Made by a program: the position numbers and the translations under genes | Source of the DNA: Pseudomonadota bacterium | GTDB lineage: Bacteria > Desulfobacterota > Desulfobulbia > Desulfobulbales > CALZHT01 | Reading direction: 5' to 3' | Assembly: GCA_018823135.1 (NCBI GenBank) | Contig: JAHJJF010000092.1 | Span: forward strand, 1-43,657 | Length of the DNA stretch: 43,657 nucleotides | The notes under the pieces: generated by a model | What the model saw: the letters and a program-made list of their open reading frames with translations, nothing else | Databases searched by the model: none | Told to the model about the DNA's origin: nothing | Shown: in pieces, positions 1-43,657 of the stretch | Numbering within the stretch: the stretch's first letter is position 1 | How the letters are laid out: every line of letters begins with the position of its first letter

Positions 1-1085
1 AGCACTGATTTGCCATTGGGCGCCATGGTCGGGTCATAACCGTAATGCCTGATACTGATCCGATCAAGGATTTCTCCTGCAACTTCAATCACCTCGGAGG
101 GTTGAATTACCGCCTTATGCGGCTGGTCCGAGAAATCCCCTGAAACCCCCAGCGAAACCTGGATCTGTGATGCAAATATCGGCAGCGTATTATAATATTT
201 CCTGATGGTTTCATTGGTATATCTACCGTGCAGCAATGAAAAAATCGTATTATGGCCGTCACCGGCAGAAATTAGCCGGTCAGCCCGATGCTCGGTTCCA
301 TCAGCAAGACAGACCCCTACCGCGGTGTCATCTTCGACGATTATTTCGAGAACTCTTTTTTTATAATGAACTTCTCCACCCAGATCCAGATAACGCTTTT
401 CAATACTGCGCGCAAAGGGGAGCGAGCCACCCACCGGATAACCAGCATCACCGCAATGCATCCAGGCCAGAGTCATCAGCATGGCAAGCATGGAAAAATC
501 CGGCTGGTCAAAGGTGATTGGAAAAGCGTATCGCAAGAATGGATCTTTAAACCGCCCTGCAAATTCCTGAACCGTTATACGACTGTATTTTTCAAAAATC
601 GGCATCAGCGGCAGCATCATGAGTCCGACCTTTATTCCGTATGCAGCGCCGCTCAAACCCTCATCCATGGGTTCACCCAGCGGTACCAGCGCCCGTGCCG
701 CATTGCAGAATTCCGTGATAATTTCATCATCAGCAGGCGACAAGTCCTTCATATGCCCTTCAAGCTTATCAAGGTCACTATAACAGGTAAAACATTTGCC
801 GCCCCTTGCTTCGACCCTCATGAACTCCTGATGTTGAATTATTTCCCTTCCCTGGACTGCTCCAAGTTCCTGCCACATAAGGTTATAACGCGTTTGGGGT
901 CTGGTTCCCACCAACCAGTGAACACAGCCGTCAAAGGTGTACCCATTGCGCTTCCACGCGGTGCACAAGCCGCCGGGTTTATCATGCAGTTCAAAAATCC
1001 GGGTACGGTAACCATTCATCCGTGCATAACATCCTGCGGATAGGCCGGCGATGCCAGCGCCGATTATGATAATTGATTTGTCCAT
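1..1085 (-). CDS. FAD-dependent oxidoreductase, phytoene-desaturase-like (5' part only)
   Basis: The reverse complement from the ATG at 1085 stays open to the window edge (about 361 codons), so the C-terminus is missing. It begins with a beta strand and the dinucleotide-binding motif GAGIAG (residues 9-14), then an acidic residue and DKPGGLC, as in the CrtI / phytoene desaturase / retinol-saturase family. These enzymes bind FAD non-covalently and oxidise or reduce long polyene or isoprenoid chains; the substrate here cannot be told. Further down it reads VHWLVGT and later DGTEHRADRLISAGDGH, the usual second FAD-contact region. It is divergent from the Fe-S protein gene at 1483. A long open frame on the opposite strand (288-1043) is its shadow. 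It could equally be a generic NAD(P)/FAD amine-oxidase-like protein. Confidence 0.85.
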   Translation of the reverse strand, partial: MDKSIIIIGAGIAGLSAGCYARMNGYRTRIFELHDKPGGLCTAWKRNGYTFDGCVHWLVGTRPQTRYNLMWQELGAVQGREIIQHQEFMRVEARGGKCFTCYSDLDKLEGHMKDLSPADDEIITEFCNAARALVPLGEPMDEGLSGAAYGIKVGLMMLPLMPIFEKYSRITVQEFAGRFKDPFLRYAFPITFDQPDFSMLAMLMTLAWMHCGDAGYPVGGSLPFARSIEKRYLDLGGEVHYKKRVLEIIVEDDTAVGVCLADGTEHRADRLISAGDGHNTIFSLLHGRYTNETIRKYYNTLPIFASQIQVSLGVSGDFSDQPHKAVIQPSEVIEVAGEILDRISIRHYGYDPTMAPNGKSV

Positions 1086-1482
1086 TATTCTTTATCTATT
1101 GATGAAAATTATCTAGATTATGAGATTTCATTGATTTACTATTCCAGGGGTCGGCTTACTTTCCACAAAACTTACAATTGACGGATTCTAACAAAACGGT
1201 TCATATCTATCAATAAATGAGTACTTGACACAACATTGAATCCATAAAGACTCCTTTTAAATGCCAGAAAACCTGCTGGACCAAGTGAGTTGCTAAATCT
1301 TTTTTATTTTATACTAATTTACAGAGTTATCCTCATTTATACACCTGTCATTCGCAAGAGAGCAGATTTGACAACTCGACATACAAAGTGTCATCATGCC
1401 TGAAGGATATATTTCCCTCAAGACCTAACCCTTCAGATACTCATTAAAAATACTTAATAAAATCCTTCGGACCGAATAGCCA
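1086..1482. other. Divergent intergenic region, AT-rich
   Basis: This stretch of about 400 bases lies between the oxidoreductase (minus) and the Fe-S protein (plus), so it should hold both promoters. TTGACA-like hexamers occur at 1225-1230 and around 1366-1371, but neither has a convincing TATAAT-like partner at 16-18 bases. I see no ORF with recognisable content, no tRNA and no strong hairpin. Confidence 0.5.
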
Positions 1483-2811
1483 ATGGGACATCTTGTCGGC
1501 AAGACTTTATATAAAAGACTCTCAGTCAACATTGACAATATGGGTTTTCCCATCGCCGGGAACCAGGCATTTTTTGCTGTTCTCCGTCACCTGTATTCTG
1601 AAACCGAGGCGAGCATTGTTATTCAATTGCCTTACCGGCTGTCCTCATTACAACAGATCGAAAAGCTTACTAAAATCAGTTGCCCAAAGCTCGAACATTA
1701 CCTTGAAAAATTATGCTTTAAAGGCCTGGTGATAGACATCTGGGTTGAAGACCAATATCTTTATATGCCTTCACCTTATGCTGTGGGTATTTTTGAATTC
1801 ACCTTCATGAAAACCGGGCCCGATGCTGATATCCGGACAATTGCCAAACTTTTCCATGAATATCATTTGTCTTTCACGAAAGGCGACAGGTCATCAGAAA
1901 ACCGTAAAAGGACAAAAAAGCCCCTGCCTTCAATAGGGATTATGCGGACAATTCCCTATGAGGAACATATTGCCCGTGATGCCTATGTGGAAGTACTTGA
2001 CTACGAAAAGGCAAGCGCTATCGTCGAGCAATCAGGGGATAAAATGGCGATCAGCCATTGCTCTTGCCGTCACCAGAAGTATCATGCCGGAACCAAGGAA
2101 TGCGACCATCCGCTTCAGACATGCTCCAGCTTCGGCTGGATGGCGGACTTTGTAATCCGCAGAGGTCTCGGCACACCAGTCACTAAAACACAGATGCTGG
2201 AGAATATCGCCCGTTCAAAGGAATTAAAGCTTGTCCTGAACGCGGATAATGTAAAGCAAAATATTACTTTCATCTGCCATTGCTGCAAATGCTGCTGCCA
2301 TACTTTAAAAAACATGCGGCTTTGCGGTTATCCTAATATTGTGGTCACCTCAACGCTTATTTCAAAAGTCGATGAAAAAAAATGCATCGGCTGCGGCCTG
2401 TGTGCTGAAGCCTGCCCGGTTGATGCGATTAAGATGGTTCCCACCGGTGATAAAAAGAAAAAAAAGAAGCCCGTGCTTGATCAAGAAATGTGCCTGGGAT
2501 GCGGTATTTGCGCCCAGACCTGCAAGACGGACGCGGTCCTGCTGGATAAACGAGAGCAGCGGGTGATTCATCCTGAAAACACCTACGAACGGATACTGCT
2601 CCAGTCCTTGCGGAACGGCAAACTGCAGCACCAGCTCTTTCCAAATCCCCAACAGATCACTCATAAAGCAATGCGAGGCATACTTGGTGCTTTCCTGCGG
2701 CTCGACCCCGTTAAACGCGGACTCATGAGCGACATTCTGCGCTCAAGATTTCTAAGCGCCATAAAAACAACCACAACAATTTTTGGTGCTTCCCGCAGTT
2801 GGCCTGAGTAA
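1483..2811 (+). CDS. Cys-rich 4Fe-4S dicluster protein with winged-helix-like N-terminus
   Basis: 442 residues. Residues ~35-110 look like a winged helix (helix, then KLEHYLEKLCFKGLVIDIW and a YYMPSP-like strand). The middle carries the Cys-rich segments HCSCRH (~193) and CHCCKCCCH (~265). The C-terminal third has two ferredoxin motifs of the type CxxCxxCxxxC, reading CIGCGLCAEAC and CLGCGICAQTC, which should bind two [4Fe-4S] clusters. The second motif ends in C-K where a proline is usual. This arrangement matches a cytosolic family I remember from sulfate reducers, annotated only as 4Fe-4S binding proteins; its role is unknown and could be redox sensing or electron transfer. No strong Shine-Dalgarno precedes the ATG at 1483. 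The stop is 2 bases before the next start, so the two genes are probably coupled. Confidence 0.85.
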   Translation: MGHLVGKTLYKRLSVNIDNMGFPIAGNQAFFAVLRHLYSETEASIVIQLPYRLSSLQQIEKLTKISCPKLEHYLEKLCFKGLVIDIWVEDQYLYMPSPYAVGIFEFTFMKTGPDADIRTIAKLFHEYHLSFTKGDRSSENRKRTKKPLPSIGIMRTIPYEEHIARDAYVEVLDYEKASAIVEQSGDKMAISHCSCRHQKYHAGTKECDHPLQTCSSFGWMADFVIRRGLGTPVTKTQMLENIARSKELKLVLNADNVKQNITFICHCCKCCCHTLKNMRLCGYPNIVVTSTLISKVDEKKCIGCGLCAEACPVDAIKMVPTGDKKKKKKPVLDQEMCLGCGICAQTCKTDAVLLDKREQRVIHPENTYERILLQSLRNGKLQHQLFPNPQQITHKAMRGILGAFLRLDPVKRGLMSDILRSRFLSAIKTTTTIFGASRSWPE

Positions 2812-2813
2812 CC

Positions 2814-3416
2814 ATGATCAAACAAAAATTTAGAAAAATACTCATCAAGGCTGTCCGTTCAATTTATTATTGCCAGCGGCATATCATATTAACGCGCGAC
2901 CTGAAAGTTCCTAAAATCTCGCTGGATGATATTCATATTCGCTCTATCAGAGAGGACTCCGAAGCACTCACAGACCTCAGCAACCATGTGCCGCATAAGG
3001 CAAAAATAATTCAACAGCGACTTGAGGCCGGGGTTGACTGCTATGTGGTCTACAATGACACAAACAAAATGATTGCCTACGGTTGGTATGCAACCAGGGA
3101 CTTTTATGAACCGATGCAGGACGTTACTTTCATGTTACAAAAAGGCCAGGTATACCCATTTGACGTTGAACTTTTGGAAGAATACCGGGGGCAGTTCATG
3201 CTCGCCCCCAAACTTGCCTATCTTTTCTGGAACCATTACATCACATTAGGATATAATAACATAATCTGCATGGTTGATCTGAAGAATACCGCCAGCTTGC
3301 AACTTCATGCCTTTATGAACTTCAAGGAATTCGGTGAAATGATTTTGACCCGTTTCATTTTCACCAAACCTTTCACCACCCGAAGACGCTATACAGGTTC
3401 ATATTTTGACCAATAA
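2814..3416 (+). CDS. GNAT-like acyltransferase-related protein
   Basis: 200 residues. The fold pattern resembles GNAT N-acetyltransferases: a basic N-terminal helix, a central strand pair (CYVVYNDTNKMIAYGWYAT), and a late segment DLKNTASLQLHAFMNFKEFG, which matches the usual GNAT ending where a helix after N-x-x-S-x-x-L-H leads to a GF-like turn. The classical acetyl-CoA loop (R/Q-x-x-G-x-G/A) is not clear. It starts 2 bases after the Fe-S gene and precedes a second acyltransferase-like gene, so it probably modifies a sugar or lipid precursor of the polysaccharide locus. Function beyond the fold is inference. Confidence 0.6.
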   Translation: MIKQKFRKILIKAVRSIYYCQRHIILTRDLKVPKISLDDIHIRSIREDSEALTDLSNHVPHKAKIIQQRLEAGVDCYVVYNDTNKMIAYGWYATRDFYEPMQDVTFMLQKGQVYPFDVELLEEYRGQFMLAPKLAYLFWNHYITLGYNNIICMVDLKNTASLQLHAFMNFKEFGEMILTRFIFTKPFTTRRRYTGSYFDQ

Positions 3417-3482
3417 TCACGGAATATTTCCAGCTCGACGCCTCGGGCGCTAGCTCAATATCATCCTGAAATCCTATACTAA

Positions 3483-4610
3483 ATGTCCAAACTCACTGTC
3501 GAAACAATCCGGGATATTGCTGGTCTCGAAAAGCTGAAAACCTGCTGGGATGAATTGCTTGCAACAAGCGAAGCTGACCCTGTTTTCGGAAGTTACGAAT
3601 GGACCCGGATCTGGTGGCAATCCCATTCGGCAGATAATGTCGATCCTTTTCTGCTGGTTTTCACGCTTAACAAAACGGTAAAAGGGATTATCGGTCTTTA
3701 CCATACCCGCGCACAACAGGGGCCGTTCACCGTCCACACCATAAAATCACTCGGGGTGCCTGCAGCTGATTATTATAATTTTATTATTGCGGATGAATTT
3801 AAAGTCGAAATAATCAATCAATTTGTGGAAAACCAGATAACACAAGGTGATTTCGACGCCATTGCTTTGCGACATATCAAATCATCCTCCGGCAATCTGG
3901 CGGAGCTCGTCAGGATTTCCAAAAAGAACGGGTTGATCGCGGTTATTGAACAAACCGAGCCCTGCCCGTATATCCGTCTTGAAAAAACCTTTGAAGATTA
4001 CCGGCAAAAACAGCTGAACTCCCGCAGCCGTAATATGTACAGCCGGAAATATAAAAAACTCCTGGCCTTGGGGGAAATCCGCTTTGAAATGGTTACGGAC
4101 AAGGCCGCAATCATCAAGGTTCTCCCAGAAATGGCGGCGCTTGAAGATAAATCCTGGAAAGGGCCCCGGCAAGTGGGCATATTCGCCTCTCCCGAAAAAA
4201 GAGACTTCTATTTCAAAGTCACCGAAGCCCTTGCAGAAAAAGAACAGGTCGCCCTTCACTTGCTCTGGCATAATGCCAGGCTTTTATGTTATTATTTCTG
4301 TTTTCTGCTTGATGACAGACTTTATTTTTACAATACTGCCTTTGACCCCGAATACAGCCGTTTCTCTCCGGGATCGTTGAGCTTTCTCGATTTGATTAAA
4401 TGCTGCCACGAGCGGCGAATTATAATTATCGACATGCTCCGCGGCGGTCATGATTATAAATCAGGCTGGGCCGCGCAATGCACCGAAAACATCAATCTGC
4501 ACCTTTTTCCCCCTACGATCAAAGGGCGGATACTGGCTCTGCTTTTCGAGCTACGGCTTAATTTGCGGAAGTTGAAACGAAAATTTATAGGCAAGAAACA
4601 TGAAAACTGA
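3483..4610 (+). CDS. CelD/BcsL-like GNAT acyltransferase (Acetyltransf_6 / FemAB-like)
   Basis: 375 residues with the pattern of the CelD/FemAB-like double-GNAT family: an N-terminal half with DPVFGSYEWTRIWWQ (~32-46), a linker, and a C-terminal GNAT half containing ALHLLWHNARLLCYYFCFLLDDRLYFYNTAFDPEYSRFSPG (~257 onward; given here as the strand pair and the F-D-P-E-Y-S-R-F-S-P-G turn). Proteins of this family are common in exopolysaccharide loci and are thought to transfer acyl or aminoacyl groups to sugars. It overlaps the following sulfotransferase by 11 bases in another frame, which suggests translational coupling. The substrate cannot be read from the sequence. Confidence 0.75.
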   Translation: MSKLTVETIRDIAGLEKLKTCWDELLATSEADPVFGSYEWTRIWWQSHSADNVDPFLLVFTLNKTVKGIIGLYHTRAQQGPFTVHTIKSLGVPAADYYNFIIADEFKVEIINQFVENQITQGDFDAIALRHIKSSSGNLAELVRISKKNGLIAVIEQTEPCPYIRLEKTFEDYRQKQLNSRSRNMYSRKYKKLLALGEIRFEMVTDKAAIIKVLPEMAALEDKSWKGPRQVGIFASPEKRDFYFKVTEALAEKEQVALHLLWHNARLLCYYFCFLLDDRLYFYNTAFDPEYSRFSPGSLSFLDLIKCCHERRIIIIDMLRGGHDYKSGWAAQCTENINLHLFPPTIKGRILALLFELRLNLRKLKRKFIGKKHEN

Positions 4611-5298
4611 AGATGCACCAATTTACATTGTTTCAGGACTGCCCCGTTCCGGAACATCGATGATGATGAAGATACTGGAAGCGGGCGGACTGCAGACCAT
4701 GGTGGACAATATCCGCACCCCGGACGAAAATAACCCCAGAGGCTATTATGAACTGGAGGCGGTGAAAACCATAAAAAAAGACCATTCCTGGCTCGCAGAG
4801 GCCAGAGGCAAGGCGATAAAAATCATCTCAAAACTACTCCAGGCACTGCCTACCGGATATTCCTATAAAATTATCTTCATGAAACGGCGGCTCGAAGAAA
4901 TAATTTCATCCCAGGAAACCATGCTCCAAAGAGAAGGAAAATCAGCGGCTGTTGACGGCAAAAAACTTGCGGCCCTGTACCATAACCATCTGGAGGAAAT
5001 TGAAGAATGGCTTTCCCGGCAAAAAAATATCGAAGTATTGTATGTCACTTACCACGAAGTCATTGCCGACCCCAAAACCAACCTGCAATTGTTGAATAAC
5101 TTTTTGGATAATTGTCTGATTATCGAGAAGATGGTTCGTGTAGTTGATAACAGCCTCTATCGGCAACGAACTGATCCTGGCCGGGTTTCAGATCATCAGG
5201 AAAACACAAAAATTTCCGGGAATACCGTAGAAGAAAACGCCACTGCCGAATCCAACAAAAAAATAGAAGATCAGCTCAAGGCTCTGGGATATATGTAA
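4600..5298 (+). CDS. Short sulfotransferase-family protein with LKALGYM tail
   Basis: 232 residues. The N-terminus reads IYIVSGLPRSGTSMMMKIL; LPRSGTS is the 5'-phosphosulfate loop of PAPS-dependent sulfotransferases. Residues ~87-100 (YKIIFMKRRLEEIISSQ) fit the 3'-phosphate-binding element with its Arg and Ser. The protein is shorter than usual cytosolic sulfotransferases (about 270-300). It continues into an acidic, Lys/Asn-rich linker (~195-222) and ends in LKALGYM, a tail also seen on the unrelated hydrolase at 8910-10511. It starts inside the end of the preceding acyltransferase gene. The predicted role is sulfation of a sugar or lipid precursor in the cytoplasm; the acceptor is unknown. 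Confidence 0.8.
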   Translation: MKTEDAPIYIVSGLPRSGTSMMMKILEAGGLQTMVDNIRTPDENNPRGYYELEAVKTIKKDHSWLAEARGKAIKIISKLLQALPTGYSYKIIFMKRRLEEIISSQETMLQREGKSAAVDGKKLAALYHNHLEEIEEWLSRQKNIEVLYVTYHEVIADPKTNLQLLNNFLDNCLIIEKMVRVVDNSLYRQRTDPGRVSDHQENTKISGNTVEENATAESNKKIEDQLKALGYM

Positions 5299-5384
5299 AA
5301 CCAACCTTCTCAATCCGTAACCGTAATGCAAGACGACAGTTTCCTGATTCTGGAGAAATCTTGACACATACAAAGGTGTTACCC

Positions 5385-6287
5385 ATGCCGCTCCCTAATT
5401 TTTTTATTATTGGCGCGCCAAGATCCGGCACGACCTATATGCATAATTGTTTAAAGCAGCATCCTCAAATATTTTTCCCGATAATAAAAGAACCCAGTTT
5501 TTTTTCTTATGACAAAAACAACCCGAAAATTGTTGAATTATACTCAAAGCTAGATGCTGCTTATGGGCACAAACTTATCAGATCAATGGATGAATATGCC
5601 AATCTGTTCATTGATGTAAAAGACAAATCCTCGATCGGCGAATCATCAACAAATTACTTATATTTCCCAAATACTGCTCAAAATATATACAAACATGTAC
5701 CAACGGCAAAAATCATTGTTTCGCTAAGAAATCCTGTTGATGCTTTATATTCAATATGCACATGGGCATATATGTATAAATTCATTTATACACCTTTTTT
5801 TAATCTCTCAATAAAAGAACAACTCAATACAATTAACGAATTCGATAGATTCTATTTCAATCCTTATTTTTATTATAAATATTTATCTGAATATCTTTCT
5901 GTATTTGACAGAAGCAGAATAAAAATTGTTATTTTTGAAGAATGGATTAAAGAGCCTGAAAAATGCATTCCGGAAATTTTCAATTTTCTAGAATTAGATA
6001 CAAAGTCTAAAGTAGAATATAATGTTGAAGAATTTAAGAGTGATATTATCAGGTCTCTTTTTATTAAAAAAATTATCAGAAGATTTTTTTTAGAAATATC
6101 AAATATCATTAATCCGTTTTCTGCCAAATTTGCATATTCATTAAAAAACAGAATAAAAGCCACGTTCCACACAAAACCTCCTCCAATCTCACCGGAGTCG
6201 AGAAATGAATTATTAAAACTTTATCATGATGATATCATGAAACTCCAAGACCTCCTCGACCGGGACCTTTCTTTATGGCTCAAGTAA
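5385..6287 (+). CDS. PAPS-type sulfotransferase, AT-rich gene
   Basis: 300 residues from the ATG at 5385. The first residues, MPLPNFFIIGAPRSGTTYMH, contain the phosphosulfate loop APRSGTT; LRNPVDALYS (~117-126) is the 3'-phosphate-binding element; the end (LLDRDLSLWL) is the usual sulfotransferase ending. A TTG at 5361 in the same frame, with GGAG five bases before it, is an alternative start adding eight residues. Codon use is very different from neighbours: lines around 5880 and 6060 are only about 15-25% GC, against more than 55% in adjacent genes, which indicates recent acquisition. It probably sulfates the same polymer or a lipid-linked precursor as its neighbours. Confidence 0.85.
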   Translation: MPLPNFFIIGAPRSGTTYMHNCLKQHPQIFFPIIKEPSFFSYDKNNPKIVELYSKLDAAYGHKLIRSMDEYANLFIDVKDKSSIGESSTNYLYFPNTAQNIYKHVPTAKIIVSLRNPVDALYSICTWAYMYKFIYTPFFNLSIKEQLNTINEFDRFYFNPYFYYKYLSEYLSVFDRSRIKIVIFEEWIKEPEKCIPEIFNFLELDTKSKVEYNVEEFKSDIIRSLFIKKIIRRFFLEISNIINPFSAKFAYSLKNRIKATFHTKPPPISPESRNELLKLYHDDIMKLQDLLDRDLSLWLK

Positions 6288-6311
6288 TTCTTGAATGACA
6301 CTCAGAAAATT

Positions 6312-7496
6312 ATGAATATTTTTATTTTATCATCTGCAATCGAAATGTACTCTTTTCAGCTCGCCAACGGCCTTGCGGAAAAAGACAACGTGATGATTGG
6401 CATGCGAAAATCCGAGGGTCTGAAACTTTTTTCTCAGTTTCAACCTTTTATTTCCGCTTCCAAGGTGACGAGTTACCTGACCCCTCATTATGCTTTTCCT
6501 GATCCCCGTTGTTTCTGGGAAGGACTGAAATTGTACAGGGAAATAATACATCATGACTCGCATGTGCTGCATTTCCATTCTGGCAATCTTTTTGCGGAAT
6601 ATCTTATCGCCCTCTTCCTGGCCCACAGAAAAAAAATCCCTATTATTACCACCTTTCATGACACATCTAACCATTCCGGGGAACAGCGGAAACTGCGGCA
6701 TAAATACATCAGCTCAAACCTCATAATGCATGTAACGGATCATGCAATTGTGCATGGTAAAGTTCTTGCTGATGACGGTGTAAATTTCGGCTTTGACAGG
6801 AGCTTGATTACTGTGGTCCCCCACGGCAATTATGATATCTATCATCACACGGCCAACCCCGCAGAAGAGTCGCAACCCGTACCGGGCAGGGTCCTGCTTT
6901 TCGGAAGAATGATTCGGTATAAAGGCCTTGAGATTTTAATCAAGGCGGCTCCCGTCATCGCCTCAAGGGTTCCCAATTTAAAAATTGTTCTGGCCGGGAC
7001 TGGCCCTGAGCTCAATCGCCTGCTGCCGGAGGTGGAAAATAATCCCTTATTTGAGGTGCACAACAGGTTTATCGATTCGGGAGAAGTAAAAACTTTTTTC
7101 AGCCGTGCAAGTGTAATTGTCCTGCCGTACCATGATGCCACCCAATCCGGTCCGCTCCACCTCGCATACACATTCGGGCGACCGGTGGTCGCAAGCAAGG
7201 TCGGCGCCATCCCCGAAGCCCTGACCGATGGGATTGAAGGCATTCTCGTCCCGCCTGATAACCCTGAAGCCCTGGCCCAGGGACTCACCAGAATCCTCCT
7301 TGATCCTCAAACGGCTATGGATATGGGGCTGAATGGAAGGGAAAAGGCATCCACCCGCTTAAACTGGGCCGGCCCAATTGCCGAGCAGACAAGAAAGGCT
7401 TACGCCAAGGCTGTCGATCACCATGAAAACCGAAAAAAATACCTTCGCCCAAGCTTATTAAAAATGTTACTAAAGAAGTACACCTCTAATAATTAA
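6312..7496 (+). CDS. Family 4 glycosyltransferase
   Basis: 394 residues from the ATG at 6312; a TTG at 6291 would add seven. It has the two Rossmann domains of GT-B enzymes. The C-terminal half shows LLFGRMIRYKGLEILIKA (~197), where K-G-L contacts the nucleotide diphosphate, VVLAGTGPE-like KIVLAGTGPELNRL, and RPVVASKVGAIPEAL ahead of GILVPPDNPEALA. The first Glu of the usual E-x7-E motif is replaced (TQSGPLHLAYTFG), as in the subgroup of GT4 proteins with an SG turn there. It should transfer a sugar from a nucleotide-sugar to the lipid-linked repeat unit on the cytoplasmic face. It is the only ordinary glycosyltransferase seen in this locus. Confidence 0.88.
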   Translation: MNIFILSSAIEMYSFQLANGLAEKDNVMIGMRKSEGLKLFSQFQPFISASKVTSYLTPHYAFPDPRCFWEGLKLYREIIHHDSHVLHFHSGNLFAEYLIALFLAHRKKIPIITTFHDTSNHSGEQRKLRHKYISSNLIMHVTDHAIVHGKVLADDGVNFGFDRSLITVVPHGNYDIYHHTANPAEESQPVPGRVLLFGRMIRYKGLEILIKAAPVIASRVPNLKIVLAGTGPELNRLLPEVENNPLFEVHNRFIDSGEVKTFFSRASVIVLPYHDATQSGPLHLAYTFGRPVVASKVGAIPEALTDGIEGILVPPDNPEALAQGLTRILLDPQTAMDMGLNGREKASTRLNWAGPIAEQTRKAYAKAVDHHENRKKYLRPSLLKMLLKKYTSNN

Positions 7497-7574
7497 AACA
7501 GTTAGGCACGGATCATCTTTCAATATCATCTAAGTTAAGGACCGCAAGGTTTATCCATTCACAACCGTTTAATT

Positions 7575-8903
7575 ATGCTGAAAAAATTATTCCAAAAGAA
7601 AAATAAAAAGGTTGCGGTGCTTGGCCTTGACGGCGTGCCATACACCTTGCTGGTTACGATGATGAATAATGGTCACATGCCGCATCTTGAGAAAATCATC
7701 AATCAAGGGACCCTCACCAGCATGACCGCCTCCATCCCCGAAGTGTCCTCCACTTCCTGGAGTTGTTTCATGACCGCCGTGAATCCGGGAAAACATGGCA
7801 TTTACGGCTTTATGGAAATTGACCCCGACTCATACTCCTTCAAGTTTCCTAATACGAATGATCTGGCGAGCAAGACCCTTTGGGAGATTGCCGGGGGGAA
7901 TGGCCTGAAAAGTATTGTTATAAATATTCCATCCACCTACCCTGCAAAACCTCTAAACGGTGAACTCGTTGCCGGCTTTGTGGCGCTTGACTTAAAGAAG
8001 GCATGCTATCCCGAATCAATGTTTACGCATTTATCTGGCATGGGATACCGTCTCGATGTTGATGCTGGCAAAGCCGCGTCATCAATGGATGCATTTATCG
8101 AGGATTTAACACTCACATTTAAGAAACGAAAAGAAGCCATCCTTCATTATCTCAGAAAAAAAGACTGGGACCTGTTTGTAGGTGCCATAACCGAGACAGA
8201 CAGACTGCATCATTACCTTTGGGAAGCTTGGGAAAACTGTGATCATCCGCGTCATGCTTTCTTTATAGATTTTTATACAGAACTGGATACATTCATCGGG
8301 GATTTCCATAACCTACTTGATAAGCAGACCCCTTTTATCATGCTATCCGACCATGGCTTTACAACAATCAGACAAGAGGTGTATCTGAACCGTTTTCTTC
8401 AGGAAAAAGGCTATCTGAGCTTCACTTCTGATTCGCCCAGGTCTTTTCAAGATATGGCGCCACAAAGCACCGCATTTGTACTTGATCCTTCCCGGGTTTA
8501 TATCCACACGAAAAAACGCTATAGCCGGGGATGTGTTGAAACCAGTGATTATAAACAACTATGCGATTGCCTAAAAAAAGATCTGCTGGAATTTCAGATT
8601 GACGGGAAACAGGTAATCAAGGAAATCTTCGATGCACGCGATCTGTACATCGGCAGGGAAACCCATCGCGCCCCTGATCTGGTGCTTCTGCCCCATGAAG
8701 GATTTGACCTCAAAGGCAAGATAACCGAGAGAAATTTATACGGCAGAGGACTGCTCACCGGCGGCCATACCCGCGAAAACGCCATGCTCTATATCAATCG
8801 GCAAATACCATCAGGCAATCCTAATATTACCGATGTCGGAGCAACCATCCTTGATCTCCTGGGAATCCTCACAGCGGATCTTGATGGAAAAAGTCTGGTA
8901 TAA
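7575..8903 (+). CDS. Alkaline-phosphatase-superfamily phosphodiesterase-like enzyme, copy 1
   Basis: 442 residues of the type I phosphodiesterase / nucleotide pyrophosphatase group. The metal site is visible: LGLDG (Asp19), the nucleophile region PEVSSTSW (Ser58 at the place where relatives have Thr), TDRLHHYLWE (Asp and two His), MLSDHGF (Asp-His) and GGHTREN (His). It lacks the C/S-x-P-x-R motif of sulfatases, so it is not a sulfatase. No signal peptide is seen; the N-terminus is basic (KKLFQKKNKK). Such proteins are common in exopolysaccharide loci of Desulfobacterota, but their substrate is unknown. The next gene, 6 bases on, encodes a paralogue. The start ATG has only a weak ribosome-binding site. 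Confidence 0.82.
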   Translation: MLKKLFQKKNKKVAVLGLDGVPYTLLVTMMNNGHMPHLEKIINQGTLTSMTASIPEVSSTSWSCFMTAVNPGKHGIYGFMEIDPDSYSFKFPNTNDLASKTLWEIAGGNGLKSIVINIPSTYPAKPLNGELVAGFVALDLKKACYPESMFTHLSGMGYRLDVDAGKAASSMDAFIEDLTLTFKKRKEAILHYLRKKDWDLFVGAITETDRLHHYLWEAWENCDHPRHAFFIDFYTELDTFIGDFHNLLDKQTPFIMLSDHGFTTIRQEVYLNRFLQEKGYLSFTSDSPRSFQDMAPQSTAFVLDPSRVYIHTKKRYSRGCVETSDYKQLCDCLKKDLLEFQIDGKQVIKEIFDARDLYIGRETHRAPDLVLLPHEGFDLKGKITERNLYGRGLLTGGHTRENAMLYINRQIPSGNPNITDVGATILDLLGILTADLDGKSLV

Positions 8904-8909
8904 AAGATT

Positions 8910-10511
8910 ATGCAATCGACAAACGCAACAGACAGGAAGATTCTGGTTATCGGCATTGATGGCGGCACATTTGATGTCATCATGCCGATGATCGAGGCCG
9001 GGCTTCTGCCGAACCTTGGAAAACTCGTGCGAAACGGTATTCGCAGCGAACTTCTTTCAACGATTCCACCGGTTACCTCCCCGGCCTGGTCCTCTTTCAT
9101 CACCGGCACCAATCCCGGCCGCCACGGGGTCTTCGGTTTTTTTGATCGAGATCTTGCCAATTATGAACTCAACAGCGTCAACACCCTGATGAATCTCACA
9201 AACATGAAAGGCATTCCTTTCTGGCGGGCATTCAACAGATACGGCAAAAAGGTCGGCCTGATAAATATCCCCTTGACCTATCCCCCCGACAAAGTTGATG
9301 GATTCATGATTTCCGGAATGCTTGTGCCCGAAAACGCCAAAGATTATTTCCATCCCGCCGAAATCCGCTCAGACCTCGACGGCTACCAGGTGGATCTTCA
9401 AGGTTTGCGGGACAACAACAACTGGAATGCCCGCAACCTTGTAATGGCCGACCGGGATGGATACATCCGGAAGGTTTTTAAAATGACCGAAAGCCGTGCA
9501 CATCATGCGCTTAAATTCATGAAAAATAAAGAATGGGATTTTTTTATGGTTGTGTTCACCGGTTCTGACAGAATCTGTCATCATTTCTGGACAGATAATG
9601 AGACCGGCGAAGCCCCCTCCCCGTTAGTCAAAAAATACTACCGATTCCTTGATGAAAAGATCGGTTCGCTCATCGAAGGGTCCGGGGAAAAAACCGTCAA
9701 GATTATGATGTCGGACCATGGATTCGGCAAAGCCCCTGAGAAATCCATCAATGCCTTTGCCTTAATGAAAAATCTTGGATATCCGGCGGTAGGCCTTAAT
9801 GAGAAATTCCGTTTCCTGGCCAATAAGATTACGCAGAAAATGGGCCTCCCCAGAAACAAGGTCGAGCTTGATGAAAGCTACTGGCGTAAATCCAAGGTCT
9901 TTCCGGTGCCGATTTATGGAAACTTCTTGGGCATAAGCATAAATACCATTGGCGAAAAAAAATGGGGAATTGTTCAACCGGGGCATGAATATGAATCGAT
10001 CATCAAGGAAATCATCGCGCAACTTGAAACCATGAAAGATCCTGAAACCGGCAAGAACATTGCAACCAGCATCTTCCGCAGGGAGGACCTGTATTCAGGG
10101 CCGCATCTCACCCAGTCGCCGGATTTGACAATTCAGTTTTCCTATGATTATCAGATAGTATTCAGACCGCTCAAGAAACGAATAATTGAACGGATCAAGC
10201 CGGCAAGGACAGGTGATCACCGGCGCGAAGGAATTTTTATTGCCCACGGCCCGAATATTCCCCAAGCTCTGCTGAGCAGACCCATTGAACTTGCGGATGT
10301 GACCGCCACCCTTTTTGCCCTGCTTGACATTCCTTGTCCCGCCAGCTATGAGGGCCGGGTTATTCATGAAGTCATGAGCAATGATTTCAAGGAATTTGCC
10401 AGGAGCAACGAATTCGACAACTTAAGCCTTGAGGTGGATGCCCGACAGGGGGGGACTGACGAAGATTTTGAAAAATCCAAAGAACTCTTGAAAAATCTGG
10501 GTTACATGTAA
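8910..10511 (+). CDS. Alkaline-phosphatase-superfamily phosphodiesterase-like enzyme, copy 2, with LKNLGYM tail
   Basis: 533 residues, paralogous to the preceding protein but longer by about 90. Metal and nucleophile residues: VIGIDGGTFD (Asp17), PPVTSPAWSSF (Thr56 nucleophile), GSDRICHHFW, MMSDHGFG and TGDHRREG. It has an extra central segment (~285-350) and a charged C-terminal tail that ends in LKNLGYM, nearly identical to the ending of the sulfotransferase at 4600-5298. No sulfatase signature and no signal peptide are present. It may act on phosphodiester or pyrophosphate bonds of a polymer precursor or a nucleotide by-product such as PAP; this is inference. It is followed after 6 bases by the flippase gene. 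Confidence 0.83.
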   Translation: MQSTNATDRKILVIGIDGGTFDVIMPMIEAGLLPNLGKLVRNGIRSELLSTIPPVTSPAWSSFITGTNPGRHGVFGFFDRDLANYELNSVNTLMNLTNMKGIPFWRAFNRYGKKVGLINIPLTYPPDKVDGFMISGMLVPENAKDYFHPAEIRSDLDGYQVDLQGLRDNNNWNARNLVMADRDGYIRKVFKMTESRAHHALKFMKNKEWDFFMVVFTGSDRICHHFWTDNETGEAPSPLVKKYYRFLDEKIGSLIEGSGEKTVKIMMSDHGFGKAPEKSINAFALMKNLGYPAVGLNEKFRFLANKITQKMGLPRNKVELDESYWRKSKVFPVPIYGNFLGISINTIGEKKWGIVQPGHEYESIIKEIIAQLETMKDPETGKNIATSIFRREDLYSGPHLTQSPDLTIQFSYDYQIVFRPLKKRIIERIKPARTGDHRREGIFIAHGPNIPQALLSRPIELADVTATLFALLDIPCPASYEGRVIHEVMSNDFKEFARSNEFDNLSLEVDARQGGTDEDFEKSKELLKNLGYM

Positions 10512-10517
10512 TCCTCG

Positions 10518-12107
10518 GTGAGGAGCCGGCCGATCTTGAACAGCGAAGATACACCTCACACAAAAAGTAATACAAGGAATCAGGAAACCTCTTTTTCGAT
10601 TCTCAAAAGCGCCGGCATCGGCGGCATCGGAAGCATTATCTTCGGCGTTGTCAACTTCCTCAACAATGTCCTGCTCACCCGGTATCTTGGGGCGGAATCC
10701 TACGGTGTCTTTGTCTTAAGCACTACCATCATCTCCTATCTGATTCTCATATGCCTGCTCGGCATGGAAACATCCATGCTGAAGCTCATTGCCGAATACC
10801 GGGCAACTCAAGACACACCAAAGCTAAAAGGTTCTTTATGGGCCGGGATGGGCACTCCCTTTGCTTTCAGCATATTCGTAGTTCTCATTCTTTATTTTTC
10901 AGCTGATTTTTTCTGCGGCTCCCTGCTCCATAAACCGGAAATTTCTCCGGTATACAAACTTCTGCTCCTCTCGGTTCCTTTTTCAGTACTGGTCCGCGTT
11001 CTCCTCGGGGCGCTGCAGGGGGCCAAGGCCATCAAATTCAGGGTAATAATTGAACGGATTGCCACCCCTCTGCTTCGCGCATTGATTATCGTTGCAGTAA
11101 TCATAGTCGACCGCGGGGTAACCGCCCTGGCAACAGGTTATGTCATTGTTGCAATTGCAGGTTCGGCTCTGAGCATTTATTATCTGACCCTGGCGATTCC
11201 AGAATTTTTTGCCAAAGACAAAATGATAATTGAAAGCCGAAAGATTAAAAACCTCGCAGCAACAATTTATTTCACAAGAATCTGCCAACAGGTGCTGACT
11301 AAGCTCGACATAGTAATCATCGGTTATTTTCTTCCCGCCGCAATGGTGGGCATCTACAGCGCCGCCTCCCGGATTCCACCGTTGATAGCCGTGCCGATGG
11401 TTCTCGTCAACCTTGGATTCGCGCCGATAATCTCGGCCATGCATGCCCGATCCGAAATTGAAGAGTTAAACCTGCAACTGAAAATAACCACTAAGTGGAT
11501 TATAACCGCAAGCCTGCCGCTGCTGTTTCTGCTTGTTTATTTTGCACCTGACATCCTCAGAATCTTTGGAAAGGATTTTGCCGCTGGCGCAACGATTATG
11601 ACAATCATCTGTTTCGGTTTTTTTGCCGATTCGGCAACCGGATCATCCGGATATATGCTGATGATGACCAATCATGCGAAATTCAATCTTCTTAATTCCA
11701 TTATCACCGGCATCCTCAGTGTCCTCTTGAATCTGGTTTTGATACCCAGGTTTGAATTGATCGGTGCAGCAGTTGCAAATACAGTTTCTATCTTGGTACT
11801 TCAGATCCTTCGATTGATACAATTATTCTATTTATTGAAAATTCATCCATATTCTCTTGATACTCTCAAGCCGATTTTCAGCTTAATAATGGCCGTTGCC
11901 ATCGCCCTTTTGGTCAACTTCATCTGGTCTCCGGAAAATGTTCTCTTTTCGTCTATTGCAACCACCGTGCTTTTCCTGGGATGCTATGTTCAAGGACTAC
12001 GCATCCTGAAATTTTCCCCTGAAGATGAAATAATATTGAACCGCATAAAAGAAAAAATTTCAGGGCTTGTGAACAAAATTTTCGGATCTAAAAAAACATT
12101 GGAGTGA
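10518..12107 (+). CDS. Wzx-type polysaccharide flippase (MOP superfamily)
   Basis: 529 residues with about 12-14 hydrophobic segments. The N-terminal region (SAGIGGIGSIIFGVVNFLNN, then LLTRYLGAESYGVF) is the classical start of RfbX/Wzx proteins of the multidrug/oligosaccharidyl-lipid/polysaccharide exporter superfamily, which move undecaprenyl-linked repeat units across the inner membrane. There is no ATG near the beginning: the start is GTG at 10518 or TTG at 10536, the latter preceded by AGGAG about ten bases upstream. It lies in the plus-strand polysaccharide arm, 3 bases before the third sulfotransferase gene, whose GGAG ribosome-binding site is inside the end of this gene. Confidence 0.88.
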   Translation: MRSRPILNSEDTPHTKSNTRNQETSFSILKSAGIGGIGSIIFGVVNFLNNVLLTRYLGAESYGVFVLSTTIISYLILICLLGMETSMLKLIAEYRATQDTPKLKGSLWAGMGTPFAFSIFVVLILYFSADFFCGSLLHKPEISPVYKLLLLSVPFSVLVRVLLGALQGAKAIKFRVIIERIATPLLRALIIVAVIIVDRGVTALATGYVIVAIAGSALSIYYLTLAIPEFFAKDKMIIESRKIKNLAATIYFTRICQQVLTKLDIVIIGYFLPAAMVGIYSAASRIPPLIAVPMVLVNLGFAPIISAMHARSEIEELNLQLKITTKWIITASLPLLFLLVYFAPDILRIFGKDFAAGATIMTIICFGFFADSATGSSGYMLMMTNHAKFNLLNSIITGILSVLLNLVLIPRFELIGAAVANTVSILVLQILRLIQLFYLLKIHPYSLDTLKPIFSLIMAVAIALLVNFIWSPENVLFSSIATTVLFLGCYVQGLRILKFSPEDEIILNRIKEKISGLVNKIFGSKKTLE

Positions 12108-12110
12108 TAA

Positions 12111-12935
12111 ATGGTGCCTTTTCTGGATAATCATCAACTTGTTTTCATAGGAGGTCTTCATAGAAGCGGCACTTCCCTTTTGCATGAAATTCTCCGCGAT
12201 CATCCTGAAATCAGCGGCTTTTCAGATACCGGGGTCACTCAAGACGAGGGGATGTTCTTGCAAAACGTTTACCCGACAGCCAAACCTTTTGGCGGACCGG
12301 GACGATTCGGATTTGACAATAAATCGTTCATGGACGAAGATCACCCACTTGCAACCGAAGAAAACGCCAAAAAGATTTTTATGGAGTGGGGCAAACACTG
12401 GAAGCTGAATAAAAAATATCTCATGGAAAAATCGCCCCCCGATCTTGTACGAACAAGATTTCTCCAAAAGCTCTTCCCTCATTCGTTATTTATCATAGTC
12501 CTGCGGCATCCGGTTGCCGTTGCATATGCCACAAAAAAATGGGCCGGATCCGGCATCCCATCTCTGATAGAACACTCCCTCCGATGTTATGAGAGATTCA
12601 TGACCGACAAAGCTTATCTCAACAAATTTTTCATACTCAGATATGAAGACTTTGTCCGGGAACCGGAAAAGATCCTGAACTCCATTACAGGCTGGATTGG
12701 CATTAACCGAATTCAAACCAATAAACCAATCCGCTCTGATATTAACAAAAAATATTTCCTGAAATGGGAAGAGGACCAGACGAATTTTGTAAAGCAGATT
12801 CTTTTAGGATATAAGGACCTTCCGGAAAAATATCAAAAAAGATTCAACAATCTAGGGTATTGCATAAAGGATATTGAGCAACTGATGCCTGTTGCCTGGC
12901 TGGGGCCGAATTCGGACAACAAAAAAAATATCTAA
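12111..12935 (+). CDS. PAPS-type sulfotransferase, third copy
   Basis: 274 residues. FIGGLHRSGTSLLHEIL near the N-terminus carries the phosphosulfate loop (HRSGTS), and LFIIVLRHPVAVAYATKKW (~125) is the 3'-phosphate-binding element. FILRYEDFVREPEKIL (~174) is the conserved region that follows in this family, and YQKRFNNLGYC matches the usual end. GGAG at 12101-12104 supports the start. It is the last gene of the plus-strand arm and faces the ligase/polymerase gene across 51 bases. It shares little sequence with the two other sulfotransferases beyond the PAPS motifs, so the three probably have different acceptors. Confidence 0.85.
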   Translation: MVPFLDNHQLVFIGGLHRSGTSLLHEILRDHPEISGFSDTGVTQDEGMFLQNVYPTAKPFGGPGRFGFDNKSFMDEDHPLATEENAKKIFMEWGKHWKLNKKYLMEKSPPDLVRTRFLQKLFPHSLFIIVLRHPVAVAYATKKWAGSGIPSLIEHSLRCYERFMTDKAYLNKFFILRYEDFVREPEKILNSITGWIGINRIQTNKPIRSDINKKYFLKWEEDQTNFVKQILLGYKDLPEKYQKRFNNLGYCIKDIEQLMPVAWLGPNSDNKKNI

Positions 12936-12986
12936 TGGCAGATAATTCTCTTTAGAGTCGGGCTTACGTCAATTCTACTGTAATTG

Positions 12987-14504
12987 CTACTGTGGGATCT
13001 TTCCGGTCTCTTCGGCAGAGTCCTTCTTCCTTTCGCGCCTATCTATAAAAATCAGAGCGAATGCAATCCCCATAAAACTCCAAAAAGGCGTATTGAGCAT
13101 TACATAAACATAGGCAACAAGATGATGAATACTGAACGCTACTATCCCTCCAATCAAAGCAAAAGCGGTGTAACCCAACAAGTCATCTTTCGATTGAAAG
13201 GCCGTTTGCAGCAACTTGAACAGCACTACTACGATGATGAAGCAAAAAGACAACATGGCAGGCAAACCCATTTCCGCACCAATCAATAAAAAGTCATTGT
13301 GTACCGGCCAGGGGAAAACGATGCTGATCCATTGGAAAATATCATAGTGCTGGTTAACACTGGTATAGTTTCCCAATCCAACACCCAGAAAAGGATTATG
13401 GAGAATCATATTAAGCGCGTTTATCATCAGAGGAATTCTTATGATTGCGGAACCGTAATCATCTTCAAAAAGCCGTTGCCGAACCGATTCGCTGAGAGCA
13501 AGAATCAAAACAATAAATGCAACAATCACAATTGAAACAAAGAATAGCGAAAGGACCTTCCTGCCGGACAATCTGCAAATACACCCATAAAAGGTCAATG
13601 TTCCCCCGACGGCTAATCCCATCCATGCTCCTCGAGAAAATGTCAGAATTTCCAGGGTAAAAGCCAGGAGGATTACCGGCAGGAAAAAACAAATTTTCGT
13701 GCGAAGTTGAATTTTCGTAAAAAATAAAGCGAAATTGATTGGAATTATGAAGGAAAGATAAGATGCCAGAGCATTTTTTGACATCGACCCTCCCACCCGA
13801 AGCAACTCCTTAGAACCAGCCGTCACAGTTTCAACTGATGTTTCTGTTTCACCGAGAAATCCCAACCCAAGGCTACTTCCTGAGATTATTTGCGCCAAAC
13901 AAATAAATGCTTGAAAAAAAACAGACACAAGAAATAAGTAAAAAATAAATTTCAGAATATCCTTGGTCCGAATACTGTTTGCAACAATCAGAAAAGTCAA
14001 AAAACATTTAAAGACCGTCACCAGGGACCAGAACTTAATCACAGTAGGAGATTCGATCCGTGGACTCCCAAGCACCGCACTCATAAAAATCAGCAGAAAA
14101 GGAATTGAAACAGGCAGGATCAAATCAATATCCTTCCTCTCTATTGAACAAAGTCGCTTCAGTAAAAGCATAAACAGAAAAAACAATGGAATATCATATC
14201 CATAAATCACTACACCAACTATGGGCTTGAAAAAGTCCCGCGCCGGAATGAGTATCGGATGATAGTTGAGACCGATGGGCAAAAGAAAGAAGAAACCAAA
14301 GGTTAAAATGGTTTCTTTAAAGGGGCTTACGATAAACAACATGGCGCCGAAAATTATGCACAGAAAAAACAGCGACCATTTGATTTCGATGGAACCGATG
14401 GTTGCAACGACAATGCCGACTACTAAACCTATGACAACTACAAGTAACTTATCAATTACCTGTAATGGAGGCTTGCTGGCGGAATGCGCATCTAATATAA
14501 CCAT
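12987..14504 (-). CDS. O-antigen ligase / Wzy-type polymerase family membrane protein
   Basis: 505 residues with roughly 12 membrane segments and a larger periplasmic region before FLGVGLGNY (~385). Motifs typical of the Wzy_C / O-antigen ligase family are ILTFSRGAWMGL (~290) and HNPFLGVGLGNYTS. These proteins join undecaprenyl-linked oligosaccharides in the periplasm, as polymerase or as ligase onto an acceptor; sequence alone does not separate the two. In this locus, with flippase, Wzz-like and export proteins, polymerase is more likely. Its start overlaps the end of the kinase-like gene by 13 bases. The C-terminus is charged (RRERKKDSAEETG) and cytoplasmic. Confidence 0.85.
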   Translation of the reverse strand: MVILDAHSASKPPLQVIDKLLVVVIGLVVGIVVATIGSIEIKWSLFFLCIIFGAMLFIVSPFKETILTFGFFFLLPIGLNYHPILIPARDFFKPIVGVVIYGYDIPLFFLFMLLLKRLCSIERKDIDLILPVSIPFLLIFMSAVLGSPRIESPTVIKFWSLVTVFKCFLTFLIVANSIRTKDILKFIFYLFLVSVFFQAFICLAQIISGSSLGLGFLGETETSVETVTAGSKELLRVGGSMSKNALASYLSFIIPINFALFFTKIQLRTKICFFLPVILLAFTLEILTFSRGAWMGLAVGGTLTFYGCICRLSGRKVLSLFFVSIVIVAFIVLILALSESVRQRLFEDDYGSAIIRIPLMINALNMILHNPFLGVGLGNYTSVNQHYDIFQWISIVFPWPVHNDFLLIGAEMGLPAMLSFCFIIVVVLFKLLQTAFQSKDDLLGYTAFALIGGIVAFSIHHLVAYVYVMLNTPFWSFMGIAFALIFIDRRERKKDSAEETGKIPQ

Positions 14505-15169
14505 TGGTAGAGCCAGGATGGAATTGGCCTGTGGATTCGATTCAGAACTGCTGAGTTCAGGGTGCAGTTATGGTCGGTAAATTTGGAAACGGCATTCTGG
14601 AGTACTTTAATGTTGCTTCTGCCGGACTGGATGACAAGAAAGGTTTCATCCGACGCCAGAGCTATCGCAATGGCATTATGTGAACTCATGATCGGCACAG
14701 AATCTATTAAGATAAAGTCAAACCGTTTCCGGAGTCCATCAAATGTTTCCGTCAGTTGCTCAACGGACAACTGGCAATCCGGATTTCTGGTTTCAGTACC
14801 GGTAAACATAACATACAGATTTCTCGGTTCAACCTGATTGATTGCGTCCGAATCAGTGAAATCCTTTGCCAGCAATTGCTGAAAACCCGGTTTTGGCGCC
14901 AGTTCGAAACAATTAAATAGCTGCGGATTCTGGAAATTTGCGTCAATCAACAGCACATTGGAGTTTTTCTCACGAGCAGCCAGAAGCCGTGCAACATTCA
15001 CGGCAAAAGTAGTGCAACCTTCACCTGAATGTGCAGAAGTGAGTTGAAAAACCCGCTTGTTGTTTTCTTTGCGCAATGTGCTGAGATGAACACAGAAATC
15101 CCCGGTCTGCTTTTCTTTGGTAAGATCGAGAATCGCAACTGTTCCTGTATTCATTTTTTCTTCTGCCAT
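14492..15169 (-). CDS. CpsD/Wzc-kinase-like ParA-fold protein with degenerate ATP site
   Basis: 225 residues matching the cytoplasmic kinase part of bacterial tyrosine kinases (CpsD/CapB/Wzc). The Walker A region reads SAHSGEGCTT (~47-56), with Cys where the essential Lys should be. Walker A' reads LLIDANFQNP, with Asn and Gln in place of the usual Asp and Arg. Walker B (FILIDSVPI) is close to normal. The C-terminus (PSWLYQWLY) has two Tyr, fewer than the usual Tyr cluster. It sits next to the Wzz-like membrane protein that would activate it, so it is best read as a catalytically weak or inactive regulator of chain length or export. The start at 15169 follows a weak ribosome-binding site. Confidence 0.82.
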   Translation of the reverse strand: MAEEKMNTGTVAILDLTKEKQTGDFCVHLSTLRKENNKRVFQLTSAHSGEGCTTFAVNVARLLAAREKNSNVLLIDANFQNPQLFNCFELAPKPGFQQLLAKDFTDSDAINQVEPRNLYVMFTGTETRNPDCQLSVEQLTETFDGLRKRFDFILIDSVPIMSSHNAIAIALASDETFLVIQSGRSNIKVLQNAVSKFTDHNCTLNSAVLNRIHRPIPSWLYQWLY

Positions 15170-15201
15170 AATTGTTGTTCTCTAATCGGAAAAAATACTG
15201 A

Positions 15202-16686
15202 TCAAACCTTTTTTTCATCTTTTTTGGGGTAGGCGCTGATTACCTTGAGCTTAACTGATGATTCCACATCCGCCGCGGTTTTGACCCTAAAATCAATAAA
15301 CTCAAGAAAAACCGCCGAGCAAATTGCTGCAAAAAAACCGAAGAATAGACTTAAAACTATAATAAGGAGTCTCTTGGGAGAATCCATTTTTACCGGTATG
15401 TCAGGATAATCAACGATTCTGACATTTGCCAAATCGCGCTTCAGGCGCTCTTCGCTGGTCTTGGTGTCTTCCAGTTTTGAAGCATAAAGCTTGAGTTTCT
15501 CCATCTGGAAATCTTTCATTCTGAGCAGATTCTGGAGTTTGGCATTGTGTTCGGTAAGGGCGAGACCTTCGGTGCGCAACGCATCAAATTTTTCCTGCAG
15601 ATTCTCCTTTTTACGGATCATGGTCTGCAATTCTATTTTGCTGGTCCGAAACGCTTTTTCCATTTCTGTCCTGATATTCGTACGAAGAAGCTCTATTTGT
15701 GATGTTATATTTTTATAATTGGAGCTGTTCTCCGAGTACTTTCTCTTTATTTCATTCTGCGTCATCAAAAGAGGCACCAGAGCTTTATCCAGCTCTAGGA
15801 TAGCCGGTATGGCATGCATTTCTCTTGAAATAGCTATTTCCGCGATTTTGCCTTCTAACGATTTTTCAAAAAAATAGATCTGGTCTTCCTTTTCACTAAT
15901 ATCAACTTCAAGGTGCCCCAGATCCTGCAATAGCTGGGACAAACGCATCACATTCTCTTTATTTTGCAGATCAATATCAATGATCTGATTTTCTCCCAAC
16001 AGGCGGTTAATCTCGGTTTCGGTTTTTTCCAGGTCATGAAAAAATTTATCGGTTAAGGTACTGAAGAGTTCCCCGCCCTGAACGTTTGAATACACAACAT
16101 CATGATGTTTTACGTAAACCTTGATCAGTCGGTCCAAAACGACTTTGGCAGCCTTGGCACTTTCCGCTTCAAGAGTAACAGTGAACATATTGGTCATTAC
16201 CACCTGTTCCGTTTCCAGGGAATCGTAGAGCAGGGTTAAGTAATAGTTGAAAATGGGCACTTCTTCGAGAAGTTTGATATAGACCAGAAACTGTTTTAGT
16301 TTCTTTTTTGTAATACCGACAGCCTTCACCAGCCAACTCAATTGGTCCTTGGGCAGGTTCAAAGCTATCGCCTGATTCTCATCTAAAAATGACTGAATGG
16401 TTTTCCTCAAAACATCATTGCTTTTGAGCATCTCCATTTCCGTGTTAATTTCCTGGGGGTTTACCGGTGTGAATGAATTTGGATCCCTACTTGTGGTAAT
16501 AACGGAATTGGCGTTGCTTTTGGGGAGTACCAGAATTGTCGCGGATGTTAAATATGTCGGAGTCCAGAAATATGCATAGAGTCCGACCAGACCGACGATA
16601 ATCAAATATACCGCCAGCATGTGATATTTCCAGGAAAACAATATCCTGGCGAAATCCTTAACCGTATGGAGATTTGTAAGTAACAT
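15202..16686 (-). CDS. Wzz/GumC-type polysaccharide co-polymerase
   Basis: 494 residues with two membrane segments (~23-45 and ~455-475). Between them lies a long coiled-coil-rich periplasmic region (~190-430). The N-terminal Wzz domain (FWTPTYLTSATILVLPKS) and the Pro-rich stretch before the second segment (IPVKMDSPKRLLII) are typical of polysaccharide co-polymerases, which control chain length and bridge to the outer-membrane exporter. There is no kinase domain; the kinase-like protein is encoded separately 32 bases downstream, as in GumC-type or CapA/CapB-type systems. Confidence 0.87.
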   Translation of the reverse strand: MLLTNLHTVKDFARILFSWKYHMLAVYLIIVGLVGLYAYFWTPTYLTSATILVLPKSNANSVITTSRDPNSFTPVNPQEINTEMEMLKSNDVLRKTIQSFLDENQAIALNLPKDQLSWLVKAVGITKKKLKQFLVYIKLLEEVPIFNYYLTLLYDSLETEQVVMTNMFTVTLEAESAKAAKVVLDRLIKVYVKHHDVVYSNVQGGELFSTLTDKFFHDLEKTETEINRLLGENQIIDIDLQNKENVMRLSQLLQDLGHLEVDISEKEDQIYFFEKSLEGKIAEIAISREMHAIPAILELDKALVPLLMTQNEIKRKYSENSSNYKNITSQIELLRTNIRTEMEKAFRTSKIELQTMIRKKENLQEKFDALRTEGLALTEHNAKLQNLLRMKDFQMEKLKLYASKLEDTKTSEERLKRDLANVRIVDYPDIPVKMDSPKRLLIIVLSLFFGFFAAICSAVFLEFIDFRVKTAADVESSVKLKVISAYPKKDEKKV

Positions 16687-16720
16687 GATGTCCTAAGAGC
16701 CGTTTCCAGTAAACAATTTC

Positions 16721-17755
16721 TTATCTTAATAAATCAACTTGGTCGCTAAATGTATATCCCACCCCTCTAAAGAAAGGTATAGACTCGGTTATTTGGCTGG
16801 CAATCTGACTGATCTTGGTAATCTTTGTGCGAGGCACAAAAACTATATCGTACTGGGAAAGCACCAGGTCTTTGCCGATATTTCCCGTCTCAATAATCTC
16901 GCCGTAATCAATAACCTTCGCCATTGGCTTTCCTTTGCCGTTCCTGCTGATCACAAGAATCGTACTCAGTTCAGCGGTGGCAAATGAGACTTTTGAACTG
17001 GCCAGGACCTGGCTTAAAGTTGTGGTGCTGTTGATCGGGTAAAAACTCGGTGCTCGTACCTCTCCCAAAACATAGACCTGATTGTTTCTCGCTTCAACCA
17101 GAGACAAGAAGACCTGGAGATTCATACTGTATTTTTCCTGGTAGAGCTGGTTAACTCTATTGCTCATTTCTGCAAGATTCATCCCCACCACTCGAAAGTC
17201 CTTTACAGCCGGGAAAGAGACATAACCGTCGGGTCGCACTCTCACCCTGCGCAACTGCCCCTGATTCTCTGAGATGATGGCATTCCTGAGCTGATTAAGC
17301 GCATAATAAAACCTGTTCAATGTGACTGTAACAACAGGCTCCGAAATCAGGTCGGCATAGCGTTCAGCGATCTTTTTTTCAAGGTCCGTCCTGGTCATGC
17401 CGATTACTTCCAATTTCCCTTTTGGGGGAAGCGCAATGAGGCCATCCGGCATGACTGTCTCTTCCCGGTTCAACTCAGGATACAGATAAAACTCTATTTT
17501 TATGATATCACCGACGCCAATTCTGTATTCATTGGAATTCTGAGCTAATTCAAAATAGAATGTCGCCTCAATTATGTCTTCCGGTCCGATCAGATAGTCA
17601 CTTGTATTCTCCGGAACAGAGTAGTCTTCATAGACGGTATTATTTTCTACATCGATAGACGGACCGACACATGCAGAAATCAATGCGCTTAAGAAAACCA
17701 AGAGCATTAATCGCATCATTTTTCTATTACAGGCTGTCTCAAGTATCTCAATCAT
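16721..17755 (-). CDS. Wza-like outer-membrane polysaccharide export lipoprotein
   Basis: 344 residues from the ATG at 17755, which has AGGAG upstream; an ATG at 17794 would add 13 residues. A lipoprotein signal ends in LISAC (Cys29). Then come a poly_export domain (YRIGVGDIIKIEFYLYPEL, MPDGLIALPPKGKL, EPVVTVTLNRF) and SLBB-type domains (VYVLGEVRAPSFYPI; IVFVPRTKI). It should form the outer-membrane ring of a Wza-type translocon. A short upstream copy of the first motif (DYLIGPEDIIEATFYFE) precedes the real one, so the N-terminus looks internally duplicated. It lies between the initiating transferase and the Wzz-like gene. Confidence 0.87.
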   Translation of the reverse strand: MIEILETACNRKMMRLMLLVFLSALISACVGPSIDVENNTVYEDYSVPENTSDYLIGPEDIIEATFYFELAQNSNEYRIGVGDIIKIEFYLYPELNREETVMPDGLIALPPKGKLEVIGMTRTDLEKKIAERYADLISEPVVTVTLNRFYYALNQLRNAIISENQGQLRRVRVRPDGYVSFPAVKDFRVVGMNLAEMSNRVNQLYQEKYSMNLQVFLSLVEARNNQVYVLGEVRAPSFYPINSTTTLSQVLASSKVSFATAELSTILVISRNGKGKPMAKVIDYGEIIETGNIGKDLVLSQYDIVFVPRTKITKISQIASQITESIPFFRGVGYTFSDQVDLLR

Positions 17756-17815
17756 TATCAGCTTATTACTCCTAATCTCTGTTGAATGAAACAAAAAAAT
17801 AGGGCACTGCGGAGC

Positions 17816-17836
17816 AACGTAATAAATAATTACGTT
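17816..17836. promoter_or_regulatory. Perfect 8-bp hairpin between export lipoprotein and initiating transferase genes
   Basis: AACGTAAT and ATTACGTT form a perfect 8-bp stem with the 5-base loop AAATA. It sits in the 100-base gap between the initiating transferase gene (upstream on the minus strand) and the export lipoprotein gene. It has no U-tract after it on the minus strand, so it is more likely an mRNA processing/stability element or an operator than a terminator. Confidence 0.4.
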
Positions 17837-17861
17837 AACTTCAAGTTGACCCTGATTTTTT

Positions 17862-19295
17862 TTAATATGCGCCGGTTCTTTTAATTACCGCAGGCAAAGT
17901 CAATAATAGGATCTTCAAATCATTAAATAAACTCCAATTATCTATATATTCAAGATCAAGCTTCATCCATTCTTCAAAATTAATCTTATTTCTGCCGCTC
18001 ACCTGCCAGGTACAGGTAATCCCAGGGAGTACACTTTGACGGCGGCAATAGCAGTACTGACTAAATAATTTATAATCCCTCAAAGGCAACGGGCGTGGAC
18101 CGACCAGGCTGATATCACCCTTGATGACATTAATTAGTTGAGGTAATTCGTCAATGCTAGACTTACGTAAGAAATTACCGATTCTGGTAACTCGCGGATC
18201 ATTCTTCATTTTAAACGCGGCACCGTCCATTTCATTTTGGGTCTCGAGTTCCGCTTGAAGGTTTTCAGCACCGATAAACATTGTTCTGAATTTGTAACAG
18301 GTAAAAATCCTTTTATTGAGCCCGACCCTTTGCTGCAGAAAAAAGATTGGCCCCTTAGAGGTGGCTTTTATCAGCACAGCAACTGTTATCAATAATGGCG
18401 AAATCAAAAGAAATATTGCCGTTGCTAGAACTATATCCAGCAGACGCTTAATCACATACTGCCAACTTTGCATTGGTGAATCATACAATAGATTGCCTAC
18501 CCTGGAATCGTGCAGAGAAAAATGAGACTGACCTGAAAGAGAATGTTTATGAGAATCAAACAGAGGATATGCATAACGGACAAGAACGCCCTGTTCCTCT
18601 GCATAAAGTATTGCTCTTTGGATAGCATCGAATTTGGAGCGAATCGGCAAGGCTATCACCACTTCGTCAATGACGTTTTCACGAAGTATCAGGGGGAGCT
18701 GGGAAATTGTCCCAAGATAATTCACCTGCTGTGGATGAATTACCAGCCGATCATCGACAAATCCCAACACCTGCATGCCGAGTTCTTTTTGTTTCTTAAT
18801 CTTGTCTGCCCAGTCGTAAGCAATTTTATTTGTCCCCACAACTAAGACTTTTCTCAAATTCCTGCCACGGAGACGCATATAGTTGAGCAGAATCCTTAAT
18901 GCAAAACGGAAGAGTATGGTAAGACAGTTTAATATCAGCCAAAAATAGGCGAGGAAAAGAGGGGATCCATAAGGGGTGTCAAAAATAAAATATCCCGGGG
19001 CGACACAAATCACCAATGAAGACGACATTTTAAGAACGTCAAGGATCTCCCTGAAAAAAGAATCAAGTCTTCTTGAAGCGTAAAAGCCATAAAAATCTCG
19101 CAACCAGTCGCCGAGATAAAGAAATATCCCAAAGTATATAATCGTTTCAATATTGATTGCGATATCAGTAATGGACTCAAGAGGAATGAGTTCATTGGCG
19201 TGTAGTGTATTACTAAGATAAATGGCGATAAAAAAGAGAAAAAAATCTGAGAGTTTAAGCAGAACCATTAATATTTTTCTTCTAAAAAATATCAT
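17862..19295 (-). CDS. Initiating polyprenyl-phosphate sugar phosphotransferase (WbaP/WcaJ-type)
   Basis: 477 residues from the ATG at 19295 (a GTG at 19307 would add four). Four N-terminal membrane segments are followed by a Rossmann-like region (RNLRKVLVVGTNKIAYDW, ~165-185) and a fifth segment (LLDIVLATAIFLLISPLLI). The C-terminal catalytic bacterial sugar transferase domain shows FLQQRVG, TCYKFRTM, KSSIDELPQLINVI and SLVGPRPLP. It transfers a sugar phosphate from a nucleotide-sugar to undecaprenyl phosphate at the inner membrane, the first step of repeat-unit synthesis. It heads the minus-strand export arm. A sigma-54-like promoter is visible about 100 bases upstream. Confidence 0.9.
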   Translation of the reverse strand: MIFFRRKILMVLLKLSDFFLFFIAIYLSNTLHANELIPLESITDIAINIETIIYFGIFLYLGDWLRDFYGFYASRRLDSFFREILDVLKMSSSLVICVAPGYFIFDTPYGSPLFLAYFWLILNCLTILFRFALRILLNYMRLRGRNLRKVLVVGTNKIAYDWADKIKKQKELGMQVLGFVDDRLVIHPQQVNYLGTISQLPLILRENVIDEVVIALPIRSKFDAIQRAILYAEEQGVLVRYAYPLFDSHKHSLSGQSHFSLHDSRVGNLLYDSPMQSWQYVIKRLLDIVLATAIFLLISPLLITVAVLIKATSKGPIFFLQQRVGLNKRIFTCYKFRTMFIGAENLQAELETQNEMDGAAFKMKNDPRVTRIGNFLRKSSIDELPQLINVIKGDISLVGPRPLPLRDYKLFSQYCYCRRQSVLPGITCTWQVSGRNKINFEEWMKLDLEYIDNWSLFNDLKILLLTLPAVIKRTGAY

Positions 19296-19398
19296 TTCAA
19301 TTCTCACTTTTCAGTTAAATGAATCGAGCATGGCCCGAAAAAGATTTCGTTGAAAAAAAACACTCAGCTTTGCACCTGCAAAATAAACAGTTTTTATT

Positions 19399-19415
19399 TG
19401 CAAAAACTATGCCCA
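19399..19415 (-). promoter_or_regulatory. Candidate sigma-54 (-24/-12) promoter for the export arm
   Basis: Read on the minus strand this is TGGGCATAGTTTTTGCA: GG, ten bases, then GC, with the -12 element TTGCA perfect and the -24 element GGGCAT one base from TGGCAC at its first position. It lies about 90-100 bases upstream of the initiating transferase start, leaving a 5' leader of about 90 bases. Sigma-54 control of polysaccharide loci is known in Deltaproteobacteria. This is a pattern match only. Confidence 0.35.
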
Positions 19416-19727
19416 GCCACGGGGCTTACTGCTTACACTCAGGGCAATACAACATCTTCTTTAAAATCAAACAATTAAAGCACAAATAAGAATTATTTCA
19501 AATGAAAACTCACCGAGAACCTAACACTAAAAATAATACATTTCAAGAGTATTTCCGTTAATTCGGAAAACCGGAATATACTGTATATCTATCTGATTTC
19601 AAGAACTAATTTCATAATTCCCCAACATCTTTTTCCAGAAAACCAGAAAGATTATTCCTCAAATTGGCTCCAAATTGCGTTTCTGGCCTATTACTTGATT
19701 AATCCGTGAGAAAAACCAGCTGATATA

Positions 19728-19767
19728 AAATTCATAGCAACAGTCTCTAATGTCTATTGTGGCGGAG
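19728..19767. repeat. Diverged direct copy of the tRNA-Asp 3' end and its terminator flank
   Basis: The segment AAATTCATAGCAACAG matches 21091-21106 (AAATTAATAGCAACAG) at 15 of 16 bases. At exactly the same offset, 19757-19765 and 21120-21128 are both TTGTGGCGG, which includes the CCA end of tRNA-Asp; the 13 bases between are diverged. The copies are in direct orientation 1,363 bases apart, bracketing the SDR pseudogene. This could be an old attachment-site duplication or the trace of a lost tRNA copy. Confidence 0.5.
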
Positions 19768-20001
19768 TGGAAAAGATCGGTTAACTTCATGTTATAATTT
19801 TCTAACTGAAGTTTTTTACATTCATTCATCTTATCGAGAAGCATTAATAGCAAGAGCAAGCGTTAACCGTAAACAAAGGCGTAATTGCTAAAATTCAAAT
19901 AATACCGGTTAATTGAAACTACAAATGCTGACATTCGGTTCAAGCGAAAAGGTCAAAAGCGGACCTGACATCTTTCCATCAATAACAAAGTGCCCACGGT
20001 T

Positions 20002-20908
20002 TTATTGGTTTCGCGGTGTCTTTAATAATTCAATCCGGGCCATTTTCATAACAACTTTAAAAGAAATTGGAAGCAGGCCCATTCGGTACAACAAAACAAT
20101 GGTTTTGTTAATCAACTCAGGGAATAAGAGAACCCTTTTGGAACGCGAAGCTTTCAGCGAGAACTCGACCACCTCATCAGCACTCATCCATAATATTTTT
20201 GGCATGGTTGGTAGGTTTTGGGTGAAATGAGTTCTGTTGGAGTCAATCCGGGCCATAAAGCTTGAATTTGTCTTCAGTCTTTGCAGGCCTTTCTATTGAT
20301 AAGTCTGGACAGTGTGATGAGATACGATTTCGTTGCCCCGTAATTTTCATTCACGAAATATGGGATAACACCTCCTATGGAGGCAACATTGATGATGGAC
20401 CTTTTTTTTCTTTTGCTCATAAAACGGATTGCGGCACGGCACAAAACAGCAGACGCAACTGCATTGACATTTATAAACGCAACCGTCTGGTCAAGGTCCG
20501 CATCATTAAGAGGCGCACTCGGCATCCCGGCGTTATTCACCAAAAGATCAAGATCACTTTCTTCTATTTCCTCAGATAGTTTTTTTTATTTGATCTATTA
20601 AGGATAAATCAACAACCAGCGTTTCGACCTGCACGAAATATGAGTCCCGGATTTGATTTCCAACATCTTCAAGTTCATCTTTGAGGATGTCAACCAGGAC
20701 CAGGGAAAAACCCTATGTTGTTCATCGGTTACATCCATCTGCAATGGCGTAAAACGGTCACTCAAGGCACCAACCAAACTGTTTGAATCGACCTCCTTCC
20801 GCACCGTACCAAAGACATGATAACCCTTCGCTCCCAAAGCCAAGGCTGCTTCATGGCCTATCCGGTTGAAACACCGGAAATCAGTACATATTTCGACTTC
20901 TTGTGCAT
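20002..20908 (-). pseudogene. Short-chain dehydrogenase/reductase pseudogene, apparently a fusion of two SDR genes
   Basis: From the ATG at 20908 the minus strand gives KYVLISGVSTG, then a -1 shift at about 20861, and IGHEAALALGAKGYHVFGTVR up to LQMDVTDEQ: the N-terminal NAD(P)-binding half of one SDR. After about 20713 a new frame gives LVLVDILKDELEDVG and VETLVVDLS, which is again the early part of an SDR, but of another subfamily. A shift at the T8 run (20580-20587) leads to LDLLVNNAGMP, then SIINVASIGG and the catalytic Y-x3-K (YGATK). Further shifts near 20275 give LWPGLTPTEL and finally KILWMSADEVVEFSLKA near the C-terminus. At least four frame changes make it non-functional. Some lie in homopolymers and could be sequencing errors, but the repeated N-terminal region cannot. 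Confidence 0.75.
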
Positions 20909-21076
20909 GTTCACAAATATAATTTTCCCGGTATCTGAGCACTCCATATTTGTGATAATTTTAGAGATATTTCATCTCGTTATCATGGTGTTTGAATAAT
21001 GTCAAGGCAATGACGGTGGGCGTCTCTGGCTATCCAACATAACCTCCGGGGGATGAACTTGGGGGCACAAATTTAA

Positions 21077-21112
21077 AAAGGTCTGTTGCTAAATTAATAG
21101 CAACAGACCTTT
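21077..21112 (-). terminator. Strong intrinsic terminator after tRNA-Val/tRNA-Asp
   Basis: A perfect 15-bp stem (AAAGGTCTGTTGCTA and its complement) with a 6-base loop, followed on the minus strand by TTTTTAAATTT. It starts 11 bases beyond the CCA end of tRNA-Asp. It is nearly symmetrical, so it may also stop transcription from the other side. Confidence 0.85.
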
Positions 21113-21122
21113 AAGTCACTTG

Positions 21123-21199
<77 letters not shown>

Positions 21200-21261
21200 G
21201 CAAATCGAAAAAAGGCTCAAACACTTTGAACGGATGAAACGTTTGAACTTTATAGTATTAA

Positions 21262-21337
21262 TGGTGGGCGGAACAGGGCTTGAACCTGTGACCCTCGGCT
21301 TGTAAGGCCGATGCTCTCCCAGCTGAGCTACCCGCCC
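21262..21337 (-). tRNA. tRNA-Val (anticodon TAC)
   Basis: 76 bases with encoded CCA. The acceptor stem GGGCGGG pairs with TCCGCCC (one G-T pair), followed by TAGCTC; the anticodon loop is CTTACAA on a CGGC/GCCG-type stem, and the T loop is TTCAAGC. It is first in a two-tRNA unit with tRNA-Asp. Confidence 0.96.
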
Positions 21338-21353
21338 GTTCAGTGAAGAAATC

Positions 21354-21382
21354 AATAAACAAAAACGCGCCTACTAAGTCAA
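21354..21382 (-). promoter_or_regulatory. Sigma-70-type promoter of the tRNA-Val/tRNA-Asp unit
   Basis: On the minus strand: TTGACT (21382-21377), a 17-base spacer, and TTTATT (21359-21354). The expected transcription start is near 21347, about 10 bases before the tRNA-Val 5' end. The spacer is GC-rich close to the -35 box (GGCGCG). Confidence 0.65.
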
Positions 21383-21436
21383 GAAAAATCAATAGAACAA
21401 CCAAGAAAAATTACCGGTTGCCCATTACCCGTCGAA

Positions 21437-23842
21437 TCAGTGTGCAATATTGAAAGGCGAAACAAGATCAGAACAAAGAGAGTCAACAGGAACGTCTCTG
21501 AATAATCGCTCTCCCTCTTTAAGAATCAGGGCCTTTTCAAGAACTTCATCAACATGCGAAACAAGCTCGATATGGAGACTCTTTCTGATCTTGAGGGGAA
21601 TTTCCTTCAAATCACGTTCATTTTCCTTAGGGATCAGGACATGGGTGATATTACCCCGACGCGCCGCAAGAAGCTTTTCAGTAAGGCCGCCAATGGGAAG
21701 CACCCTGCCCCGCAGCGTCACCTCACCGGTCATGGCAATTTCTCTCCGCACCGGCACCTTTAACAGTGCAGAGACAATCGAGGTCACGATGGTGACCCCT
21801 GCAGAAGGACCATCCTTGGGAATTGCACCCTCTGGAACATGGACATGAATATCAAGCTTCTGGTAAAAGTCAGGCACAAGCCCAAGACTGATGGATCGAG
21901 TCCTCACATAGCTCAAGGCCGCCTGGGCCGATTCCTGCATCACATCGCCAAGCTTACCGGTGATGGTCAACTTGCCCTTGCCCTGCATCAGGGCCGTCTC
22001 GATCTGCAGCAATTCCCCACCGGCTTCAGTCCAGGCGAGTCCGGTTGTCAAACCGATATTATCCTGCACTTCAGCAAGTCCGAAACGATACCGGGCAGTG
22101 CCTAAATATTTAGGAATAGAGGAACTTGTTATCCGGAATTTTTTGATCTTCTTACTCTTTAGCCTTGTCCGTGCAACCTTCCGGCAGATGGAAGCAATAT
22201 TTCGTTCCAGATTTCTGACGCCCGCTTCACGAGTATAGAGCCGGACAATATCCAAAATACTACTTTCATTAAAAGAAATATCACTTTTCCTGAAGCCGTT
22301 GGCCTCAAGTTGTTTGGGAATAAGGAACCCCTGAGCAATTCGCAGTTTTTCCTCTTCGGTATACCCGTTCAGCTTGATCACCTCCATCCTGTCCTGCAAC
22401 GCAGGGGGGATAGCGGGAAGAGTATTCGCTGTGGTAATGAAGAAGATATTTGAAAGATCAAAATCAAGATCAAGATAATGATCATTAAAGGAATTATTCT
22501 GTTCCGGATCCAGAACTTCAAGCAGAGCGGAGGAGGGATCGCCCCTGAAATCCGTACTCATCTTATCCACTTCATCAAGACAGAATACCGGATTATTCAC
22601 TTTGATCTTTTGCAGCGATTGAATCATCTTTCCGGGAAGCGCGCCGATATAAGTCCGTCGATGACCGCGGATCTCCGCTTCGTCCCGTACCCCGCCCAAC
22701 GAAAGCCTGATGAATTTCCGCCCCATGGCCCGGGCAACCGACTTACAGAGAGAAGTCTTCCCTACACCTGGAGGGCCGACAAGACAAAGGATCGGGCCTT
22801 TAATCTTTTTGACCTGCGCCTGGACCGCAAGATATTCCAAAATGCGTTCCTTGGGTTTCATAAGGCCAAAATGATCTGCTTCCAGGATTTTTTCAGCTTC
22901 CCTGATATCAATTTTTCCACGGGTTTTCTCAAACCAGGGGAGACTTAAAATACAGTCTATGTAGTTGCGGACAACCGTGGCCTCGGCTGACATCGCCGGC
23001 ATCATTTTCAGCTTCTTAAATTCCTGCTCCACTTTGGTGAAGGCGGCCTTGGGAAGCTTTTTCTTGGCAATAGCCTCTTCAAGTTCGGACAGATCGGAAC
23101 CACTTTCATCATGGCTGCCCATCTCCTTCTGAATCGCCCGCATCTGCTCAGTCAGATAGTAATCCTTCTGAGTTTTTTCCATTTTCTTTTTGACGCGGCT
23201 ACGAATCCGTTCCTCAAGAAACGCAATCTCTTTTTCCTTATGGATAAGTGCCAGGACAAGATCAAGCCTTTCAAGAAGCGGGAAGGTACTTAAAATCTGC
23301 TGTTTTTCTTCGGTCTTGACTGCAAGGTGTGCTGCCAGTACATCCACGAATTTTGCGGGTTCTTCAATCTTATTGACCGACTTCAAAACTTCATTGGGTA
23401 TTTTTTTGTTCTGCTTGGCATATTCGGCAAAGGAGGCCTTAATCTCCCGGACATAAGCAACTGCCTGGGGTCGTGGCTCATTTTTCTCGGTGAGTTCTTC
23501 GACCTCTACCTCAAAAAAATCCTTATTTTCGAGAAATCCCTTAATCCTCGCCCTTCTTTTGCCTTCCACCAAAGCCTTGATTGTTCCATCAGGAAGACGA
23601 AGGAGCTGAAGCACGGAGGAAATCGTGCCGACACTGTTTACTCCATCCTGACCAGGGTCTTCATCTGCGGGATTTTTCTGGGTTGACAGAAATATTTCCG
23701 TCCGCTTGGACATCGCATCTTCGAGGGCCTTGATGGATTTTTCACGTCCCACAACAAGTGGAGCGATCATATAGGGAAAAACAACGATATCCCGCAGGGA
23801 CATCATCGGATAGGTGTTTCGTTCAATATTAAATTGATCCAT
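21437..23842 (-). CDS. lon: ATP-dependent protease Lon (endopeptidase La)
   Basis: 801 residues, the usual length for bacterial LonA. The N-terminal substrate-binding domain runs to ~300 and includes [21 protein letters not shown]-like sequence (residues ~16 on). The AAA+ module has Walker [10 protein letters not shown] (~355) and Walker [11 protein letters not shown]. The protease domain has the catalytic Ser in [10 protein letters not shown] and the catalytic Lys in [10 protein letters not shown]. It degrades damaged and regulatory proteins in the cytoplasm. It is the last gene of the tig-clpP-clpX-lon series on the minus strand, 50 bases after clpX, and may also have its own promoter there. 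Confidence 0.97.
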
Positions 23843-23892
23843 AAAAATCTATTACACTCAATTAGTTCGCAGAATCGTGACCGTTCGCTTAA

Positions 23893-25152
23893 TCACGCGG
23901 TTTTCTTGGTCTCGTTCTCGTAAAGGACTACAGGATAATCTCCATTTACTATGACTTGTTCACTGATAACACATTCCCGGACGTTTTCTTCCGAAGGCAG
24001 CTCATACATGACATCGAGCATCGCTTCCTCTATTACCGACCGCAATCCTCTGGCACCGGACTTTCGCTCAATAGCCTGGTGGGCAATGGCATTCAAGGCA
24101 CCTTCGGTAAATCGCAGACGGATGCCGTCAAAATCAAAAAGCTTTTCATACTGTTTGGTAAGAGCATTTTTGGGCTCGCGCAAAATGCGGACAAGGTCAT
24201 GCTCATCAAGCTCTTCCATGGTGGCAATGACCGGCAGACGCCCCATCAATTCAGGGATCAATCCGAAGCGAAGAAGATCTTCAGGCAGGATTTCCGAAAG
24301 GATTTCACCCATCTTTTTCGCCTTGTCGCTCACGACTTTAACGCCGAAGCCCATGGATTTTTTCCCTGTCCTTCTTTTAATTACCGTATCAAGACCAACA
24401 AAAGCCCCGCCGCAGATAAAAAGAATATTTGTAGTATCTATTTTTATATAATCCTGCTGAGGATGCTTTCGCCCTCCCTTGGGAGGCACACTGGCAATGG
24501 TCCCTTCAATAATCTTCAACAACGCCTGCTGAACACCTTCCCCGGACACATCCCTGGTAATGGAAGCACTGTCTTGTTTTTTGGCGATTTTATCAATTTC
24601 GTCGATATATACGATCCCACGGCTGGCCTTCTGGACATCATGGTCTGCCGCCTGCAGAAGGTTTACCAGGATATTCTCCACATCCTCTCCGACATAACCT
24701 GCTTCAGTAAGGGTGGTGGCGTCAGCCATTGCAAAAGGCACGTTCAAAATTCTGGCCAGTGTTTGCGCCAATAAAGTTTTTCCGGTGCCGGTAGGTCCGA
24801 TGAGAATGATATTACTTTTCTGTAATTCAACCTCGTTTCCACCGATCTGCTGTATGGCGTCGACACGCTTGTAATGATTATGCACAGCAACGGCAAGGAT
24901 GCGCTTCGCCTGATCCTGGCCAATTACATAATCGTCAAGATATTGTTTGATTTCCATGGGCTTAAGAGCATTCATTTTCCCATGGGAATCAATTTCATGC
25001 TGCCGGTCTTCCCGGACAATTTCGTTGCAGAGATCAATACACTCATTACAGATGTAAACTGTAGGTCCGGCGATAAGTTTTTTTACCTCTTCCTGACTCT
25101 TGCCACAAAAAGAGCAGAGCACCTCGACCTGGCCATCCTTTTTGTCAGCCAT
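23893..25152 (-). CDS. clpX: ClpX, ATP-dependent unfoldase of the ClpXP protease
   Basis: 419 residues. The N-terminal C4 zinc-binding domain shows CSFCGKS and [10 protein letters not shown]. The AAA+ domain has Walker [13 protein letters not shown], the pore loop GYVGEDVE, Walker [11 protein letters not shown], and sensor-2 region [10 protein letters not shown]. ClpX recognises and unfolds tagged substrates and feeds them into ClpP. It starts 2 bases after the clpP stop, so the two are surely co-translated. All key residues are present. Confidence 0.97.
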
Positions 25153-25154
25153 GG

Positions 25155-25757
25155 TTACTTTTCCTCATCTTGGGTTTCCCTTTTTACAAGGACTTTGTCA
25201 ATCAGACCATACTTCTTGGCTTCCTCGGCGCTCATGAAATAATCACGTTCCGTATCAGACTCGATCTTTTTGATATTTTTGCCGGTATGTTTTGCCAGAA
25301 TATCATTCAAATCCTTTCGCATCCGTAATATCTCCCTGGCATGAATATCTATGTCAGATGCCTGTCCCTGAAATCCTCCCATGGGCTGGTGAATGAGAAT
25401 CCTGGAATTGGGCAAAGCATACCGCTTTCCAGGCGCCCCGGCAGCTAGGAGTACCGCACCCATGCTTGCTGCCTGCCCCATACATAAAGTTGCTATATCG
25501 CATCGGACATACCCCATAGTGTCGTAGATGGCCATGCCGGCGGTCACAGAACCTCCCGGTGAATTGATATAAAAGGTAATATCCTTATCAGGATCATCAG
25601 CTTCAAGAAAAAGCAGTTGGGCAATTATCACATTGGCAACATCATCATTAACAGGCGAGCCCAGAAATACGATCCTTTCCTTGAGCAGACGGGAATAAAT
25701 GTCATAGGCCCTCTCCCCCCTTGGACTCTGCTCGACAACCATTGGAATCAAATTCAT
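25155..25757 (-). CDS. clpP: ClpP, proteolytic subunit of Clp protease
   Basis: 200 residues, the normal size. It begins [20 protein letters not shown], with the oxyanion glycine region PGGSVTAG, the catalytic Ser in GQAASMGAV, the catalytic His in IHQPMGG, and the Asp in [12 protein letters not shown]. It forms the tetradecameric serine protease chamber. Its ATG overlaps the end of the trigger-factor gene by 4 bases (ATGA), a standard coupling. Confidence 0.97.
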
Positions 25758-27091
25758 TGATTTTCTCCTGCAGATTCTTCCTGTACATTCTTGTCATCGG
25801 ATTGCGGAGCTATTCGAGTTATTGTCGCCTGATTACGCAAAAATTTCAATATTTTCTCGTTTAACAGTTCATTCATGAAAGGCAGAAGGTCTTCCCGGCG
25901 TTGAAAAAACTTCTTCACCTCATCAACAGTCATATTATACTGTTCGGCAATTCGCTTGAAACCTTGCGAAATATCTTCATCATTAAGCTTAATCTCTTCA
26001 AGATCCGCCACCTTTTTCAGGATAAAATCGCCTTTCACCCTTCTTTCAGCTGCTTCCTTGTATTGATTGGTCAAATCCTCGGTTTTTATGCCGGCTGATT
26101 CCAGAGTCAGATTCTGGCGCTTGAGGTTTGCCTCAAATTCATTGATAAGATGGTTGATTTCCTGAGCAACAACCCGGTTCGGCAAATCAAAGTCATGATT
26201 TTCGACGATTTTCATCATGACTTTATCAGAAATATCTCCTTCCTCAGCTTCCTGTTTTGTCTTGAGAGTCGTTTCACGGAGAAAATTTCTTAACTCATCC
26301 ACTGTATTGAATTTCTCATCGATATCCTTGGCAAATTCATCGTTTATTTCGGGAAGAACCCTTTCCTTGATATCTTTGATTTCAATCCTGAACTCAACAT
26401 CTTTACCTGCAAGAATGGGGTTGGGGAACTGGGGTGAAAATTCAATATTTTTTGAGGTTTTATCGCCTTTCTTAAGACCGATCATCAACTCCTCGAATTC
26501 CTTGCCCTGACGGCCGGATCCCACATCGATGGAATAATTTTCAGCATTGACCTGGGGCATGGGATTACCATTATCGTATCCCTCAAAATCCACAACCACC
26601 AGATCACCCTTCTGGATCTCGCGATCTTCAACTGTCCGTAACGGCGCAGAATCTTTGCGCATTACCTCAATCTGGCTATCTATTTCCTCATCCGTAATAA
26701 TAATTTCCGGATGCTCTATTTCCACACCCTTATAATTCTTAAGTTCTATATTGGGGCGGACATCAACCTCGGCCTCGTAAACAAAAGTTCCATCATCTGC
26801 AAAACTCTGGGCCCTGATATCAGGATGAACAACCACTTCAAGTTTTGTTTCTGCCAGAGCATCAAAATAGGTTTCCTGGATTAATTTTTCCGCTAAATCC
26901 TGCTGAACCCTTTGCTTATATCCCTTTTCCAGGACCTGACGGGGAACTTTCCCTTTACGGAACCCAGGGATTGAAACCTCTGAACCCAGTTCACGGTAAG
27001 CAGTCTCAAGCCTTTTGGTAACCTGATCCTGCGGTAGGACAATTTTCATTTTCTTGGTTAACGAACCAACATCTTCAACGGTAACTTGCAT
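25754..27091 (-). CDS. tig: Trigger factor, ribosome-associated chaperone
   Basis: 445 residues. The N-terminal ribosome-binding domain carries [18 protein letters not shown] (the GFRxGKxP signature, ~40). The middle FKBP-like peptidyl-prolyl isomerase domain starts at [12 protein letters not shown] (~165), and the C-terminal helical arms hold the substrate. The acidic tail ([14 protein letters not shown]) is ordinary. AAGGAAGG upstream of the ATG is a strong ribosome-binding site. It is the first gene of the proteostasis operon. Confidence 0.96.
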
Positions 27092-27344
27092 GTAAAACCT
27101 TCCTTTTTATGTCAAAATTGATGAAATTGTATAAGTTTCGCTGTCGTTGCTTTCCTGTCTCCAGAATTAAAACACCTCTCGGCAGTAAAGTTAAAAACAT
27201 TTCCCGCGAGGACTGCGCACCAGAAAGCACTTCTTTCAATCCCCGGTGAGGGGGATAAACGTTTCACTATTGAGTGGTCATGTTGAAATGCGTATAACAC
27301 GCACGTCATTCTAACTATACACAAAAATTACAAAGCTTATTAAT
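27092..27344. other. Upstream region of the trigger-factor operon
   Basis: About 250 bases between the tig start and the tRNA-Leu terminator. On the minus strand there is a TATAGT box around 27315 without a good -35 partner, and a small stem TGCGT-ACGCA near 27290. I see no CIRCE element and no convincing sigma-32 promoter. A short frame inside it (27112-27324) shows nothing recognisable. Confidence 0.45.
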
Positions 27345-27387
27345 ATACTAAAAAAATAAAGAGTTGCATAAATAAATATGCAACCCT
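27345..27387 (-). terminator. Intrinsic terminator after tRNA-Leu
   Basis: The stem GTTGCATA / TATGCAAC, 8 perfect pairs extended by three more including one G-T pair, has a 6-base loop. On the minus strand it is followed by TTTATTTTTTT. It lies 57 bases downstream of tRNA-Leu and separates it from tig. Confidence 0.82.
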
Positions 27388-27443
27388 TACCTCTTAAGCC
27401 TATTTCAATTTCCCGTCTCACTCATCAAAACACTATTCTCAGT

Positions 27444-27530
27444 TGGTGCGAGAGGGGGGAGTTGAACCCCCACAAGGTCACCCTCGCTGGATCCTAAGTC
27501 CAGTGCGTCTACCAGTTCCGCCACTCTCGC
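27444..27530 (-). tRNA. tRNA-Leu (anticodon TAG)
   Basis: 87 bases with encoded CCA, class II with a long variable arm (CGAGGGTGACCTTG region). The acceptor stem GCGAGAG pairs with CTCTCGC, the anticodon loop is CTTAGGA on a CTGGA/TCCAG stem, and the T arm reads GGGGGTTCAACTCCCCC. Confidence 0.96.
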
Positions 27531-27543
27531 ATGCCAACATTTT

Positions 27544-27572
27544 AAAATAATCAACTTTGCATGGTCAGTCAA
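27544..27572 (-). promoter_or_regulatory. Sigma-70-type promoter of tRNA-Leu
   Basis: On the minus strand: TTGACT (27572-27567), exactly 17 bases, and TATTTT (27549-27544). The predicted start is about 7 bases before the tRNA. The same TTGACT -35 box and spacing occur at the tRNA-Val/Asp promoter. Confidence 0.62.
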
Positions 27573-27695
27573 GGGATGGGGAATGATTATCAGTCACCTC
27601 CCAGTAAAAATTATTATTTGATCCAGGAGGTTGGGTCTTTTTTATACCAAAATAATATTTTACAATAAATTTTCAGCAGGCCCTTACCTCGTGGT

Positions 27696-27726
27696 TTGAC
27701 ACATCAAATTCATTGACATATTTAAT
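27696..27726 (+). promoter_or_regulatory. Weak candidate promoter upstream of the MetE-like gene
   Basis: TTGACA at 27696-27701 is followed by TATTTA (17-base spacing) and overlapping TTTAAT (19-base spacing). A second TTGACA at 27713 lacks a clear -10. The region lies about 90 bases before the ATG at 27817. No riboswitch for methionine or cobalamin is evident in the short leader. Confidence 0.3.
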
Positions 27727-27816
27727 GAAAATTGATAGCTACTAGGGCTGATTTCAATCAAAACTTTATCATATTTCAAATGATCTCCATTTGATTAATA
27801 ACTTCCGGTAATTCCA

Positions 27817-28893
27817 ATGAAAACTGCCCAATTCACTCCAAACGGTCTGCCCACTCTTATTGGCAGTCTTCCGGTTAGAGCCCCCTCGGAAGCCCTGGAT
27901 CTCATTTTCGCCCACACCCCAAGAATCCCGCTATGGCCGCAACTTCCCGGCATCCCTCAAGAAGGCATGCTCCAGCAGTTTATCGAAGGCTTTCCAGGAA
28001 TCATCGAAGAGCAGGATAAAACCTATTTCAACACCCTTTCCGATACTTTTGAAGAAGAGATTCTTGCCTTCTTCGAAGAGTATCTCGCCCTGGCTGATGA
28101 CCCTTCCGGGATATTATCCTCGCGGTTCGGTGTCAGCGAGTCCAGAGCAAGAGGCTTATATACCTTTAAAAAGTCCATTCAGTCAAAGGACAATATCTCT
28201 GCCCTCAAAGGGCAGATCACCGGCCCTTTTACTCTCCTCACCGGTCTTTACGACCAGGATCAGCGGCTCGGATACTACGACCCGACAATCAGGGAGATGG
28301 CGGTCAAGGGGCTTGCAATGAAAAGCGCCTGGCAGATCAACTTTTTAAAAGATGCGGGATATCCTGTGATCCTGTTCATTGACGAACCGGCCCTTGCCGG
28401 ACTTGGCTCATCAGCCTTTATAAGCGTCTCCAAGGAAGACATCAGCCAGGACCTCACCGAACTGATCACCGCCATTCACCAGAATGACGGGCTGGCTGGA
28501 GTCCATGTCTGCGCCAATACCGACTGGAACCTTCTCTTATCACTTGACCTTGATGTAATAAGTTTTGATGCCTATTCCTTTTTTGATCGATTCGCAATCA
28601 ATACAGAACAGGTCAACGCCTATCTTGACCGGGGAGGGATCATCGCCTGGGGTCTCGTTCCCACATCAGAAAAAGAATATATACTGAAGGAAACCATCGA
28701 ATCCCTGGTCAAGCGTTGGGAAGAACAGGCAGACCTCCTGGTCAATGACCAGCGAGACAGAAAAGCCCTGCTTCAACAGACATTGATCACTCCGAGCTGC
28801 GGCACGGGTTCTCTCACCTATGACCTGGCAATAAAAGTGCTGGAACTTACCCGTGATCTTTCAGCAGCATTACGAAATAAATATCTGGCATAA
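27817..28893 (+). CDS. MetE C-terminal-domain-like methyltransferase (short, zinc-dependent)
   Basis: 358 residues, about half of a full cobalamin-independent methionine synthase, matching only the catalytic C-terminal barrel. Zinc-ligand positions are HVC (~227-229) and a late Cys in TPSCGTG (~328). The Glu ligand of MetE, expected after DVIS, is replaced by Asp (DVISFDAYS). LPTLIGSLP at the N-terminus and FIDEPALAG are also typical of the MetE/UROD superfamily. Stand-alone forms usually take the methyl group from a corrinoid protein rather than from folate; whether this one makes methionine is unproved. It lies 12 bases before lysS and is probably co-transcribed. Confidence 0.75.
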   Translation: MKTAQFTPNGLPTLIGSLPVRAPSEALDLIFAHTPRIPLWPQLPGIPQEGMLQQFIEGFPGIIEEQDKTYFNTLSDTFEEEILAFFEEYLALADDPSGILSSRFGVSESRARGLYTFKKSIQSKDNISALKGQITGPFTLLTGLYDQDQRLGYYDPTIREMAVKGLAMKSAWQINFLKDAGYPVILFIDEPALAGLGSSAFISVSKEDISQDLTELITAIHQNDGLAGVHVCANTDWNLLLSLDLDVISFDAYSFFDRFAINTEQVNAYLDRGGIIAWGLVPTSEKEYILKETIESLVKRWEEQADLLVNDQRDRKALLQQTLITPSCGTGSLTYDLAIKVLELTRDLSAALRNKYLA

Positions 28894-28905
28894 GAAACTG
28901 ACAAA

Positions 28906-30390
28906 ATGGATGATCTCAATCAGGTTTTAAAACAAAGAAGGCAAAAGGCCGCAGAGCTTGCGGACATGGGCATTAATCTTTATGCCAACGATTTCAAACC
29001 CTCGCACCGGGTTATCAATGTCCTTGACCACGAAAAGGAAATCGATGCGGAAACCCCCCAGGACAGCACGCCACGATTTTCCATTGCCGGGCGGATCATC
29101 GCCCTCAGAAAATTCGGCAAGGCCTCATTTCTCACTATCCAGGATGAAACCGGCAGAATTCAGGTTTATGTAAAAAAAGATATCGTCGGCGATGACGCTT
29201 ACAGCCATTTCAAAAAACTTGATATCGGCGATATCGCCGGTTTTTCCGGTAACCTGTTCCGCACACAGACCGGTGAATTGACACTGCTCACCGGCATTGT
29301 AAAACCGATCACCAAATCTCTGCGCCCCCTTCCTGAGAAATTTCATGGTCTCACCGACATAGAAACCCGATACCGTCAGCGATATGTCGACCTCATCGTC
29401 AATCCGGAAGTAATGGACACGTTCAGGAAACGGGTTGAAATTATTCAGCTGGTCCGCGAATTCCTGGTGAATCGTGGTTTCATTGAAGTCGAAACCCCGA
29501 TGATGCACCCCATTGCAGGCGGCGCAACCGCCAAGCCATTCAGGACCCACCACAAAGCCCTGGATATGGAGCTCTACCTCCGTATTGCGCCGGAACTCTA
29601 TCTCAAAAGACTCCTGGTCGGAGGATTTGAAAGGGTTTTTGAAATCAACCGTAATTTCAGAAACGAAGGTTTGTCCACCCGACACAATCCTGAATTCACC
29701 ATGCTTGAATTTTATCAGGCCTTTGCGACCTATGAAGACCTGATGGATCTCACCGAAGAAATGCTGTCGTGGATCGCCTCGGAAGTCACAGGTTCCATGG
29801 TCGTCACCTACCAGGGCCAGGAAGTTGATCTCACTCCTCCCTGGAAAAGATACACCATCGAAGAAGCCCTGGTGGAAGTTGCAGGCATAGATCCCAAAAT
29901 TCTTGCCGATCCCGACAAGATCAAAGCCCTTGCAAAAGAAAAAGGTATTGAACTTGATTCCAACGCCGGTGCGGGTAAAGCCAAGACCGAGCTTTTTGAG
30001 CTTCTCGTTGAAGAGAAACTGATTAATCCAACCTTTGTCACCGCCTATCCCACCGAGGTTTCGCCGCTGGCTCGAAGGAATGAGCAAAACCCGGAGATAA
30101 CCGACCGCTTTGAGCTTTTCATTACCGGTCGGGAAATCGCCAACGCCTTCAGCGAACTCAATGATCCGGTGGATCAGAGACAGCGTCTTGAAAAACAGAT
30201 CGCCCAACGCGGCGACGACGAAGAGATATTCCCGATTCTTGACGAAGATTTCTTAAGAGCCCTTGAATACGGCATGCCTCCCGCCGCAGGAGAAGGTATC
30301 GGTATTGACCGGCTGACCATGCTTCTTACGGATTCACCCTCCATCAGGGATGTCATCCTCTTTCCCCATCTACGCCCTGAAAATAGATAA
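28906..30390 (+). CDS. lysS: Lysyl-tRNA synthetase, class II
   Basis: 494 residues. The N-terminal OB-fold anticodon-binding domain (~50-150) includes IAGRIIALRKFGKASF and IQDETGRIQVYVKKD. The class II catalytic core follows: motif 2 in FEINRNFRNEGLSTRHNPEF (~247) and motif 3 in GEGIGIDRLTMLLT near the end. It charges tRNA-Lys with lysine in the cytoplasm. All landmark residues are present and the length is normal. Confidence 0.97.
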   Translation: MDDLNQVLKQRRQKAAELADMGINLYANDFKPSHRVINVLDHEKEIDAETPQDSTPRFSIAGRIIALRKFGKASFLTIQDETGRIQVYVKKDIVGDDAYSHFKKLDIGDIAGFSGNLFRTQTGELTLLTGIVKPITKSLRPLPEKFHGLTDIETRYRQRYVDLIVNPEVMDTFRKRVEIIQLVREFLVNRGFIEVETPMMHPIAGGATAKPFRTHHKALDMELYLRIAPELYLKRLLVGGFERVFEINRNFRNEGLSTRHNPEFTMLEFYQAFATYEDLMDLTEEMLSWIASEVTGSMVVTYQGQEVDLTPPWKRYTIEEALVEVAGIDPKILADPDKIKALAKEKGIELDSNAGAGKAKTELFELLVEEKLINPTFVTAYPTEVSPLARRNEQNPEITDRFELFITGREIANAFSELNDPVDQRQRLEKQIAQRGDDEEIFPILDEDFLRALEYGMPPAAGEGIGIDRLTMLLTDSPSIRDVILFPHLRPENR

Positions 30391-30514
30391 TGAAGAATAC
30401 TCGATAAGTGTGCCATGAACTACTGTTCATACATTGATGATTCCAAAAGCTGAAGAATTCGTATTTATGCCCTGTGGGCAACAAGCCCAAACCTGAGACC
30501 TGAAGAGAACAATA

Positions 30515-31738
30515 TTGCACTTTGAATGGTTTATCTGCCTTCGATACCTGAAGGCCAAACAAAAACAGCAGTTCATTTCCCTGATTACGATCATTTCGAT
30601 TACCGGCGTGATGGTCGGCGTTATGGCGCTGATTATGGTGCTCGGTGTGATGACCGGATTTACCGAGGGTTTCAGGGCAAAGATCCTCGGCATCAACTCC
30701 CATATCGTCATCCAGAAATTCGGCAATTCAATTGACAATTACGAAGTCCTCAAGCAACGGATTGAGATAACACCCGGGATTATCGCGGCAACGCCTTTCA
30801 TTTATTCCCAAACCATGCTGACCAGCAACTCCACAGGAACCGGCGCGGTTCTGCGCGGCATTGATCCGGTTTCAGCCGGCAGGGTTCTTTCTATTGAGGA
30901 ATATATTGTCGAAGGCTCTCTGGCCGATCTCGCAAAATCCTCTGACTCTTTACCGGGAATCCTTCTTGGCAAGGACCTGGCGCACCAGTTACGGGTTTCC
31001 GTGGGAGACCGGATCAAGCTCATTTCTCCGTCCGGGCCGCTCACCCCCATGGGGGTGATCCCAAAAATGAAAGCGGTGACGATCACCGGGATTTTCGACA
31101 CCGGCATGTACGAGTATGATTCCGCTCTGGCCTATGTATCCATTGAAACCGCCCAGGATTTCCTCGACCTGGACGGCAGCGTTCATGGCCTGGAACTTAA
31201 AATAAATGACATCTACCAGGCTTATGCTCTGGCGATTCAACTGGAAAAGGAACTGGGGATGTCTTACATAGCCAAGGACTGGATGCGGATGAACAAGAAT
31301 CTGTTTTCAGCGCTCCAGCTTGAAAAAACCGCCCTGTTCATTATAGTTGCCCTCATTGTCCTGGTTGCTGCCTTCAACATTGTCAGCACGCTGATCATGG
31401 TGGTCATGGAAAAAAACAAGGATATCGCCATCCTGAAATCCATGGGCGCAACCTCAGGAAGCATCATGCGGATTTTCATTTACGAAGGGCTGATCATCGG
31501 TTGCGCCGGCACCCTGTTCGGAGTCCTGGGCGGACTCCTGGGGTGTAAGATCCTCAGCTATTACCAGTTCATAAAGCTGCCCGATGTCTATCCGTTATCA
31601 ACCCTTCCGGTAAAAGTACTGCCCATGGATGTAACGCTGATTTCGGTCTCTGCAATTATAATCACCTTTCTGGCAACACTGTATCCCTCCTGGCAGGCAT
31701 CGAGGATTGACCCGGCCGTGGCATTGAGATACGAATAA
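30515..31738 (+). CDS. lolC: Lipoprotein-releasing ABC transporter permease (LolC/LolE family)
   Basis: 407 residues. It opens with HFEWFICLRYLKAKQKQQF and a first membrane helix, then a large periplasmic MacB-like domain (~50-250) and three C-terminal FtsX-type helices (from ~265), ending IDPAVALRYE. The start is TTG at 30515, supported by GAAGAGA upstream and by the family's conserved beginning; there is no ATG in place. With LolD it extracts lipoproteins from the inner membrane. Only one permease gene is present here, so it may act as a homodimer (LolF-like). The lolD gene follows after 279 bases instead of directly. Confidence 0.9.
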   Translation: MHFEWFICLRYLKAKQKQQFISLITIISITGVMVGVMALIMVLGVMTGFTEGFRAKILGINSHIVIQKFGNSIDNYEVLKQRIEITPGIIAATPFIYSQTMLTSNSTGTGAVLRGIDPVSAGRVLSIEEYIVEGSLADLAKSSDSLPGILLGKDLAHQLRVSVGDRIKLISPSGPLTPMGVIPKMKAVTITGIFDTGMYEYDSALAYVSIETAQDFLDLDGSVHGLELKINDIYQAYALAIQLEKELGMSYIAKDWMRMNKNLFSALQLEKTALFIIVALIVLVAAFNIVSTLIMVVMEKNKDIAILKSMGATSGSIMRIFIYEGLIIGCAGTLFGVLGGLLGCKILSYYQFIKLPDVYPLSTLPVKVLPMDVTLISVSAIIITFLATLYPSWQASRIDPAVALRYE

Positions 31739-31824
31739 TAACAACTCAACTTTCCGACTTGCTTTATAATATTGTAATTACGAAAAAATTCTTAATTTCG
31801 AGACAATCCAATCTTTTTGAAGTC

Positions 31825-31903
31825 AGAAGCCAGGTGTCAGAATTCAGAAAACAGGCAAAAAAAATCAGTTACTCTGACTCCTGATTTCTGCCTCCTGGCT
31901 TCT
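31825..31903. repeat. Palindromic intergenic repeat between permease and lolD
   Basis: Left arm 31825-31847 (AGAAGCCAGG TGTCAGAATTCAG) matches the complement of 31881-31903 at 20 of 23 bases, with a loop of about 33 bases. Such AGAAGCCAGG-containing palindromes are, from memory, dispersed in Desulfobacterota genomes; I could not check. It separates two genes that normally adjoin. Confidence 0.7.
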
Positions 31904-32017
31904 ACAAGAAATGAACAAATGGCAACAACCTTTTTAAAACTACAGAAATTCAAGAATAATTACTCACAAAGTTGAGATAACAATAAGCGCCGTAATACGG
32001 CTCCATTCAAAGACAAT

Positions 32018-32692
32018 ATGAGCAACTTTCTGGCTAAAGGCATTACAAAATTATTTAACGGACAACACAATCTCAACGTGTTATGTGGTGTGGACCTTGA
32101 AATCAAAAAAGGTGAAATGATTGCGATTGTCGGTGCATCAGGTACCGGAAAAACGACTCTCATGCATATTCTCGGCACCCTTGATCGACCCACCAGCGGC
32201 TGCCTGATGTATAACGGTGAAGATGTTTTTTCCAAAGATGACCTGGAACTCTCGAAATTCAGAAACACCGCCATTGGTTTTGTGTTCCAGTCTCATCATC
32301 TACTGCCCGAATTCACTGCCCGGGAAAATATCATGATGCCGGGACTGATCGCCGGCAAGGATAAAGCGCAACTGAAATCCGTTGCCGATGACATCCTCGA
32401 TAAAGTCGGCCTTGCTAACCGGGCAGAACATAAGGTCGGGGAGCTCTCGGGGGGCGAACAGCAAAGGGTTGCGCTGGCACGCGCGCTGGTCATGAAACCT
32501 GAACTGCTTCTGGCTGACGAGCCCACCGGCAATCTCGATCCCAAAACCGGCCGCAAGGTTTTTAATCTTATTCGGGAAATGAATACTGATCTTTCCTTGT
32601 CAACTGTCATGGTCACCCATAATCTTGAACTGGCCAGAGAAATGGATCGGTGCCTTACCCTGGTGGAAGGAAAACTTGAGGTCTATATTTAG
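32018..32692 (+). CDS. lolD: LolD, ATP-binding protein of the lipoprotein-release system
   Basis: 224 residues. Walker A GASGTGKTTLMH, Q-loop FVFQSHHLLPEF, ABC signature LSGGEQQRVALARAL, Walker B LLLADEPTGNLD and switch His MVTHN. The H-H-L-L-P-E-F-T region after the Q-loop is typical of LolD/MacB proteins. It energises the lipoprotein-releasing permease encoded upstream. The C-terminus is normal (CLTLVEGKLEVYI). Confidence 0.93.
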   Translation: MSNFLAKGITKLFNGQHNLNVLCGVDLEIKKGEMIAIVGASGTGKTTLMHILGTLDRPTSGCLMYNGEDVFSKDDLELSKFRNTAIGFVFQSHHLLPEFTARENIMMPGLIAGKDKAQLKSVADDILDKVGLANRAEHKVGELSGGEQQRVALARALVMKPELLLADEPTGNLDPKTGRKVFNLIREMNTDLSLSTVMVTHNLELAREMDRCLTLVEGKLEVYI

Positions 32693-32865
32693 TAGGGCAA
32701 CATTAGCAAGACACAATGGAACCTTTTTACTTTATAATGATCTAATCCATGAAATTAATGACATAAGTGTATCCCTCGACAGGTCTGGATGATGAAAAAT
32801 AATTGATCCGCCCCATCGTAGAAATCCTTATCAACTTTTGTTTAAAAAAAAGCCTACATATTATA

Positions 32866-35754
32866 ATGTTTCTTCAAAAATCACATAATCATCATTCCGC
32901 CCTTTTGACAAACCGCACCAGAAAATCTGCGATCAGCGATTTTGTAATGCTGATTATTTTTGTTTGTGTCATCCTGGCAATCCTTATGCCATCGGTTGCC
33001 CTTACCGCAGAAACAGATGAGATATTCAATAATTCCGAAAAGATACATGAAATTACCCCATCCGCAACCCCTCAGATAAATATCCTTTTTCTTCCTTTAA
33101 AAATTATTGCGGCGCATGATTCCGAGCTTTTTGGCAGCCAATCCGACGAAACCCTTTCTAAGGCGCTGATAAAAAAGGGTTACGAGATGATCCTCCGCCA
33201 GAGTGTTTCGCATTTATACGAAAACACTTCCTGGCCCCCGCCCCTGACTGTTCTTAAAGAAATAGACCGTGACCACGAAGCGCAATATGCCGTAACCGGC
33301 AGCCTCACGGTTCTGGGGGGAAAAACAAGCCTGGATCTGACGCTCAACGATCTATCCGGAATTACCGACCCGGTTTTCTATTTCAAAGACAGTGACTCGG
33401 TGGCCGATCTCGCTGAAATGATCGAACAACTTGTTGAAAATATTCATACCTATGTAAATCGCAATCATCTCATTTCCTCTATAAAAATACAAGGCAATCG
33501 GCGAATCGACAGCGGCGCAATCACGCATCATATCAAAACGAAAGCCGGAGATGAGTACAATCCGTCGCACCTTCGTGAGGATCTTAAAAATATATTCCGC
33601 ATGGGATATTTTGACGATATACAAATCCTTGCACTGGATACAGACCGTGGAAAGGAGATCGTCTTCCAGATTACTGAAAAAGAACTGATCACCGAAATTA
33701 CCATCAAAGGCTCCGACGAAATAAAGGAAAAAGACATAAAAGAAGTCATCCTGATCAAGACAAACACAATCATCAACCCGAAGAAAATTCGTGAATCTGT
33801 TGAAAATATACAACACCTCTATAAGGATGAAAGCCTCTATAACACAAAAGTTATCTACGAGGTAACTCCCTCGGGCAAAGATCGGGTTGCAGTGAACTTC
33901 ATCATCACCGAAAGCACTAAGATCTACATCAAGGAAATCACTATTATCGGCAATAAGGCTTTTGATGCGGACACCCTGAAAAAAATCATGGAAACCCGTG
34001 AAAAAGGCTGGTTTTCCTGGATAACCGAATCAGGCAAACTCAAACGCGACATCCTGAACCAGGATGCCACCCGGCTGAACGCTTTTTATAACAACAACGG
34101 TTACATAGACGCAGTAGTCAGCGAACCGGAAATTGTCCAGAAACAGGAAATTGTAAAGAAACAGGAAACTGCACCCTCGAACACCTTTGATGATTTTAAC
34201 AACTTCAGCGGTGCAGGAATTGTTGACGGCGAACCGGAAATTGATCAGATACATGAGTGGCTTTACGTGACTTTCAAGATTTACGAGGGGGATTTATACA
34301 AATTGGGAACGGTTGACATAACCGGAGAACTCATTGAAGAAAAAGAAAAACTCATGGGGCTCCTGAAGGTCGATGACGACAAACATTTCAGCAGGAAAAC
34401 CCTTAGGCAGGACGTATTGGATATCTCCGACATCTATGCTGAAAAGGGCTATGCTTTTCCGGATATAAACCCGCTCATGCAGAGAAACGCCGCTGAAAAA
34501 ACCATTGATCTGGTCATTGATATTAATAAAGGGCCCCTGGTTCATATCAACCGCATCATCATCAAAGGAAACTACACAACACGGGACAAAATCATCCGGC
34601 GGGAACTGGAGTTCAGCGAAAACGGCATCTTCAACACCAAGGCAATCAGAGACAGCAACCAGAAGCTCAACCGCCTGGACTATTTCGAAGAAGTCCATAT
34701 CACTCCGGAGCAGACCCTTGACGAAAACCTCATGGACATCGTCATTGAGGTCAAGGAAAAAATGACCGGCACCTTCAGTGTCGGAGTTGGATACAGTTCG
34801 GTGGACAAGGCAATGTTTACCGGTGAAATCAGCAAGGACAACTTTCTGGGCCGCGGCGACAAACTCGCTTTCAAGGTTGATATCAGCGGCAGCAGCTCCC
34901 AATACAATCTGAGCTTCACCGAACCCTATCTTAATGACTCGAAACTCATGGCAGGATTTGACCTGTATAACTGGAAACGGGAATATGACGAGTATACCAA
35001 GAACTCTGTGGGATTCGCGGTCAGGTTCGGCTACCCGATCTGGGAACTCTGGCGCCTGTTCTGGAGCTACAGTTATGATGATACCGAGATATCGGACGTT
35101 GATGTTGCTACGGCTTCCCAGCAAATCCTTGAATCGATGGAGTTAAGCATTACCAGTTCCATCAAAATAAGCGTCCAGCGGATAACCTTTGATAAACCCG
35201 TTGCGCCCAAGGAAGGCTCAAAAAACAATCTTTCCGTAATATATGCAGGCGGTCTCTTCGGCGGTGACAGCGAGTACACTAAAATAGAAGGTGCCTCGAG
35301 CTGGTATTTCCCCTTGTTCTGGAATACCAGACTCCATTACAAACTGGCGGCCGGTATTGTCTTTGAAAACGTCGATGGCAAACTCCCGGTATATGAAAAA
35401 TTTTATCTTGGCGGCATCAGAACCATCCGCGGCTTTGAAAACAGCCATATCAGCCCGATAGATCCTGTATCGGGAGACCGGGTCGGCGGCGATCGGATGT
35501 GGTATTCAAATGTCGAATACATTTTCCCCATCGCTGAAGAAGCCGGACTCTTAGGGGTAATTTTCTATGACATCGGCAATGTCTATGATAAAGAGCTGCA
35601 GAATAATTACAGCCAGTTTCGCCACAGCGTCGGCGCTGGTTTTCGCTGGATATCCCCTGTTGGTCCCATCCGGCTCGAGTGGGGGTATAACCTCAAGCCG
35701 GAAGGAAACGAAAGCCAGAGCAACTGGGAATTCAGCCTCGGAGGGGCGTTTTAG
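32866..35754 (+). CDS. bamA: Outer-membrane assembly factor BamA, with TolB-like N-terminal extension and a POTRA insertion
   Basis: 962 residues from the ATG at 32866 (a TTG at 32803 would add 21), well over the usual 750-850. A signal anchor (MLIIFVCVILAILMPSVALTA) is preceded by a basic stretch. Residues ~75-195 resemble the TolB/FlgO-like domain (KALIKKGYEMILRQSV; YAVTGSLTVLGGKTSLDL), which precedes five POTRA domains (SIKIQGNRRIDS; ITIKGSDEI; ITIIGNKAF; VDITGELIE; IIIKGNYTTRD). The C-terminal barrel has YLGGIRTIRGFE and ends in WEFSLGGAF with the terminal Phe beta-signal. POTRA 3 carries a 36-residue in-frame insertion. It inserts outer-membrane proteins. Confidence 0.94.
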   Translation: MFLQKSHNHHSALLTNRTRKSAISDFVMLIIFVCVILAILMPSVALTAETDEIFNNSEKIHEITPSATPQINILFLPLKIIAAHDSELFGSQSDETLSKALIKKGYEMILRQSVSHLYENTSWPPPLTVLKEIDRDHEAQYAVTGSLTVLGGKTSLDLTLNDLSGITDPVFYFKDSDSVADLAEMIEQLVENIHTYVNRNHLISSIKIQGNRRIDSGAITHHIKTKAGDEYNPSHLREDLKNIFRMGYFDDIQILALDTDRGKEIVFQITEKELITEITIKGSDEIKEKDIKEVILIKTNTIINPKKIRESVENIQHLYKDESLYNTKVIYEVTPSGKDRVAVNFIITESTKIYIKEITIIGNKAFDADTLKKIMETREKGWFSWITESGKLKRDILNQDATRLNAFYNNNGYIDAVVSEPEIVQKQEIVKKQETAPSNTFDDFNNFSGAGIVDGEPEIDQIHEWLYVTFKIYEGDLYKLGTVDITGELIEEKEKLMGLLKVDDDKHFSRKTLRQDVLDISDIYAEKGYAFPDINPLMQRNAAEKTIDLVIDINKGPLVHINRIIIKGNYTTRDKIIRRELEFSENGIFNTKAIRDSNQKLNRLDYFEEVHITPEQTLDENLMDIVIEVKEKMTGTFSVGVGYSSVDKAMFTGEISKDNFLGRGDKLAFKVDISGSSSQYNLSFTEPYLNDSKLMAGFDLYNWKREYDEYTKNSVGFAVRFGYPIWELWRLFWSYSYDDTEISDVDVATASQQILESMELSITSSIKISVQRITFDKPVAPKEGSKNNLSVIYAGGLFGGDSEYTKIEGASSWYFPLFWNTRLHYKLAAGIVFENVDGKLPVYEKFYLGGIRTIRGFENSHISPIDPVSGDRVGGDRMWYSNVEYIFPIAEEAGLLGVIFYDIGNVYDKELQNNYSQFRHSVGAGFRWISPVGPIRLEWGYNLKPEGNESQSNWEFSLGGAF
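34121..34243 (+). repeat. 15-bp direct repeats bounding a 108-bp in-frame insertion in bamA
   Basis: GCGAACCGGAAATTG occurs at 34121-34135 and again at 34229-34243, exactly 108 bases (36 codons) apart. Within the interval an 18-bp unit (GAAATTGT..AGAAACAG) is repeated in tandem at 34129-34146 and 34147-34164, with a third partial copy. The encoded segment is Gln/Glu/Lys- then Asn/Phe-rich and low in complexity. Confidence 0.85.
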
Positions 35755-35780
35755 ACCCTCTGTCCAAAACATGTGAGTCT

Positions 35781-35799
35781 CCTCCAGCATAGCTGGAGG
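35781..35799. repeat. Hairpin, 8-bp perfect stem with 3-base loop
   Basis: CCTCCAGC-ATA-GCTGGAGG. It lies 27 bases after the bamA stop. It could serve as a transcription terminator or be a REP-like palindrome; there is no T-tract after it. Confidence 0.6.
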
Positions 35800-35843
35800 C
35801 CTCAGGTAGCCACCTAAAAGGGGGCCTAACTACTACAGATTTG

Positions 35844-35992
35844 AATATCGAATATCGAACCGCAGAATAAAGAAGGATGAATGATAATACCCTGCAGATA
35901 CTTCTTGACCTTCATCATTTTGAGGAGCGAACTGCCTGTATGAAAGGTCTTCTTCTTTGAACTTCATGTTGTTCACTTCGACATTCGACATT
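35844..35992. repeat. Long-range inverted repeat
   Basis: AATATCGAATATCGAA (35844-35859) pairs with TTCGACATTCGACATT (35977-35992) at 14 of 16 positions. Each arm is itself a short tandem of ATCGA-like units. The interior contains further weak complementarity (GGATGA versus TTCATC). Confidence 0.55.
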
Positions 35993-36001
35993 GTCCTCTA
36001 A

Positions 36002-36039
36002 CAGAACATCGGACGATTGGCACCTTGTTCGATGTTCTG
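36002..36039. repeat. Inverted repeat with 12-base loop
   Basis: CAGAACATCGGAC (36002-36014) pairs with GTTCGATGTTCTG (36027-36039), with one mismatch in 13. It directly follows the preceding inverted repeat. Confidence 0.65.
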
Positions 36040-36089
36040 CGGTTTCAAAAAAACTGATTTTTCGCCGGATCGGTAAAACCTTTCCGGAT

Positions 36090-36108
36090 CCACCATCGGA
36101 GATGGTGG
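36090..36108. repeat. Hairpin, 8-bp perfect stem with 3-base loop
   Basis: CCACCATC-GGA-GATGGTGG, the same size and shape as the hairpin at 35781-35799 but with a different sequence. It lies about 135 bases before mfd. Confidence 0.6.
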
Positions 36109-36243
36109 GTTTCATGGCCACTAATTATTGACAATTCACCATGTCTTAATCTCCATATAAGTACCTGACTGCCAAAAACAATAATTAATAATTGTTAACG
36201 GGAAAGGTCTCAACCCCACCCAATAGAAAACCTCTTTTCCCCC

Positions 36244-39200
36244 ATGAAAAACATACTCGCCGCCATAAGCAAACTTGCTTCAGGGGTTATTTCTATTTCA
36301 GGAATGCGGCAGGGAATCTCTGCCTTGCTTGCCGCAAAGACGAATGCTGTTTGCCCGGGACCTGTACTCTGCATCGTGCCCTCGGAAGAACAGACCGAAT
36401 CTTTTTCCAGGGATCTCGGTTTATTCACCGACACGCCGGTGCATATTTATCCGGGGTATGATATCCCGCCATACACCCCCCTTTCCCCTGACCCTGCTAC
36501 AGTTGCCGCAAGAATTTCCACCTTATACCAGGCACTTTCCTCATCCTCCCCTTTCATCATGGTGGCCTCCTGCGAGGCATTGCTCCGGAAGGTGCTCCCC
36601 AAGGAGCTTCTTGACAGGAAAACCGAGTTGCTCATCGCCGGGGAGGAAACCGACCAGAAAGAACTTGTGAACCGGCTTGTTGCCGCCGGCTATGAACCGG
36701 TTTCCCTGGTCCAGGAAGCTGGAGAATTCAGTGTCCGCGGCGGCATAATGGATATTTTCTCACCGGGATTCGATTTACCGGCAAGGCTTGATTTTTTTGG
36801 TGACACCGTTGAGTCGATCAGGCTGTTTGATCCTGTTTCGCAACGGTCTGTGGAAGACATTCACGAAATAATTCTGTTGCCGGCTTGCGACATCCTTTAT
36901 GCAGCGGACACAAGAGGCAACCAAAAAATCTACGATACTTTCGCCCAGCTTGCAGAACAGAGGGATTGGGATTTTGACCAGTCAAGAAAAATCCTTGAGC
37001 GCATTGAAACACGCAAGCATTTTCCAGGAATTGAATTTTTCATGCCGTTGTTTTATGAAAACCCCGTTTCGCCCCTGGATTATCTTCCGGACACTGCAAA
37101 AATTTTCATGGTGAACCCCCATGACATTTCCCGGACAATCCACCTCACCTGGGAACGAATAGAAACAAATCTCCTGGAAGCACAAAGTCACCGAAACCCG
37201 GTTTTTCCTTCTGGAGATCTCTTTCTTTCAGAAAAGGAGTTATCAAGCACCCTCAGCAGATTTCCTCTGATCACCATGAGCGATCTGTCAATCTCCGAGC
37301 CAGACGGAATCGGTCAATCCTTTCATCTCCAATCAGGGAACCATACCCTGATCAAACAGGACCTGGAGCTTAAGAGAAAAGAATTCGGGCTCCTCACGCC
37401 GTTGGTCCAGCAGATTGATTCCTGGCTTGAGGAAGGCGGCCGGGCATTCCTTGCATGCCGCTCGAACCGCCGCGCTCAACAGCTTGGAGAAATGCTCAGA
37501 GAACATGGCCTTGACAATGAGATTAAAGGGCCGCCGTTTGATTTTTCGGATCAACCCAGAAACCGCGGGATAATTTTGTACACCCATCCGTTATCCGAGG
37601 GTTTTGATCTTGTTGCCGAGCAGGTGCATCTGCTTTCCGAAAACGAACTGTTCGGAGAAAAAAGAATCGGTCCCAAGGGCCGTACAAGGAAAACTTCCGA
37701 AAACTCGGCCCTGCAATTTGAGGAACTCCAGCACGGAGAGGTCATCGTCCATAAAGACCACGGTCTCGGTCTCTATGAAGGCCTGATCAATATGGAGTTA
37801 CGCGGCGTCACCAATGATTTCATGCAGATTTCCTTTCAAGGCAATGACCGGCTTTATGTGCCGGTTGACCGGCTGAGTGCGATCACCAAGTACAAAGGTG
37901 TATCCGACAAGGAACCCAAACTGGACCGGTTGGGTTCGAAAATCTGGGCCACCACGAAAAACAAAATAAAAAAAGCGGTCTGGAAGATCGCCCTGGATCT
38001 GCTTGACCTGTATGCCAGGAGGGCAATGAATACGGGCAAGCAATTTTCAACACCTGATGAGCTGTATTACGAACTCGAAGAATCCTTTCCCTATGATGAA
38101 ACGCCTGGTCAGATTAAAGCGATAAATGATGTGATCGCCGACCTCACCTCGGAAAAAACCATGGACCGGCTGGTTTGCGGCGATGTTGGTTATGGCAAGA
38201 CAGAAGTTGCCATCCGTGCCGCCTTCAAGGTTGTCGAAGACAGCCACCAGGTGGCAATTCTGGTCCCCACCACGGTGCTCGCCGACCAGCACGCCGCCAC
38301 TTTCGCCGAACGGCTCAAGGGTTTCCCGGTAAACATCAAGAGTCTCAACCGCTTCAGAACTGCCGGAGAGCAGAAAAAAATCATCAAAGGACTAGCCGAC
38401 GGCTCAGTTGATATTGTCATCGGCACCCACCGGCTGCTGTCCAAGGATATCAAGTTCAGGAAACTCGGTCTGCTGATCATTGACGAGGAACACCGGTTCG
38501 GAGTCACTCATAAGGAAAAGCTCAAAAAGCTCAAATCAAGCGTTGATGTCCTGACCCTCACGGCAACGCCCATTCCCCGCACTCTACAGTTTTCGCTGCT
38601 GGGAATCCGTGATCTGTCGGTGATCAGTTCACCGCCGGCCCATCGCCGCACCGTAAAAACCTTTATTGCCAAACATGACGATCTGGTAATCAAGGAAGCG
38701 GTAACCAAAGAGCTCCTGCGCCGCGGACAGGTATTTATTGTCCATAACCGGGTGCACTCCATCCATGATATGGCTAAAAAAGTCCAGAAACTGGTACCCG
38801 AGGCCAAAATTGCCGTAGCGCACGGCCAGATGCCCGGCAAGAACCTTGAAGAAATCATGGTGCGGTTCGTCAACCGGGAAATAGATGTGCTGGTCTGCAC
38901 GACAATTATTGAATCCGGTCTTGATATCCCCAATGCCAATACAATAATCATCACCAGCGCCGACCGTCTCGGCCTTGCGGAAATATATCAATTGCGCGGC
39001 CGGGTGGGAAGAAGCAACGAACAGGCCTATGCCTACCTGATGGTGCCCTCCCTTGACGGGCTTTCAAAGGATGCAACCCAGCGCCTCCGCGCCTTGATGG
39101 ATTATAATGAGCTGGGCGGCGGGTTCAAACTGGCAATGACCGACCTGCAGATCCGCGGCGGTGGCAATATTCTCGGTGAATCACAAAGCGGAACAATAGC

Positions 39201-39735
39201 CGCCGTCGGCTATGATCTCTATCTAGACCTTCTCCAGAAAACCGTTGCCGATCTCAAAAGAAAGGCTGAGTTGGGAGATGATTTTGTAGAAACCGAGGAC
39301 ATTGACCCTGAAATTAATCTTGCCGTATCAGCATATTTTCCCGAACGGTATATACATGACGCAAATCAGCGATACATCGCTTACCGGAAAATCACCAGCA
39401 TCGGATCTGATGAAGATCTTGCTGATTATAAAAACGAACTGGAGGACCGCTACGGCTTGATGCCCATGGAAGTCAGCAACCTTTTTGAAGTCATCAGCCT
39501 GAAGAGGGATCTCAAGAAATTCATGGTCATAAAACTTGACCAGGGTGCCTCAACCATCGTTATGGCTTTCCATGATCAAACTCCGGTAGATCCGCCAAAA
39601 ATCCTTCTCTTCATAAATAAATCGAATAACAAGGCGCGGTTCACACCGGACAATAGACTTGTTTGCCCTTATAAGCCGGATTCAAAGACGGATATCTTCG
39701 AGACGGTGCGTAATATTCTTCAAAATATCGGTTAA
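36244..39735 (+). CDS. mfd: Mfd, transcription-repair coupling factor
   Basis: 1163 residues, normal length. The N-terminal UvrB-like domain includes YPGYDIPPYTPLSPD (~76) and VRGGIMDIFSPG. The RNA-polymerase interaction domain follows GDIVVHKDHGLGLYEG-like sequence (~500). The translocase domain has Walker A CGDVGYGKTEVAIRAAF (~645), DEEH box LLIIDEEHRFG, TATPIPRTL and the late QLRGRVGRS motif. The C-terminal TRCF domain begins near AVSAYFPERYIHD. It removes stalled RNA polymerase and recruits UvrA. No clear Shine-Dalgarno precedes the ATG. Confidence 0.97.
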   Translation: MKNILAAISKLASGVISISGMRQGISALLAAKTNAVCPGPVLCIVPSEEQTESFSRDLGLFTDTPVHIYPGYDIPPYTPLSPDPATVAARISTLYQALSSSSPFIMVASCEALLRKVLPKELLDRKTELLIAGEETDQKELVNRLVAAGYEPVSLVQEAGEFSVRGGIMDIFSPGFDLPARLDFFGDTVESIRLFDPVSQRSVEDIHEIILLPACDILYAADTRGNQKIYDTFAQLAEQRDWDFDQSRKILERIETRKHFPGIEFFMPLFYENPVSPLDYLPDTAKIFMVNPHDISRTIHLTWERIETNLLEAQSHRNPVFPSGDLFLSEKELSSTLSRFPLITMSDLSISEPDGIGQSFHLQSGNHTLIKQDLELKRKEFGLLTPLVQQIDSWLEEGGRAFLACRSNRRAQQLGEMLREHGLDNEIKGPPFDFSDQPRNRGIILYTHPLSEGFDLVAEQVHLLSENELFGEKRIGPKGRTRKTSENSALQFEELQHGEVIVHKDHGLGLYEGLINMELRGVTNDFMQISFQGNDRLYVPVDRLSAITKYKGVSDKEPKLDRLGSKIWATTKNKIKKAVWKIALDLLDLYARRAMNTGKQFSTPDELYYELEESFPYDETPGQIKAINDVIADLTSEKTMDRLVCGDVGYGKTEVAIRAAFKVVEDSHQVAILVPTTVLADQHAATFAERLKGFPVNIKSLNRFRTAGEQKKIIKGLADGSVDIVIGTHRLLSKDIKFRKLGLLIIDEEHRFGVTHKEKLKKLKSSVDVLTLTATPIPRTLQFSLLGIRDLSVISSPPAHRRTVKTFIAKHDDLVIKEAVTKELLRRGQVFIVHNRVHSIHDMAKKVQKLVPEAKIAVAHGQMPGKNLEEIMVRFVNREIDVLVCTTIIESGLDIPNANTIIITSADRLGLAEIYQLRGRVGRSNEQAYAYLMVPSLDGLSKDATQRLRALMDYNELGGGFKLAMTDLQIRGGGNILGESQSGTIAAVGYDLYLDLLQKTVADLKRKAELGDDFVETEDIDPEINLAVSAYFPERYIHDANQRYIAYRKITSIGSDEDLADYKNELEDRYGLMPMEVSNLFEVISLKRDLKKFMVIKLDQGASTIVMAFHDQTPVDPPKILLFINKSNNKARFTPDNRLVCPYKPDSKTDIFETVRNILQNIG

Positions 39736-39839
39736 TCAGCATATGATTCACTTTTTTTCTGGACCATCGTCCCGGATGATTGTACAACATAAAATCAATT
39801 AACATTTCTCAATATATTGGGAGGTTATCAAGTCTTTTC

Positions 39840-40808
39840 ATGCAAATACTCATAGCTGTATTATTCCTGTTATTTCTGCCGCACCTTTCAGACGCTCAAG
39901 TCATCGACCGGGTGGTGGCGGTGGTTAACGATGATGTCATAACCCTTTCGGATCTTGATGAGGAAGGCGGCCCGACTTTTAAAAAAATTCGTGCAATTAC
40001 TCCACCGGACAAATTGGTCGAGACACTCAATGAGGCGCGCAAACAGATTCTCTCTCTGATGATTGATAAATCACTGGTGGCGCAGCGAGCGGAAGAACTG
40101 CACATTGGTGTTTCAGAGGAAGAGCTCGAAAATGCCCATCAGGGTACCCTTAAAGCAAATAAAATTTCCGAGGCGGAATTATTTGACAAACTCCAGTCTT
40201 CTGGCAGGAGCGAAAAGGAATACCGCGAATCCCTTCGCATCCAATTGCTCCACAATAAACTTATACGCACACAGATTAGTTCGAAAATCGTAATAACTGA
40301 TGAAAATATTGAAGAATATTATAATAATAACTACAAAGATAAACCCGTGCCCGAGGGGTATCATGTTCTGCAGATAGGTTTTATACTTGAAAACAACGTA
40401 AAAGACCCGATGTTGCGCGCTGAGCTTGAAGGTCTGGCTCACAAAGTCCGTGACATGGCCGTTGAAGGAAGAAATTTCAAGACCCTTGCAAGGACATTTT
40501 CAAGAATGCCCTCTGCTGCCGACGGCGGGGATCTCGGCGTGTTTCAGAAAGACGAAATGGCCGGCCCCATGCGTGAAGCAATTTTTTCCATTGGACCCGG
40601 CGGAATAAGCCCGATAATTGAAACAGCATCCGGTTTTCAGTTTTTCAAGCTCCTGTCCATAAAGGATGGTACACAGATTAAACAGGTTCCCCTTGATTCC
40701 ATCAGGGGAGAAATTGAAGAAATTCTTATCCAGGAAGAAACAGAGACTAAATACAAGGATTGGCTGAAGGAAATACGGCAGACGGCTTATATACAAGAGA
40801 TGCTTTAA
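39840..40808 (+). CDS. SurA-like periplasmic peptidyl-prolyl isomerase/chaperone
   Basis: 322 residues from the ATG at 39840, which gives a good signal peptide (MQILIAVLFLLFLPHLSDA) followed by QVIDRVVAVVNDDVITLSDL, the conserved SurA beginning. A TTG at 39780 would add 20 residues. A helical SurA_N domain (~20-165) precedes a single parvulin domain (YHVLQIGFIL to GFQFFKLLSI, ~180-280) with ADGGDLGVF. E. coli SurA has two parvulin domains; this one has one. It should escort outer-membrane proteins to the BAM complex, which fits with bamA nearby. Confidence 0.87.
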   Translation: MQILIAVLFLLFLPHLSDAQVIDRVVAVVNDDVITLSDLDEEGGPTFKKIRAITPPDKLVETLNEARKQILSLMIDKSLVAQRAEELHIGVSEEELENAHQGTLKANKISEAELFDKLQSSGRSEKEYRESLRIQLLHNKLIRTQISSKIVITDENIEEYYNNNYKDKPVPEGYHVLQIGFILENNVKDPMLRAELEGLAHKVRDMAVEGRNFKTLARTFSRMPSAADGGDLGVFQKDEMAGPMREAIFSIGPGGISPIIETASGFQFFKLLSIKDGTQIKQVPLDSIRGEIEEILIQEETETKYKDWLKEIRQTAYIQEML

Positions 40809-40859
40809 ATCTGTCTGCAAAATCACGCTCTCCAGGGAAAACGCGCCGCATAAGAATCC

Positions 40860-42128
40860 ATGACCGAAGAGACCAAACAATCTGCTGACAAGCTTAATAC
40901 CACGGCTGGAGAACTTGATTCCCTGGGGAATTTTCTCAAATCCGAACGTTTAAGACAGGGTAAAAGCCTTGAGGATGTTTCGGCGGCAACCCGCATAAGT
41001 ATCGTCAATCTCCAGGCCCTGGAATCTGACGCCCGCCATAAATTGCCAAGAGATGTTTTTGTTCGCGGCTATATCAAGCAGTATGCAACTTACCTTACTC
41101 TTGATGCTGCTGAAGTCCTTGACCGCTATGAATCAACCGACCGCGAACTCAAAATCGTTGGCGAAGAAATCAAAGAAACCGGCAAAGTACTCTCCGCTGA
41201 AACCCTTGCCGAAGAGCCTCTGTTTTTCGGCACCCGACAAATTCTCTCCGCCATATTCCTCGTGCTGCTTTGCATTCTCGGTTATCTGGTTTACAAGACA
41301 TATTACCAAACGCCTCCCCAGGTGAAAACCGAGACAAATGATATTCTCGAACTTGAACGCGCCCTTTCCAGGGATCTTGAAAACGCCGAGCTCCGGAAAC
41401 AACAGATTATCACCATTGAAGCGGTAAAGGACAAAAAACAACCAGCGCCCGAAGATCCTGCTAGCATTGAAACTCCCGCCACAACGACCATCCTGAAAAA
41501 ACCGGTGGAGATTCCTGAAAAAGATGAAACCATCACTGTTAAGGCAAAAATACCCCTGCCTGAAATGTCTCCGGAATCATCCGCAGTAATTCCGCCAATA
41601 GAGGATGAGAGCCCGCCACTTCCCCAGGTTATTGCCCTCCCTGTGCCTGTTGCAAGTGAACCGCAAAGTGAACCAGATACCGTCATCGTTATTCCCCTTG
41701 ATAGTGAGCCTGCGGCGGTTTATTTTGAAGACCCGCAGAAAGATCGTGATGAGGGAATAATCATCGAAACAATAGCTCCGGAGCCATCGGTTCTCAATTT
41801 GCCGCAGGTCTTTGAAGAGTCCGGGCCGGCCTACACTTCCGCATCTGGTGAGAATATTTCTGCTGCCCCGCCCCTGGAGCCCTATAAGTATGTCATCCGA
41901 ACTTTTTTCACCAAAAGAACCGTCTTTAAAATCACCCTGGACAATGGCCCTTCCAAAGAATACCGGTTTCAGTCTGGTGACGAACGGATATTTAAAGCGC
42001 GCCAACAGGTTGAGATAGAAATTGACGATGCTGCAGGCGCAGCCATTCTTCTCAATGATTCCCCGATGGATTTATCCAAAACAGAAAAACCGGCATTACT
42101 CAAAATACCAGCTGATTCGCCCGAATAA
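40860..42128 (+). CDS. RodZ-like protein: HTH, one membrane helix, DUF4115
   Basis: 422 residues. A cytoplasmic Xre-type HTH domain (FLKSERLRQGKSLEDVSAA ... YIKQYATYLTL, ~20-95) is followed by a single membrane helix (ILSAIFLVLLCILGYLVY, ~125-142). Then comes a Pro/Glu-rich linker (~150-335) and a C-terminal DUF4115 domain (FTKRTVFKITLDNG ... RQQVEIEIDDAAG). This is the architecture of RodZ, which links MreB to the rod-shape cell-wall machinery. The linker is long and acidic. It lies between the SurA-like gene and recO, 5 bases before the latter. Confidence 0.85.
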   Translation: MTEETKQSADKLNTTAGELDSLGNFLKSERLRQGKSLEDVSAATRISIVNLQALESDARHKLPRDVFVRGYIKQYATYLTLDAAEVLDRYESTDRELKIVGEEIKETGKVLSAETLAEEPLFFGTRQILSAIFLVLLCILGYLVYKTYYQTPPQVKTETNDILELERALSRDLENAELRKQQIITIEAVKDKKQPAPEDPASIETPATTTILKKPVEIPEKDETITVKAKIPLPEMSPESSAVIPPIEDESPPLPQVIALPVPVASEPQSEPDTVIVIPLDSEPAAVYFEDPQKDRDEGIIIETIAPEPSVLNLPQVFEESGPAYTSASGENISAAPPLEPYKYVIRTFFTKRTVFKITLDNGPSKEYRFQSGDERIFKARQQVEIEIDDAAGAAILLNDSPMDLSKTEKPALLKIPADSPE

Positions 42129-42132
42129 CCCC

Positions 42133-42879
42133 ATGCTCCTCAAGCAGACAACAGCCGTGGTAATCAACAGCAGGGACCATGGTGAATCCGATGTAATCAT
42201 TACCCTCTACAGTCTTGAGAACGGAAAATTCACCGCCATTGCCAAGGGCGCCAAACGCAGCAAGAAACGCTTTGTCAACCGACTTGAATTATTCACCCTG
42301 CTGGATATTCAATATGAACCGGGCAAACGCTCGACAATGGCGCGACTGGACCAGGCCGAGGTATTCAATCATTTCTCAGTACTCCGGACGGACTATCTGC
42401 GTTACGCCGCGGCCCAGCTTATCTGTGAATCGCTGTATTTCTGGACCAAGGAAAACGATTACGAACCCGAGCTCTTCGCCCTTCTGCTCTGGGCGCTCAA
42501 TTCCCTTGATCAGCACGGTTATTCCAAAGAAACCATTATCTTTTTTTTCCTTAAAATGCTTTCGATTTTAGGCTATCAGCCCAATCTTTCCAATTGTACA
42601 CAATGCGGCAGCCTTGATGCCATTAATGCGCCGTTTTGTTTTCGCACCGGCGCCAACGGCATTATCTGCGCAAAATGCAATAAGGAACTTGAAAAATCCA
42701 GCAGAACCATGGCACTTGGCACGATTAAACTCCTGCTTAAGGCCCAGAACCTCTCATTAGAAAAACTCGACCGCCTCCGCTTTTCAAAACCGTCAGCAGC
42801 AGAAGCTTTTGACATGCTCAAGCAATACAGCACCCACCTTTTGCAACGGGAACTAAATTCGTGGAAACCATTGATTTGA
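42133..42879 (+). CDS. recO: RecO, recombination mediator
   Basis: 248 residues from the ATG at 42133 (MLLKQTTAVVINSRDHGESD), the typical RecO beginning; the frame is open further upstream but that part overlaps the RodZ-like gene. An N-terminal OB fold (~1-80) has KGAKRSKKRF. A helical domain carries the zinc motif CTQCG ... CAKCN (~157-182). It helps RecR load RecA on SSB-coated DNA. A 110-bp palindromic element starts 8 bases after its stop. Confidence 0.92.
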   Translation: MLLKQTTAVVINSRDHGESDVIITLYSLENGKFTAIAKGAKRSKKRFVNRLELFTLLDIQYEPGKRSTMARLDQAEVFNHFSVLRTDYLRYAAAQLICESLYFWTKENDYEPELFALLLWALNSLDQHGYSKETIIFFFLKMLSILGYQPNLSNCTQCGSLDAINAPFCFRTGANGIICAKCNKELEKSSRTMALGTIKLLLKAQNLSLEKLDRLRFSKPSAAEAFDMLKQYSTHLLQRELNSWKPLI

Positions 42880-42886
42880 TGGCGTC

Positions 42887-42995
42887 GTAAAAAATCCGAT
42901 CTACTGCGTTGTACTAATTTTTGAGGCACTCAGCATACCAAATGTATAGCCTCGCACCTAAAAAATTAGTACGTCTTGTATATCAAACTTTTTAC
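42887..42995. repeat. Imperfect palindromic element after recO
   Basis: The two arms share GTAAAAA / TTTTTAC at the ends (42887-42893, 42989-42995) and a perfect 12-bp GTACTAATTTTT / AAAAATTAGTAC pair (42911-42922, 42961-42972). Both are centred on about 42941, with many compatible bases between. It has no ORF and looks like a miniature repeat. A similar GTCGTAAAAA-type element is, from memory, frequent in sulfate-reducing bacteria. Confidence 0.75.
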
Positions 42996-43053
42996 TTAGC
43001 TATCCTGATACCTTTTTTTAAGAGAATGTCTTGATTGAACGTGCGAGGAAATG

Positions 43054-43509
43054 ATGGCCATTCTGCCAAAAGATACATTCATCGAAGTGATCAAAAATAC
43101 ACCGCTAGTATCCATTGATTTGATTGTCAGAAATGATCGGCAGGAGGTACTTCTGGGTTTACGGAACAACCAACCGGCAAAAAACTGCTGGTTCGTGCCC
43201 GGCGGCATAATCCGGAAAAACGAGACGATGAGTGCGGCCTTTGCGCGGATTTCACTTACCGAACTCGGCAAAGAATTTGCCAGAGAATCAGCGATTTTTC
43301 TTGGTGCCTTCGAACATCTGTATCAGGAAAATTTCGCTGAGGCGCCTGGATTCGGCACCCATTATATTGTCCTTGCCCATGAAATACAGCTTGAAGACAA
43401 CCTGCCCACTATCCCCCAGGATCAGCACCGAGAATCTGCGTGGTTTTCAGTGGATCAACTCCTTAACGACCCTGCAGTCCATCCCAACACCAAAGCCTAT
43501 TTTGAGTAG
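43054..43509 (+). CDS. Nudix hydrolase, GDP-mannose mannosyl hydrolase-like
   Basis: 151 residues from the second of two adjacent ATGs (43051 and 43054); GAGG at 43045-43048 is at a better distance from the second. LVSIDLIVRNDRQEVLLGLR (~17) and WFVPGGIIRKNETMSAAFAR (~45), followed by LTELG, match GDP-mannose mannosyl hydrolase (Gmm/NudD), whose Nudix box lacks the normal REUXEE block. HYIVLAHEIQL and HRESAWFS also fit. These enzymes hydrolyse GDP-sugars to GDP and sugar, tuning precursors for polysaccharides. It lies between a palindromic repeat and a CRISPR array, away from the polysaccharide locus. Confidence 0.83.
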   Translation: MAILPKDTFIEVIKNTPLVSIDLIVRNDRQEVLLGLRNNQPAKNCWFVPGGIIRKNETMSAAFARISLTELGKEFARESAIFLGAFEHLYQENFAEAPGFGTHYIVLAHEIQLEDNLPTIPQDQHRESAWFSVDQLLNDPAVHPNTKAYFE

Positions 43510-43566
43510 ATTGAGGTCCCCCTGCCGCATGCCCCTTCGCCCACGAGAAATCACGGTAGCGTCCGG

Positions 43567-43657
43567 GTTTCAATCCACGACCCCACGCGGGGGGCGACTT
43601 GGCGTAAGCGATACCCCGCAATACCTGACTGGCGTTTCAATCCACGCCCCCACGCGG
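43567..43657 (-). CRISPR. Type I-C-like CRISPR array, leader-distal end, cut by the window edge
   Basis: A 32-base repeat at 43567-43598 begins GTTTCAATCCACGACCCCAC and ends GGGGGGCGAC. A 35-base spacer follows (43599-43633), then the first 24 bases of a second repeat (43634-43657). The two copies differ once: A at 43580 in the first, C in the second. In type I-C systems the transcribed repeat ends in ATTGAAAC, so transcription runs on the minus strand and the leader and cas genes should lie to the right, outside the window. The single change in the outermost repeat fits a degenerate terminal repeat. Confidence 0.88.

Follow-up and report, generated by a model that had tools for sequence, protein, structure and literature searches.

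Sulfated polysaccharides are known from few groups of bacteria, and their biosynthesis is poorly mapped. In rhizobial NodPQ/NodH and in CysND-C with its dedicated sulfotransferase, sulfate activation is tied to one sulfotransferase, an arrangement resembling the cysC-cysQ-ST1-PDE1 operon of Nitrospira described below; we know of no PF01663 partner or common LGY tail in either. The synechan locus xss of Synechocystis 6803 is, like the locus analyzed here, a Wzx/Wzy-type cluster for a sulfated exopolysaccharide (EPS), with more than one sulfotransferase subtype, a flippase, a polymerase and a co-polymerase (PMC8205485). The cluster for a sulfated capsule in Vibrio sp. KMM 8419, in which PAPS synthesis genes are the hallmark of sulfation, likewise combines sulfotransferases with an acyltransferase (PMC11641403).

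The window (the whole stretch of 43,657 nucleotides that was analyzed) comes from a bacterium related to sulfate reducers and contains, at 2814-19307, a Wzx/Wzy-dependent polysaccharide locus (Table 1). We consider it probable, though well short of certain, that this locus directs the synthesis of a sulfated polysaccharide and includes a physically coupled sulfation module composed of ST1, PDE1 and PDE2.

Gene content and genomic setting

Pfam and NCBIfam matches, all far beyond chance, distinguished in this block three sulfotransferases, one acyltransferase, two PF01663 phosphodiesterases, Wzx, Wzy, Wzz, a BY-kinase, Wza, an initiator and one GT4 glycosyltransferase. The initiator, flippase, polymerase, co-polymerase and outer-membrane exporter that characterize a Wzx/Wzy-dependent locus are thus all present, in agreement with the first-pass annotation of this DNA. 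That annotation placed the start of the locus at position 1483, but the segment 1483-2811 encodes a two-cluster 4Fe-4S (ferredoxin-like) protein with no visible tie to the polysaccharide genes. It also listed two acyltransferase-like proteins, of which GNATb is clear, whereas GNATa, for which the Pfam/NCBIfam search gave no family match, is only a likely one. On the basis of the one clear GNAT, the polymer may be acylated.

Table 1. Features of the polysaccharide locus and its surroundings
Feature	Position	Strand	Evidence or remark
GNATa, GNAT-like protein, 200 aa	2814..3416	+	first gene of plus-strand operon; by eye only
GNATb, FemAB/BioF2-like acyltransferase	3483..4610	+	PF13480 (Acetyltransf_6), E 3.6e-27
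ST1, PAPS-type sulfotransferase, end ...IEDQLKALGYM	4600..5298	+	PF13469 (Sulfotransfer_3), E 1.4e-10
ST1 C-terminal LGYM tail	5263..5298	+	sequence
ST2, sulfotransferase	5361..6287	+	PF13469, 8.5e-19; PF00685, 1.2e-16
GT4, glycosyltransferase	6291..7496	+	PF13692, 2.2e-24
PDE1, AP-superfamily phosphodiesterase, cytosolic-looking, no tail	7575..8903	+	PF01663, E 1.1e-43
PDE2, AP-superfamily phosphodiesterase, cytosolic-looking, end ...SKELLKNLGYM	8910..10511	+	PF01663, E 9.4e-38
PDE2 C-terminal LGYM tail	10476..10511	+	sequence
Wzx-type flippase	10518..12107	+	PF01943, 5e-20
ST3, sulfotransferase	12111..12935	+	PF13469, 1.8e-24
Wzy polymerase	12987..14504	-	PF04932, 9.2e-21
BY-kinase (CpsD/EpsG-like)	14492..15169	-	TIGR01007, 4.1e-26
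Wzz-type co-polymerase	15202..16686	-	PF02706, 5.3e-09; PF13807, 5.9e-09
Wza-type outer-membrane export protein	16721..17794	-	PF02563, 7.4e-30
Polyprenyl-phosphate sugar phosphotransferase (initiator)	17862..19307	-	PF02397, 3.9e-66; TIGR03025, 7.7e-117
tRNA-Asp + tRNA-Val	21123..21337	-	conserved edge of variable block beside lon

The shortage of glycosyltransferases pointed out in the first-pass annotation is real at the level of the locus, where GT4 is the sole non-initiating enzyme of this kind (several are usual in such loci, though not strictly required). It does not hold for the genome: a profile search gave 12 PF00534 and 17 PF00535 matches, just one of them in the locus, and about 30 glycosyltransferase matches lie outside it. 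Of the two explanations offered in the first-pass annotation, a very small repeat unit or a contribution from other loci, either may apply. In two genomes of the same family the whole block is missing beside the lon-tRNA edge, and searches of these genomes with ST1 and PDE2 gave no match to either. The absence of the sulfotransferase genes from homologous loci in relatives, previously suggested as a refutation, is therefore hard to apply in a simple way, because the entire block, and not the sulfotransferases alone, is missing beside lon. Integration via a duplicated 3′ end of tRNA-Asp was considered and rejected, as the window contains no second copy.

Sulfotransferases and PAPS supply

Each of the three sulfotransferases contains in its translation a PAPS-type loop, as previously annotated: GLPRSGTS (ST1), GAPRSGTT (ST2) and GGLHRSGTS (ST3). 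The ST1 loop (P15-R16-S17-G18-T19-S20) and the 3′-phosphate motif R-x7-S (R96/S104) are invariant in the 10 sequences aligned, and the best fold matches of the AlphaFold model (pLDDT 78) are tyrosylprotein sulfotransferase (TPST; Z 12.8), CurM/Ols sulfotransferase domains and StaL. Although ST1 has its fold and PAPS-binding motifs in common with these PAPS-dependent enzymes (TPST, PKS sulfotransferase domains, StaL), its core is short (~190 residues), and some ST1 members carry a C-terminal LGY tail or are part of a PDE-TPR fusion. PAPS can be supplied by an ATP sulfurylase-APS kinase fusion (Sat-CysC) encoded in the same genome on a contig (C43) other than that of the locus; by motifs, fold and PAPS supply, ST1 is a predicted PAPS-dependent sulfotransferase. 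ST2 looks foreign (31% GC). In the ST3 sequence, the serine normally seen at the 3′-phosphate site is missing. No sulfate-activation genes were found within the window; in relatives they are present in the cluster, as in dedicated CysNDC-plus-sulfotransferase systems.

The sulfated surface polymer predicted in the first-pass annotation appears well supported by the PAPS-loop enzymes with their sulfotransferase fold, by the genomic Sat-CysC and by the neighbours of ST1-family genes in several other phyla, which include cysC, cysQ and sat-cysC. The slime polysaccharide exported by the locus very probably carries sulfate. PAPS made by the chromosomal Sat-CysC would be used by ST1, ST2 and ST3, and the polymer would be sulfated in the cytosol and exported afterwards. 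It is improbable that the polymer is unsulfated and that the sulfotransferase-like proteins instead serve other functions or modify lipids or small molecules: ST1 relatives do occur in non-EPS clusters, and another sulfotransferase of this genome sits in a polyketide-type cluster, but here three sulfotransferases are held by one complete Wzx/Wzy locus, and analogous loci have measured sulfated polymers (PMC8205485, PMC11641403).

Phosphodiesterases and the shared C-terminal tail

What makes the locus unusual is the genetic tie of both phosphodiesterases to the activation and transfer of sulfate. This was missed in the first-pass annotation, where PDE1 and PDE2 were correctly recognized as alkaline-phosphatase (AP)-superfamily proteins. 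Both belong to PF01663 (150.6 and 131.1 bits, respectively; cut-off 23) and share with the Xanthomonas NPP (PDB 2gso) the family core and the seven conserved positions of a two-metal active site: D19, a Ser/Thr nucleophile (position aligned to 2gsn), D209/H213, D259/H260 and H398. However, PDE2 matches the solved NPPs weakly (33 bits at best) and PDE1 matches none of them. Unlike the Xanthomonas enzyme, both are placed in sulfation operons and have no visible signal peptide or membrane segment (peak 19-residue hydropathy about 1.4 in a rough test), so that they would not share the extracytoplasmic location of characterized NPPs.

Sulfatases also belong to the AP superfamily, PDE1 is weakly similar to PF00884 (18.1 bits, below the cut-off of 25; PDE2 gave no match), and a real sulfatase with an LGY tail is present at another locus (L266). 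Even so, PDE1 and PDE2 are very unlikely to be editing esterases that strip misplaced sulfate and oppose the sulfotransferases: their family is PF01663, with an NPP-type nucleophile and two-metal site, and they pair with sulfate-activating enzymes, not with transferases alone. A pApase role was set aside because cysQ lies next to PDE1 in Nitrospira; the genome analyzed here has only a weak CysQ-like match.

PDE1 represents an ortholog family found in 56 of 395 genomes of the phylum. The Nitrospira PDE1 (58% identical) is encoded in an operon, cysC-cysQ-ST1-PDE1, with no glycan gene alongside, and in many other loci PDE1 adjoins CysD, CysN or CysC. Among 42 inspected PDE1 loci, from a pool picked by ST1 and PDE homology, 22 have a gene for a tailed protein on the same strand at a distance of no more than 2.5 kb; it is directly adjacent in 16 and, with one exception, is then of the CysD/H type, CysC or ST1. 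In none of the 42 does PDE1 combine a tail of its own with a tailed neighbour, and about half, mostly the more distant ones, have neither a tailed nor a sulfation neighbour. No PDE was present on the retrieved DNA of 58 of the 80 ST1 loci. ST1 and PDE2 occur together in 14 of 258 genomes of the order (1.3 expected) and share nine genera (1.9 expected; p 2e-7); the view of PDE2 as a sporadic gene, based on a search of relatives with PDE2 alone, was dropped after the neighbourhood analysis. In related families there are PDE-TPR-sulfotransferase (ST1) fusions, in which all active-site residues are invariant, including those of the PAPS loop and the R-x7-S motif. Coupling of ST1, PDE1 and PDE2 is thus predicted with good support from comparative genomics.

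It is unlikely, though less so than an editing role, that nothing more than a common type of sulfated EPS locus is present, with PDE1 and PDE2 adding or trimming some unrelated phosphodiester group on the same glycan (e.g. phosphoglycerol or phosphoethanolamine) and co-occurring with sulfotransferases only because both decorate exported polymers. PF01663 enzymes are phosphodiesterases, PDE2-type genes occur in polyketide clusters too, and several PDE1 loci include Wzx, Wzz, initiator or GT genes. Against this stand the many loci with CysD, CysN or CysC beside PDE1, among them the Nitrospira operon, while the ST1 fusion and the common tail demand a closer link.

In these 22 of the 42 PDE1 loci, the tail motif, L-x-x-LGY-[MLIF], ends a near neighbour of PDE1, mostly an ATP-sulfurylase-type CysD, an APS kinase CysC or ST1. 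In the genome analyzed here, LGY[MIL]-stop ends were found only in ST1 and PDE2, both in one operon, and the PDE2 tail DNA is no recent copy of that of ST1; a match on contig C65 was discarded as out of frame within a TPR gene. In the 4,958 ORFs of the homology-picked pool, 49 of 53 LxxLGY tails belong to members of just four families unrelated to one another (PDE, CysD/H, CysC and ST1), and the near-variants LGF, LAY, IGY and LGW are absent. Most ST1 proteins of the 80-locus set have no tail. The PDE/TPR junction of the fusions carries LGY, although the fusion model has low confidence in this region and is too weak to tell the contacts of the tail. AP-superfamily proteins, too, often have LGY close to their C terminus, so some of the tail signal may reflect an ordinary ending of this domain.

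The LGY tail might have no docking role. It could simply close the AP fold structurally, be inherited from the end of an ancestral CysD or be an independently arisen stability signal, a possibility that we regard as real but doubtful. The solved CysD of P. syringae (1zun) ends in GY (Pseudomonas CysD: ...KKRQGY), and the Sat-CysC of this genome ends in LEEQGYIK. However, ST1 and CysC, despite their unrelated folds, share the LxxLGY end, chiefly in those members that adjoin PDE1; the lack of near-variants and the confinement of the two local tails to one operon also argue against it.

In the coupled module that we favour, the L-x-x-LGY-M tail, found here on ST1 and PDE2 and in relatives on CysD or CysC, probably serves to dock these enzymes to the tail-less PDE1. 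The substrate of PDE1 would most likely be one of the adenylyl-type nucleotides in the pathway of activated sulfate (APS, PAPS or their products), and its action would keep sulfate activation and transfer coupled. The link of the phosphodiesterases to sulfate-activating enzymes, together with the common tail, points to a putative, so far undescribed sulfation complex. More tentatively, the PDE1 family could be an undescribed core part of bacterial sulfation, in which a cytosolic AP-superfamily enzyme would bind ATP sulfurylase, APS kinase or sulfotransferase by its LGY tail and would itself handle activated sulfate or even transfer its sulfuryl group, in a modular complex across several phyla.

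Comparison with described sulfation systems

Searches of the open-access literature revealed no link between PF01663 and sulfotransferases in polysaccharide biosynthesis, no fusion of an AP-superfamily protein with a sulfotransferase, and nothing on such a link for the sulfotransferases and exopolysaccharides of Nitrospira, an absence that is no proof. Our data suggest that a generically annotated phosphodiesterase family works in sulfate activation or transfer. They also provide a testable rule for spotting sulfation modules in sulfate-reducer lineages, Nitrospirota and others, i.e. PDE1 beside an LGY-tailed enzyme, or a PDE-TPR-sulfotransferase fusion. If the tail is indeed a docking tag, it would account for the gathering of unrelated enzymes in one complex and could be useful in engineering sulfated polymers.

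The xss locus contains eight glycosyltransferases and two sulfotransferases, in contrast to GT4, the initiator and three sulfotransferases here, and the text describing it does not mention a phosphodiesterase (PMC8205485). The KMM 8419 cluster, also described with no mention of phosphodiesterases, directs an ABC-transporter capsule and includes cysNDC, whereas the locus analyzed here has Wzx/Wzy export and Sat-CysC is encoded elsewhere (PMC11641403). What is new in this locus, judging from gene neighbourhoods, is that the phosphodiesterases appear not to be incidental and represent a family of wide distribution whose genes keep company with those of sulfate-activating enzymes.

Gene content and genomic setting

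All genes named in the first-pass annotation are present in the window, in a plus-strand operon running from GNATa to ST3 and a minus-strand operon running from the initiator to Wzy. The set had been taken to start at 1483; the gene at 1483-2811, however, encodes a two-cluster 4Fe-4S protein with no visible tie to the polysaccharide genes. The product of the locus is very probably a sulfated Wzx/Wzy polymer.

Genes of the polysaccharide locus (GNAT, acyltransferase-like; ST, sulfotransferase; GT4, glycosyltransferase; PDE, PF01663 phosphodiesterase)
Gene	Position	Strand	Remark
GNATa	2814-3416	+	no family match
GNATb	3483-4610	+	
ST1	4600-5298	+	
ST2	5361-6287	+	
GT4	6291-7496	+	
PDE1	7575-8903	+	
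PDE2	8910-10511	+	
Wzx	10518-12107	+	
ST3	12111-12935	+	
Wzy	12987-14504	-	
BY-kinase	14492-15169	-	
Wzz	15202-16686	-	
Wza	16721-17794	-	
initiator	17862-19307	-	

The window is the complete contig C92 of a 3.6 Mb assembly (157 contigs). Unrelated genes follow the same lon-tRNA-Val-tRNA-Asp edge (21123-23842 in the window) in the two same-family genomes compared, which marks the polysaccharide block as a variable island relative to them. ST2 has a GC content of 31%, versus 41-48% for neighbouring genes, which is consistent with recent foreign acquisition. A search of the window for a duplicated tRNA end gave none. The stretch between the block and the tRNA genes (19308-21122) is AT-rich, with few genes, and contains a degraded short-chain dehydrogenase fragment (20598-20942).

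Sulfation capacity and coupling of ST1 to phosphodiesterases

PAPS can be made in this genome, as it encodes an ATP sulfurylase-APS kinase fusion. Three of its four Sulfotransfer_3 matches fall in the polysaccharide locus; the fourth (L042, G000:C84) is clustered with two glycosyltransferase genes and genes for carrier and polyketide-synthase-like proteins. In ST1, the PAPS loop is invariant, as is the R-x7-S 3′-phosphate site; structural matches of its AlphaFold model include tyrosylprotein sulfotransferase (Z 12.8), StaL and the sulfotransferase domains of polyketide synthases. Scanning the ST1 alignment against genome contigs gave at least 553 relatives, and the best 80, which were kept, come from Chloroflexota, Blastocatellia, Nitrospirota, Planctomycetota, Bathyarchaeota and others. 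Several adjoin sulfate-activation genes, which supports PAPS as the predicted donor: a Nitrospira sp. (L047) carries the operon cysC-cysQ-ST1-PDE1, sat-cysC adjoins ST1 in L110, L076 and L054, L098 has ST1-cysC, and a CysQ-like gene lies near ST1 in L099, L045 and L051. A NodU-type carbamoyltransferase adjoins ST1 in L035 and L155, suggesting combined sulfate and carbamoyl decoration.

A PF01663-type gene is fused to ST1 or lies within 3 kb in 19 of the 80 loci and farther off in three; none was found on the DNA inspected around the other 58. Several genomes of the window's order encode a fusion of ~920 residues, composed of a PF01663 domain, TPR repeats and an ST1-type domain. Conservation across 11 of these fusions is complete or almost complete for the PDE active site (D14, S53, D228/H232, D286/H287, H310), for the PAPS loop and for an LGY motif where the PDE and TPR regions meet. 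ST1 was found in 20 of 258 genomes of the order and a PDE2-like protein in 17, with both in 14 (~1.3 expected; p ~5e-16); the overlap is nine genomes when fusion genomes are excluded (p ~1e-12) and nine versus 1.9 expected at genus level (p ~2e-7), all p values being uncorrected for phylogeny. Non-fused pairs share a contig, with a gap of ~5 kb in polysaccharide-type loci and 16-20 kb in polyketide-type clusters. In all likelihood, ST1 and the PDE are functionally coupled; no paper describing such a PDE-sulfation link was found in the open-access literature searched.

A recurrent cluster of the order comprises genes for a carrier protein, an LGY-tailed PDE2-type enzyme, an alpha/beta hydrolase, an M50-HlyD-like exporter and a sulfotransferase (L198 with L162, G239:C20; L034 with L160, G020:C190; L153, L154, L158, L159, L199-L201). 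Its neighbours in some genomes are genes for large polyketide synthases, or for B12-radical-SAM proteins and methyltransferases, and the cluster appears to specify a sulfated natural product not described so far.

PDE1 and the LGY tail

PDE1 is 58% identical over its full length to Nitrospira PDE1, versus at most ~30% to other PDEs in the first locus sets; judged by sequence, it is an ortholog family of its own, found in 56 of 395 sampled phylum genomes (42 genera). PDE1, PDE2 and ten relatives have the full set of expected metal ligands together with the Ser/Thr nucleophile, and the PDE2 nucleophile aligns with that of Xanthomonas NPP. Both enzymes probably act in the cytosol, the site of PAPS, because no signal peptide or membrane segment was seen in either. 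PDE1 might act on activated-sulfate nucleotides, a tentative assignment with phosphodiester decoration and sulfate editing as rival roles.

ST1 and PDE2 end in IEDQLKALGYM and SKELLKNLGYM, respectively; the underlying DNA differs, so the tails are not a recent copy. They are the only LGY protein ends among seven DNA matches to [F/L]GY[MIL] plus stop in the genome. LxxLGY ends were found on 53 of 4,958 ORFs from inspected loci (49 being PDE, CysD/H, CysC or ST1), and the near-variants LGF, LAY, IGY and LGW on none of these ORFs. Within 2.5 kb of PDE1, 22 of 42 inspected loci have a same-strand gene whose product ends in LxxLGY or has at most three residues after it. The tailed gene is directly adjacent in 16 of the 42, versus 7% of ORFs generally in the same loci, a control inflated by PDE1-centred sampling. 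These neighbours encode CysD/PAPS-reductase-type proteins (PF01507, often with CysN next), APS kinase or ST1. The sole sulfatase-family case, a genuine LGY-tailed member (L266:783-2081), adjoins Wzx and PDE1. The gene order in G614 (L267), PDE2(tail)-Wzx-PDE1-CysD-type(tail), is close to the PDE1-PDE2-Wzx of the window, and the two Wzx proteins are 32% identical.

None of the 42 loci combines a tailed PDE1 with a tailed neighbour; the only PDE1 with its own tail (L284) lacks one. As a hypothesis fitting this complementary distribution, LGY-tailed enzymes would dock to PDE1 via the tail. We keep it as such because the GY end may be an ancient trait of sulfate-activating enzymes, given the ends of the solved P. 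syringae CysD (...KKRQGY) and the genome's own Sat-CysC (LEEQGYIK), and because LGY is also frequent at the domain end of AP-superfamily proteins. The chances that the tail is a docking tag seem to us about even, the rival being a neutral tail.

Glycosyltransferases

The proposed shortage of glycosyltransferases holds for the locus, which has one non-initiating enzyme, but not for the genome, where 12 PF00534 and 17 PF00535 matches were found, all except one outside the locus. This distribution leaves two options: a very small repeat unit, or assistance from glycosyltransferases of other loci. The synechan cluster contains eight glycosyltransferases and two sulfotransferases (PMC8205485), in contrast to the single non-initiating glycosyltransferase of the window locus.
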